NCBI GenBank assembly: GCA_032622095.1
Contig: CP136067.1
Location: forward strand, 196,876,052 to 196,940,051
Origin: Siphonodentalium dalli
Taxonomy: Eukaryota > Mollusca > Scaphopoda > Gadilida > Siphonodentaliidae
Length of the DNA stretch: 64,000 nucleotides
Direction: 5' to 3'
This document shows positions 1 through 64,000 of the stretch, piece after piece (position 1 is the first letter of the stretch; each line of letters starts with the position of its first letter). The notes under the pieces are model-generated. The model searched no databases. It worked only from the letters and a program-made list of their open reading frames with translations, and was not told where the DNA came from. A program made the position numbers and the translations under genes.

Positions 1-263
1 GAATATTGTCAATTTTGGCCTGAATATTATTCTGCATGCTATTTCATGGACTAATCAGGCTTCTATTTCAATAGAAATTAGAACAAATAACAATGAGAAG
101 ATATATGCATGCCGAAAACAATTCAAATGTCGTATAAGAGAACCGAGAAACTAAGAGTTTAGTGTGTTTGCCGCGAGCTGACAGCGCGTTAACATAATAA
201 CATGTCAATCGTCAACGCGTTCGTCACTTTTTGTTTGGCAATGGGTTTGTGGTTATATTATAA

Positions 264-434
264 TTGGTGCATCAATGCAGTGGGTGTTGCATGTTTACCG
301 ACGAACCTTTAGACCAACTGGAACGTATGCGCCCTCGTGAAGTGTCTGAGACACAACTGATCAGCCGCGGCCGCTTCGCAGCCTTTGGTGATTATTTGGC
401 CTCAGCCACTACACTGTCATTATCCTTTACATAA
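264..434 (+). CDS. Short open frame, possible exon remnant
   Basis: This frame is open from 264 to a TAA at 432-434. An internal ATG at 291 starts a 47-residue peptide beginning MFTDEPLDQLERMRPREV and containing ISRGRFAAFGDYLASATT. The acidic/basic mix and low stop density look more protein-like than neighbouring AT-rich sequence. An AG at 279-280 (atgcag) could be a splice acceptor, although the reading phase is not decided by it. I do not recognise a family. It ends just before the hairpin at 436-475 that borders the foldback element, so it may be a host exon cut by the insertion, or chance. Confidence 0.2.
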   Translation: MVHQCSGCCMFTDEPLDQLERMRPREVSETQLISRGRFAAFGDYLASATTLSLSFT

Positions 435-435
435 C

Positions 436-475
436 CCGCTCATCTAAAATAACTAAATGACGTTTAGATGAGCGG
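436..475. repeat. Short perfect hairpin at foldback-element border
   Basis: CCGCTCATCTAAA at 436-448 is the exact reverse complement of TTTAGATGAGCGG at 463-475, with a 14-base loop. The right half overlaps the start of the large foldback element, whose other end near 6450 carries a related GAGGAGCGGTCTTG-complement sequence. It may be a terminal structure of the element or a target-site relic. Confidence 0.6.
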
Positions 476-767
476 TCTTGGCCCCAACGGGGCTTATTTT
501 TCGAGTTTAATTTTTTTCTTTACACACGGAAAAATTATACATCATATGAAAGTAGAAGATGTAGTCTTCATGTTCCGCCCTGCTGTAAAATGTGAAAGTG
601 GTGCCGTTGCCATGGAAACAGAAGGTAAACAATGTAGACACAGTTTGATATTAAACCATTTCCGTAAATGGTAAAAACTAATTTAAGCCATTCTAGGACA
701 GGAACAGACGTTGGAAGATCATTTATTGATGATTTGTCCACTATAACTATGTTCCAACGATTCCAGT

Positions 768-1740
768 ATTAAATAGGATGCACATATAGGTTATACGGGT
801 CTTTATTGCCATTTTGGGGTGAAAAATGGTGATTTTTGCAAAAAATGCGATAATTTTGGAATTGGAACATTTATTGAATACTACATTGGTTACAGTAATA
901 CTTTATGCATTATTATGATGGCATCATACGTGTACTTAAAATTAATTTGGATAAAACTGCAGAAAAGGCCCAATACCAAGAGAAATACCTGTTACCATGG
1001 AAACGATATTTAAAAATACAAAAAATGCCGTTATTGGAAAGAAATGAAGACCTATAACCCTTGCGACACAATATAACTTTTTGAAATTTGTTTTTTATGA
1101 CATGCACTTTTAATCCTGACTTCTGTGTTGGGTAATTGATGCGGTTTATTTAGCTGTTGTCATGGAAACGGACCAAATTTCGCCAAATAATGATGTTTTT
1201 TTTCCCATAGAGCTGACATTTAAAGCATGTAATTTTATGAAGCAAAGCGTATTATGACAACCTGTTATAGATGTCTCAAAACCTTTTTCAAAGATTATTA
1301 TTTCCCAATTATCCCAGTAGTAGCTAGGATGCACATATAGGATATGAAGGTTTTATTGCCATTTTGGGGTAAAAACTGGTAATTTTTGCAAAAAATGCGA
1401 TAATTTTGGAATTGAAACATTTATTTGATACTACATTGGTTACAGTAATAATTTATACATATTATGATGGCTTCTTACGTGTGCTTCAATCTAGTTTTGA
1501 TAAAACTGCAGAAAAAGCCAAATACCCTGAAAAATACCTATCACCATGGAAACGATATTAAAAAATACACAAAATTTCATTATTGGAAAGAAATGAAGTT
1601 CTATAACCATTGCGACACAAATTAACTTTTTGAATAATGAATAATGATGTTTTCCCTTATAAACCGGACATTTAAATTTGTGAATTTTATAAAGCAAAAC
1701 ATATTGTAACAACCTGTTATATGTATCTCAAAATCTTCAA
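768..1740 (+). repeat. Diverged direct duplication inside the foldback arm
   Basis: Two head-to-tail diverged units are visible, about 720-1316 and 1317-1740. Both contain tgcacatatagg, gccattttggggt, ttgcaaaaaatgcgataattttggaatt, an accatggaaacgatatt block and gcaaa(a/g)c.tatt.t.acaacctgttata. Both units are also present in the opposite arm (about 5200-6170), so this duplication is older than the inverted duplication. Confidence 0.75.
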
Positions 1741-2319
1741 CTCATATATATAATACAATAGGGGATAAGAGCACTCCTAAGACGACTTTCCTGCAGGTTT
1801 GCCAGACAAATTTACCATTATGTGAACGCACCCTGACATGGTACTCATCAGACTCAGAGTCCACGTGTTTTTATCATTTTATTTCCAATTTCTCAGCTGT
1901 TTCTGTGGATCTAGACGAAAATTGTCTAAATAGTGATGTGTTTTGCACAATTTTTTTTATTATTGGAAATTGTGTGAAAAATTACGGGTATGTTTGAAAA
2001 CCAACACCACGTATCTGGAAAATGCCATGATAGGATTTTAAAAGATTCGCTGTTCGGGAATTATGAAACTGATTTGAAAGCAAATAGTTGATGATTATAA
2101 GCTACATCCCTAAATAGTAATTACCTGTACTTACTCAGAATAACGGCATAACAAGTTCCTGGAATATATCACATCCGAACCCCTTTGGGTCAAATGTAGA
2201 CCTGCATGAGTAAAATGGGTCATGTAGTGTGATAATAGTGAGGATTGCTATGCAAATGCGGTGATATGGTACACCATAGCTGCCTTATGTCAAGCTCAGG
2301 CAATATATCCGGTTAATAT

Positions 2320-2690
2320 ATCAATATATGTGGTTAGTTAGTCAATAGATGCAGCCTCTTTGCAATTATATTTGGCTACTTTGTCAATATTGGAGGTTAG
2401 TTAGTCAATATATGCAGCTAATTTGTCAATATATGTGGTTAGTTAAGTCAATATATGCAGCTACTTTGCAAATATATGCAGCTACGTTTCCAATATATGT
2501 GGTTAGTTGGTCAATACTTTGTCCATTAATTTGGTTAGTTAGTCAATATATGTAGCAAATTAGTCAATATATTCGGTTAGTTAGTCATTATATGCAGTTT
2601 CTTTGTCAATAAATATGGTAAGTTAGTCAATATATACATCTATTTTGCCAAAATGTGCAATTGCATTGACAATATATCCAGCAACTTTAT

Positions 2691-2771
<81 letters not shown>

Positions 2772-3845
2772 TAGTTAGTCATTGTTTGCAGCTGCTTAGT
2801 CAATATATGTGGTTAGTTAGTCGTTATATGCAACTATAGTTAGTCAATATTTGTGGTCAGTTAGTCATTATAGGCATCTACATTGTCAATGTATGTGGTT
2901 AGTTAGTCATTATATGCAGCTACTTAGTCAATATATGTGGTCAGTTAGTCATTATATGCAGCTACGTAGTCAATATATGCGATCAGTTAGTCATTATATG
3001 CAGCTACTTAGTCAATATATGCGGTTAGTTAGTCATTATATGCAACTACTTAGTCAATATTTGTGGTCAGTTAGTCATTATATGCATCTACTTAGTCAAT
3101 ATATGCGGTCAGTTACTCATTATATGCAACCACTTAGTCAATATATGCGGGTAGTTAGTCATTATATGCAGCTACTTAGTCAATATATATGGTCAGTTAG
3201 TAATTATATGCAGCTAATTAGTCAATATATGTGATCAGTTAGTCATTATATGCAGCTACTTAGTCAATATATGCGGTTAGTTAGTCATTATATGCAACTA
3301 CTTAGTCAATATTTGTGGTCAGTTAGTCATTATATTCATCTACTTAGTCAATATATGCAGTCAGTTAGTCATTATATGCAAATAATTAGTCAATATTTGG
3401 TCAGTTAGTCATTATATGCAGCTAATTGGTCAATATATGCGGTTAGTTAGTCATTATATGCAACTACTTAGTCAATATATGTGGTCAGTTAGTCATTATA
3501 TGCAGCTACTTAGTCAATATATGCGGATAGTTAGTCACTATATGCAGCTACTTAGTCAATATAAGCAGTTAATTAGTCATTATGTGTAGACACTTAGTCA
3601 ATATGTGTGGTTAGTTAGTCATTATATGCAGTTACTCAGTCAATATAAGCAGTTGGTTAGTCATTATATGCAGTTACTTAGTCAATATAAGCAGTTAGTC
3701 ATTATATGCAGCTAATTAGTCAATATATGCGGTTCGTTAGTCATTATATGTAGTTTCTTTGTCAATATATGCGGTTAGATAGTCATTATATGCAGCTACT
3801 TTGTCAATATATGTGGTCAGTTTGTCATTTAATATATGTAGCTAC
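2320..3845 (+). repeat. 42-bp satellite (two 21-bp half-units), forward block
   Basis: The unit is agtcaatatatgcggttagtt followed by agtcattatatgcagctactt. Each half is 21 bp and the two are clearly related. The array is more degenerate and rearranged before 2690 and most regular between 2770 and 3700. Because 42 is divisible by 3, a spurious open frame of repeating SQYM/SHYMQL appears at 2851-3234. It is not a gene. Confidence 0.9.
2693..2768. repeat. (AT)n microsatellite
   Basis: An uninterrupted alternating AT tract of about 76 bp lies within the satellite. It is absent at the matching place in the reverse block, so it arose or expanded in one arm only. Confidence 0.95.
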
Positions 3846-4625
3846 TTAGACAAAGTAGATGCATATATTGACTAACTAACCGCATTTATTGACTAAGTAT
3901 CTACACATAATGACTAACTAACCACACCTATTGACTAAGTAGCTGCATATAATGACCAACTAACCATATATATTGATAAATTAGCTGCATATATTGTCAA
4001 TGCAATTGCACATTTTGACAAAGTAGATGTATATATTGACTAACTGACCACATTTATTGACAAAGAAACTGCATATAATGACTAACTAGCCACATATATT
4101 GACTAATTATCTACACATAATGACTAACTAACCACATTTATTGACTAAGTATCTGCATATAATGACTAACTAACTGCATATATTGACTAAGTAGCTAAAT
4201 ATAATGACTAACTAACTGCATATATTGACTAAGTAGCTACATATAATGACTATCTGACCACATATATTGACTAAGTAACTGCATATAATGACTAACTGAC
4301 ACATCTATTGACTAAGTAACTGCCTATAGTGACTAACTAACCACATATATTGACTAACTAACCGCATATATTGACTAATTTGCTACATATATTGACTAAC
4401 TAACCAAATTAATGGACAAAGTATTGACCAACTAACCACATATATTGGAAACATAGCTGCATATATTTGCAAAGTAGCTGCATATATTGACTTAACTAAC
4501 CACATATATTGACAAATTATCTGCATATATTGACTAACTAACCTCCAATATTGACAAAGTAGCCAAATATAATTGCAAAGAGGCTGCATCTATTGACTAA
4601 CTAACCACATATATTGATATATTAA
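3846..4625 (-). repeat. 42-bp satellite, reverse block
   Basis: These are the same 21-bp monomers in reverse complement (gactaactaaccgcatatatt, gactaagtagctgcatataat). The block is about half the length of the forward block. The switch point lies at about 3838-3850. The length asymmetry suggests gain or loss of units after the palindrome formed. Confidence 0.9.
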
Positions 4626-6474
4626 CCGGATATATTGCCCGAGCTTGACATAAGGCAGCTATGGCGCACCATATCACCGCATTTGCATAGCAATCCTCAC
4701 TATTATCACACTACATGACCCATTTTAATCATGCAGGTCTACATTTGACCCAAATGGGTTCGGATGTGATATATTCCAGGAAATTGTTATGCCGTTATTC
4801 TGAGTAAGTACAGGTAATTACTATTTAGGGATGTAGCTTATAATCATCAACTATTTGCTTTCAAATCAGTTTCATAATTCCCAGACAGCGAATCTTTTAA
4901 AATCATATCATGGCATTTTCTAGATACGTGGTGTTGGTTTTTAAACATACCCGTAATTTTTCACACAATTTCCAATAATAAAAAAAATTGTGCAAAACAC
5001 ATCACTATTTAGACAATTTTCGTCTAGATCCACAGAAACAGCTGAGAAATTGGAAATAAAATGATAAAAACACGTGGACTCTGAGTTTGATGAGTACCAT
5101 GTCAGGGTGCGTTCACATAATAGTAAATTTGTCTGGCAAACCTGCAGGAAAGTCGTCTTAGGAGTGCTCTTATCCCCTGTTGTATTATATATATGAGTTG
5201 AAGATTTTGAGATACCTATAACGTGTTGTTACAATATGTTTTGCTTTATAAAATTCACAATTTAAATGTCCTGTTTATAGGGGAAAACATCATTATTCAT
5301 TATTCAAAAAGTTAATATGTGTCGCAATGGTTATAGAATTTCATTTCTTTCCAATAATGAAATTTTGTGTATTTTTTAATATCGTTTCCATGGTGATAGG
5401 TATTTCTCAGGGTATTGGGCTTTTTCTGCAGTTTTATCAAAACTAGATTGAAGCACACGTAAGAAGCCATCATAATATGTATAAATTATTACTGTAACCA
5501 ATGTAGTATCAAATAAATGTTTCAATTCCAAAATTATCGCATTTTTTGCAAAAATTACCAGTTTTTACCCCAAAATGGCAATAAAACCTTCATATCCTAT
5601 ATGTGCATCCTAGCTACTACTGGGATAATTGGGAAATAGTAATCTTTGAAAAACGTTTTGAGACATCTATAACGGGTTGTCATAATACGCTTTGCTTCAT
5701 AAAATTACATGCTTTAAATGTCAGCTCTATGGGGAAAAAACATCATTATTTGGCGAAATTTGGTCCGTTTCCATGACAACAGCTAAATAAACCGCATCAA
5801 TTACCCAACACAGAAGTCAGGATTAAAAGTGCATGTCATAAAAAACAAATTTCAAAAAGTTATATTGTGTCGCAAGGGTTATAGGTCTTCATTTCTTTCC
5901 AATAACGGCATTTTTTGTATTTTTAAATATCGTTTCCATGGTAACAGGTATTTCTCTTGGTATTGGGCCTTTTCGGCAGTTTTATCCAAATTAATTTTAA
6001 GTACACGTATGATGCCATCATAATAATGCATAAATTATTACTGTAACCAATGTAGTATTCAATAAATGTTCCAATTCCAAAATTATCGCATTTTTTGCAA
6101 AAATCACCATTTTTCACCCCAAAATGGCAATAAAGACCCGTATAACCTATATGTGCATCCTATTTAATACTGGAATAGTTGGAACATAGTTATAGTGGAC
6201 AAATCATCAATAAATGACCTTCAACGTCTGTTCCTGTCCTAGAATGGGCTTAAATTAGTTTTTACCATTTACGGAAATGGTTTAATATCAAACTGTGTCT
6301 ACAATGTTTACATTCTGTTCCCATGGCAACGGCACCACTTTCACATTTTACAGCAGGGCGGAACATGAAGCCTACATCTTCTACTTTCATATGATATATA
6401 ATTTTTCCGTGTGTAAAAGAAAAAATTAAAAAAAAACAATTCTGGTCAAGACCGCTCCTCTAGTTAATAAAACG
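4626..6474 (-). repeat. Right arm of foldback element
   Basis: This is the reverse complement of 470-2320 with only scattered substitutions and very few indels. It repeats the ATG-initiated small frames of the left arm on the other strand, which shows those frames are by-products of the repeat rather than genes. Confidence 0.85.
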
Positions 6475-7287
6475 TCACAATTGTGAAAGTAACCCGGTTT
6501 ATTCCACAGAAAACTTTATATTTGTTCTGAACTCCACAATAATTTATAACAGAAAGAAGTATATTAATGTGAAAGATATATCTTAACATAATGATTTTAA
6601 AAGAGTAAGTACTCACCATTGGAACTAAGGGTTTCTCTATATAAGGACATGTAATCAAATGCAGACCAAGCACGAGTTACTCCTAATTACAATGCACTAT
6701 CTTCTCTGATTCAACATAAAAGTTATAACGAACCAAAGCCGGATGCTTTGGGTCCTATATAGACTATATATGATTTTGTGACGTCACCAATTATTATCTA
6801 ATACGACACTGTTGTTTTGAATTTCGCGAGCGCGAATGTCGCACAGTAGATCAGTGGGCTTAAAGCATTAATGTCGTAATCAGCTGTCAAGAGGCCAACC
6901 CGAATCAGTCGACATGCAACATTGTCTTATTTATATAAACGTCATAAAATCATTTATTTGTTTTTATTTATAAGGGAAAGGCACTCTACTGGATCAAATC
7001 ATCGGACTCCAGGAAGTTTTAATATGTTTTTAAATAAACTAAAATCACCACAACTCAACACGATCTACGTGTATCTCAAAGCTTTATTTTACAACTGTTG
7101 CACATCATGTGATCAATACTGCATGGTTCTGTAGAGACTATACCGTGCGAAAGGAAATAAGATCATATTTAATATGGATTTGATTGTTATCATAAGTCTG
7201 CATACTTACATGCATCTGATCATCCATATATATCCTATTTTATTGAATAAAATGAAAACACATACGAATGAACAAAGCAGAAGATAC
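6475..7287. other. Non-repetitive AT-rich flank
   Basis: I find no repeat structure or convincing gene here. A short minus-strand block at 6617-6682 is bounded by AG and GTGAGT and reads TRAWSAFDYMSLYRETL in one frame. It is described among the findings as a weak exon candidate. Confidence 0.4.
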
Positions 7288-7461
7288 ATTCAGTTCCACG
7301 CGAATTCGGTCAATGGTGAAAGTTACACGATGACGTTGTTCGTCGACGTTCGTTGAAATCGACATGACATGATTGTTATGAGTGAAATGAACATCCTGAG
7401 TATCTGAAGCGGGGAGCTCCCCCAGCACGCCAAGTAACATAATGGTTAGTTTCAGTTCCAT
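7288..7461 (-). CDS. Candidate first exon with signal-peptide-like start
   Basis: On the minus strand an ATG at 7461-7459 opens a 58-codon frame whose N-terminus, MELKLTIMLLGVLGELPAS, looks like a cleavable signal peptide. It is followed by a polar segment with DTQDVHFTHNN and TFTIDRIRVELN. At 7287 the sequence becomes GTATCT, an acceptable splice donor in phase 0. The frame then runs on only 15 more codons to a stop if unspliced. An ataaatag TATA-like motif lies about 25 bp upstream, too close to the ATG to be comfortable as a promoter. I see no partner exon with matching phase and do not recognise a family. Confidence 0.25.
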
Positions 7462-8008
7462 GCACTCTCGACAAAATATATAACTATTTATAATTACCCC
7501 ACCAAACATAAGCCTTATGCATGTGAATCTTATTTGGTGGGAATCAAAAAGTGATTTTGACAAGAAACCTCTATGTGATTGTTTTACCTTTGGTTCGTTA
7601 ATTACGCTCGCGTATGATCATATTACCTTGTAGTAGTTTCGGACAATGTCCGTTTATTTTCCGACTTTCTCTATTTTTGAGACATTTTTGAACTTTTGAC
7701 CCGGATTGTTTTCAACCATGTTACCATGGCCATTTGTCACAATCCCCAAACTTGTTCTAATTAGTAATTAGTAGAAATCGAGGTACGTTTGCACTGCTTA
7801 ATGATTAGCAGTATATATGGTTATTGGCAGGACAGTCATATCGAAGGAATTCTGACGCAAACTATCAATTTCGTTTTAAATCGCAGGAAGTATTGAACAG
7901 TTTTGATGTACATTCTTAGACATGCTGTATACAGGCGCTGTCATATCCCTCGATGCTGCTGTCGTTTCTGTAGCCAAAAGTACTAAAAAAAATTAGGTTG
8001 TCGATAAA
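7462..8008. other. No recognisable feature
   Basis: This is AT-rich single-copy sequence. No long frame, repeat or RNA gene was recognised on either strand. Confidence 0.4.
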
Positions 8009-8085
8009 TAACCATAGTGGTTAAATGGTTGAGTGCTTGTGTGGTCACTGCAATGGATCTTCATGTTCAAATTCTGCGTCACAAA
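8009..8085 (+). repeat. tRNA-derived SINE-like head (degenerate)
   Basis: The sequence tagtggttaaatgg (8015-8028) resembles a tRNA A box and gttcaaattc (8064-8073) a B box. They are separated by roughly tRNA-like spacing, followed by gcgtcac. No cloverleaf with a clean acceptor stem is apparent, so I read it as a decayed tRNA-derived SINE or pseudo-tRNA rather than a functional tRNA gene. Confidence 0.35.
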
Positions 8086-8880
8086 TAGACAGTGATGATG
8101 ACGACTTTTAGAGTATACAGGTTAGCTGAGTTCTAAAGACAACATGCACAACTTAAAGATATCTTTGTTTGTGATTGCCATTCAATTTTCACAAGTTTAA
8201 GACACCATTTTATTAAAAATGTTATTATAAAAAAAAAATATCACGTAATGTGTTAAAAACCTTTATATACATGTACCACCACTACAGCAATCTGAGGAAA
8301 AATTACAATTGTTGTTTTTTTGTTTAAACATATTTTATTTGTTCATAAATTAAATTAGTTTATGACAAAAGGGATTGGAGGACAAGTGCTAAATCACTTA
8401 GAATACCCTCCTCTCCCTAATTGTTGTTGGTAGATGATTTGTCAGCTCAAAAATGTCAAGAAAACGCACCAAGGACAACATATCATATGATGGGGTAATT
8501 TGATGGTACTCACAAATTATGTTTTCCTTTTTTTTCGCAATTGCCGCGATTTCATTTATTATGAACAATGAAATCGTGTAGATATGTCAATTATGCACAT
8601 GCCAATTGGTTGACTGAATTCTACATTAAAATTTGAGCCGTCTCAATATTGAATTACTGCGCGAAGAACAGACTATCACAACTAATATAATCTTCATAGA
8701 TTCGAAGTTGAATAGTATTATTTTTAAGAGGATTGCTTCGTCGACCCATTCCTGTCAATTTTATTTCTTATCATCATTTCAGCCCTCAGGCCATACCACG
8801 GCGTTGTAAGGTTAGTTAGTGGATGTAAGACCACTTAGATGTTATTTCCAATAAAGAATCGCTCCAGTGCGACAAACTAA
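8086..8880. other. No recognisable feature
   Basis: This is AT-rich, apparently single-copy sequence. A small inverted repeat (gcgatttcatt ... aatgaaatcg, 8549-8577) is the only structure seen. Confidence 0.4.
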
Positions 8881-9201
8881 ATGCATGGCTTATCTCCCTT
8901 GTTAAAACCCAGCTTCTTTGTTCTACCTCGTCCTTTTATTTCTCAGAATGGGCCACGTTATACCATGCTTTATTATATGACTATGATTTTCTTCCCCCAA
9001 CACCGTTATAGTAAAGCGATTATTTCCCGACCATCGGATCAGCTACAGTTTGATCCGGTGTCATACCACCCTTCTCTGTCTCGCATACTGCGCATGTCCG
9101 TAAAAAGCCTGACGATTTATTATACAGAAATAGTTCCTTCTGTATTCTTGTTACTGGTGGCCTACATGTGGTTTCATTTTAAAAAACATTTTGCTTTTTA
9201 A
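8881..9201 (+). CDS. 106-codon open frame with a C-terminal hydrophobic segment
   Basis: An ATG at 8881 opens a frame ending in TAA before 9201. The last 25 residues (VPSVFLLLVAYMWFHFKKHFAF) form a hydrophobic segment followed by lysines, as in a tail-anchored or single-pass membrane protein. Composition otherwise is unremarkable, no domain is recognised and there is no conserved neighbour. It could be a terminal exon or a chance frame. Confidence 0.2.
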   Translation: MHGLSPLLKPSFFVLPRPFISQNGPRYTMLYYMTMIFFPQHRYSKAIISRPSDQLQFDPVSYHPSLSRILRMSVKSLTIYYTEIVPSVFLLLVAYMWFHFKKHFAF

Positions 9202-9539
9202 ATAAAAATCATGTCATATAATAAATTTGTTATCGCTGCAGTGAATTGATCTGGGCTTCGCATCACGTCTCGTTGAAGAGGTCAGATCGCTGGATCAAAC
9301 TCGACGCCTGTGGCTCAGTGAGCTTCCCATGGAGGCTTCTAGTCGAGAAACAGTTATATGTTACACCGGTCCACAAAACTAAACATATGCATTGTGCTTA
9401 TGGATTCCACGCAATTCAATTACTTGTCGGTACAGGTGTGCTGCTCATTTGCAATGTCGTGGAATGTATATGTCGCATTGAAACCACGTCGGCAGTAATG
9501 GGGTTACCGTTCTTCTTCTGGAATGAACCGGTTATACTC

Positions 9540-10195
9540 CTACACGTGACATACGGCCATATAGTCACCCCCTGTGTACCTATTCCCCACACCCATGGCC
9601 AAATAGACATTCAAGATATAACACCACAACAATTACCAAATATTCACACCAGGTATACATATGCACCACGCCAATGGCCATCCATCCCTTCCGGATATAC
9701 CAATACCCACACACGACCACTCATGCATTCCATACTTGCATATACACATCACACATGACAATTCAGCAACTCACTGTATACTCATAAACGCCATCCGTGA
9801 TCATACAGCTACTCCCTATACACACCAATGATAATACTTCCACGACGTATATAAATATACATCCCACTCGGTTACCACAAGGGCACTCCTATACACATTA
9901 CCCATAAAATCACTCCCTATTTATCCACACACCCCACCCGTGATCATACAGACAGCACATGTATACATACACACCCATTTGTCACAATAGAGCCACACGC
10001 GGTACACCTGTACATACTACCCACGACCTTACAGTCACCCAATATATACATAAACAATACACAGATGAATGTAGCTACTCTCGTTAAATCCATGCACAGC
10101 ACCAATGCCCATACAGCCACATCGGGTATCCCCTGTACTGGGTACACACACCCTTACACCATACAGTCAATCTACTCCACACATGACCATACAGC

Positions 10196-10252
<57 letters not shown>

Positions 10253-10390
10253 ACAGTGGACACCCCACTCATAACCATATTGTCACTACGTGTATACCTA
10301 TTCACATCATTCATGACCATACAATAACTTCATTGATACCTATACACCTCACCTATGAGCATACAGTAACTCCCTGGCTGCCATCTTGAC
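9540..10390 (+). repeat. Degenerate ~35-40-bp minisatellite
   Basis: Loose tandem copies of a C/A-rich unit of the form ca(c/t)gaccatacagtcactccctgtatacc(t/c)attcacac run through this region. Examples lie at 9553-9600, 9780-9830, 9940-9985 and 10290-10385. The open frame at 9246-9758 runs into the array and is probably not coding in its second half. Confidence 0.7.
10199..10249. repeat. (TA)n microsatellite
   Basis: About 50 bp of uninterrupted alternating TA lies inside the minisatellite. Confidence 0.95.
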
Positions 10391-10429
10391 ATCCACCCTG
10401 TATCAGTTGATATTTGTTTTATCCTAATG

Positions 10430-10900
10430 TGCCAGAATAGCGAAACGATTGTGATTCATCTCATTTCCGACCAAATTTTGCCCATTTCCTTTCAATACTA
10501 TGGCCAGAATCACAAAAGAAGTTATCGGCAAAATTCGAACATTTAACACACGTATGTTAGTCAAGTGCTACCTTTTCGGAAAACGCAGTGAATAATGTTC
10601 GGGATATAAAAATCAACTTTTTACTAAATGTGGTTGCCACTTTGGGTGCTATCTTGAGCAATTTGGTCTACAAACACCGTAGTGTGACCCATTTCAGATA
10701 GACCAAAACAATAAACACCTTTCATACCAAAGATTTTTCCATAAATTTGCATCAAACTGACTTAGGGCATAGTCTGAAAAACGGCGGCCATTGTGGACGC
10801 CATCTTGTCTGGAATCTACACGGTCACATTGTTTTCGTGTTAACATTGCTTAATAGTTGAAGGACATAATAAGGAACAAAATGAGTGGGGTGAAGTTAAC
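10430..10900 (-). repeat. Dispersed repeat, copy 1 (partner at 47640-48650)
   Basis: The block 10840-10895 (ttcgtgttaacattgctt ... gagtggggtgaagtt) is the reverse complement of 47638-47702. The block 10560-10700, with taaaaatcaactttttac and tttggtctacaaacacc, matches 48430-48560 in reverse complement. This copy is shorter, so it has an internal deletion. Composition includes atggccgcc-type stretches (ggcggccattgtggacgcc). No coding capacity is seen. Confidence 0.7.
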
Positions 10901-11170
10901 TCCCAGGGTGTGCAATGGTACCCCTATTAGCTCCCGGACTAATGCACTAAACTTTGAAAATTACCAGGCAGTTTGATTTTATACTTTTGTAAAATTTCGA
11001 ATTTGTAGGAGAAGTATGTGGACTGTTAACGAAGCACCTATATAGAGTCCGCCATTGTTTCCCGCACTTCGGATAAAGTTCACGTAAGCAAGCAGACATG
11101 GATTTTAGTGCTGACATCGGTTGTTTCGCAACACGATGGAAATATTCTGAGTCTGGATAACGATAAAACC

Positions 11171-11280
11171 ACTCGAGTCTCCCCGGAGGGTAGCCAACCT
11201 TCCCTAACACTCGAGTCTCCCCGGAGGGTAGCCAACCTTCCCTAACACTCGAGTCTCCCCGGAGGGTAGCCAACCTTCCC
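11171..11280 (+). repeat. 38-bp tandem repeat, ~2.9 copies
   Basis: The unit begins actcgagtctccccggaggg and ends ccttccctaac. Copies start at 11171, 11209 and 11247 and are identical, with the last cut short at cttccc. Perfect identity implies very recent expansion. The minus frame 10947-11282 is a by-product. Confidence 0.95.
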
Positions 11281-11281
11281 A

Positions 11282-12112
11282 CTGCACCCTAACACACCAG
11301 TCTCGTTTTCCCTAATCACCAGAGTGTGATACTAGTAGTTGATATGAGGTTATTCTGGTAAAGCTGAAAAGGACACGTTGATGATCAAAGCGATATAACA
11401 TTTAAATGCTCAAATTAAATTGATGGAATGATATTGTACTTTCATGGGTTCGACCCATAAATAACGTCTCTACATCTCAATAGACATCCAAGTTTCGCGC
11501 GAAAAAAACGCTTAAGCAAGGATAATGGACGAGGAACTGGACATTTGGAAACTGGATGGTCGAGTTACGAGTGTATTAACTGACTTAGAAACACAGTTTC
11601 ATATAATAGACCAGGCGAAATTACTGTTATACAGATGAATAATTCCGACTAAGGGTCAGACGCACGTTTTACCAAAATGTCCTGCTATTTCAAAATGGAT
11701 TTTCTCAAAATCTGTCAGGAATGTGAAATTTGGTTGGGGTGATTCGTAGGGGTGATTATTGTGTCACAATATTTAAGAACAATCGCCCATTGGATATTAT
11801 AACCTCATTTACATCACTTTTATTCCATGAAAAATATTTAAAATGCCATTGTTTTCCGGTACCAAGAACTTCTGTGAAATAGATCTTTTTTCAAAAGATC
11901 ATTTCATATATCCATGATATCATATCAGAACATCATGAGAGGAGACTTAATTGTTTTTGATTAATGACATTTAATGATTATTTTTATTTAGAAAGCCAAC
12001 TACCCATAAATAACTTTCTATATTTGGGAATGGTCATGTCATGTCTATTGATCAGTGAAACATTGGGCTGAGTTGAGTTTTGAGTCATGGGTTCATAACC
12101 AAGTTAACCAAG
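11282..12112. other. No recognisable feature
   Basis: This is AT-rich sequence without long frames or clear repeats. Scattered homopolymer runs only. Confidence 0.4.
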
Positions 12113-12116
12113 TTAA

Positions 12117-12509
12117 CCATTTAGCCAACAAAACGGCCAAAACCGGCCAAATAAAGCTTCAAAAGCCTAAAATATCTTCGGTCTGTCTCAATAGAACCAT
12201 ACAAATATGGATATCATTGGAACCGGCTCCTTGACCACATTGTGATAGTTACAGTTATGCCCTGTGCCAATGCATTCTCTTATATATGCGAGTCGACCAT
12301 AGGTCGCCTCGCATATATAAGAGAATGCATTGGCCTAAAAAAAAATCTTTTTTAAACACTTTTTACCATTTTTTCTTACATTCTTTAACAATTTTATAAT
12401 TTTTAATGTGTTAAGCCAATGTATTCTCTTATATATGCGAGGCGACCTATGGTCGACTCGCATATATAAGAGAATGCATTAGCACAGGGTCCTTCTGTTG
12501 GGTAAAGGG
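12117..12509 (+). mobile_element. TTAA-flanked MITE (CCCTTTACCCAAC-type) with two hairpins
   Basis: The element lies between TTAA at 12113-12116 and TTAA at 12510-12513, with ends ccatttagccaacaaaa and tgttgggtaaaggg. A second copy lies inverted at 61881-62232. Flanking TTAA plus CCC...GGG ends is the classic piggyBac signature. Inside, two 67-bp near-palindromes (12267-12333 and 12416-12482) bracket an AT-rich spacer, each entered or left through CCCTGTGCC / GGCACAGGG. There is no transposase, so it is non-autonomous. Confidence 0.8.
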
Positions 12510-12718
12510 TTAAAGCTGGCCACAATATCTCTTAACACTGTGGCCCAATTTCAGGTGATTGCCCCCTGCTTGACTTGACCACATTGCATTTAAACATTTG
12601 TTTTCATTGGGTTGGAATATTTGTGACTGCTTGATTCTGCATCATAATATATGGGGTATGATGCTACATTATGCAACTAAAATCGAACTCAACATTATGA
12701 TACAAATGAAGCCTCCTC

Positions 12719-12884
12719 TGTAATGTCCTTTTTTTGAGTTTTGAGAACACCGGTAAGATATACCCGGGCATTACTATATGTACACCAGGGATATAATAAA
12801 TGATCGCCATTTAATACAGCCTGCTCTGTTTTCTATCCGTTCATAATCTACATTAATCTGGAGTTAATTATCATAAGATAGAAC
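12719..12884 (+). mobile_element. 5' LTR of Gypsy element, internally deleted
   Basis: It starts tgtaatgtcc and matches the start of the LTR at 21237 (tgagttttgagaacaccg, atacccgg, tgtacacc). It then jumps to match that LTR's end (gatcgccattta, tgcctgctctgttttctatcc, gagttaattatcataagatagaac). About 470 bp of the middle is missing. The following ttggcgacggaatgg is a primer-binding-region-like leader typical of Ty3/Gypsy elements. Confidence 0.85.
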
Positions 12885-12968
12885 CCTTAATTTGGCGACG
12901 GAATGGCTATGGCAATGTGATATCCCACGTTTACTTGCAGTGATGACGATGTAGCCAGATTCTGAAGA

Positions 12969-13138
12969 TGGGAAAAATGGTCAAAACGATTGACTGAAAA
13001 TGTATGCCTTGAACATCACAATGCTAAGCTATGGCGGAGATGCATTAAACGACGTATTTGACACTTTACCACCCGATAGCTTGATAGTTCAGACCCTATC
13101 GAGGGTCAACCAACAGCAGACTGTTTCACAAAGGAGGC
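12969..13138 (+). pseudogene. Gypsy gag fragment
   Basis: Two frames are needed. One reads WEKWSKRLTEN and the other ALNITMLSYGGDALNDVF followed by DTLPPD. This matches the capsid-region pattern seen in Gypsy Gag (a W..W/Y...F stretch, then a hydrophobic LLHYGG.E..DIF.TLP motif). The remainder of gag and all of its zinc knuckle are missing, the copy being cut by the hairpin at 13075-13210. It would have been the structural capsid protein of a virus-like particle. Confidence 0.6.
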
Positions 13139-13210
13139 GTCAATCGCCTCCTTTGTGAAACAGTCTGCTGTTGGTTGACCCTCGATCGGGTCTGGAACTA
13201 TCAAGCTATA
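13075..13210. repeat. 136-bp near-perfect palindrome
   Basis: Sequence from about 13075 (gatagcttgatagttcagacc) to 13139 is mirrored in reverse complement at 13145-13210, around a 5-base loop (tcaat). Only one or two mismatches are visible. It joins gag sequence to RT-thumb sequence, so it probably marks the deletion junction that removed most of the polyprotein, repaired by a snap-back inverted duplication. Confidence 0.9.
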
Positions 13211-13224
13211 ATTATATCAAGCCA

Positions 13225-13535
13225 TCACACAACATTTCAATTTCAGTACTAGATTTATTCCAATTTTGTTCTAATATCACCCCCCACTTCGTCAGCTTAC
13301 ATACAAAAATGTCAACTGGGGTGACAAGTAAGACAATGTTTTTGTTGAACTGAAGCATAAAGTTGCAAATGCAACAGTCCTATCGTATTTTGATATCAAT
13401 CAAGTTTCTCAACTTTTTGTGGATGCGTCTCCTGTTGGAGTTGCTGAGACACTTTTACAAGATGCAAGTAGCAAATAGCAAGTAGCATTCGGCAACAGAT
13501 CCCTCACTGCAGTCCAACAAAGATATTCATAGTTG

Positions 13536-13573
<38 letters not shown>

Positions 13574-13830
13574 CTGTAGTATGGGCACTTGAACATTTCC
13601 ATTTATATGTACATGGATCCTACATAGAAGTGTTTACTGACAATCTTCCACTCCTTGGATTATTTGGTAAGCCAAATTCAAAGCTTCCTGTTCGATTAGA
13701 CTGATGGTCATTACGTCTGCAAACTTACAATTTCAAACTTAAGTTTCATGAAGGAGTTGATAATCCTGCGGATTACTTGTCAAGGTATCCCAAACCCATA
13801 TGTTTACACAGAAGTTGAGCATCACGCAGA
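13225..13830 (+). pseudogene. Gypsy RT thumb and RNase H relic
   Basis: Translation in shifting frames gives STRFIPILF..ITPPLRQLTYKNV (end of RT), then VFVELKHKVANATVLSYFD and LFVDASPVGVAETLLQD (start of RNase H). It continues with FAVVWALEHFHLYVHGS and FTDNLPLLGLFGKP, ending NPADYLSRYP. These are the connection and RNase H signatures of Ty3/Gypsy polyproteins. The catalytic FVDAS and TDN aspartates remain, but the frame is broken by TAG at 13509, an (AG)n expansion and a TGA near 13701. The RT palm with its catalytic aspartates is absent. Confidence 0.8.
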
Positions 13831-13895
13831 AATTTATATTGATTTTTTAGTCAAAGACTCCATACCAAAAGCTATGAGCTTGAACTAAATAGCCG

Positions 13896-14605
13896 ATGAG
13901 ACCCTCTTTAGATCCCGTTCGTAAAGCCGTTATTGATAATTTGATTACCGGCAAATGTCACAAATCTGAAGCCGATGTGCGAGAGTTTGAAAATGTCAAA
14001 GATGAGTTATCTGTTTGTTATTATGCAAATAACATGATTTTGTTGAAGAATAGTCGCATTGTTTTTGCCGGCTACTCTCCATCAAAGCGCCATTGATATT
14101 GCTCATGAAGGGCACCAAGTAATCAATAAAACAAAAATGCTTCTCAGAGAGAATGTTTCGTTGGGTGGTATGAACACACTAGTAGAAGTTCAGATATCAA
14201 AATTTAATCTTGGTCAAGCAGTAGTTAACAACCCAGTCCGTGAACCAATTGGGATGACAACTGTTCCTGATCACCATGGCCGGAAATTAGTATTGATTTT
14301 GTTGGACCTTTCTTTACCTGACAGTAATTATCTTCTGGTAGTGAATAGATGATTATAGTAGATGATTATAGTAGATGATTATAGTAGATTTCCGGAAGTG
14401 GAGATCTGCGCGAGTTTTTCAGTTCGTGTAGCATCCCTGATGCTGTGCGCAGTGATAATGGGAGTCCATTTCAGAGTAGATAATTCAGTGAATTTGCCTC
14501 TGAAATTGGTGTCAAACAGCGCAAATGATCACCCTTATCGCCGGAGGCAAATGGAGAAGTAGAATCATTTATGAAACCTCTGAAGAAGGTATGCATCACA
14601 GCCCA
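13896..14605 (+). pseudogene. Gypsy integrase relic
   Basis: Frames at 13896-14096, 14059-14352 and 14362-14562 give DPVRKAVIDNL, then the zinc-binding region IAHEGHQVINKTKMLLREN with its histidines. Both zinc cysteines are lost: the expected K-C-N-L-C-Q reads KFNLGQ at 14200-14217. The core follows with VREPIGMTTVPD, LPDSNYLLVV and DDYSRFPEVE. A 15-bp direct triplication (tagtagatgattata) at 14345-14392 disrupts the core start. The enzyme would have inserted the cDNA. It is dead here. Confidence 0.8.
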
Positions 14606-14879
14606 GTTGGAGGATAAAAAATGGAAGCAAGAGCATGATGTATGCCTTCCTTAGAAATTACAGATCTACTCCCCATTGCTCAGCAGGTGTAGCACCGTCC
14701 GTTAAAGCAAAGTTGCCTCATACCCCAGTTAAATGTCCAAAGAAATGCAATATCAAGTCGAATGACAAAAATGCCAAAATGAAAAAAAAAACATAGCAGA
14801 ATAAAAACTTCCACAATTACAATTGGGTTGATAAAAATTTATATATATTTGTTTTAATTCCAGCCCCTATTTGATCCAG

Positions 14880-15126
14880 TTCCGTACAATGTGGTTAATA
14901 TAAAATGATCCATGGTTATTGCTAAACGTGGAAATGAGGTAAAGGCAAGAAATAGTTCATACTTCAAGTTGGTCAAATTCTTTGATAACTCTTTTACTAG
15001 TAAGCCTCAAGAGGATTCTGACGTTGATTTTGATTGGATATTAACCGAAGAACCTCACCCGCATCATGTGGATCTCAGATTGAAAACGATAATGGTTCCT
15101 CAAATGATTGTGGAAGATATCCAATA
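14880..15126 (+). pseudogene. Gypsy integrase C-terminal tail
   Basis: PYNVVNIK, a stop, then MVIAKRGNEVKARNSSYFKLVK matches the C-terminal beta-barrel tail of Gypsy integrases (pattern V..I.G.MV.A...G....RN.S.FK.V). It is followed by an acidic stretch, QEDSDVDFDW. The frame closes at a TAA (15125). Confidence 0.65.
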
Positions 15127-15252
15127 AGAGTTAGGAACAACCAGCTCACTTGTAAGATTATGTTGTTTGAATGTAATATGTGAGTTAAGTTTTATATCAT
15201 TATGTAATATATCAATGCATGTATGTCACTGTTCTATTTCGTTAGGTATTAA

Positions 15253-15721
15253 AGGTACTCAACCCGATAAAACTCCTCTCAATTACTATTTCAATGGCTT
15301 CGGGGGTCAAAAATATTTGATTCGAGTCGAGGAAGTCACCCATCAAAGCTCAGATTTGTTAGATATCGATTTTAGAAATCTATTATTTTTCATTATCGGG
15401 AATACTATCTGGCCCAGAACTCAGTCAAAATTGCGTTAAAATTACCACTTGATTTTAGAGTTATTCATCCTTGTCTGTTTGAATAGATTTGGAGTACACA
15501 TCCAGAGCAGATTACGGCAGTTATTAGTACTCATCTCGAGAACATAACAAATTTGAAAAATCAATATCTAATAACCCTGAGCTTTGTTTGATGGGTTCCT
15601 CGACTCGAATCAAATATTTTTTACCCCCAAAGCCAAAGAAATAGTATTATAGGACCCTCTGATCGGATTGTTGTTGTTGGAATCTGTTGAGATGGGGACC
15701 CTCTTTACGGGTTGAGTACCT
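15253..15721 (+). mobile_element. TTAA MITE (AGGTACTCAA family), copy 1
   Basis: It starts aggtactcaacccg and ends cgggttgagtacct, with TTAA on both sides (15249-15252, 15722-15725). The duplicate of this locus at 21221-21230 reads gtattaaggg with a single TTAA, i.e. the empty site. Longer imperfect inverted repeats continue inward (tttgattcgagtcgaggaa at 15317-15335 against ttcctcgactcgaatcaaa). It is non-autonomous; TTAA targeting points to a piggyBac-like mobiliser. Confidence 0.92.
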
Positions 15722-15734
15722 TTAAGGGGAGATA

Positions 15735-15920
15735 TGTAGTGTCCTGTTTATTGAGTTTTGAGAACACCGTTAAAATATACCCGGACAGTATTATATGTAC
15801 ACCGGAGAAAGAGTATTATCTGAGGTTACACGGGTGTAGATGTTTTCCATAGGCCTCAGTGCTAACGTTTTAGCGTATACTGTTGGCAATATAAATGTTG
15901 GGTCCAAAATTTTCTTTAGA
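15735..15920 (+). mobile_element. Gypsy 3' LTR, first 186 bp (cut by LINE)
   Basis: The sequence begins tgtagtgtcctgtttattgag directly after a purine-rich tract (aaggggagata). It is nearly identical to the LTR start at 21237. It stops where the LINE begins at 15921. Confidence 0.88.
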
Positions 15921-16049
15921 GCACCAAGTGTAATTCTAACTCAAAAACTATTGGTAGCAACATAGGAGTCATAACAGAAATTAGCCTCGGTTTGCAGACG
16001 ATGAAGGATGAAAAATGTATGGGGATAGACAACCTAAATCACAGTAAAA

Positions 16050-17466
16050 ATGTTGGAGAAGGACTCTGGGTCTTCAGAGGACGACTTCAATAATTTTGTG
16101 AAGTCAATCAATACCAAAATCAGTGAAATGTCCAAACAATTCGCGAAAAATGATTCACTCGACAAGAGATTATCTGCCATCAACAATAAATGTGTCAATT
16201 CCTCGGCAGTCACCAAACATTATGCCGACAATGTGCAAAAACAGATGTCCACAATGTTTGAACTACTAGCCCGAGATACTGTTACAAAATACAACTCACT
16301 CGTGACGTTCGTACAATCGTGTATGCAACAACACTCCTAACAGTCGGTAGACATGTTGTGGAAAGCACAAGACATCTCGAACTCCAGTGAGTCACTTATC
16401 AATTCCCAGACAAACACCAGTGCTAATGTTAGTAACCGTTCATTAGTAATCGAACGCAATTCACCGAACGAGGATCAGCAAGCGAGTCATGTAGATTCGC
16501 CGAAATTAGAGAATTTTCGCGAGACAAAACCATTGGACCACTCTTCTCCTATCAATTGGTCAAAAGACGGTAGTGCTCTTTAGAGAGAAATTCTCGCCAA
16601 ACACTCACACATAACGATCCAACTTGACCACAGTTTTGCACTTGCATCGACACCGACTCTAAACGATTCTGGTCCCATCCAACCAGTCGACAAGACTACT
16701 GTTCCAGCTAGTCTAAACACCACAACCCCAAATGTGCCCGCTATGTCAGTGTTGCCCGAAACTGTGAAGTCGACCTATACCGACAACATGAACATTATAG
16801 ACAACGTCAATAACTTTTCCGTAATTACCAATTCAGACAACCTGCATTCTTCGGCAAATGATCGATTCTCGCACGCAAATGGTCATCTGAACACAGATTC
16901 TTACGAGCGGTGTCCATACCCCACATTGAATGCGGAAAATTTCAATTCCGTAGACATAGCACACAACAAAAAGTGGTCACAATCTTCTAAGTGCGAGACA
17001 CATGTCTCGTCAAGTACGATCAGTGCAAGTAGTTCTCATAGATGTGATCCTCCTCGACAGCAAGGAAATGCGGGAAAAACAGTTGATGACGCTACAACTG
17101 AATTCAGCGGCTTACCTTCGCAACATGTGGATAGTGAAAGAGTTCCAATTGATTACTCCGTCGGTTTTACGGGAGTGCCTTTTAAAAGGACTCGAAGGAC
17201 CCGTAAAATCTACATTGGCAGGATCTCACCAGACGCAACAGAACGCAGTCTCTGGACGTTCTTCGGAAACGGGGATTTTTTCCACCTATATTTGCGTAGT
17301 CCCAAGTTCCAGAAGAGGAACACAGTCAGCGCGTGTAAATATATATGCAGATGACAACAAACTTCTTTGCCAGGATGGCTTTTGGCCCAGAAACATCATC
17401 GCGAGACCGTGGCGATCTGACCCACCAGCGCGCAACCATGATGGAAATATGGAAATACAGAACATG
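16050..17466 (+). pseudogene. LINE ORF1 (nucleic-acid-binding protein)
   Basis: Frame 3 runs from ATG 16050 with two in-frame stops (TAA 16338, TAG 16581), then stays open to 17354. Around 17290-17330 it must shift to frame 1 to finish. The N-terminus (about 95 residues, DFNNFVKSINTKISEMSKQ) is helical and coiled-coil-like. The middle is a long Ser/Asn/Thr-rich linker. The end has RKIYIGRISPDATERSLW and, after the shift, FWPRNIIARPWR, the pattern of an RNA-recognition-like fold seen at the end of ORF1 in some LINEs. ORF1 proteins coat the LINE RNA. Counting the stops, about 470 codons. Confidence 0.75.
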
Positions 17467-20400
17467 AAGCTTAGTGTTATGACATGGAATTGTACAGGAT
17501 TTGTGACTTCTCAGCTTTATCTCTGTAACATTTTGCAAACATTTAAGTATGATGTTATTGGAATATTGGCTCAACGAAGGAAATATACCGGCCCTCACGG
17601 ACATTCATTCTCTTTACACAGTTGTAGTAAAACCAGGAAGGACTATCACAACATGTAAAGACGCAACACTTACAAAGGGTGGCGTAGCCTTAATTGTTAA
17701 AAACGATATGCTCGGAAATGCATTGCGCTAGATATCCCCCACGACTGGTGTGTTGGAATCCAATTAATAATTTCGCCGTCAAAAACACTCAGTATCGTGC
17801 AAATGTATATGCCTAGTACTAATCACCGTGACGATGAATTCCTAAAACGTTTGGATTCTCTCATTGACCAGTACTATCTTCTGAAGCAGAATGGTCCTGT
17901 CATCCTCATGGGAGACTTCAATGTACACCTTTGAGACGCTCGTGGCGATAACATTCCAGTTGGACACAAATTACGACTCACAGCTATAGGAAGGTTTATA
18001 GAGAGCGTACGCATGTGGTCTACCTCTTGTTCCTCGCTGTGCTCCGGTCCGCGATTCACGTTCTTCCCGTATGTATCTGTGGCCAAACCTACTACAATTG
18101 ACCACATTCTTGTCCCGGAAGATATCGAATATTGCTTCATAGAGTGTGCTATTGTGGATGATGTTCCGACCAACGTGTCTAACCATTTGCCTGTGACATG
18201 TGTTTTTTCGATTGAAGTCAATCTAGACAACCAGACCCTCTGCTATAACAGAACAGTTTATAGATGGAAACAAGCGGATATTCCGTACTACCAGACAATT
18301 CTTACACACAAATGTTTGGAATTATCGACACTCCCGACTGCCGACAATACTGACATTGATTCTCTGTATGACAGGATCGTTTTATCACTTCTCGATGCTT
18401 CGGACTGTGCTGTTGGTGAACGCAAATTCTGCAAACACACGAAACCGTACTGGAATTCCGAATTGTCCATTCTACACCAGGGAATAAAAATAGCTCGCAA
18501 CTTGTGGATAGCTTCCGGCAGGCGGCACTCAACGCTTTCAGCGGAGTACGTTCCATATAGAGATGCAAAACGACGTTTTCGCAGAGCGCTGCGTATATCC
18601 GTTCGTAGTCATGAACAAAAATTTCTACATGCAAACGAGGACATTGCTAAATTTTGGAAGATGACTCAACATAAACCTCGCACGCAAACGGTCGCCCACG
18701 GCATGGTATTCGACGCAGGGGTCTGCCGAGACCCTGAAGAAATTCTATCGGGCTGGAGGAATTATTTTGAAAATCTGTACACACCCGGAATACACCATGA
18801 CGCTGACGTTGAACAAACTACCGACAACACTCTCAAATCGATCATTGACAGCTCTCACGAGTCATATTCTTCTACAATACTCTGTGAACATATTAACCTC
18901 TCTGAACTCGTTGCCTGTATAAAGACACTGAAGCGAAACAAAGCTACAGGAATGGATTCAATTGCTAACGAACATTTGTTGCTTGCTCCTGAATCGTTTC
19001 TATGTCGTTTCTGAATCGTTTCTATACAACTCAATTCTAGACCTAGAATGGATCCCAACGAAGAAGAAATCAGGAATCATCGTGCCTCTCTACAAAGGGG
19101 AACTAAAACCTAAGAATAAACCAGACAGTTACCGAGCCATAACACTTCTCTCAACCATCTACAAACTCTTCGAATCAGTGCTTCTAGCAAGATTTCTCAA
19201 AAACACTAAACTAGTACATTTTCCACACGCTTTACAATTTGGGTTTCAAAAGAACGTAGGTTGTAATATGACTTCTTTTGTTGTCCAAGAGACCATTACA
19301 TATGCACACGACAACGGATCGAAAGCCTGCGTTGGCTTCCTTGACTCGGCCAAAGCTTTTGATCGAGTGTGGCATAACGGGCTTCTCATAAAGCTATCGA
19401 TATTGGTTTCACAGGAAAAATTCTGCGGATCGTTCAAAACATGCACCATGATTGCACCAGCTATGTCTCTCACAATGGACAGTTATCAAATTCTCTGCAA
19501 ATTCGTCAAGGAACAAGGCAGGGGACTGTGACATCCCCTTTCTTTTACCTGGTATTCATCAATGAATTACTTATCAAATTGGAATAATCAAACCAGGGCT
19601 TACACATCGGCGGTGTAAACTGCACATCTCCTACAACTGCTGATGATATATGCGTCATATCTCTCCACAAGTCCGGACTCGATCGACTTCTGGATATATG
19701 TTACCACTACAGCACACAATGGCGTTTCCAGTTTTCCACTACTAAAAGTGCAGTTGTCGTCTTCAACGAATCTAAACGTCGACGTGAGGAACGACAGCGA
19801 GTGTTGTTTCTCGGAGACGAAGCTATCCATGAATCAACGAGCTGTCGTCATCTCGTAATTGAGCAAAGTAAATTCAAAGACAACACAAACCGAGCAGCAA
19901 ACGCTTCTAACGTTATGAGAACAACTTATTTCTCCATTTCTCCATCGCCGGCCCAGCCCAGTGACAATGTCTAATCTTCTCCAACGAATTGTTCTTCCAA
20001 AGGCTCTCTATGGCTCAGAACTTCTCTGCGACTCTCGTGACAACATTGTCCTTGTAATTGAGAGAGCGTTTCGAACTTGTGTAAAGCACATTCAAGGCCT
20101 ACCATCAAGAGCTAGCACCTGTCTTTCCCTCAGTGTCCTGGGCATTTTACCTATAAAGCATCAGATACACGTGCGGAAACTTCTCTTTTTCTGTGACCTT
20201 ATTCATCTTCCACCGTCACGCGATACTCCATCACGTATATTTCTCAATAAGTTCTTCCTTAACAATTTGTTTCACGTTGATACGTCTGGATTTGTCAGAG
20301 ACATTTGTGAAATTCTGAAGGAGTATAACCTCTCCTCATACATAGATAACTTTGTGCAGTCTGGATTCTTCCCACCTAAAATCGGTTGTGAGATCTGTGT

Positions 20401-20795
20401 ACCGCGAATCCTGGCAAACAACGGTACTATCAGACGATTGTCTCGCACCTTGCAGGGATGTGCATAACAACCCGTTGTCAGTTTGGTCTATCTGGCGGCT
20501 GCTTGCCGACAATGCTGACAAAAAGTACATTCTAAAACACCTCGTCAAGCTCCTGAACAGGACTCTCTACGACAACAACATGAACTGTGATATTTGTGGC
20601 CGTTGTTTCCAAAACGAAATTGAACACATCACCAACTCATGTAACTCAGATTCCGTGCTAAGGTTGCGTTATGTCTATTGGTGTGACATAATCAACCAGT
20701 TTGACCTACATGTGTTCGCCTTCTTGGACGGTCTAGAACTCCACAAACTTAACGCGATTCTTCTCGGCAACATTGGCACGTGTCTTCGACAATGA
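17467..20795 (+). pseudogene. LINE ORF2 (endonuclease-reverse transcriptase)
   Basis: ORF2 starts MKLSVMTWNCTGF and hops between frames 1, 2, 1, 2, 1, 2 and 3. Endonuclease signatures are MGDFNVH (17908-17928, followed at once by TGA), TTIDHILVP (18091 on) and SNHLPV (about 18178). RT signatures are LKRNKATGMDSI (about 18931), PDSYRAITLLS (19120), FLDSAKAFDRVWH (19336-19374), RQGTVTSPFFYLV (about 19516) and ADDI (19639). The residue before ADD is Thr (PTTADD) where Tyr or Phe is usual. The thumb has LPKALYGSELL, and a CDIC...H....C knuckle lies at 20586-20642. The protein would nick target DNA and prime reverse transcription; this copy cannot. Confidence 0.85.
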
Positions 20796-21149
20796 CACCT
20801 GGGCACAGCTAATTATATTATCTTCCACGCTTTTGAACTATGGCTCACAACTCATACGTATGCGCAAATGACTGGTCATGGACAAACACACTCGCTACAC
20901 GACGGAACATGCAGCTGATAAAAAGTGCATCTTACTCAGAACACATTTTAGAGCGCTGAAATGGCACTAATGTTGCCCATCGCATGGCGAAATGCGTTTA
21001 TAGTGTACAATTTCTTCTCATTTTTCCAGCTTCTTTGTAAATACTCAAATATAGAGATACCATGTCCTGACAATATTGTCGACAGGGCATATTACTTTTG
21101 TAAGCTCTTCTGTACAGGAGGTCAATAAATAAATAAATAAATAAATATA
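20796..21149 (+). other. LINE 3' UTR and (AATA)n tail
   Basis: This non-coding stretch of about 330 bp is followed by aataaataaataaataaata. Simple-repeat tails instead of poly(A) are common in CR1/L2-like LINEs. The tail abuts the downstream copy of the duplication at 21150. Confidence 0.8.
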
Positions 21150-21422
21150 AATATGTGAGTTGAGTTTTATATCATTATGTAATATATCAATGCATGTATT
21201 TCACTGTTCTATTTCGTTAGGTATTAAGGGGAGAGATGTAGTGTCCTGTTTATTGAGTTTTGAGAACACCGTTAAAATATACCCGGACAGTATTATATGT
21301 ACACCGGAGAAAGAGTATTATGTGAGGTTACACTGGTGTAGATGTTTTCCATAGGCATCAGTGCTAACGTTTTAGCGTATACTGTTGGCAATATAAATGT
21401 TGGGTCCAAAATTTTCTTTAGA
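21150..21422 (+). repeat. Downstream copy of 273-bp LINE-flanking duplication (empty MITE site)
   Basis: It aligns gap-free with 15175-15920 minus the MITE. It includes the polypurine tract aaggggagaga (21226-21236) immediately before the LTR start, and a single TTAA at 21224-21227. Confidence 0.9.
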
Positions 21423-21879
21423 TCTGAAAAATTGACATTTGGGGAAACTTTTTACGCAAAAAAATAATGTCCGTCTAGCAGGGAATTCGCCTTTAAATCT
21501 TGTGTTTTCGTCACTAGTGTCAGAACCGCATAAAACAATACTGTCATATTTTAGACCACACCAAAAAATTCAAACTCAACTACAAAGAGTTAATTTCTGT
21601 GCCAATGGCTATTTTACCTATGGGAAATCATAGGGAAGAGGTGTGATGATTGTTTATGCAAAAAGCACACAAGGCTATTGACCAATCAGGGCCCAGTGTC
21701 TATTTTATTCTCTCCTATCCGCTATTTTATTCTCTCTATCCGCTAGATGTCACTCCGAACCCTATTTACACCAGTTGAACCTTGAGATAACCAAGGATCG
21801 CCATTTAAAGCTGCCTGCTCTGTTTTCTATCCATTCATAATCCATATTAATATGGAGTTAATTATCATAAGATAGAACA
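21237..21879 (+). mobile_element. Complete Gypsy 3' LTR (~640 bp)
   Basis: It runs from tgtagtgtcc to about gatagaacac, directly after a polypurine tract. The first ~90 and last ~100 bp match the deleted 5' LTR at 12719-12884. A small AT-poor tandem (tctcctatccgctattttattctctctatccgctag) lies near 21709-21746. The exact end is uncertain by a few bases because the 5' LTR diverges there. Confidence 0.82.
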
Positions 21880-22165
21880 CCGACATCCTCTCAATAAGCT
21901 ATTTTGGTGATTGGAGTCTGGTGTGAAAAAAACAATTCTAGAAGTTCTTGATAGCGTAAGGGACAACAAAAGAAACGAATATTTTCAACCTCTCAATCAA
22001 TATTTCAATCCATTGTTTTTGTCGTCTCTTAATAGTTGCTCGGACTCTATATAAATGAAGATGATTTTTTTCAGGATTTTTAACCAGATATACCCAGAGA
22101 GATTCTTTGTTGAAAATCTCTTGCCATCTTTGGCTGGATTTATGCAAAAGGTGCGTCCCCCTTAA

Positions 22166-22206
22166 AGGTACTCAATCCGATCAGACGGCCCCCATACCAT
22201 CAAGAT

Positions 22207-22248
<42 letters not shown>

Positions 22249-22457
22249 TTTCTTCATAATTCGCTTTTGTTATCAGAATTGATTTATTGCAACAAAATAA
22301 TGCTTACCACTGTCAACTATGGTATCAACTTACCCAAAACTTGTTATTTATCAACAATTTGTTCAACAAAATATGGCCGTATTATCACTAAAGTATCACG
22401 AGATTTGACCGTCTTACCACTTGAATTTAGAGTTATCGATCTTCATCCGCAATTTTG
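22166..22457 (+). mobile_element. TTAA MITE (AGGTACTCAA family), copy 2, right end missing
   Basis: It begins aggtactcaatccgatcag after TTAA at 22162-22165. It carries an (AAC)n tract (about 22207-22250) and shares acatttcttca, ttatcagaattgattt and aaaataatgct.accac with the copy at 47184. No terminal tacct before TTAA is found to the right, so it is truncated near the following tandem repeat. Confidence 0.75.
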
Positions 22458-22541
22458 TCAACACCACGCCCCTTGACTGAAAACACCACGCCCCATTGAC
22501 TGAAAACACCACGCCCATTGACTGAAAACACCACGCCCATT
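22458..22541 (+). repeat. 22-bp tandem repeat, ~4 copies
   Basis: The unit acaccacgcccattgactgaaa is repeated about four times with one C-length variant. It sits at the truncated end of the preceding MITE. Confidence 0.9.
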
Positions 22542-24115
22542 GACACGGTTCGTGTCAGTGGAGATTACATGTGCACTCAACTCTGAACCAGACGTTGATG
22601 TACGCAAACATATAATACAATATATATTTTTGCGCTGTAAATAGCGTGGTATATACAGATGATCTCCAACGAGTTTATGTCGGGATATTAGATTTTATTA
22701 AACTAGTTTAGAGAGCCTCTATAGTATAATTATTTCACTTGAATCGGAGATACTGGGCTTATATGACCGTTTGAATTCCAATATTGTTTCAGCGGAACAG
22801 AGCAAAAATATGTGTTCATTCATAATCTCATATGATGTATGGTGTTGTAACTGGAGTGTCTGTGATAATAGGCAGGTCATGCCACCATAATCAAACATTC
22901 AATTACATTTTTTCGACAACACGTTGCGAGTTGTATTTGATAATATTACCGTATCATTAAGAGATAAAAGCAGACCCAAATTCAACAAGGATATATATAG
23001 ATTTCCATAAGAGGTTGTTCACGTCAGGTTGAGGCCGTTAAGAGAGCAGTATATTTTTTAGAAGACTGGGGTATGCTAGGTTGTCAAGGCGATGATTAAC
23101 AAACGAATAACTCATGGCATAGCAACGACGATTTACGAGCATCATGGCGATTTGACTCGATCACGTGCTTGATCGTCCAATGGAGGAGAACATAAAGACA
23201 TTAAAGACATATTGTGGACTTATTGCATTGAAAAATCGATAAATTAGTATCCAAACACTATCACCACTGGAAGAATGTAGAAACGAACTAAGGCAGTCGA
23301 AAATTCCAACCACATTGACTGTACCATTTCAGAGAACACAACTGTTGAACTATGCATAGATGTAAATATTTACTATGTTATTCGGGACGCCTTATTGGGA
23401 ATAAACTTACGGCAATGATTACTCCAATAATAGTCACTGCGTGCATTTCTGTTATAACAAGGATGTTGTTTTCTGACTATTTGGATATCATATTTATGAA
23501 ACTAACTTATTTTGGCATGATTATTTGTTATTCCACCCGGGAACACCGCAGTGGAGTGTTTCGCATCACTTTAAAAACAACAACCATTCACACTGAAACA
23601 TAGATTGCACTTCGTTTGGTTTACAATGACTTCGACTCCGGATATTCTGGGCGTTAAAATATTATTTGATTTTTCTTCGAAATTTAGTACATCTATTTCG
23701 AATTTGCGGGACACTGAAGGCACCAATCCTCGTGACATGGCTCACAACAATTAACATACATTGATTTCAAATGGTATGTGTGGCATAAATGGCAATTTGT
23801 TTGTCAAAACACCCATTCTGAAATAAAAACGCCAGGTTTTGTTGGGTCTCCGGCCCATGAACGTCAGAAATGCGCTACTTGAGAAATATGGTTTCTTTGA
23901 AGGTTCGTGGGTGTAATAAATCTGGGGAATCAAACTATTCGCGCGTGAGTGTGCAAATAGAACTCAGTTAGCTACCTGATTAATATACCATTGTCTGACG
24001 TTGATTGGTTGAGTGAGGACATGACGTTTCCGGTCGCCTGTAATTCGTGTGGCCTATAGAAGACCGGAACAAGAATGACGTCATAGAATAGGAGACAGTC
24101 TAGCAACGAGGTTCG
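22542..24115. other. No recognisable gene or repeat
   Basis: This AT-rich sequence holds only short frames. The frame at 23352-23603 has hydrophobic stretches (MITPIIVTACISVITRML) but no recognised domain and no splice context that persuades me. Confidence 0.35.
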
Positions 24116-24440
24116 TTAGCAGGACATTTCTGTGTTGGAAGTCTTATGCCTGTGAATTTCAAACTCAGTTTCTATAAAATCATGGAATTTGTCAAGGTTG
24201 TCCTCGAGACATTTATTCGGCGATGATTGGAATAATCGGATTAAGTCCCGAGATGGGACTCTGGTAGTCTCTGGTGGTCTCAGAGGGCCCTCGTTGCAGA
24301 GGAAGGTCGCGATAGCGAATGGTGGCCCGTGGATCGATGTCGGGAAAATTATCAGATACAAGATGGTGGTCCTCTCGCTGGATGACCGACCGCATGGTAA
24401 TCCGGTGGGAGGAACGACCGAATAGGCAAATTGAGCTTTG
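24116..24440 (-). other. Possible decayed or terminal exon, minus strand
   Basis: This region is richer in GC than its surroundings. On the minus strand it has two overlapping protein-like frames: one with QREDHHLVSDNFPDIDPR and PLQRGPSETTRDYQSP, the other with PETTRVPSRDLIRLFQSS followed by LDKFHDFIETEFEIHR. A frameshift between them could make one longer product. I recognise no family, and the plus strand is also open over 78 codons, so coding status is unsure. Confidence 0.2.
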
Positions 24441-25430
24441 TGGCCTTTGTCCCTGCTCGGAAAACCAAGCTATCCGTTAATTACGACATGTGAAAGAGAC
24501 ATCGATCAGACACATCGAAACTGATGCCGTCATTTGAGGGTAGGTTTCATTATAATAACGGATTAGCTGGGTATATTTTATTTGTAATTTTAGCCCATTA
24601 TCAGTGATTTACGCCCAATGGAGTTGGAAGAAGATAGCCATGTCTGCAGCCAAGCTTTCAATTAAGAATGTGATTATAGAGATACAGTTGTCGGACTGGG
24701 GCTCAAACGTACAGACAAACGATCTTTATGTGGGACTACATATGCAGATACACGATGAATCGGGGATGGGTGGCATTTCGTGCTGAAACGTCAACAGTTA
24801 CTTATCATTTAAGGCTAAGTGGATCCCAAATATTTACCATGACATTATGTAACTTGGTTGGACCGCATGTTTCCTAGAAGAAAAAAAATCGGGATCCCCT
24901 GATTTAGTTTGGTATAAATGGAAGGCACCTATAATTAGGTGTAGTTTAAGTATATACATGTTGTAGTGCGATTTGAAAATCGATGTTGGATGTCCCCGGA
25001 TACGCTGGACGAGGGGGTGTCTGTCACATTGAAATTTCCAAATGAATGCCCATCAGTGAATCAGATCGAAAATACCAAGTCCAAGTCAGCCATGATGGCT
25101 GAGCCATCGCATCCACATCATACATATACGGAGCAAGCTGACATACATGGGGAATGTGGGTGCAACTATGAATTGGCTGGGGTGGGGTGTCAAATCACGC
25201 GTACATTGGATTCCCTATATTCCGCTTTAATACGAGGTTGATCGAGGTGGTACAAAACATCTCAACATCACGGAATAAATTTATCTCCGTGCACAATGGT
25301 GGTCAAAATAACCCCAACTATCTGAAACTAGTCACACATAATGTATTTATATACATCAACTAAATCACCCACCAACTGACTGCATAATTTGACATTGTTT
25401 GCATCTTAGTCATGATTTATTCGACTTTAT
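24441..25430. other. No recognisable gene or repeat
   Basis: Only short open frames are present (for example 24604-24786 and 24966-25241, plus strand), without recognisable motifs. Confidence 0.35.
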
Positions 25431-25439
25431 TGAAGTGTC

Positions 25440-25760
25440 TTACATTATATTCTGTTGCGTTGTAACTGTAACTGTATTCGACTCCAGAGTTACCTCCCCG
25501 CTCAGTGGCAAATTAAAATGACGGAATTCGGAGTCGGAAAAAACAATTTGTACAATTTCGGAATTGGAAAATCGGCGACGAGTATTTAGAATTGTAATTC
25601 CGATCCGAGTCGGAAAATATACAACTGGCACAAATTCAGAGTCGGAAAATCGCGAAATCTGATTGAAACACTTAGATCATTCGATTTACTTGTTACTTTT
25701 AATTTCCAGCTATTGGAATTTGAGTCATGAAATTTCCAACTATTGAAAATTATGGTTCTC
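25440..25760. repeat. Stretch with recurring GAGTCGGAAAA motifs
   Basis: gagtcggaaa, aattggaaaatcgg and gagtcggaaaatcg recur irregularly at about 25530, 25562, 25607 and 25639, with a related actccagag at 25481. This resembles, more weakly, the TCGG-rich element at 29.5-30.2 kb. A G9 run follows at 25769. Confidence 0.45.
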
Positions 25761-26062
25761 ATTTGTTGGGGGGGGGGGCAGACACCACCCACACCCCCTG
25801 CCAGTACGTCCCTAATTTGTATGTGATGTAAAAGTCGATTCGGTTTTATCAAATACATTCAATAATATTTGTACTAAAAAGCATTTTCCTATTTCATGTG
25901 AATAAGATATTAAATGACATATTGGACAGAAAAAAGCTTACGTTTTTTATTCTAATTTATTTTAAAACCCATTGAAAGAAATTTATTTATTTTATGCTCT
26001 CTTTGAAAACAAAGGTAGATGTAAAGACAGAGACCCGTGCAGCTGTAACAAAGAACGAACAA

Positions 26063-26530
26063 GCGACATTATACCCAAGGCGGCATGCATTACTTCAAGC
26101 GACATTATACCAAAGGCGGCATGCATTACTTCAAGCGACAGTATACCCAAGGCGGCATGCATTACTTCAAGCGACATTATACCCAAGGCGGCATGCATTA
26201 CTTCAAGCGACATTATACCCAAGGCGGCATGCATTACTTCAAGCGACATTATACCCAAGGCGGCATGCATTACTTCAAGCGACATTATACCCAAGGCGGC
26301 ATGCATTACTTCAAGCGACATTATACCCAAGGCGGCATGCATTACTTCAAGCGACATTATACCAAAGGCGGCATGCATTACTTCAAGCGACATTATACCC
26401 AAGGCGGCATGCATTACTTCAAGCGACATTATACCCAAGGCGGCATGCATTACTTCAAGCGACATTATACCAAAGGCGGCATGCATTACTTCAAGCGACA
26501 TTATACCAAAGGCGGCATTGCAGTACTTCA
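26063..26530 (+). repeat. 36-bp minisatellite, ~13 copies
   Basis: The unit gcgacattatacccaaggcg + gcatgcattacttcaa repeats with a main variant (ccaaag for cccaag). Because 36 is divisible by 3 and no frame contains a stop, all three plus frames and one minus frame stay open (12-residue periods such as RRHALLQATLYP). The apparent 355-residue protein at 25994-27061 is this array fused to a LINE remnant. Confidence 0.95.
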
Positions 26531-27061
26531 AACGAACTTAGAATCTTCGCTATAATGTATCACAGAGTGGATCTGAATAAATATTTCTTCGAAAAGTTAT
26601 CAAAAACTGCATACGCGCTTAGCTTCCTCCAACGAAATCTCAAGCATTGTTTCATCAAAAAAGACTATAGAAGCAGATGTGTGGGTGCGGTCACAAACAT
26701 GCTAACTGACCTAATATTCCAACCACTCGAGACCAGGAGGAAAACCAACAGGCTGACATTCTTGCACAAAGTACTGGACGGGGCCTTCCCAGCCATCCCA
26801 CAAAAATATGCTAATTACTCTCTAAAACGAGTTCGGAAGAAAAACAAACATCTGGAGGGATACGAAACATCCAAATTCCCTCAGCATCTCATACGAAATC
26901 ACGAAAGATGCTTCGAACTCCCACTTGAAATAAAGACAGAAGAATACAAACATTCAGTGTTTATAAGTGCGATGATAGATTGGAACCAGCTGGACGGGAA
27001 ATTCTTAGATAGACTGGACTCTACAACAGCGTCCCAGGAGTATCTACAGGAAAACATCTAG
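26531..27061 (+). pseudogene. LINE reverse-transcriptase C-terminal fragment
   Basis: The frame reads MYHRVDLNKYFFEKLSKTAYALSFLQRNLKHC, then directly VTNMLTDLIFQPLETRRKTNRLTFLHKVLDG, then IDWNQLD and an end at TAG 27061. This is the carboxy-terminal region of CR1/Jockey-type LINE ORF2 (YHRVDLN..., SVT.ML.DL.W..LE.RR...RLT..YK, ...IDWN.L). About 60 residues around the usual Y...R.ILEYA...W section are missing. It is different from the LINE at 15.9-21.1 kb. The open frame upstream is only the minisatellite. Confidence 0.75.
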
Positions 27062-29390
27062 CGCCTCCACACCCGTCATAACATAACACGCCATAACTGG
27101 TTCCTACGACGTAACATCACAGAAACAGGTTACGGTGGCCACATTCGTGACCGAATGACACACCGACCGATAGCCACCAACACGAACATTGGCTCAATAC
27201 AGAGGTTCGATTAATTCTGTCTTCATTATGTATTTTTCAGGCACTTTGGCCTGAATTTTTTGGACAAAAAACGAAACACTCTTCTTAATTTTTCTCCCTT
27301 CTTCTTCTGTTTACTACAGTCAGCTGTTTCACTGTGGAACTTGACCATCTTTTCGGAATAAATTTCATCAATTTTTTTATGGAATTCTGCATCCATAGCT
27401 GCTCTTGTCAACGCTGGTGAACTGTGTCTTGTGAGCTCGATATCTCGCGTGAAAACGGCCTTTGAATGAATTTTGTTTGAACTGGTCAAGCAAATTATAA
27501 GACATTATACCAAAGGCGCATGCAGTACTTCATGCGAACTTAGAATCTTCGCTATAATATATCACAGAGTGGATCTGAATAAATATGGACAGGTTACGGC
27601 GGCCACATTCGTGACCGAATGGCACCCCGACCGATAACCGCCAGCGCGATCATTGCCACAAGATAGAGGTTGGATTAATTCTGTCTTCATTGTGTATTTT
27701 TCACGCACTTCGGACTGAATTTTTTTGACAAAAAAAGAACAAATCTTCAAAATACAGTCCCCTCCTTCTTCTGTTTACCAATGTGTGCTAGTTCACTGTG
27801 GAACTTGACCATATTTTCATTTTCGCAATAAATGTCATCAATTCTGCTATGGAATTCTTCATCAATAGCTGAGGTTGGATTAATTCTGTCTTCATTGTGT
27901 ATTTTTCACGAGCTTCGGTTTGAATTTTTTTGATAAATATCGAAAAAATCTTCTAAATACATGTTTTTCCCTTCTTCTGTTTACCAATGTGTGTTGGTTC
28001 ACTGTGGAACTTGACCATATTTTCGTTTTCCGAATAAATTTCGTCAATTCTCCTATGGAATTCTTCGTCAATAGCTGAGGTTGGATTAATTCTGTCTTCA
28101 TTGTGTATTTTTCACGCGCTCCGTCCTGAATTTATTTGACAAAAAACGAAAAAATCTTCTAAATACAGTTCCCTTCTTCTGTTTACCAATGTGTGATGGT
28201 TCACTGTGGAACTTGACCATATTTTCGTTTTCCGAATAAATTTCGTCAATTCTCCTATGGAATTCTTCATCAATACCTGATGTTGGATTAATTCGGTCTT
28301 CATTGTGTATTTTTTCACGCACTTCGGTCTGAAATTTTTGGGCAAAAAACGAAAAAATCTTCTAAATACATTTCCCTTCTTCTGTTTACCAATGTGAGCT
28401 GGATCACTGTGAAACTTGACCATATTTTCGTGTTCCGAATAAATTTCTTCAATTCTCCTATGGAGTTCTTCATAAATAGCTGAGATTGGATAGATTTATG
28501 TCTTCATTGTGTATTTTTCACGCACTTCGGTCTGAATTTTTTGGACAAAAAACGAAAAAACCTTCTAAATACATTTCCCTTCTTCTGTTTACCAATTGTG
28601 TGCTGGTTCACTGTGGACCGTGGCCATATTTTCGGAATAAATTTGATAAAAAATTTCTATGGAATTCTGCACTCATAGCTGCTCTTGTCAACGCTGGTGA
28701 ACTGTGTCTTGTGATCTCGATATCTCGTGTGAAAACGGCCTTTGAGTGAATTTTGGTTGAACTGGTCAAGCAAATTATAAGACATTATACCAAAGGCGGC
28801 ATGCAGTACTTCAAGCGAACTTAGAATATTCGCTATAATGTGTCACAGTGGATCCGAATAAATATGGACAGGTTACGGCGGCCACATTCGTGATCGAATG
28901 ACACCCCGACCGATAGCCGCCAGCGCGATCATTGCCACAAGATAGAGGTTGGATTAATTCTGTCTTCATTGTGTATTTTTTCACGCGCTTCGTTCTGAAT
29001 TTTTTGGACAAAAAACGAACAAATCTTCTAAATATATTTCCCTTCTTCTTCTGTTTACCAATGTGTGCTGATTCACTGTGGAATTGACCATATTTTCATT
29101 TTCGCAATAAATGTCATCAATTCTGCTATGGAATTCTTCATCAATAGCTGAGGGTGGATTAATTATGTCTTCATTGTGTATTTTTCACGCGCTTCGGTCT
29201 GAATTTGTTTTGATAAAAAACGAAAAAAATCTTATAAATACATTTCCCTTCTTCTGTTTACCAATGTGTGCTGATTCACTGTGGAACTTGACCATATTTT
29301 CATTTTCTAAATAAATTTCATCAATTCTTCTATGGAATTCTTCATCAATAGCTGAGGTTGGATAAATTTCTGTCTTCATTGTTTATTGTT
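27062..29390. repeat. ~205-bp repeat array with higher-order organisation
   Basis: Units begin near gaggttggattaattctgtc and start at about 27205, 27668, 27871, 28077, 28281, 28486, 28948, 29151 and 29358. Two longer versions (27205-27500 and 28486-28790) extend through ctgctcttgtcaacgctgg to tcaagcaaattataagacatt. Each is followed by one 36-bp minisatellite unit and a stretch homologous to 26530-26585 joined to 27127-27200. This is a composite array produced by repeated unequal exchange. Confidence 0.85.
27226..27489 (-). CDS. Best-preserved copy of a repeated basic-peptide frame
   Basis: On the minus strand an 87-codon frame reads MTSSNKIHSKAVFTRDIELT, then MDAEFHKKIDEIYSEKMVKFHSE and RRVFRFLSKKFRPKCLKNT before a stop. 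The shorter array units carry the same peptide in degraded form (DEEFHRRIDEIYSENENMVKFHSE ... FRRFFRFLSKKFRP). It looks like an acidic helix, a linker and a strongly basic aromatic tail. No family is recognised. Several units have frameshifts, so if it was ever a gene most copies are dead. Confidence 0.3.
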   Translation of the reverse strand: MTSSNKIHSKAVFTRDIELTRHSSPALTRAAMDAEFHKKIDEIYSEKMVKFHSETADCSKQKKKGEKLRRVFRFLSKKFRPKCLKNT

Positions 29391-29491
29391 ATAAGCGCTC
29401 AGAGCAGGGGGGGGGGGAGTCGGGAAAAGAGGTTTCAGGCACGTATGAGCTTTTTACATTTTGACATATCTTGGCCCCACCACCCCTTTAA

Positions 29492-30257
29492 GCCCCGGTT
29501 CCATATCCCCGATTTTCCACCCCGAATGTTCCCGAATGACTCCCGAATCATAATTTTGCAAAAATCGTGGAGTAAGTTCGGGACGAGTCGGTACAGTGAA
29601 TTTTTACCCCCGAACATGATCGGGGATATCGGTGCTATCGGGGTCGATTCGGGACGATTCTGGGCCCGCTCCCGACAGTTTTGAAATGTTCAAAACTATC
29701 GGGAACCAAGCCGAATCGCTCCCGATTTGTCAATCATCGGGAGAAATTCGGGAGCAATTCGGCACCTATTCGGGAGTAGTCGGCAGTATTCGGCAGTATT
29801 CGGCAATATTCGGGTGGATATTCTGGAGTAGTCGGCAGTATTCGGTAGCTTATTCCCGAATTCGCCATTTGTGGCTGCTTTTATACTGAGATCCGGTGTA
29901 TCTGCAAAATTCGGCATCGATTCGGGACGTTCGGCAGCAATTGAATACCAATTCGGTATTTATTCGGCATCAATTCGGTACCAGTTCGGCATTGATTCGG
30001 GATATTCGGCAACAAGTCGGTAGTAATCTGGGCAATTCGGAATCAGTTCGGGATAATTCTTTATCATTCGGAAGAAATTCGGAAGCATTCTGGAATACTC
30101 GGCAATGTTCGGGACGATTAAATTTTGTCATCAGTTCGGTGGCTTTTGGAATAAAACTCGTCCAGAATTCTCTCGAATGCTGCCGATTTGGTCTGGTCCC
30201 GAATTGGTGCCGAATATACTAATTCGGGACAGAAAATCGGGAATATGGAACCGGGGC
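29492..30257. mobile_element. TTAA-bordered element packed with TCGG motifs
   Basis: Ends are gccccggttccatatccccg (left, after TTAA 29488-29491) and cgggaatatggaaccggggc (right, one base before TTAA 30259-30262), a ~25-bp inverted repeat. Between them runs cryptically repetitive DNA dominated by attcgg(g/c), gtcggcagt and cggcaat spaced roughly every 8-15 bp. It is mostly in one sense on the plus strand after 29570, with the complement (cccgaat) in the first 100 bp. No transposase frame. The next MITE begins at the same TTAA. Confidence 0.75.
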
Positions 30258-30262
30258 ATTAA

Positions 30263-30600
30263 AGGTACTCAATCCGATCAGATGGTCCCCATACCATCAA
30301 TATATTGATAAAACAACATTTCTTCAAAATACGCTTTAGTTATCAGAATCGATTTATTGCAAATTTATATGAAATTATTAACTTTGATTTTAAGATAGCC
30401 TAACAACCTGAACGTTTACAGAAAACATCTTCGACTCAAATTACTTATTTTTCTATATATTATCGATATTAGATCGGTGTTATCACCGGGAATTTATTGA
30501 AAATGGCGCAGAATACCCCTTTAATTGTCTTACCAAATCGTCAAGTCAAGCAAAACGCGTCATTTGAGTACAGTAGAGTGAAATGTGTAACCGTTGTTTA
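30263..30600 (+). mobile_element. TTAA MITE (AGGTACTCAA family), copy 3, truncated
   Basis: It begins aggtactcaatccgatcag after TTAA 30259-30262 and shares ccccataccatcaa, acaacatttcttca and ttatcagaatcgatttattgca with copy 2. Homology fades after about 30362 and no right end is found. Confidence 0.7.
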
Positions 30601-30672
30601 CATCTACACGCGTGGAACGGCCTTTGATGCGAATTTGAGTGAATTTTGTTTGAACTGGTCAAGCAAAGTATA
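30601..30672 (+). repeat. Fragment of the 27-29-kb array unit
   Basis: ggaacggcctttgatgcg and gtgaattttgtttgaactggtcaagcaaa match 27460-27495 and 28730-28775. A detached copy of the same family. Confidence 0.75.
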
Positions 30673-30911
30673 AGTTACTCATAGTCGATCACTGGTGAAG
30701 TCTTAAATGACACCAATTTTCTGGTCACAATCTGCAACAGTGATGAATTATAGATATGTATCCAACAGAGGGGTTCGATATGGGTTCTGAAGTGATAACC
30801 CAATCCTACATAATTTGTTAATTGCAATTTCTGGGTCAAAGTTGATGATATATTTTTTTTAAAGTCACGACGGAACAAAATTTCAGCAAGCGGAAAAAAC
30901 GTTTTAGCTGA

Positions 30912-31050
30912 TGTGTTCCCCCGGCCCCCGCCTATGTGCCCCCCCGGCCCCCGCCTATGTGTCCCCCCGGCCCCCGCCTATGTGTCCCCCAGGCACCCGC
31001 CTATGTGTCCCCCCCGGCCCCCGCCTATGTGCCCCCCGGCCCCCGCCTTT
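30912..31050 (+). repeat. C-rich 24-bp minisatellite, ~6 copies
   Basis: The unit is roughly cggcccccgcctatgtgtccccc, with C-run length variation. It is strikingly GC-rich (over 75%) in AT-rich surroundings and strand-asymmetric, so G-quadruplex formation on the minus strand is plausible. Confidence 0.92.
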
Positions 31051-31071
31051 TATAATTTTTAATGTGTTAAG

Positions 31072-31138
31072 CCAATGCATTCTCTTATATATGCGAGGCG
31101 ACCTATGGTCGACTCGCATATATAAGAGAATGCATTGG
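31072..31138. repeat. 67-bp hairpin module, lone copy
   Basis: The near-perfect palindrome ccaatgcattctcttatata ... gcattgg, with centre cgacctatggtcg, is flanked right by cacagggccgttctgttggg and taaagggttaa, the right end of the 12117-type MITE. The left half of that MITE is missing, its place taken by the C-rich minisatellite. Confidence 0.9.
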
Positions 31139-31434
31139 CACAGGGCCGTTCTGTTGGGTAAAGGGTTAAAGACAATCAGTCATGACTATATATATCACCC
31201 CTAACGACATGCATGTATATTATATTATATTTATTTGTGTTTGCACTTTCCATGTGTGTATATTGTAAATAAAATTATCCAATGGTATCCTGCCTTATCC
31301 TGATAAAACCCATGAATGGACAATCTGGCACCGACAGGCATGAATCATGAAATGCGAGATCAAATGTACCCAGACATCACAGGTGACTATTATCCATTTC
31401 ATGACGGGAGCTGCGCTGGCACAACATTTAAGAC

Positions 31435-31990
31435 CCTATGCTAATGCATGCATTATCATATATATATATACATGCTGGCTTATCCCTTTGATGACTGGAG
31501 CTGACTGGTTTTTGCGAAAACCTCTGCCATGCCTATGTATTCTCTTATATATGCGAGTCGCCCATAGGGGGTCACACATATATAAGAGAATGCATTGGCT
31601 TAACAATATTTACTGTGCACTGACACAGGGTCTTTAATGATGCACCAGCGCAGCTCCCACCATGAGAGGGTTAAATGGCTCGCATTGGCCTAACAATATT
31701 TACCTTGACCTGTAAGCCAACGGGAGACTCGTTTATATAAGAGAATACATTGGTACGAGGTCTTTAATGCTGCACCAGCACAGCTCCCGCCATGAGAAGG
31801 TTTAATGGCTCGCGTACGCGTTGGCCTAACAATATTTACCTCGACATGTAAGCCAATGGGCGACTCGTTTATATAAGAGAATGCACTGGTACAGGGTCTT
31901 TAATGCTACACCAGCGGAGCTCCCATCATGAGAGGGTTAAATAGCTCGCGTTGGCCTAACAATATTTACTTTGACCGTTTGGGCGCAAAC
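31435..31990 (+). repeat. Degenerate tandem of hairpin-module fragments
   Basis: A variant hairpin lies at 31532-31598. Units then follow about every 115-150 bp (gcattggcttaacaatatttac, gcattggcctaacaatatttac, gcgttggcctaacaatattt), each carrying cagggtctttaatg.tgcaccagcg.agctccc, (c/t)atgagagggttaaa and cgactcgtttatataagaga. This is the hairpin sequence degenerating inside an unrelated tandem repeat. Confidence 0.8.
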
Positions 31991-32005
31991 AGCCATATGA
32001 CTTTA

Positions 32006-32175
32006 ACCGTTTCCATACTAAAGCACCATTGATGAGTAGTTGTCCCATAGGAAATGTTCATATAAAAAGTTTAACCCTTTCTATACTATTGCACCATTGA
32101 TGAGTAGATATCCCATGGGAAATGTTCAGATAATAAGTTCAACAAACGACAATTTGTTGAACTTATTATCTAAAC
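32006..32175 (-). repeat. Two inverted copies of the 68-bp unit
   Basis: tttccatactaaagcaccattgatgagtagttgtcccataggaaatgtt and a second, diverged copy are reverse complements of the 68-bp unit arrayed at 38001-38380. A short palindrome (ttattatctgaaca/ ... ttgttgaacttattatct, 32121-32171) ends the block. Confidence 0.8.
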
Positions 32176-32179
32176 GTTT

Positions 32180-34970
32180 CCCTCAATAAATAGGGCTCCT
32201 TCTGCAATTTCATTTATTCTGCTTTTATCACATTAACATCCCTCCAAATCAATAATAGACCATTTCGACGTACACTGTTTAACTGACTGGGAGAATCCAT
32301 TTAACATAGAACGGGTTAAGTGAACTATGTACAACCAGCCGTTTCTCTTGTATGTTTTTGGTAATAATAGTTCAAAGTGTCTTGAAAAACAAATTTGTTG
32401 TTGGAAGTGCTGTCGGGAAGAGATAACAAGTACACGTTAAATATACGGTAAGCGTTGGTGATGGGTATTGTTGTTGAAATAGTCACATCCGTTAAAATCA
32501 CCATAGACAGAAAGAATATCACCTGATACAGACCAATGTTACTCTGTAGTAATACAAAACTATTAATTAAAAGTTCTCAGTGTTATAGGGTATGTGGCAT
32601 GCCACGCCAGCCGTTGAGGCATGCCACAGACTCTTTGAAAAGCTAAAATCCTAACATTGCCAAAGGGTAATAACTCTATAAAGAATGTAACTTTACGAAA
32701 TAACGGCGATTTGTATGAGAAATTACAACACCACAATAGATCAACTCTGGTGAAATATAAGTCAAATTCTTCTATAGGGTGGGTGGGCTTGGGAGAGGTA
32801 TGGGTTACGCTCTTTAAGACAGTTCAGAATATTGTATTATAGACAAACTTTATTCTTATACCAATCAGGGGGGGGTCTTTTTTTTACATTTCCATTTTGT
32901 TACACCCACCCACCCTTTCTTGCATTCTTTTTTCATAAAATTTTAGACACCCACCCCAAAACAACAAAGCTTTATGTTGGTCCCCTCTGTAAAACGACCA
33001 ACCACTCTATATTGGTCCCTTCTTTGAAAGACCAAATTAAATGTTACTTCCTGTTAACAAACATGTGCAAAATTGAACTCTAAACAATCAACAAAGGTAG
33101 AATATTATGTGATTATATTGGTAAATTTATACCCCAGCCTATTCATCTGTGTGAGTACAGCTCGTTTGAGTAGGTGAAAAATATGTTGAATCCCCTGGAA
33201 TGACAACAAAAAATAACTACGGTCAGTGTTAGGGCCTATAGTAGAATAAAAAATTACACAAAATTAAATTTATCTTTTTTTCAGACATCAACCAGCATCA
33301 ACTAGTAGGCCTAGAGCCTATAGTAATACCACAAAGGAAAATGTGCATATGAACCAGTGTACGAATTAACTTTTATGTATGCCTGCATGACCACCGACCC
33401 GACCTCGCATTACGACTTAGAACTAGGCCTAAAATGATGCTTAACCCTTTGAGTTTGAACGTTGATGGTCAATTTAGTGCCAAATCCATATACACAGATG
33501 TATATTACTGAGATTAATTTGGACAACCAGAGCTGAACTTCGGTTATGTACTGGATGGAGTTCATGTGCAATAAGAAATTCACACACATTCTGTACATGA
33601 CCTTTATGTGTGCCTTCAAACTAGACCACCTTGCATGCACATCATCTTATAAATATACAATAATTTTAAGTAAATTAATTTTTCTTCTTTGATAATTTTC
33701 AAATTAGCCTGAATTAGACATTAAGTGTCATTTACATACTAGTACATGCAGGTAATTATGGGATATAATACTTACAATGTGAACAAAACTGTAATGTGTC
33801 CTGGCCCCTCTTCACATCTATTTAAATAATATGTTTATACTTTTCAGAAGACTATCCAAGGAAGGTTATATTTTTGTTTCTTTCAATAAATGTTAATAAA
33901 ACTTTATTTCATGTCTACTTATTTACTTATTGATGGTTGTCAACAACACTGAAACAAATAATTTGACAATTCAAATAATTATTTGACAAAAGTATATTTA
34001 AAAATCAATTTAGTATACAAACACAGATACAAATATTTAGTTCATACATCACACTCATGCATCAACTAACTGTATGAGTAAAGAGACTGTCATGAAGTAT
34101 AAGAATTATTGTAATATTCTGTCATGAGTTGTTAGCTGATATTGTCAGACTGCATTAAGTTCACCCTACCCTAGAGCTATCTGAAGTATTTTTTTTATTG
34201 ATCTACACCGTGAACTAGACAATTTTCAATATAAAAACTGCCAAGCAAGCTGAAACAGACACAATAACAAAAATTTGCGCGCAAAAAAAATCAATGAAAA
34301 TTTTGGGACCCACCCCCACAATATTCACTATTTTTCCATTTTATATCAACTTATGGGGGTAATTACATGTGTATAACAATATTGAATGCATTAGTGCTTC
34401 TCAAATTGCAACAAGCCACAACATAATAAACAAATATGTTTAAAACAGTTGAAAATATGTCAATGAAAAAACAAATGCAAAAAAGGTGGTCAAAAACTGT
34501 TTCCGACCTCGGGTACCCACCCACCCCCCCCCCCCCCCCCCGCCTCATGTCTCGTAAAAAAAATTCGGCCCCCCTGTACCAATGATAAATATCATGTAAA
34601 TTGCATGTTATTGTCATGTTAGTATTCTGTGTTATGTATACAAATGACATGTTAAGTAAGCAAATAGTGCGTAAAGAGTATGCGATAAGCAAAACACACA
34701 ACACCGGTATGGCGTTTGCAAATCATCGCATCTCAAGATTTCGGGGTTGAACGGGTCACCGTGAATAAATCTCCTAAAACTATAGCCACAGTTTTGAGTG
34801 TTTTGCTTATTGCTCACTATTTACGTGCTTATATATACAAATGCTCGGGCGGCTCGGCTCACACAAATTGTGTTTTGCGGGTAATATCGCATTAATACTA
34901 TCGTTATACTCTATTAGTACATTTTTGTGAGGAAATTTTCAATTTGGTAACTGTTATTTCTAAATTATAA
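32180..34970. other. No recognisable gene
   Basis: This is AT-rich sequence with short frames only, and with homopolymer runs (G7 near 32868, C18 near 34525). Motifs such as cacccacccaccc recur near 32910, 32948 and 34515. I saw no convincing exon, RNA gene or transposon. Confidence 0.35.
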
Positions 34971-34973
34971 CTT

Positions 34974-36060
34974 ACTAGCAGGTTAGACCGCCACTGACGT
35001 GGTTGGTCAGAAACATGACATTTTTAAAATTATTTTTATTCAATGAGTTAATTCGGCCTTTTTAATTTTTTAATTTAATTTTTTTTTTTTCAATGAGTTA
35101 ATTCTGCCTTTTTAATAAAGAAAAATGATGGTAACCGTCCCTAAAAGAGGTATGATTTACGGTACATCGGTTGGAAAAACTGACCCGATGAAAATCCCCC
35201 CCCCCCCCTTCATAGGAACGACAGACATAAGAATCACACAACACGCATTTTTTGTTTTTCAATGAGTTAATTCTGCCTTTTTAATCAAGAGAAATTATGG
35301 TACCCGTCCCTAAAAGAGGTATGATTCGATGAAAATCTCCCTTGTTCCTAGGAACGACAGACATAAGAATCACACGACACGCATTTGTTGTTTTCCAATG
35401 AGTTAATTCTGCCTTTTTAATCAAGATAAATGCATTCCGCCGTTCCGGTGCGTTTTGCATCCGTAGTTTCGCACGCATATGTGACCGTTTAGCAACGCCG
35501 ATGGCAATAAAGAGCGTTACTCGGTTAACAACGCCAAATTTGGTCAATATAAAGAGCGTAACTGCCTTAACCCCCGCAGTGCCGAGGACGGTGATTCTGA
35601 TGATTGTTAGTGGAGAACGGGTGCTCTGAGCTTCTCCAAAACGCCGCGACGACGATTCCCGTGGGTTTTTACCCTTAGATGGGAAGTTTGAGCCCAATCG
35701 GTCCAGCCGTTTTCGAGTCTATAAAGGACACATATATTTATATACTTAGTTCTAAAAATATATAGTAGACTAGCAGGTTAGCCCGCCACTGGTGGCGTTC
35801 GTCAGAAACATGACAATTAATGTTTTTAATTATTTTTTAAAATTAATTTTTTAATTTAATTGTTTGTTTTTAATTTTTTTTTAATTAATTCTTTAATTAT
35901 TTTTTTTTACCCGAATTTACCTTGAATTGATCATTTTCAAGGTCAAGGTTAGGTCGGGGTCACAATTGACCCCGTCCACGACACTTCCCGTACGTAGCAA
36001 GTTTGAGCTCAATCAGTACGAGTCTATAAAGGACACACACAGTCATATATATCATTTGTG
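34974..36060 (+). repeat. CTAGCAGG-type dispersed repeat, copies 1 and 2
   Basis: Copy 1 starts ctagcaggttagaccgccactg at 34976 and runs to tctataaaggacacatata near 35740. Copy 2 starts tagactagcaggttagcccgcc at 35766 and ends tctataaaggacacacac near 36042. Copy 1 contains an internal duplication of tttttcaatgagttaattctgcc (about 35088, 35256, 35394). Both have aaggtcaaggt.aggtcggggtcacaa or gagcgtaac.c.. stretches. Classification is unknown. The minus-strand frame 35281-35697 lies wholly inside it. Confidence 0.75.
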
Positions 36061-37440
36061 GGTACTCGTTTCAAGGTGAAGATCACCTAGGGCGGAAAAA
36101 CTGACCCGATCCGCCTTCCTAGGAAGCCCTCAGTACGTAAGAATCACACGCTCATTACTTGCGCCAGTCCATGCTGGACGCAATTAATGTTTTCGGCTCG
36201 GATGTCTGTCCTTCCGTGAATTTGTTACGTCATACCGGAAGTACATATTGTAAAAAATGAACACGCGCTAATATGAAATGGTTGCATCAATTGTAATTTA
36301 AATCCACATATATACTTAATTTGCATTGTTATCTGATTTTATTTTGGTAATAAATCGTTCATAAATGAACAATATTGAATTATTTCTTTCTGGAAACCGA
36401 TCAAGACGCCATGACGTCACGACGCACATCAGGACGTCACAAGCTACATGGGCGCGCAAAACACCAGACATGATTGCGTCGATGTCCAGACAGCTGAGAC
36501 TCGTATTACACGGACAGGCTAAACCATTCCATCTGCCAACAACTTCGTGTCTGATTATTATAAATATATATACTACATGTAAAACAAACGTCGGCAACAG
36601 TACATGCCCATTAGAAGCCTATTTTATATATATTGAAACTCGAGGAAATGAGTTGAGATCAGTCTAAAAGATGCGTGCGGAATCGTTTTTTTTTTCGCAG
36701 TGACTGTGAGGTGCGAACATATTTCTGGAAAGTTCAAAACATTTTCGAAAGATCCTGGTGCATATAAATCATGTCCGGTCAAACAGTCGGGCGCGTGGTT
36801 CAATTGAAAAACAATTGCACTGGAAATGTGAATGTGGAAACATGGATTATTAAAATGCCTTATTAATTAACTGGGAAAAACAAGCTTTCTCATTCTCAAA
36901 CGCAATAGACATTTTGATATGTTCCCGAAGTCTGCAGATCAGTCGCTAAGGGCATGTTCACATTGACACATTGTTAATCAAAGACTAACCAATGATCCCG
37001 TTTCCTTTATTTAATTGTGTCGGTATTTTGTAATTTATTTTGATGGTTTTTGCCACTGGCATACACACTTGATATCATTCTAGTCAAACTAGTAAGTTAA
37101 CCCAATTGGCATATAATATAGCATCGTCGGCAACCAATCGTCTTCACACCCTTCATATGAACGATGTCTATATTGTTATATTAATATGTCAAACAACTCG
37201 TACGTATTACTAAGACTATCATTAGTGTAACTAGTGTAGATCAAATTGAGATAACAGAGATATTATGTCCGTACACACAACTATTTCAGCGATGGATGAA
37301 CAGAGATTTGATATCTAGATTTTTGTTATCAATCTCTCAAACGAGGGGCCAGCACCCGTGGTTCAATCTGTTGTTGGCAAGACACCACACAACATGCCAA
37401 ATGTGTGATGGGCGCAAGTATAGGCAGCTCCAGAGAGTGC
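36061..37440. other. Mostly unrecognised sequence between repeat copies
   Basis: A repeat-like piece with ggcggaaaaactgacccgat (36093) continues the CTAGCAGG family up to about 36150. A small hairpin gcgccagtccatgctggacgc lies at 36161-36181. The rest holds only short frames. The plus frame 36365-36667 and its minus counterpart 36316-36597 overlap and neither is convincing. Confidence 0.35.
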
Positions 37441-37449
37441 ATTCTAGTG

Positions 37450-37998
37450 TCTGTATACTAACGCACACGCCCAGACCCAGACGTAAGAATCACATTACGC
37501 ACATACGCTCTTTATCAACTACACTGCGGTTAGGATCGCTCTTTAACTATCAACGCGATTAACACCACAGTGCCGTTTGCGGTGATTTTGATGATTGGGA
37601 GTGGAGAATGAGTGCTCAGAGCTTGTCCAAAACGCGACGTTGACCATTCCCGTGGATTTTAACCCTTAGATAGGGAGTTTGAGCTCGATCTTACCAGCCG
37701 TTTTCGATTCTATAAAGTACACACATATATATTTATATATTTATATATAGTAGACTAGCAGGTTAGCCCGCCACTGGCGGCATTCGTCCATGGCTTTGTT
37801 CGAAAAAGCTTTTTTAAAATGAATTTATTTTTCAATTCGTCAAAATCCGCCAGTTTTACCCGATTTGACCTTGAATTGATAATTTTGAAGGTCAAGGTCA
37901 GGTCGGGGTCACAATTTAACCCGCACATGACACTTCCCGTAGGTAGCAAGTTTGAGCTCAATCGGTTCGAGTCTATAAAGGACACACACATATATATA
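37450..37998 (+). repeat. CTAGCAGG-type dispersed repeat, copies 3 (5'-truncated) and 4
   Basis: Copy 3 (37470-37740) has cgtaagaatcacattacgca, gattattggg-like gattttgatgattgggagtgg and ttttcgattctataaagtacac. Copy 4 starts tagactagcaggttagcccgcc at 37750 and ends tctataaaggacacacaca at about 37988. Copies lie head to tail. Confidence 0.75.
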
Positions 37999-38000
37999 AT

Positions 38001-38380
38001 AACTACTCATCAATGATGCGTTAGTATAGAAAGGGTTAAACTTATTATCTGAACATTTCCTATGGGACAACTACTCATCAATGATGCGTTAGTATAGAAA
38101 GGGTTAAACTTATTATCTGAACATTTCCTATGGGACAACTACTCATCAATGATGCTTTAGTATAGAAAGGGTTAAACTTATTATCTGAACATTTCCTATG
38201 GGACAACTACTCATCAATGATGCTTTAGTATAGAAAGGGTTAAACTTATTATCTGAACATTTCCTATGGGACAACTACTCATCAATGATGCGTTAGTATA
38301 GAAAGGGTTAAACTTATTATCTGAACATTTCCTATGGGACAACTACTCAACAATCATGCGTTAGTATAGAAAGGGTTAAA
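38001..38380 (+). repeat. 68-bp tandem repeat, 5.6 copies
   Basis: Units start at 38001, 38069, 38137, 38205, 38273 and 38341 with aactactcatcaatgatgcg and include tagaaagggttaaacttatt. They are nearly identical, so expansion is recent. Related single copies lie at 32006-32175 and 41086-41160. Confidence 0.95.
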
Positions 38381-38507
38381 GATGTTTTATTTGGGCTATT
38401 GCTTGTGGAAACCAAACAACGTTCTCGTTTGTGTTTGAGAAATTCTACCTTTCCTGACATATTGCTTATAAATATGCTCTGGTTCAAAGCTCATCCTATG
38501 GAATACT

Positions 38508-39357
38508 ATTAGGGCCACCCAAAGCGACAAAATGTGCGCCATTAGTCGAGCGCCGCAAGCGCCAGAATCGATAAAATATGTGCCATTCTGTCGCACATGT
38601 TGCGGCTTGTGCCGTTTTGCGGGCACTAAAACATGAGATAATGTCGCATGTTTTGGTTCGCCGAAAGCGACAAGATTCTGTGCGCACCAAAAACAGATTA
38701 ATGTCGCACATTTGTGACCCGCCATATCAAATCCAGTCGTAAGTCAGGATTTTTTTTTTACCCTGTGCCAATGCATTCTGTTGTATATGCGAGTCGACCC
38801 ATAGGTCGCCTCGCATATATAAGAGAATGCATTGGCCTAACAATTTTTTACAATTTTAATAATTTTTTCTTGTATTCTTTAACAATTTTATAATTTCACC
38901 CATACAGAGCCCCAGACAAACATGAGCAGACGACACTCTTCTATATGCTTCTATATATGTGTGGGGCTCCCTGCAGGGTAATGGATGTTTTTTATTTTAT
39001 GTCCTAAAAATTGTAAGAAACATTTATTTAAAAAAATGATAAAAAATTGTTAGGCCAATGCATTCTCTTATATATGCGAGGCGACACTCGCATATATAAG
39101 AGAATGCATTGGCACAGGGTAAAAAATCCCGACTTACGACTGGATTTGATATGGCGGGTCACATTTTGTCGCTTCTGTCGCGCAACAAAACAGATTAATG
39201 TCGCATGTTTTGGCGCCGGCCTCAAGCGAAAAACCATGCGATATTATGTCGCACATTTTGTCGCTTCTCTCGCTTTCGGCGCGCGACTAAAGGCGCATAT
39301 TTTGTCGTTTTTGTCGCTTTCGGTGCGCTCCAGAAGCGTCATTAGGAAGTGGGCCTA
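38508..39357. mobile_element. Foldback element with GTCGCACATT motifs, host of a nested MITE
   Basis: Ends are ttagggccacccaaagcgac and, inverted, ttaggcccacttcc (right end near 39357). Both flanks of the inner MITE are filled with variants of gtcgcacattttgtcgcttt and its complement (aatgtgcgac, aaagcgacaaa). This yields inverted halves at 38515-38709 and 39167-39340. It is non-coding. Confidence 0.7.
38714..39162. mobile_element. GTGACCCGC double-hairpin MITE, copy 1
   Basis: Terminal inverted repeats begin gtgacccgccatatcaaatc and run about 50 bp into CCCTGTGCC and the 67-bp hairpins (38768-38835; 39055-39112, the latter with a shortened loop). The flanking direct repeat ATTT occurs at 38710-38713 and 39163-39166. 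Copy 2 at 63357-63813 has AATT on both sides. A 4-bp A/T target duplication is therefore likely. The centre has AT-rich spacer and a cacccatacagagccccaga block. Confidence 0.85.
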
Positions 39358-41075
39358 ACATTAGTCCATATCATCCGGATATCACCACAAAACACTTCCT
39401 TTTGATTCAATGACATCTGTCAAATATGAACAGCATAATTATCTTCAACCTGTCGTCCGCGTCGCCATCGTTGGTGCCAGCTATCGCGTGAAATTGCAAT
39501 TAACGTCACGTTGCCGCGACTATATTATATCCGGTAGATGGAGTAATTCATTCTCTATCTATATATAATATCAATATAATTGCTATATATGGGAATATAT
39601 GCTCGGTGGTCAAATTAAAATCACAATGCAGACCGAAAATTCATCATGATGTTGCGAGATTGAGGTATCGGTTGAACGGCGACGTTGATTTCCGTTCGCA
39701 TAATGCTATGTTTAACACGCATCTATAAGGTGCAACCGACCCATCTACATATTGTAGCCGCGTCCAAGTCCATGTTTAAAGATAAATTATGACTTCTATA
39801 AAGATTTTAAATTACAGGCTTCTAAACTGTGCCAACATTGAGTATTACTCAAGAGAATGGAGCTCCTAATTTCACTATTTACCCAATAATTGTTCTTTTA
39901 TAACACGATATCACGGGGTGGGTCTTGCTTCTTTTACGGGGAAAAAAATTAACTGAAGAAAAGAGAGGATTTTCCATCAGTTTTGAGTTTACGATTACTG
40001 GTATATACTGGCATTATTATGTAGATATATATAGTAACAGACATATTATGAGTGTTCAAATGTGCTTGCTTCAGTGAGCGTTAGCAAATTCTCATTTCTT
40101 TATCGATCGAGATATCGAACAACTCAGATCAATCGATCCCGATTTCCGCTCATGTCGGAGTTCGATCGAACCCGTGCCAACCTTGTCGTGTCCAGATTGC
40201 TATGATGGCCCGGTCACCTCGACCTAACCACCCCGGCTACGGGGATATCATTAACAGGAAGCCCTTTCATCGAGAGTTAGGAAGCGTATCAGTCTGAACA
40301 TGGGTTCGAATATTGACACAGAACGGATCATCCATTATATTCGAACAGCACAATGCGTTTATTCCGAAATTGCATTTGTGACCATATATACGATTACTGG
40401 TACTGATGTATATATATATAATTATGTCAGAGATACGGAGGCACCGAGGAAGGGGACCCCACATCAACGACAAATCAACATATGATGGAGGAAGCTGTTC
40501 GTAAAATAGAAGCCTTCAAAGAACATCAAAAGATAGTACAAAAAGCACAATTAGAAAGAAGGAGACATAGTGGAGCAGATAAAGTCAAAATTTCAAGGCA
40601 ATTGTTCAAATTGTGACTAAAGCATGAAACTTGCACATATGTACATATTCACATACTTATTGATATTAGATATGGAGCCACGCTGAAATTTCACTTTAAC
40701 CCCTCTTTTAAGGGGTTTTCCGAATTTAAAGAGCGTTTCGTGATTATATAATTTATTAAATGTCGCAATTAATCTTACCATGAAATATGCGATTTAAAAT
40801 TAGGCATATACAGTAAGTAAGAGATATAATGCTACATTTTTCAGATCGAACAGCTTCTTGTAGAAAGAACAGCAGCACAACAGTCACCCCCTTCCCTCGG
40901 GAGAGAGAAACTACACCCAAAGAAAAAAGTAAAAATAATACAAACATAAATTTGATTTTCTTTTTTTAGCTTGTTTTATTAATAAAAGGCAATAATATGA
41001 GGGGAGGAGGAAAGGGCCTATCGGCTCATCCGACCATCCGGGGCTAGCCCCTTCCCCAATTCACATATTCGCGGA
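39358..41075. other. Unrecognised sequence apart from a SINE-like head
   Basis: No long frame or clear repeat except the tRNA-like segment listed separately and a 68-bp-unit relic at 41086. Short AT dinucleotide tracts occur near 39560 and 40410. Confidence 0.35.
40155..40245 (-). repeat. tRNA-derived SINE-like head
   Basis: On the minus strand ccggggtggttaggtcgagg (A box tggttaggtcg at 40230-40220) is followed 47 bp later by gggttcgatcg (B box, 40173-40163). Spacing and motifs match a tRNA-derived polymerase III promoter. Acceptor-stem pairing is not evident and the downstream body is unrecognised, so a SINE is more likely than a working tRNA gene. Confidence 0.4.
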
Positions 41076-41269
41076 GGCACGGACTTATTGAACTTATTAT
41101 CTGAAAATTCCCTTAGAGATAAATACTCGTCAATGAGTGTTCAATTAGAAAGGTTTAAAGATGTATTCGTGATTTCAGGCGAATTTTTACGATCACATTA
41201 CAACTTTTTATTTAGAACCTCGTGTATTGAAAGTCACAACTGCCTCATGTGTGGCTCTGATGCAATTGT

Positions 41270-44200
41270 ATGACGTCATTTCTCCATGCTATGATGTCGT
41301 TTCTTCATTGTATGATGTTATTTCTCCATTATATAATGTAGATTCGACATGATATGATGTCCTTTCTTCATTGTATGATGTTATTTATCCATTATATTAT
41401 GTAGATTCGACATGATATGATGTCGTTTCTTCATTGTATGATGTTATTTCTCCATTATATTATGTAGATTCGACATGATATGATACCCTTTCTTCATTGT
41501 ATGATGTTAATTCTCCATTATATTATGTAGATTCGACGTGATATGATACCCTTTCTTCGTTGTATGATGTTATTTATCCATTATATTATGTAGATTCGAC
41601 ATGATATGATACCCTTTCTTCGTTGTATGATGTTATTTATCCATTATATTATGTAGATTCGACATGATATGATGTCCTTTCTTCATTGTATGATGTTATT
41701 TATCCATTATATTATGTAGATTCGACATGATATGATGTCGTTTCTTCCTTGTATGATGTTATTTCTCCATTATATAATGTAGATTCGACATGATATGATG
41801 TCCTTTCTTCATTGTATGATGTTATTTATCCATTATATTATGTAGATTCGACATGATATGATACCCTTTCTTCATTGTATGATGTAATTTCTCCATTATA
41901 TTATGTAGATTCGACATGATATGATACCCTTTCTTCATTGTATGATGTTATTTCTCCATTATATTATGTAGATTCGACGTGATATGATACCCTTTCTTCG
42001 TTGTATGATGTTATTTATCCATTATATTATGTAGATTCGACATTATTTGATACCCTTTCTTCGTTGTATGATGTTATTTATCCATTATATTATGTAGATT
42101 CGACATGATATGATGTCCTTTCTTCATTGTATGATGTTATTTATCCATTATATTATGTAGATTCGACATGATATGATGTCGTTTCTTCATTGTATGATGT
42201 TATTTCTCCATTATATTATGTCGATTCGACATGATATGATGTCCTTTCTTCATTGTATGATGTTATTTCTCCATTATATTATGTCGATTCGACATGATAT
42301 GATACCCTTTCTTCATTGTATGATGTTATTTCTCCATTATATTATGTAGATTCGACATGATATGATACCCTTTCTTCGTTGTATGATGTTATTTATCCAT
42401 TATATTATGTAGATTCGACATGATATGATGTCCTTTCTTCATTGTATGATGTTATTTATCCATTATATTATGTAGATTCGACATGATATGATGTCGTTTC
42501 TTCATTGTATGATGTTATTTCTCCATTATATTATGTCGATTCGACATGATATGATGTCCTTTCTTCATTGTATGATGTTATTTCTCCATTATATTATGTC
42601 GATTCGACATGATATGATACCCTTTCTTCATTGTATGATGTTATTTATCCATTATATTATGTAGATTCGACATGATATGATACCCTTTCTTCATTGTATG
42701 ATGTTATTTATCCATTATATTATGTCGATTCGACATGATATGATACCCTTTCTTCATTGTATGATGTTATTTATACATTATATTATGTCGATTCGACATG
42801 ATATGATACCCTTTCTTCATTGTATGATGTTATTTCTCCATTATATTATGTAGATTCGACATGATATGATGATGTCGTTTCTTCATTGTATGATGTTATT
42901 TATCCATTATATTATGTAGATTCGACATGATATGATGTCGTTTCTTCATTGTATGATGTTATTTCTCCATTATATTATGTCGATTCGACATGATATGATA
43001 CCCTTTCTTCATTGTATGATGTTATTTATCCATTATATTATGTCGATTCGACATGATATGATACCCTTTCTTCATTGTATGATGTTATTTCTCCATTATA
43101 TTATGTAGATTCGACATGATATGATACCCTTTCTTCATTGTATGATGGTATTTCTCCATTATATTATGTCGATTCGACATGATATGATGTCCTTTCTTCA
43201 TTATATGATGTTATTTCTCCATTATATTATGTCGATTCGACATGATATGATACCCTTTCTTCATTGTATGATGTTATTTCTCCATTATATTATGTAGATT
43301 CGACATGATATGATACCCTTTCTTCATTGTATGATGTTATTTCTCCATTATATTATGTAGATTCGACATGATATGATACCCTTTCTTCATTGTATGATGT
43401 TATTTATCCATTATATTATGTCGATTCGACATGATATGATACCCTTTCTTCATTGTATGATGTTATTTCTCCATTATATTATGTCGATTCGACATGATAT
43501 GATACCCTTTCTTCATTGTATGATGGTATTTCTCCATTATATTATGTCGATTCGACATGATATGATGTCCTTTCTTCATTATATGATGTTATTTCTCCAT
43601 TATATTATGTCGATTCGACATGATATGATACCCTTTCTTCATTGTATGATGTTATTTCTCCATTATATTATGTCGATTCGACATGATATGATGTCGTTTC
43701 TTCATTGTATGATGTTATTTCTCCATTATATTATGTCGATTCGACATGATATGATGTCGTTTCTTCATTGTATGATGTTATTTCTCCATTATATTATGTC
43801 GATTCGACATGATATGATACCCTTTCTTCATTGTATGATGTTATTTCTCCATTATATTATGTCGATTCGACATGATATGATACCCTTTCTTCATTGTATG
43901 ATGTTATTTATCCATTATATTATGTCGATTCGACATGATATGATACCCTTTCTTCATTGTATGATGTTATTTATCCATTATATTATGTCGATTCGACATG
44001 ATATGATACCCTTTCTTCATTGTATGATGTGAGTTATCCATTATATTATGTCGATTCGACATGATATGATGATGTCGTTTCTTCATTGTATGATGTAATT
44101 TCTCCATTATATTATGTCGATTCGACGTGATATGATACCCTTTCTTCATTATATGATGTTATTTATCCATTATATTATGTCGATTCGACATGATATGATA

Positions 44201-46140
44201 CCCTTTCTTCATTGTATGATGTTATTTATCCATTATATTATGTCGATTCGACATGATATGATACTCTTTCTTCATTGTATGATGTTATTTCTCCATTATA
44301 TTATGTCGATTCGACATGATATGATACCCTTTCTTCATTGTATGATGTTATTTATCCATTATATTATGTCGATTCGACATGATATGATACCCTTTCTTCA
44401 TTGTATGATGTTATTTATCCATTATATTATGTCGATTCGACATGATATGATACCCTTTCTTCATTGTATGATGTTATTTATCCATTATATTATGTCGATT
44501 CGACATGATATGATACCCTTTCTTCATTGTATGATGTTATTTCTCCATTATAGTATGTCGATTCGACATGATATTATGTCGTTTCTTCATTGTATGGTGT
44601 TATTTCTCCATTATAGTATGTCGATTCGACATGATATGATACCCTTTCTTCATTGTATGATGTTATTTCTCCATTATATTATGTCGATTCGACATGATAT
44701 GATGTCGTTTCTTCATTGTATGATGTGAGTTATCCATTATATTATGTCGATTCGACATGATATGATACCCTTTCTTCATTGTATGATGTTATTTCTCCGT
44801 TATATTATGTCCTTTCGACATGACATGATGTCGTTTCTTCATTGTATGATGTTATTTCTCCATTATATTATTTCGATTCGACATGATATGATACCCTTTC
44901 TTCATTGTATGATGTTATTTATCCATTATATTATGTCGATTCGACATGATATGATACCCTTTCTTCATTGTATGATGTTATTTCTCCGTTATATTATGTC
45001 CTTTCGACATGACATGATGTCGTTTCTTCATTGTATGATGTTATTTCTCCATTATATTATTTCGATTCGACATGATATGATACCCTTTCTTCATTGTATG
45101 ATGTTATTTCTCCATTATATTATGTCGATTCGACATGATATGATACCCTTTCTTCATTGTATGATGTTATTTCTCCATTATATTATGTCGATTCGACATG
45201 ATATGATGTCGTTTCTTCATTGTATGATGTTATTTCTCCATTATATTATGTCGATTCGACATGATATGATACCCTTTCTTCATTGTATGATGTTATTTCT
45301 CCATTATATTATGTCGATTCGACATGATATGATGTCGTTTCTTCATTGTATGATGTGAGTTATCCATTATATTATGTCGATTCGACATGATATGATGTCC
45401 TTTCTTCATTGTATGATGTTATTTCTCCATTATATTATGTCGATTCGACATGATATGATGTCGTTTCTTCATTGTATGATGTTATTTATCCATTATATTA
45501 TGTCGATTCGACATGATATGATGTCGTTCCTTCGTTGTATGATGTGATTTATCCATTATATTATGTGGATTCGACATGATATGATGTCGTTCCTTCGTTG
45601 TATGATGTTATTTCTCCATTATATTATGTAAATTCGACATGATATGATGTCCTTTCTTCATTGTATGATGTTATTTCTCCATTATATTATGTCGATTCGA
45701 CATGATATGATGTCCTTTCTTCATTGTATGATGTTATTTCTCCATTATATTATGTCGATTCGACATGATATGATACCCTTTCTTCATTGTATGATGTTAT
45801 TTATCCATTATATTATGTAGATTCGACATGATATGATACCCTTTCTTCATTGTATGATGTTATTTATCCATTATATTATGTCGATTCGACATGATATGAT
45901 ACCCTTTCTTCATTGTATGATGTTATTTATCCATTATATTATGTAGATTCGACATGATATGATACCCTTTCTTCATTGTATGATGTAATTTCTCCATTAT
46001 ATTATGTCGATTCGACATGATATGATACCCTTTCTTCATTGTATGATGTTATTTATCCATTATATTATGTAGATTCGACATGATATGATGTCCTTTCTTC
46101 ATTGTTTGATGTGATTTATCCATTATATTATGTGCTTTCG
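41270..46140 (+). repeat. 63-bp satellite (three 21-bp monomers), ~77 copies
   Basis: The unit is tgtatgatgttatttctccat, tatattatgtcgattcgacat, gatatgatgtcgtttcttcat. The three 21-mers are visibly homologous. Variants include gataccc for gatgtcg, ttatcc for ttctcc, and tgtaga (mainly in the left part) for tgtcga (right part). The array runs about 4.9 kb. As 63 is divisible by 3, open frames of repeating MIPFLHCMMLFLHYIMSIRHD appear; they are not genes. Confidence 0.97.
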
Positions 46141-46300
46141 TCATTATGTGATGTCGTATGTATCAAAATAATATGAGGTATACGTTATATCGTGTGGTAT
46201 GATTATTATTATATGATGTCGTTTTATCATGAAGTTGTTTCATTATTATATAAGGTGGTTTTGTCATTATGCGATATTTCATTATACAGCGTTGATCTAA
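46141..46300 (+). repeat. Degenerate right edge of the 21-bp satellite
   Basis: Single diverged 21-mers (tatgtgatgtcgtatgtatc, tatatgatgtcgttttatcat) and partial ones (ttgtcattatgcgatatttcat) continue to about 46290 without the 63-bp order. Confidence 0.7.
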
Positions 46301-46444
46301 AATAGTGGAAAACGAAGGCATAAACGGGCCGTGCGATGAATGCAAGCAATCCACAATCCAACGTTATAATATTTAAACTCAGTTGTTCAAAACATGTTAT
46401 TTTGTTAGGGGATGCGAAAACGTTTTTTGATGAAAATTGCTTGA

Positions 46445-46830
46445 GATGACATCCGATATTTTTCTTTAACAATTTTATCATTGTTTTCTTACATTCTTTA
46501 ACAGTTTTATCTTTTTTAAAATCAATTTTTCTTACATTATTTAACAATTTTTATCATTTTTTCTTACATACTATAACAAATTTTATAAATTTTTTCTTAT
46601 AATCTTTAACAATTTTATCATTTTTTCTTACATTCTTTAAAAAATAAAATTTGCTAATTTTTGTTATATCAATTTTTCTTACATTCTTTATCAATTTTTA
46701 TTAATTTTTCTTCCAGCATTCTTTAAAAATGTTATCATTTTGTTATCATTATTTCTTACACTCTTTAACAAATTTTGATTTTTGTTTTCATTTTTCTTAC
46801 ATTTTTTTACAATTATAAAAAATAATATAA
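46445..46830 (+). repeat. AT-rich ~35-bp degenerate tandem repeat
   Basis: Loose copies of tttttcttacattctttaac + aattttatca recur about ten times. The same words form the spacer between hairpins at 12360-12405 and 38855-38895, so this is an expanded version of the hairpin-module spacer. Confidence 0.85.
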
Positions 46831-46841
46831 AATTTGTTAGG

Positions 46842-46908
46842 CCAATGCATTCTCTTATATATGCGAGGCGACCTATGGTCGACTCGCATATATAAGAGAA
46901 TGCATTGG
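46842..46908. repeat. 67-bp hairpin module, lone copy
   Basis: This is the same near-palindrome as at 12267 and 31072, preceded by ttgttagg and followed by cacagggttttcaca. Its left partner is missing. The 46445-46830 spacer expansion occupies its inner side. Confidence 0.9.
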
Positions 46909-47183
46909 CACAGGGTTTTCACAAACAATCAGGAAGCTGTCGTCATGAAAGGGTTAATCATGTCGACATCGCAGTATCATAATGGGACAAGGACTGGCTG
47001 TCAATGTCAATGTTTCCCACCATGACGAACAGAACATCAACAGAGTTTGCTCGAACACAAATCTACGAGGAGCTACTCTATCGATTGTGATTGCACTCTA
47101 AGAGCCAGACGCGAGAATCCAAACATATCTCGTTGGTGGAACTCATCTAGACCGGGAGCTGTTATGGTACCCACATGACTTAA

Positions 47184-47634
47184 AGGTACTCAATCCGATT
47201 CGATGCTCCGCATATCATCAGATTCCAAATACAACAACAATAACAATAACAACAACAACAACAACAACCACCACCACCACAACAACAACAACAACATTTA
47301 TTTTTTAAATGCCACTTTAATTATCAGAATTGATTCGATTAATTGCCCAAAAATAATGCTGACCACAGTAAACTCTAGTATAAAATTGTCCGAAACGTGT
47401 TATTTATTAACATTTTGTTATCCGCAATTTTGTCCGAGACCGCCGGCTTGAAGAACATTTTCCAGGCCGCCAAAAATTACATATTTCGGAAAATAAACAA
47501 TATCAAAAATCGATATCTGATCACTCTGAGCGTTGATGGATGGCTTCCTTGACTCGAATAAAATACCCCCCCCCCCAAAGCAGCCCGAATCCAAAGAAAT
47601 AGTAATTTGCGGCGTTAATTCGGGTTATGTATCT
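47184..47634 (+). mobile_element. TTAA MITE (AGGTACTCAA family), copy 4
   Basis: TTAA at 47180-47183 and 47635-47638 brackets aggtactcaatccgattcga ... cgggttatgtatct. It contains an (AAC)n/(CCA)n tract (47231-47296), a C10 run near 47567, and the internal block gatggcttccttgactcgaa shared with copy 1. A complete, diverged member of the family. Confidence 0.85.
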
Positions 47635-47637
47635 TTA

Positions 47638-48650
47638 ACTTTACTCCACTCAATGTCAGCCTTATTATATCTCTCAACTTTTAAGCAAAGTTAACACGAA
47701 AAAAGTGGTCGTGTGGACACCAGACAAGATTGCGACAAACATGGCCACCCGTTTTTTTTCTTCAGACGAGGCACTAATTCAGTTTGATGCAAATTAGTGG
47801 ACTAAAGACTTGTCAAATATATATAAATGTAAATATTTGTATGAAAGTAAGACACAATGCCACCTTGCTAGGCGAAAACTGGAACTCACGGTCTAACATG
47901 GCGGCCAAAATGGCCACCGGAAATGGAATATATGACGTTTTTTTCACCAATATCTTCTAGATTAGCTTCTGCTGTTTGGAATTGGCTGATATTTGTGACT
48001 TTATTTTGTATTTTTCATATTTTGCTGATCGTTGGAGCAATGCCAATGTCCTAAGGCATTCCGTTTTGTCCCTCGACAAATAAATTTTACAAAATGCAGT
48101 ATAAAACTCAACCATAAATCAAAATTGAGATTCTAGTCATTTTTAGACAACAATTGAGCAGAACTGTATTACCTACGAATAATACAACTCCATGGAGCCA
48201 GTATTAATGTTACTTTGGCTCAAAATGGCCGCCACTAGTATAGTAGATATGTATATTGCCCCAGCGTGCCCTGCAGTCGCTTGCAAGTTGTAGTTGATGA
48301 ATACCATTGGTTATCCTGATTTATATACATTGAAAACTAACATTTCTGACACACCTTGGCTAATTGTTAGTATTGTAACCACTGATCTTACCAAAAATCA
48401 TTGGATTTTTACCACAAACTTGACATCAAAATCGGTAAAAATTAACTTTTTAGATTTAAACCATGGAACTATCTTCGGTATAAAATGTGTTCATTGTTCA
48501 TCTTAAATATGTCACACTGTGGTGTTTATAGACCAAATTACTCAAGATTGTTTGCAAAGTGGCAACCCAATCTGGTAAAAACTTGAAACCTGAACATTAT
48601 TCTCTGCTATTCCGAGAAGGCAAATTGTGACTCCTTTGATTATTAAGCAT
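47638..48650 (+). repeat. Dispersed repeat, copy 2 (longer partner of 10430-10900)
   Basis: Matches the 10.4-10.9-kb copy in reverse complement at both ends. The middle (about 47800-48430) is absent from copy 1. It contains recurrent aaaatggccgcc / atggcggccaaaatggccacc stretches (47895-47925, 48225-48240). The plus frame 48294-48506 lies inside and is not convincing. Confidence 0.7.
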
Positions 48651-49138
48651 GCTAGTGATTAACTGGCAACTAAATATCCATCAAACACACCAACTTGTGC
48701 TCCTGTCAAAAAATCCAATGCAAGATAACATAATATTCCTGCATTTTGTTTTTCAATTTTCAGGAAACAGAAATACAATATCTAAGTTTTCCCCATAGTT
48801 TCCTGGGAAATTCTGGAAGCTGAATGTATCATTAACAAACTCAAAGCTAAAGTACTACAACGTATGCCATTTATATTGTATAAAGAATATAATGGATGGA
48901 ATCCTTCCAAGCTATCAAAATGAATATTTCCTTCTTACAAGCTCACACTCCTCATTACAAATAAGATATGTCTGTTTTCGATTAACACCACCTAATTTTC
49001 AGACTAATGGAGGAAACAGATGTGTCTGTTTTCGATTAACACCACACAATGTTCAGACTAATGGAGGAAACAGATGTGTCTGTACAGCTGCGAGCCTGTG
49101 GAATTATAATGCCAAACTAATCCATCCCACGTGCAATA
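48651..49138 (+). other. Unrecognised, with a 57-bp direct duplication
   Basis: agatatgtctgttttcgatt ... cagactaatggaggaaac (48964-49019) is repeated at once at 49020-49077 with minor changes, then begins a third time (agatgtgtctgtac). The rest is unremarkable. Confidence 0.6.
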
Positions 49139-49142
49139 TTAA

Positions 49143-49581
49143 AGGCCCACTTAATTTTCGAATGCCCAGATAACATTATACACAACATATTCCATATTAT
49201 ATACCATTTGGAAGAGGGACCAAAATATATATATATTCCACCAGAATATGGAACAGCTGTGGCCTAGGAGTGTCCACAAAGTGATAGATATTCTCAGATT
49301 AATTCCAAGACTTCTCCCTTGTCAACCCAGATGCATCAGAATTCAAACTAAGAGATAGAGTTATTCTCCCTCCATTGCGAATAATAGACTTTCCAGAACA
49401 GCCCGGATCAAAATTAAGCGAACAGCACAACTCTGTACCTCAATAAAAACAACATGCTCCCAGTCTATTCGACCGGATCAGTTGATAATACAATGCTTTG
49501 GAGCTTCCTCTTTCAAAGGGTATATAATACGGAATATGTTGTATATAATGTGATCTGGTGATTTGAAAATGAAGTGGGCAT
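49143..49581. mobile_element. TTAA-bordered foldback MITE
   Basis: Inverted arms 49143-49225 (aggcccacttaattttcgaa..., cacaacatattccatattat) and 49500-49581 (...gtatataatgtgatctggtg, aaatgaagtgggcat) pair with moderate divergence. TTAA flanks both ends (49139-49142, 49582-49585). The inner 270 bp is unique. No transposase. Confidence 0.75.
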
Positions 49582-49589
49582 TTAAGCAC

Positions 49590-50290
49590 TGGAATTATTC
49601 AGTAAAGGGCGAGTTATTCAAGAGGATGAAGGACATGGAGGAGTCGGAATATGTCTATTATTAGGGTATTCTAAATGTTGGTGTGTATCTGTCTGCCCTA
49701 TCAACTGAATGTCATCCTATCATTCGTCACTGTTTGCAACTGGCAACATATGTGGTCAGCAAGGGCTTTCCAAGCTAAATCACTTCTTGGACACCGTGGG
49801 GGTGGTGGGAATGCATTCGGGACAAATTGGTATGGATGGCAGACACGTTTAACACATCATAGGATTAATTACCCCTGGTGGTATATGTGTTCCGATTTGC
49901 TCATGTCGTTTACCATGAATGCATGTAGGGGTTTTTATTAAATCTGACCCCTGGCCATTTCTATACAACATATGCAGTCAACATGGGCTTATCTAAGCTA
50001 AACTGCCAGAAATGGTGGGGTGGGAACTGCGAGAGGAATATCCCACATATATGTTCCACAATAAGTTTTATTTCGCACTCCGCGTGTATACTAATGTAGA
50101 GATTCGTGTTTCGCCTGGGCGCTGGTGGTGTTATTTATAGAAATTGGAATTTTTGGGACGATTTTAAAAGTCGAACTGCGACCCGGATGCCGAGTCCGGT
50201 AAAAGGTGTAGCTGGGAATTTCAATTTCGTGTATTGACCTTTACATTATTATGTCAATAATGTTGATTTTGGATTGTGACAAGCTATGTT
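49590..50290. other. Unrecognised, perhaps a diverged duplication
   Basis: The stretch 49735-49800 (gcaactggcaacatatgtggtcagcaagggctttccaagctaaa) is echoed at 49962-50010 (acaacatatgcagtcaacatgggcttatctaagctaaactg). An 88-codon plus frame at 49675-49941 covers the first unit but has no recognised domain. Confidence 0.45.
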
Positions 50291-50299
50291 AATCTTATA

Positions 50300-52500
50300 T
50301 CTATATTTGCGAATATCTGTCTGTCTGTCTGTCTGTGTTCTATAGAAATTCACAGGGGACCATCTAGATGATGCCAAAGGTGTCTACTAGGAGTAGCTTT
50401 TTACGAGAAAGATAATGGTCGGGGTCAGAATTTTCTAAAGTGACGCCGTTGTTGTCAGGGGCAGAAAAGGGGGAGGGGCAGAAAAAAAAATTGTCGCCGA
50501 TAGTCACTAAACTTATATATAATGATCCCCATGATATGAGGAATCTAATGGTGCGGTTTAAATATGGCAAAAGTCGCACAGTTTGCGTCAGGGGTGTCCG
50601 GAAGGGGGAGGGGCAGATTTTTTTTCTGTCGCCGATTTCCACCAAACTTATATATAAACATCTCCATGATATGAAAAAACCAACGGTGTGGTTTAAAAGT
50701 GGCGTCGTTCGAGTCAGGGATGCACGGAAGGGGAGAGGGGCACCAAAATTGAAAAACTAATTTTAGCGCCGATCTCCACCAAATTGATATATATTCTTCT
50801 TCATGATATAAGGAATCTGATTGTGCGATTTAACAACGCCAAACCCATGATATGAAAAAACCAACGGTGTGGTTTAAAAGTGGCGTCGTTCGAGTCAGGG
50901 ATTCGCGGAAGGGGAGAGGGGCACCAAAATTGAAAAACTAATTTTAGCGCCGATCACCACCAAATTGATATATATATTCTTCTTCATTATACAAGGAATC
51001 AAATTGTACGCTTTAACAACGCCAAATTGTTGTCTTTTGGTTGAGAGATTGTGAGGGGTGGGCACTAAATTTGATAATAATTGGTTTAGTCGCCGATTGC
51101 CACCACACATATACAAAATCATCCCTATGGTATGAGGAGTCTAATGGTGTTGCTTATATCTGTCAAATGTGGCCTCATTCGAGTCAGGGTTGCATTGAAA
51201 GGGACAGGGGCACCAAAATTGATGCTCAATATTTTTGCGCCAATTTCCACCAAATTGGACGTCCTTATCCAAGATACGACGAATCTAATCGTGTGATTTA
51301 AAGACGCCATAGTGGTGCTGTTTGTTTGTGAGATGGGGTGTGGATTGTCATCAAATTTGATAAAAAAAAAATTTAGTCGCCGATTATCACCAAACTTATA
51401 AACAATCATCTCCATGATATCAGGAGTATAATCGTGTGGTTTAAGGATGTCATAAGTTGGGCCATTCGAGTCAGTGGTGTATAGAGATAAGAGGGACACA
51501 ACAAATTATATCTATATGTTTAGTTCCGATTTCCACCAGATTGATACATATTCTTCTCTATGATACGAGGAATCTTTAGATACACCAAATTTGTGCCCTA
51601 TGGGTGAGAGATATGGGGACCTTAAATTTGATACGAATTTGTATACTCGCCAATTTTCACCAATTTCATATATATGCATCTCTAATCTCTAATGAGTCTT
51701 AGTGTGTGCAACCTGAGACTGAAATAGGGACGGGAGGGTCACCAAGACTGATACCAAATATTTTTAGTACTAATTACCATCAAATTCAGACACGTTCTTC
51801 TCAAATGATACAAGAAATCAAATCGTGCTGTCTGTCTGTCTTTCTGTCTGTCTGTGTGCGTTCTATATATAACTTTACGCGGTACAATCGAGATGACACC
51901 AAGGCGTTCTAAGAGGGGTAACTGTTTACAAGGAAGATAACGGTGAGGGTAAAAAAATTCTAAAATGACGCTGTTGGTGTCAGGGGAAGAAAAGGGGGAG
52001 GTCGGCAAAATTAAAAATATATCGTGAAATAGTTTTGTCGCCGATTTCCACCAAACGAATACATAATCACTTTCGCAATATGGCGTTGTTCGAGTCAGCG
52101 TTGTATCAACAATTGATTTAATAAACTATTTGATATATTATTCTTCTCTATGATACGAGGAATATCATCGTGTGATTTAAAGACGTCAAATTGGTGTCGG
52201 TTGGGTGAGAGATATGGGTCATAACTATTCTCAGAATTTGTTTAGTTGCTGATTACACCAAACATATATATAATCATCGCCAGTATATCATGCATCCATG
52301 AGTCTAATGGGAGTGGTTTAAATATGCCTAAAGAGGCAAACGCTGGTACAAGTTTATTTGGTACCAATTTCCACTGAATTCATACACGTTTTTCTCTAAT
52401 GATATACCATGAATTAAATCAAATTTGGTGTCGTTTGCGTCGCGGATGGCGAGCGGATATGCACTTTCATTGATAAGATTGCTATTCGCCTTTATCCACA
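50300..52500 (+). repeat. Tandem ~180-bp units in left arm
   Basis: Repeated words include cgccgattt.caccaaactta, catctccatgatatgaggaat, aatggtg.ggtttaaa, gtcgttcgagtcaggg.tg and ggaaggggagaggggcacc. A (CTGT)n + gttctata start occurs at 50322 and again at 51833, so the arm comprises two larger head-to-tail units. Short frames here are by-products. Confidence 0.8.
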
Positions 52501-52519
52501 TATAAGTTATATATAGTCA

Positions 52520-53534
52520 CCCAGGCCATCTCCATATCATTTTAAGTAGTTTTGGACGTTCACATTTCACAATCCCGACCCACTTAAGTCACTTGAACAA
52601 TTATATCTTCTTAACTGTCATATTTATATGGGAATAGCAATCAGGGCATTCACGAAATGAGCTAGCAAAAAAGAGATTCATAGAAGAAGCATTAAACGTA
52701 TATTTATCATTATATTGAAGAGATACATATATTCGTGAAAACTGAGAGACCCCGAACCGTCAGAGGATTGCATATATATTATAATAAAATTGAGTCTGTT
52801 CCATTCAACACAGTTTCCACAAAAAAGTTACAATTTGTCAAGAGATATGGAAGGCCTGTTCAAAAATAGTGGTCACAGTGTGCAATCAAATATAGTTTCT
52901 TCTGATATACAAGAAAATGCAGTTAGTAGCATAAGACTTTTCAGGATCCTCCCAATACTGCACATCTGACAAGGGTTTTATAACAGATTCCTCGACTGAC
53001 ATAAACAACTCAAAATCTCGCTCTGTGTCTGGCACATGTAGCTAATATTTATGCGCATCAACATTTCGTTTAAACAGAGAATATTTAGCCATATATAGCA
53101 CCATGAACAGAGGAGCACCTGGAATTTTTTTGAAACATCTGTATCTTCATGTAGATAGCCAGGTGTCCTCGAGAACTTAGTTCAACCCACTAAATTGATT
53201 GATACATCTTAATATTTAATACCCAATTATCATCTTTTATCGAACTAATGTGTTTGTGATGTTCATGTATCATATTATAACGTATAATGTATACGCAGTT
53301 GTATAAAAATACATACTTCATTATTGTTGGAACAGATTAATCGCGACAAACAGAATGACAATTGACAAGGTGGGCCACTACTTATATCCCATGACTGTAA
53401 TAATCATGTTTTATGATGCTATTTGAATATACCATTTATGAGAAAACGTGTAACACTTTTAAGCAAAAGCATTCTCTATCCCCAACAAATATCCACAGCA
53501 TACAGAGGGTTTCTCATCGCATTAACCTGAGCAC
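52520..53534 (+). repeat. Left inner arm, non-tandem part
   Basis: Pairs with 55232-56380. Examples are aagtcacttgaacaattata and agctagcaaaaaa.agat.catagaagaagcattaaa. No coding signal. Confidence 0.75.
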
Positions 53535-54100
53535 GCCGGGTAACCCTGCTAGTTACTAATAAAAGAAGTGAAAAAGATAATTTGTAAGTCTTATATTTCA
53601 ACTTTTATAGACATTTTTCGTTCTGCAGCCCACTGTGGGTTGTGGTCGGAGACGGCCGAGTCGGCCGCCGGTTCGTTTAATAGGTGCTGGTTGTTATTGT
53701 TATTTTAACGGAATTCTGAGTTGGTCATTCGCGAAACCAATATATTTTATATTCTATAATTACAATCATGGGTATATAATATATGATCTTGAGCGCGTTA
53801 CTATTTCTGACTATGGTTTTCTTGTTCATACTGATTTAGTAGAGTAGGGAGTTCTGAACGTGGTGTCTGTTGTGTGGCCTCTCGTGTGGCTGGGTGGCAC
53901 CGGGGACTGTAATGGAAATAAATGGTCCCCGGCCTGCTTATTATGTTATCCCCGATAACATTCAGTCACATGCCAGTGTACCCAACTGAATTCCTATATT
54001 CTGTGCTCTTGCTTTTAAAACACCACAGCTTTAAATGAGATTATGATATATAATAGACATCATAGAGTAATATATAGAAACCGATTGTTCTTATAGTATA
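53535..54100. other. Spacer at the centre of the 8.7-kb palindrome
   Basis: This segment is not mirrored. It has a GC-rich patch (gagacggccgagtcggccgcc, 53649-53669, itself hairpin-forming) and a ggggactg...ggtcccc hairpin at 53911-53933. The 70-codon plus frame at 53635-53847 is unrecognised. Confidence 0.55.
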
Positions 54101-54113
54101 CTAGCAGGGTTAC

Positions 54114-55223
54114 CAGGGATGTGGCTAGAGGGGGGTGTGGGGTGTCTCACCCCCCCCCCCCAGCAGAGAGCTATATTTTCAATAGTTGGAAATTTCATAC
54201 CTGCCACAACGAAATTTCACACCAACAATAGGTTGAAAATGTTCTTGTAGTTTGATTATAAAACAATTTATTGGTTGGAATTTATTGTTTTTCGACCAAT
54301 ATTTGCATATGTTCCTATTTTTGGTCAAAAATTTTGACAGAAATGGACATCAGTTGGAAATTTTCCAACCTTAGGGGGGTGACAGGTTGGAAATTTCCAA
54401 CACTTGGAAAGCTTGTGTCCTGGTCCCTCCCCTGTGGCCAGTCAAAAACTTCTAGTTAATTTAAGAAAACAATATTGTCATACAATTGGTCAACATTGTC
54501 ATTGGAATTGTCATCAGTTGGAAATTTTCCAACCTAAGTGGGGGTGTAGGGTTTTAAATTTCCAACAGTAGGAAGGCTTGAGGCTAGTCTAGATGTTAGG
54601 ATTTTGCGATTTTCTTGTTCAGATTTCAAATTTTTCGCATACCGGGCCGAACCATGGTCGGCCCGGTGTGTCATTGCCCCATCCACATGGCCAATACAAA
54701 ACTGCTAATTAGTTTAGCAAAACAATATTTTACTACATTTGGTCAAACTTGTAGACATAAATGGTCATCAGTTGAAGAATTTTCCAACCTGAGGGGGAGC
54801 ATGAGGTTTGAAATTTCCAACACTAGGAAAGCTTCAGTTGAGGCCAGTCTAGATGCTAGGATTTGCGATTTTCTTGTATATAGTTTTCAAAATTTTCTCA
54901 CACCGGGCCAAACAACCATGGTCGGCCCGGTGTTTCCTGGTCTGTTGTCGGTAGCTGTGTGCATTTGTCTGGAATTAGATCACTAGTTGTTTTTTTTTAG
55001 GGCAATTTTCAGGTTAAAATATCTTAATGTTCTCATACTGGGAAAATAGAAGCATGGCTTATGAATATATAGGAAATTAGGCCTGAGCATGAGGTACAAG
55101 GGGGGGGGGGGGTGCAAAAAGTTGTGTTGGTGTGATTCCGACTCAAGGGGGAAATTGGAAATTCAGTTGGAAATTCCCAAGGTGGACACCCCCCCCAGCG
55201 GAGACCCTCTAGCCACATCCCTG
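54114..55223. mobile_element. hAT-like non-autonomous element with 8-bp target duplication
   Basis: Ends cagggatgtggctagagggg and (inverted) cagggatgtggctagagggt are flanked by the direct repeat AGGGTTAC (54106-54113, 55224-55231). The mirrored arm at 53515-53534 has the uninterrupted sequence, i.e. an empty site. An 8-bp duplication and CAGGG ends fit the hAT superfamily. The interior has three related blocks (from about 54347, 54511 and 54766) of catcagttggaaattttcc and ggttggaaatttccaac. Two copies of ccgggcc..accatggtcggcccgg follow. No transposase frame. Confidence 0.88.
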
Positions 55224-55231
55224 AGGGTTAC

Positions 55232-56380
55232 CCGGCGTTGCCCAGGTTAAAGTGATTTGAAACCTCTGCATGATATTTGATATTTGTTGGGAATAGAAAA
55301 TACTCTTGCTCAAAATGTTACACGTATTCTCATAAATTGCATATTCAAATAGCATCACAAAACGTGATTCTTACACAGTCATGGAATATAAGAAGTGGAT
55401 CACTTTGTCGATTGTCATTTTGTTTATCGCGATTAATCAGTTCCACCAATATAGAAGTATTTATTTATTTACAATTGCGTATACTTCAGAAGTTATAATA
55501 TGAAACATGAACATCATAAACACATTAGTTTGCAAAAATAAAAGACGACAATTGGGTTTTACAAATAGAGATGTATCAATCAATCTAGTGGGTTAGACTA
55601 ATATTTTGAGGACACCTCGCTATCATATCTCCATGACGATACAGATGTTTTAAAGAAATGTCCAGGTGCTCCTATGTCCATGGTGCTATATATTGGCTAA
55701 ATATTCTCAGTTGAAAAGAAACGTTGTTGCGCACGTATATCAGCTACATGTGCCCGACACAGCGAGATTTTGAGTTGTTTATATTGGTCGATGAGTCTGT
55801 TCTAAAAAATCCGCTGTATCAGGCAGATATACCCTTGTCAGTATTGGAGGACCATGAAAAGTCATGTGCTACTGACTGCGTTTTCTTTTATATCAGAAGA
55901 AAATATATGTGACTGTACAATGTGACCACTATTTTTGAACAGGCCTTCGATATATTTCCATATTTCTTGACAAATTGTAAATTTTTTGTGGAAACTGTAT
56001 TGAAAGCAACAGACTCAATTGTGTTATAATATATACATGAGCCATTTTAATATGCAATCGGTTCGATGTCTCTCAGTTTGCAAGAATATATGTATCTCTT
56101 AAATAGAATGATAACTATACTTTTAATGCTTCTTCTATGTATCTGTTTTTTTGCTAGCTCATTGTGTGAATGCCCTGATTCCCATCCCCATATAAATATG
56201 ATAGTTGAGAAGATATAATTGTTCAAGTGACTTAATTGGGTCAACATTTGTCGATATTGTGAAATTTGAACGCCAAAAATTCCTTTAAACGATATGGAGA
56301 TGGCCTGGGTGACTATATAGAACTTATAGGTGGATATCGGCGAATAGCAATCTTATCAATGATAGTGCATATCCTCTCGC
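55232..56380 (-). repeat. Right inner arm
   Basis: This is the reverse complement of 52520-53510 with about 12% differences and small indels. Confidence 0.75.
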
Positions 56381-56399
56381 CACCCGTGACCCAAATGTG

Positions 56400-58978
56400 A
56401 TTTAACTCATCGTATCACTAGAGAAGAACTTGTATGAATTTGGTGGAAATTAGTGCTAAATATATTTGTATCAGCTTTGCCATCCTCATGCATGACTTGA
56501 ACAGCGCCACTTTTGACATATTAAACCACATCCATTAGACTCATGGATGCATGATATACTGGAGATGATTATATATAGGTTTGGTGGTAACCAGCAACTA
56601 AACAAATTCTTATCATAGTTATGACCCCCCCCCCCATCTCTCACCCAAATGGCAGCAATTTGGCGTCTTTAAATCACACGATTATTATCGGATTATATTC
56701 CTCGTATCGTGGAGAAGAATAATATATCAATTTGGTGGAAATCTGCGCCAAAAATAGTTTCTTAAATCAATTGTTGATGCTCCCCCTGCAACGCTGAATC
56801 GAACAGCGCCATATCGCGGAGGTGATTATGTATGAGTTTGGTGGAAATCGGCGACAAAACTATTTCACCCGTCGTGCCGGAGTTCGTATCCCACCCAATC
56901 CAAAAAAATTTGCACTGTCTCAAAAATCAAATTTGCTTCTATAAATAGGCGCCTGGTGTGTTGTATATTCCCAAGCACGTTCAAAGGGCAATGCTCGGCA
57001 TGTTTCGGAGGCATACAAATATAACATTGCTACTGTGCTATATCTCCTATATATATACTATAGAGACCTTAAAATGTGCATATTGTGTCCTAAGTGCGAC
57101 GTCAGAATACAGCGGCCATTCGAGGTTCCTTTTTTGGGGTTGCTTCGGTGGCCGTTTGGTATTGACGTCGGAATTTGAGTCGCAAGGCGCGCTCGCCGTC
57201 AGGCCGCTGTTCGTGTCCCACCCAATCCAAAAAAAATTGCACTCTCTCAAAAATCAAATTTGCTTCTAAAAATAGGCGCCTGGTGTGTTGTATAGTCCCA
57301 AGCATGTTCAAAGGGCATATTTCGGAGGCATACAAATATAACATTGCTACTGTGTTATATCTCCTATATATATACTATAGATACCTTAAAATGTGCATAT
57401 AGTGTCCTAAGTGCGACGTCAGAATACAGCGGCCATTCGAGCTTCCTTCTTTGGGGTTGCTTCGGTAGCCGTGTGGTATTGACGTCGGACTATATAACAT
57501 TGCTCCTGTGACGTCGGACGTTCGTATCCCACCCAATTCAAAAAATTTGCACTCTCTCAAAAATTTGCTTCTAAAAATAGGCGCTTGGTGTGTTGTATAG
57601 TCGCAAGCATGTTCAAAGGGCAATGCTCGGCATGTTTCGGAGGCATAAAAATATAACATTGATACTGTACCATATCTAGTGCACATAGTGTCTTAAGTGC
57701 GACGTCAGAATACAGCGGCCATTCGAGCTTCCTTTTTTGTGGTTGCTTCGATGGCCGTGTGATATTGACGTCGGACTTTGAGTCGCAAGGCGCGCTCGCC
57801 GTCGGGCCAGCGTTCGTATCCCACCCAATCCAAAACATTTGCACTGTCTCAAAAATCAAATTTATTTCACCATATTTTTAAATTTTGCTGCCATTCCCCC
57901 TTTTCTTCCCCTGACACCAACAGCGTCACTTTAGAAAATTTTAACCCGCACCTTTATCTTCCTCGTAAAAAGTTATCCCTCTTAAACCGCCTTGGTGCCA
58001 TCTCGATTGTAACCCGTGAAGTTATATATAGAACACATACTGACGATTTGGTTCCTCGTATCATTTGAGAAGAATGTGTATGAATTTGATGGTAATTGCT
58101 ACTAACAAATATTGTTTATTAGTTTTGGTGACCATTCCGTCCCTACATTGTATTTCGGACTTAAGCGGTGCCATTTTTGTCATCATTAAACCACACACTT
58201 AGACTCATTATGGAGATGCATATATATAAAATTGGTGAAAATTGGCGAATATACAAATTCGTATCAAATTTAAGGTCCCCATAACTTTAACCCAAACGGC
58301 ACCAATTTGGTGTATCTAAACCACATGATTAGATTCTTCGTATCATGGAGAATAATATGTATCAATATGGTGGAAATCGGCGCTAAACATATTGTTATCA
58401 TTTGTTGTGTCCCTCTCAACTCTATGCACTACTGACTCGAATGGCCCCACTTGTGACATCCTTAGACCACACAATTACATTCCTGATATCATGGAGATGA
58501 TTATTATAAGTTTGGTGCTAATCGGCGACTAAACACATTTTTATCAAATTTAGTGCCCACCCCCCCCCAATCTCTCATCCAAACGACACAAAGTTGTCGT
58601 CTTTAAATTGCAGAATCAATTTGGTGGAAATTGGAGCTAAAATTATTTTTTATCAATTTTGGTGCCCCTCTCCCATTCCGTGCATCCCTGACTCGAACGA
58701 CGCCACTTTTGACATATTTAAACCACACCATTAGATTCTTCATATCATGGGGATGATTATATGTAAGTTTCGTGGCAATCGGCGACAAAAAAAAGTCTGC
58801 CCCTTACCCTTTTTCGGCCCCTGACACCAACGGCGTCACTTTAGGAAATTCTAACCCGCACCATTATCTTTCTCGTAAAAAGTTACCCCTAGTAGACCCC
58901 TTTGGTATCATCTAGATGGTCCCCTGTTAATTTCTATAGAACACAGACAGACAGACATTCGCAAATATAGATATAGAT
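56400..58978 (-). repeat. Right outer arm with tandem ~180-bp units
   Basis: It mirrors 50300-52500, including the inner restart (ctgacaccaacagcgtcact ... gaagttatatatagaacaca, 57912-58035) and the terminal cccctgttaatttctataga + acacagacagacagacattc. It is interrupted at 56876-57868 by the array below. Confidence 0.8.
56876..57868 (+). repeat. ~315-bp tandem repeat, three copies, inserted in right arm
   Basis: Copies begin at about 56885, 57212 and 57523 with cgtatcccacccaatccaaa and contain tgcactctctcaaaaat, aggcgcctggtgtgttgtat, agcggccattcgag and gagtcgcaaggcgcgctcgc. The left arm has no counterpart. The minus strand translates to GWDTNSGLTASAPCDSNSD in two copies, reminiscent of mis-annotated repeat peptides rather than a gene. 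Confidence 0.88.
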
Positions 58979-59059
58979 GCAGTAACGCACCATTTATATG
59001 CACATAATGTCATACTATTCATCTGTATCACTGCGCTGTCAACATTGATATGAATGATA

Positions 59060-59445
59060 TCAAAATAAAATCTAATCTAATCTATGCCCAGGATTTGTGT
59101 AAAACACACAGAAATTTGACCTATGAGTTGATGTATACAAGTCACATTGCCCCCACAGGTCCCTGACACAAATTTAATCAGAACACTAAAAGTACCTATA
59201 TAGTGAATTGTTTCCAAAAAAGGGCCATAATTCCATTTTTTTAATATCGGATCAAACCCATATTCGAACTCGATCTGTATTTTGGGCTGAGAAACTCAAA
59301 AACAATATTTGGTTCCGATTGGATAGAAAATGTTAAATGTTATGATGCATAAAATGTCTACGGACGGACAGACAGATGAACCATGAGTGGTCAATCCAGA
59401 CGTCGACACTATGTGTACCATACTATGGTATGGGTACACATAAAA
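59060..59445 (+). repeat. Dispersed mollusc-style repeat
   Basis: aagggccataattcca, cgaactcgatctgtattttg, ggacggacagacagatgaac and a terminal hairpin gtaccatactatggtatggg make up a pattern widespread in bivalve genomes (recalled, not searched). It is non-coding. Confidence 0.5.
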
Positions 59446-59633
59446 ATGTTCTGGACCCCTGAGGTATAACACATTTGGGTGTTTATTACCGCAGCAAATA
59501 GAGAGTATGGTTTTATGAAGAAGAAAAGGAAGATGTAAATTAAAAAAAATTTATTCAGTATTATCCCAATCAATGTCTTAACGTCTAAAAATAAAAATAA
59601 AATTACAAAACACTCTAACTAAACAACTAGCAG

Positions 59634-60720
59634 TCCAGTTAAGGAGGAGGTCAAGTAAAACATTTTGAATGGAGATTTCCATGCAAATCTCTGCAGCAAA
59701 TGTTATATATGAAGCAGTTGTCTGGGAACTACAGTAATGCCCTAACAAAATTGACTCCTTAACCACAGCAGAACAAGAGGTGTACACTCGAGTGCTAGCA
59801 TACCCCCACCGTGGCAAATTCAACACGCATTATCCGTAAACCAAACAAAAAAGATTTTTAACTTTAAAGAAAAATTCGGACTAATTATATCGATATGGTG
59901 TCACAAGAAGCTTGTACAGAAAAAATTATTCAAATTGGTTCATATTTGTTAAAGTTATTGAGTCGGACAGAATTTTCTAAGTCAAAATAAGTTTAATATT
60001 ACGAAAAACAGTCTGAGCCAATCCCTAGCCGCATCATGTAGAGAGGGTATTGTGAGAAGCATGTATACCAAAAATTATTGAAATCGGTTCATATTTGTTA
60101 AAGTTATTAAGTCGGACAGAATTTTCTAAGTCAAAATAGTCGAAAATGAGGCGTAACTTTAAAAAAAAAAAAGTCGGACCAAACTGCAATTAGCATCATG
60201 CGGAGAGGCGGTCCTAAGGAGATTGCATACAAAAAATTATTGAAATCGGTTCATAGTTGTTCGAGTTATGAGGTCGGACGGACGGACGGAGGGAGAAAGT
60301 GTGACGGACGGACGGACAGACGCAGTCAATCCAGTATACCCCCCATTTTCTTCGAAAGTGGGGGTATAATTATGGGTAATGGGTTAAGGAGTCGATTATT
60401 TAGGGAATTACTGTAAAGCAGCCATATCATTTAACAGACAGGGTGGGCTTGTTAAATTGCCAATTTTTGCTATAAATTTATTTTTGAGAATTACAATACT
60501 TGACCTAGTTTTGAAAAATCAATATAAAATTCAAATATAAATAGATCAACTTTCTAATGGAAAAAACCCAAACCAACCCACCAGGTAAATATGAATTGTT
60601 TTCAATACCGCACCAAGTCACACCCAGATATATTTGCAACTCTGTAACTTTTGCTGTGGAGAATTGCATGGAAATTCCCATTCAAAATTTGTCACTTGAC
60701 CTCTCCTTAACAAATTTGTG
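59634..60720. repeat. Inverted repeat enclosing a mariner-like MITE
   Basis: ttaaggaggaggtcaagtaa ... catgcaaatctctgcagcaa (59638-59702) is mirrored at 60640-60716 (ttttgctgtggagaattgca ... cttgacctctccttaa). The arms are about 80 bp and diverged. Confidence 0.65.
59732..60413. mobile_element. TA-flanked mariner-like MITE
   Basis: Ends are cagtaatgccctaacaaaat + tgactccttaacc and, inverted, cagtaattccctaaataatc + gactccttaacc, each next to TA (59730-59731, 60414-60415). The interior has three ~120-bp repeats (attattgaaatcggttcatatttgttaaagttat, gtcggacagaattttctaa), a (GGAC)n tract at 60281-60325, and a gaaagtgggggtata hairpin at 60338-60366. No transposase. Confidence 0.75.
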
Positions 60721-60843
60721 CATTTGAAACAGAAAAAGTCATATTCATAACATTGGACTATTTTATATTCTAGTGGGTTTATATAAAGATGGTCTCTCTC
60801 CAAGTCTGAACTTAGTGTGTCTGATATTTGCAGAATGAGACCA

Positions 60844-60908
60844 CCAGAGGGTGAATATAGTGATGCCACCCAGCATAGCGGGCTAGCATCACCATATTCA
60901 CCCTCTGG
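60844..60908. repeat. Hairpin, ~23-bp arms
   Basis: ccagagggtgaatatagtga + tgc pairs with gcatcaccatattcaccctc + tgg around an 18-base loop. Further gtgaata copies follow at 60939 and 60970. Confidence 0.8.
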
Positions 60909-61218
60909 GGAACTACCTGGACTATATATAAACCCAGTTGGTGAATACGAGCCCTGGACTATATTCTGGTGAATATGACTATAAAGTGTACAGCATTCAT
61001 TGTGAAAATATAAAACCAGAAAATAACAAAAAAACTATAATAAAAAAAAGACCTGTATTTCAAGTAGATAGCTTTAGTTACCCGACTTCAGTGAAACACA
61101 ATGAGATCCTGCTCTGATCAGAAGGGCCAGGAAACGAGGCCTAGGATAGGTACTACATTATAACTAAGAATCTAAGTTCCATATGTCATCCAGTTACAAT
61201 GAATACTCCTGACAACTA

Positions 61219-61432
61219 CCAGCAATGCTCTAATTAATCAACCTCTTAACCACAGCATAATTATGGGTAACTTTTCAGGATTTAGTCGGAAATATGGCTT
61301 GTTGCCATTCATCGGAAAGCTCTCGGGGAGAGCTTTCCAATGAATGGCAACAAGCCATATTTCCGACTAAATCCTGAAAAGTTACCCATAATTCTGCTGT
61401 GGTTAAGAGGTCGATTAATTAGAGCATTACTG
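61219..61432. mobile_element. Near-perfect 214-bp palindromic MITE, TA-flanked
   Basis: Two arms of about 105 bp meet at a 3-base loop (61325-61327). Arms contain aatgctctaattaatc.acctcttaaccacagca and tcaggatttagtcggaaata. Ends resemble those of the element at 59732-60413 (cagtaatgc.ctaa, TTAACC), so it is a smaller relative. TA lies at both ends. Confidence 0.88.
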
Positions 61433-61434
61433 TA

Positions 61435-61880
61435 CCAGCACATTGAACAGCTTAATCACAATTGTGAACAAATCCATTTTTACTCGGAAAAGATTATATG
61501 ATTATTTGCATCAATGCACATGCTTGACAGTACATGTAAGTACTAGAATGATGTATTGTTTCTAATTAAATTAGCTCTAAACACTACCGCACATGCTCAG
61601 ATAGGAGTTTGCAGAACAATTTCATTATTCTCAACAAATTTTCTTGTCACTTATTATCACATATTCACCAAACCCGAAGTCTATGAAATACCATATATGT
61701 ATATAATTATGGCGCTTAACAAATTAGTCAAAACAATGATAGTATAATCACACGTGGTTTCATCAACAGAGAATGGTTACTATTAAATGAAAGTGTCAAT
61801 GACACTGTAGCTCAACTTGGGTGAGTCGTTTATTTTGATGCTGAGCAGTCAATAGAATAATAAAGAAGAAGGAAAGTTAA
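61435..61880. other. No recognisable feature
   Basis: This AT-rich stretch has one 63-codon plus frame (61556-61747) without recognised motifs. Confidence 0.4.
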
Positions 61881-62232
61881 CCCTTTACCCAACAGAAGGG
61901 CCCTGTGCCAATGCATTCTCTTATATATGCGAGTCGACCATAGGTCGCCTCGCATATATAAGAGAATGCATTGGCTTAACACATTAATAATTAATTAATA
62001 ATTAATTAATAAAAATTTTTTTAGGCCAATGCATTCTCTTATATATGCGAGGCGACCTATGGTCGACTCGCATATATAAGAGAATGCATTGGCACAGGGC
62101 ATAACTGTAACCATCACAATGTGGTCAATGAGCCGGTTCCAATGATATCCATATGTGTATGGTTTTATTGAGACAGACCGAAGATATTTTAGGCTGTTGA
62201 AGCTTTATTTGGCCGGTTTGTTGGGTAAAGGG
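61881..62232 (-). mobile_element. TTAA-flanked MITE (CCCTTTACCCAAC-type), copy 2
   Basis: Inverted relative to 12117-12509. TTAA lies at 61877-61880 and 62233-62236, with ends ccctttacccaacagaaggg and tgttgggtaaaggg. Hairpins lie at 61908-61974 and 62026-62092 around a shorter TTAATTAA-rich spacer. The side block accgaagatattttaggc, gaagctttatttggccggtt matches copy 1. Confidence 0.85.
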
Positions 62233-62279
62233 TTAAAGGGCTTCAGTAAAGGGCTTGTATTTTGTAGATGACATTATTT

Positions 62280-62960
62280 TCATTTCACTAATGCGGGCTG
62301 CAGGGTGTGCCAATGGATTCACATGTCAAATCCAAGGTGGCTGCTACATTATTTAGCAAATTTTAGAAAAATTGGATAGCTCCCATCTAAGAGATCACCC
62401 CAAAGAATTATATGAAGTTTGATGATGATCAGATGAGGGATGTGGCATGCAGGGTGTGCCGAATGATGATTTGGTCATGAAAAGAGTAAAATCCAAGATG
62501 GCCAAGATGGCCATGTTTTTCAATGAAATTCGGAAAATTTTGATAGCTCCATCAAGTGGTCACCCAGAAGATACATATGAAGTTTGGTAATGATCATATG
62601 AAGGATGTGGTCTGTAAGGTGTGCTAAAGGATTTAGTCACGCAATGAGTAAAATCAACAAAGGATGCCGGCAGCCATGTTATTTAACAAAATTTGGAAAA
62701 ATGTGATAGCTCCCATCTAGAGGTGATCGTAGACTTGCCTGTAAATTAAAAAAATATTGTTCCGATAAGTGCGGGTGACATGGTGCGCAAAAGGATTCAA
62801 ATTTGAAATCCAAGATGGCTGCTGGCAGCCATGTTTTTAAAAAAATTTCAGAAAAAAATCGATGGCTCCCATCTAAAGAGGTCACCCAAGATCCATATGA
62901 AGTTTGCTGATGATTGGATGAGGGATGTGGCCTGTAGGGTGTACAAAATGAATTTGTTGA
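62280..62960 (+). repeat. ~165-bp degenerate tandem repeat, four units
   Basis: Units start near 62300, 62449, 62613 and 62780. Each has g(c/t)a.ggtgtgc..a.ggat, aaatccaagatggc(c/t)gc, gatagctcccatctaagagg.tcaccc and tatgaagttt(g/t).tgatgat. The C/G-poor consensus is non-coding; the minus frame 62679-63092 is a by-product. Confidence 0.85.
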
Positions 62961-63352
62961 TGGACGCATGCCAAGACAGATGCCAACCCATGGCAATAGC
63001 TCCAACTTGACTTTGTCAAATTGAGCTAAAACCTCATAAAGATGAGTTAAAAGTGAGTTAGTCAGAATGGTTAGCAATTTGGCACATAACATGGTGCATT
63101 CAAGAGGAATTAAGTCTATAATTGTTCAATATTCATAAAAGAAGGAAGCATCTACCCAACGCAATTTTTTGCGTCTTGCGTCTTCCAAGCATTTCAGAAT
63201 ATAATTCACATGAGTATAAAACATAAGAGACATACTGAAAAACAGAGTTCTGTCCCCTCGCTACCATGGTCTGGCCACTTTCATCATGTACAGTACATAA
63301 ATTGTCACAATGTAAGAATTTCTGACAATTTTTATATTGAATTATTTTTGTC
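62961..63352. other. No recognisable feature
   Basis: Short frames only, nothing recognised on either strand. Confidence 0.4.
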
Positions 63353-63356
63353 AATT

Positions 63357-63813
63357 GTGACCCGCATATCAAATCCAGTCGGAAGTCGGGATTTTTTTTA
63401 CCCTGTGCCAATGCATTCTCTTATATATGCGAGTCGACCATAGGTCGCCTCGCATATATAATAGAATGCATTGGCCTAACAATTTTTTACAATTTTAATA
63501 ATTTTTTCTTGTATTCTTTAACAATTTTATAATTTCACCCATACAGAGCCCCAGACAAACACGAGCAGACTGCACTCTTCTAGGTGCTTCTATATATGTG
63601 TGGGGCTCCCTGCAGGGTAATGGATGTTTTTTTATTTTATGTCCTAAAAATTGTAAGAAACATTTATTTAAAAAACATGATAAAAAATTGTTAGGCCAAT
63701 GCATTCTCTTATATATGCGAGGCGACCTATGGTCGACTCGCATATATAAGAGGATGCATTGGCACAGGGTAAAAAAATCCCGACTTCCGACTGAATTTGA
63801 TATGGCGGGTCAC
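63357..63813. mobile_element. GTGACCCGC double-hairpin MITE, copy 2
   Basis: Flanked by AATT (63353-63356, 63814-63817). Terminal repeats are gtgacccgcatatcaaatcc and its complement. Hairpins lie at 63408-63474 and 63696-63762, with the same central spacer (cacccatacagagccccaga ... gggtaatggatg) as copy 1 at 38714-39162 at about 95% identity by eye. Confidence 0.88.
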
Positions 63814-63817
63814 AATT

Positions 63818-64000
63818 ACAAGTCATTCTGCATTATTCTGAGAAACTAAATAAACTGTCCATATTCAATTGGAAATTGACGTGATAAGATAAAATTTGTC
63901 AAAAATGTCCTAGATATTACAGGGGGGGGGGTGGAAAAAAGTTTGTTCCGGGCTCGTATGCCGGGGTGGGTGGGTGGTCGATAGGACCAACAAACAATTT
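63818..64000. other. Window end, no feature
   Basis: Contains a G9 run (63922-63930) and gggtgggtgggtgg (63965-63978). Nothing else recognised. Confidence 0.4.

Follow-up and report, generated by a model that had tools for sequence, protein, structure and literature searches.

A two-hairpin DNA module carried inside four host families of small transposons in Siphonodentalium dalli

A 67-bp near-perfect hairpin recurs throughout the window, by which we mean the whole 64-kb stretch of DNA analysed. The natural unit of this repetition is a module, M, with ~80-bp terminal repeats in which the hairpin forms the repeat body, and not a free hairpin. M has spread mainly inside unrelated MITE families and less by jumping of its own. 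We suggest, with a probability of roughly one half, that M is a non-autonomous transposon-like module, possibly TA-targeting, that entered MITE families a few times and was then amplified by the transposases of its hosts.

Structure, copies and orientation of module M

The sequence-only reading listed eleven hairpins in the window, and all eleven proved to be real. The 20-base arm had 24 matches with up to three mismatches in the 64-kb window, compared to a mean of 0.04 and a maximum of 1 in shuffled sequence. In the intact halves among the window copies, CCCTGTG lies outside the hairpin and GGCCTAA or GGCTTAA inside it, and paired hairpins are inverted copies of each other; the layout of M is CCCTGTG-hairpin-spacer-hairpin-CACAGGG. 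The folded hairpin strand, with arms of ~31 bp, reaches -36.3 kcal/mol as DNA (z -14.6), a strong folding energy that is due to the palindrome. No Rfam match was obtained within the window at gathering scores. Genome-wide counts (2.23 Gb, nine contigs), which like the absences reported below rest on exact patterns only and may skip common words, gave 314,110 copies of the 20-base arm and 139,583 copies of CCCTGTG joined to that arm.

In the window, complete modules were observed in two types of element, and the TTAA MITEs and 4-bp-duplication MITEs that had been described around the hairpin pairs are both real. Host A (TTAA...CCCTTTACCCAAC ends) has TTAA at both ends at 12113..12513 on the minus strand (full M 12260-12489; hairpins 12267-12333 and 12416-12482) and at 61877..62236 on the plus strand (full M 61901-62099; hairpins 61908-61974 and 62026-62092). 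A truncated host A on the minus strand (31048..31169) keeps half of M, with one hairpin (31072-31138) and the A outer end running to TTAA at 31169, and its left side ends at a 23-bp tandem repeat. Host C (GTGACCCGCC...GGGTCAC), given no strand, is flanked by the duplication ATTT at 38714..39162 (M 38761-39119; hairpins 38768-38835 and 39055-39112) and by AATT at 63357..63813 (M 63401-63769; hairpins 63408-63474 and 63696-63762). The hairpin at 39055 had been described as having a short loop; it is a hairpin, and what looked like a short loop is the loss of the palindrome centre, which is also partly lost in L025 and L004.

The remaining window copies belong to host B. An old, degraded B element on the plus strand (31480..31674; left TTAT, right TTAA) contains one hairpin at 31532-31598, correctly called degraded, and CACAGGG at 31624-31630. 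It adjoins a plus-strand 136-bp tandem array of host B ends (31618..31969) with two more half-hairpins at 31734-31753 and 31870-31889. The hairpin at 46842-46908 was thought to stand alone and is indeed single, but it is really half of a B element on the minus strand (46842..46957), in which CACAGGG runs to 46915 and the outer end TTAACCCTTTCATGACG runs to TTAA at 46957; the AT-rich spacer on its left (~46460-46841) is without a second hairpin.

Spacers and outer ends had been reported to diverge while the hairpin stays constant. This holds between families but hardly within them. The two complete A elements of the window match at 132/134 hairpin positions, 153/161 positions of the outer parts and 49/51 of the spacer (plus 31 gap columns), and the two C elements at 121/125 (plus 10 gap columns), 83/87 and 214/219, respectively.

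A mismatch makes the hairpin asymmetric at its centre, and all 60 intact centres, read from a set of 107 rows, have the T facing outwards. This set leaves out L001, L002, L005, L006, L007, L009 and L041 (overlaps, other records), L010, L063, L066, L082, L083, L084, L096 and L099 (repeated loci), and the "other" rows that lack one of the four named flanks. The opposite arrangement, with an inner-type arm beside CACAGGG, had 1,000 exact copies genome-wide compared to 139,583 M ends. The only such copy read, L049, lies within host A and consists of two hairpins collapsed into one; by its build it has the other centre orientation at one end, and its mutated centre places it outside the 60. A bare mobile hairpin was rejected as a candidate, since the collapsed single-hairpin form is rare and the one read sits inside host A.

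Host families and the boundary of the module

M was found inside four hosts, A, B, C and D, that are otherwise unrelated. Hosts A, B and D all start with TTAACCCTTT, and host C starts with GTGACCCGCC. When short typed end strings were paired, 14 of the 15 pairings showed no likeness of the outer ends beyond that of chance; only the two B ends, both types of which are carried by L031 (by eye), resembled each other more closely. TTAA was present at both ends in 9/9 rows of A and 14/18 rows of D, some of these rows being repeated loci, and in 0/4 rows of B, all of which come from one degraded window array; this count leaves out L001, L002, L005, L006, L007, L009, L041 and L063. A 4-bp duplication flanks 10 of 13 copies of C, or 8 of 11 when L058/L082 and L079/L099 are each counted once, and L064 was scored as a miss because its end holds an additional base, although its flanks read attt/attt. 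By their short length (mostly 190-480 bp), terminal inverted repeats and constant target duplication, hosts A, C and D qualify as MITEs. The hairpins of B differ from the consensus by 19.5%, compared to 3.8-7.6% in A1, A2, C and D. The B hairpins are old and diverged and those of A, C and D are young; B is older than the other three hosts.

To estimate M ends without bias, we used the window plus 200 kb, which contained 27 M-end matches: nine in B, six in C, four in A1, three in A2, one in D and four others (two from the host-less L014 copy, one degraded B-like end and one false match to an inner arm). The hosts, not M, made most of the copies, because 23 of the 27 ends lie within hosts A-D. 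The proposal that the hairpin is a mobile module in its own right, with CCCTGTGCC ends, is weakened by this figure, but it is favoured by the same CCCTGTG boundary recurring beside unrelated flanks.

The genome has 16,643 C/M junctions by exact pattern, and the corresponding searches for M-free C palindromes and M-free A junctions returned none. Among host ends in the sequence examined, most of which, beyond the window and the 200 kb, was picked for containing M, the hairpin was missing from 0/33 C, 0/24 A-far, 0/11 B-L, 2/27 A-right, 2/15 A-mid, 3/62 D-left, 2/34 D-in and 1/10 B-R ends. Most of these exceptions resemble matches that are weak or degraded; at L033:945, near the end of its stretch, a genuine D end lacks M.

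Hosts A and D carry CCC after TTAA, a piggyBac-like trait, and the genome holds at least 128 DDE_Tnp_1_7 matches. Ten DDE_Tnp_1_7 loci were sampled, and no A, B or D end was found up to 900 bp from the domain. In two of these loci the stretch read contained no TTAA, so their element ends lie elsewhere. A search covering piggyBac-type transposases found no autonomous partner or transposase carrying M ends. The idea that the hairpin is a shared transposase site gained no support, and a single transposase would not be expected to serve both TTAA hosts and 4-bp-duplication hosts.

The boundary at CCCTGTG is constant beside the flanks of hosts A, B, C and D and of host-less copies. The latter are few in the sequence read: both ends were read in L014 and L068, the second flank is altered in L055, and one side is cut off in L041/L051 and L048. 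The sequence-only reading asked whether CCCTGTGCC...GGCACAGGG modules ever occur with their own target duplication. TA, the target duplication of Tc1/mariner-like MITEs, is found on both sides at L014:6947-7306 and at L068 (paralogue L096), but this is weak evidence because both copies lie in T-run/A-run flanks. TA is on one side only in L055, and on the single side present in L041/L051 and L048. TA directly precedes CCC in 24/24 C ends, standing on both sides of M in this host, in 24/24 D ends, in 4/13 A2 ends and in none of the A1 (0/15) or B (0/16) ends, a count that leaves out L001, L002, L005, L006, L007, L009 and L041 (overlaps, other records). Common descent may account for the TA seen in C, in D and in the T-run copies. 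G or C followed by TA and CCCTGTG, a pattern suited to finding free TA insertions in sequence of mixed composition, had only 469 copies, and the four traceable ones among those listed are C ends with a mutated T-run.

TTAA directly before CCCTGTG occurs at 327 places, and among the 100 of these that were listed no facing pair within 600 bp was seen by eye. Of 14 such flanks read, seven were C, two B, one A and four outside hosts, one of the four sitting 10 bases from a B end. Given these four, TTAA may also be a target of M.

Origin of the module and alternative explanations

In the preferred explanation, M is a DNA element without coding capacity. Its terminal inverted repeats of ~80 bp are each made of CCCTGTG and then the 67-bp hairpin, and M would have acted as a discrete transposon-like unit on few occasions and probably cut into TA sites in A/T-rich DNA. 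It would have landed in, or already belonged to, small non-autonomous transposons with other ends. These hosts (A, B and D of the TTAA type, C with the 4-bp duplication) would then have multiplied by their own transposases, carrying M to ~140,000 exact ends. Transposition of M itself, the TA target and the identity of all the transposases are what we infer here. In C, M lies exactly between equal outer arms, a placement that chance insertion does not predict and that counts against this explanation. The A1, B and most A2 ends that have no TA before CCC, the side of L055 without TA and the M-free D end at L033:945 also speak against it.

The symmetry of C suits a rather unlikely but serious alternative, in which M is no transposon and instead serves as an exchange platform. 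The hairpin would stall replication, the polymerase would switch template, and another transposon's end would become attached to M; once copied through the palindrome, this new end would stand on both sides, creating a new MITE family that uses another transposase. PMC8277862 proposes that forks stall and templates are switched where foldback repeats lie. The equal C outer arms of ~45 bp around M, with no M-free C by exact pattern, are consistent with such copying, as are the partly lost hairpin centres at 39055, L025 and L004. So are two recombinants: L098, a single-copy mosaic of an A flank, M, a C outer end, an inverse A flank again and an A terminus, and L070, which is a C element whose inner repeat is of the A type. 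However, exchange predicts scattered breakpoints, yet the boundary lies at CCCTGTG in the classes read, and A and D are asymmetric around M. L098 and L070 may also be rare accidents, the L098 junction occurring once in the genome by exact pattern. L098 had also raised the possibility that host A is a trimmed nest of C in A, which was rejected in view of this single exact occurrence.

An extension of this idea, which we consider unlikely, makes the hairpin module a maker of new MITE families. A neighbouring transposon end would be copied across the palindrome, and the interior would repeatedly be given new ends and passed between transposases, from the TTAA to the 4-bp type. If true, hosts could be switched without horizontal transfer or independent mobility.

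It is distinctly improbable that family B is the full ancestral element and that A, C and D are its deletions or recombinants. B is the oldest carrier, the TTAACCCTTT start is common to A, B and D, and the GGCTTA/GGCCTA inner-end difference is common to A and B. Against this, the outer ends of A, C and D align to B no better than chance, and C, with its different terminus and duplication, had already weakened this explanation. That all the different ends are recombinants of one element, the case named beforehand as contradicting a reused hairpin, does not hold in general, although L098 and L070 are single recombinants.

We strongly doubt that selection maintains the hairpin, whether as a putative small-RNA precursor or as a transposase binding site for all hosts. 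The arms fold strongly, and human mir-548 derives from Made1, a palindrome of a similar kind (PMC1784062). However, comparison within families does not clearly show the hairpin to be better conserved than the remainder, old B copies decay freely, and the few mutated window copies show by eye no compensating change in the other arm.

Some parvovirus-like or telomere-like elements have hairpin-replicating ends. Copying of the M ends by such hairpin transfer would fit the palindromes at both termini, but it is very unlikely indeed because the orientation of the centre is fixed, where transfer would flip it about half the time, and because the other arrangement is rare and is represented by the collapsed pair in L049.

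Significance and comparison with known systems

The usual account treats each MITE family separately, deriving it by deletion from a single autonomous parent. Here, at least four families, with target duplications of two kinds, share one interior that has reached ~140,000 exact ends, and this makes M a natural system in which to study how a non-autonomous element comes to use a different transposase. M is also a rich source of long hairpins in one genome, with a bearing on recombination, assembly gaps and possible small RNAs. Three patterns had no match in viral contigs. Two exact 20-base matches in genome contigs (a thaumarchaeal bin and Halocatena) were taken as chance, BLAST giving only matches of 22-30 bases. 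None of five motif strings was present in the literature searched. Rice and maize have nested MITEs, in which MITEs are inserted in MITEs by ordinary nesting; in contrast, the nested pair described here has itself become a high-copy family.

Several systems resemble M in part. The MER6 MITE with a SINE V domain (PMC6887750) is likewise a case of a foreign conserved sequence inside a MITE that was multiplied by a burst of the host transposon. There, however, one cargo is found in MER6 and its variant MER6A, whereas the module described here has ends like those of a transposon and is shared by four host families, among which target duplications of two kinds or more occur. AgaP2-P12MITE of Anopheles gambiae (PMC1562414) is also a composite MITE with ends of different sources, but both of its ends are of the P family, while here the outer ends come from different transposon types around a common interior. 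Made1 (PMC1784062), at 80 bp with 37-bp arms, is comparable in size and likewise a near-perfect palindrome, but it constitutes a whole element, whereas the hairpin here is one end of a two-hairpin module. Like M, foldback elements such as Tetris (PMC4079207) have terminal repeats that are long and structured and that also occur in rearranged forms and as the building blocks of tandem arrays. The repeats of Tetris consist of 220-bp units in tandem, and its duplications measure 8-10 bp, whereas the repeats of M hold an internal palindrome.

Structure and abundance of the hairpin module

The eleven hairpins that the sequence-only reading placed between 12267 and 63762 are all present, with 24 arm matches (at most 3 mismatches) compared to 0.04 expected. 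Intact halves of the module are alike, reading from outside to inside CCCTGTG, CCAATGCATTCTCTTATATATGCGAG-T-CGACC-ATA-GGTCG-C-CTCGCATATATAAGAGAATGCATTGG, and CCTAA or CTTAA. Two such halves, inverted to each other, flank an AT-rich spacer to form the module, M. In the genome (2,226,750,531 bases in 9 contigs; window at G000:C7:196876052-196940051), the exact 20-base arm was found in 157,048 + 157,062 copies and the reversed control in 0. CCCTGTG with the exact arm accounted for 69,944 + 69,639 copies, and TA with CCCTGTG and the arm for 20,403 + 20,481. The window holds 16 exact arms compared to ~9 expected from the genome mean. On another contig (G000:C1, ~735-926 kb), hairpins are regularly spaced at 14.56 kb and further on at 5.0 + 6.2 kb, in large tandem units containing M.

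Host families of the module

Hosts were read in an unbiased sample outside the window (200 kb over all nine contigs, 20 x 10 kb) and in further stretches near listed matches, all from the low end of contig C1. Four otherwise unrelated small MITE-type hosts carry M. Host A is asymmetric, with TTAACCCTTTACCCAACAGAA(G/C)GG before M and CATAACTG after it; host B has TTAACCCTTTCATGACTGGAGCTTCCTGAAATTTTGCGAAAA on one side and a distinct, though related, end opposite; host C has GTGACCCGCCATATCAAATCCAGTCGTAAGTCGGGATTTTTTTTA identically on either side; and host D joins TTAACCCTTTGAGTGCCAGGTCCGATTTTTGTATCAACCCATATA to half of M. TTAA was found at both ends in 9/9 rows of A and 14/18 of D, some rows being repeated loci, and in 0/4 rows of B, all four from one degraded array. 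Among the 13 host C copies that have both ends, again including repeated loci, 10 showed a perfect 4-bp duplication. In the window and the unbiased 200 kb, 23 of 27 M-end matches lie inside A-D; the other four comprise both ends of one host-less copy (L014), one degraded B-like end and one inner-arm false match.

As exact patterns, M-free C palindromes numbered 0 genome-wide, compared to 8,322 + 8,321 C/M junctions, and M-free A junctions likewise 0; diverged empty hosts could escape such exact patterns. The A and C founders thus probably acquired M before spreading. One D end is M-free (L033:945).

Several other repeats were observed. A small repeat, CCCATACAGAGCCCCA...TGGGGCTCCCTGCAGGG, is nested in the host C spacer and elsewhere (window 63538-63617, L051, L100:526-604). 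Tandem 68-bp units holding the TTAACCCTTTC end (38001-38380 and 32002-32143) are perhaps built from another TTAA element. Near-perfect palindromes without the module lie at 61220-61432 (213 bp) and 13076-13209 (134 bp), and at locus L004 host A seemingly sits inside a relative of the former. The window also contains an inverted repeat resembling a large foldback element (465-6462; 2.7-kb arms 92% alike, enclosing a 21/42-bp minisatellite), a 63-bp minisatellite of ~77 copies (41285-46133) near the single hairpin at 46842, and a broken retrotransposon of non-LTR-like type that matches a reverse transcriptase (16584-20795).

Possible movement and exchange of the module

The proposal that M is a mobile module of its own is supported in part. 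The boundary at CCCTGTG is constant beside unrelated flanks, and TA precedes CCCTGTG in C, D and host-less copies, both of which argue for mobility. Against it, the A1 ends (one of two M-end classes in A) and B ends lack this TA, and G/C-TA before CCCTGTG occurs in only 469 copies genome-wide; the four listed copies that could be traced are ends of host C in which the T-run has mutated. As to a target duplication of its own, TA flanks both sides of host-less copies L014 and L068, but each lies within a T-run/A-run. TTAA directly before CCCTGTG was found in 327 copies genome-wide, with no facing pairs among 100 listed; the 14 flanks read belonged to C (7), B (2), A (1) or lay outside hosts (4, near side only). 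Our conclusion is that movement of M as a unit was limited to a few occasions and that most copies were produced by hosts.

M can also act as a meeting point for exchange, as three loci show. In L098, M lies between an A flank and a C outer end, beyond which A sequence resumes, a junction with one exact copy genome-wide; L070 is a C element bearing an A-type inner repeat; and in L049, with A flanks either side, both hairpins have collapsed to one, a collapsed arrangement with 1,000 exact ends in the genome.

Age of the hairpin and known relatives

Divergence from family consensus was computed on 107 rows. B copies differed on average by 19.5% from a consensus with a different hairpin centre, TCTCCCATAGGGAGC, while A1, A2, C and D lay 3.8, 7.6, 4.4 and 4.8% from their own consensuses, which agree over the entire hairpin. 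The hairpin is therefore of long standing in B, and in A, C and D it is recent; the young-type centre also occurs in some B copies (46842, L034). Within a family the hairpin is conserved not much above its surroundings, and strong selection on it is therefore not required.

Matches to piggyBac-type domains number at least 128 in the genome, and many of them lie within long open frames. No A, B or D ends were found within 900 bp either side of the domain at 10 sampled loci, and TTAA was missing altogether from those stretches at two of the 10.

Our literature search returned no case in which one interior that has transposon-like ends is shared by several host families differing in target duplication. 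Individual features are known: cargo multiplied by a MITE burst in MER6 (PMC6887750), composite MITE ends (PMC1562414), palindromic MITEs giving microRNAs (PMC1784062) and foldback repeats that rearrange (PMC4079207).
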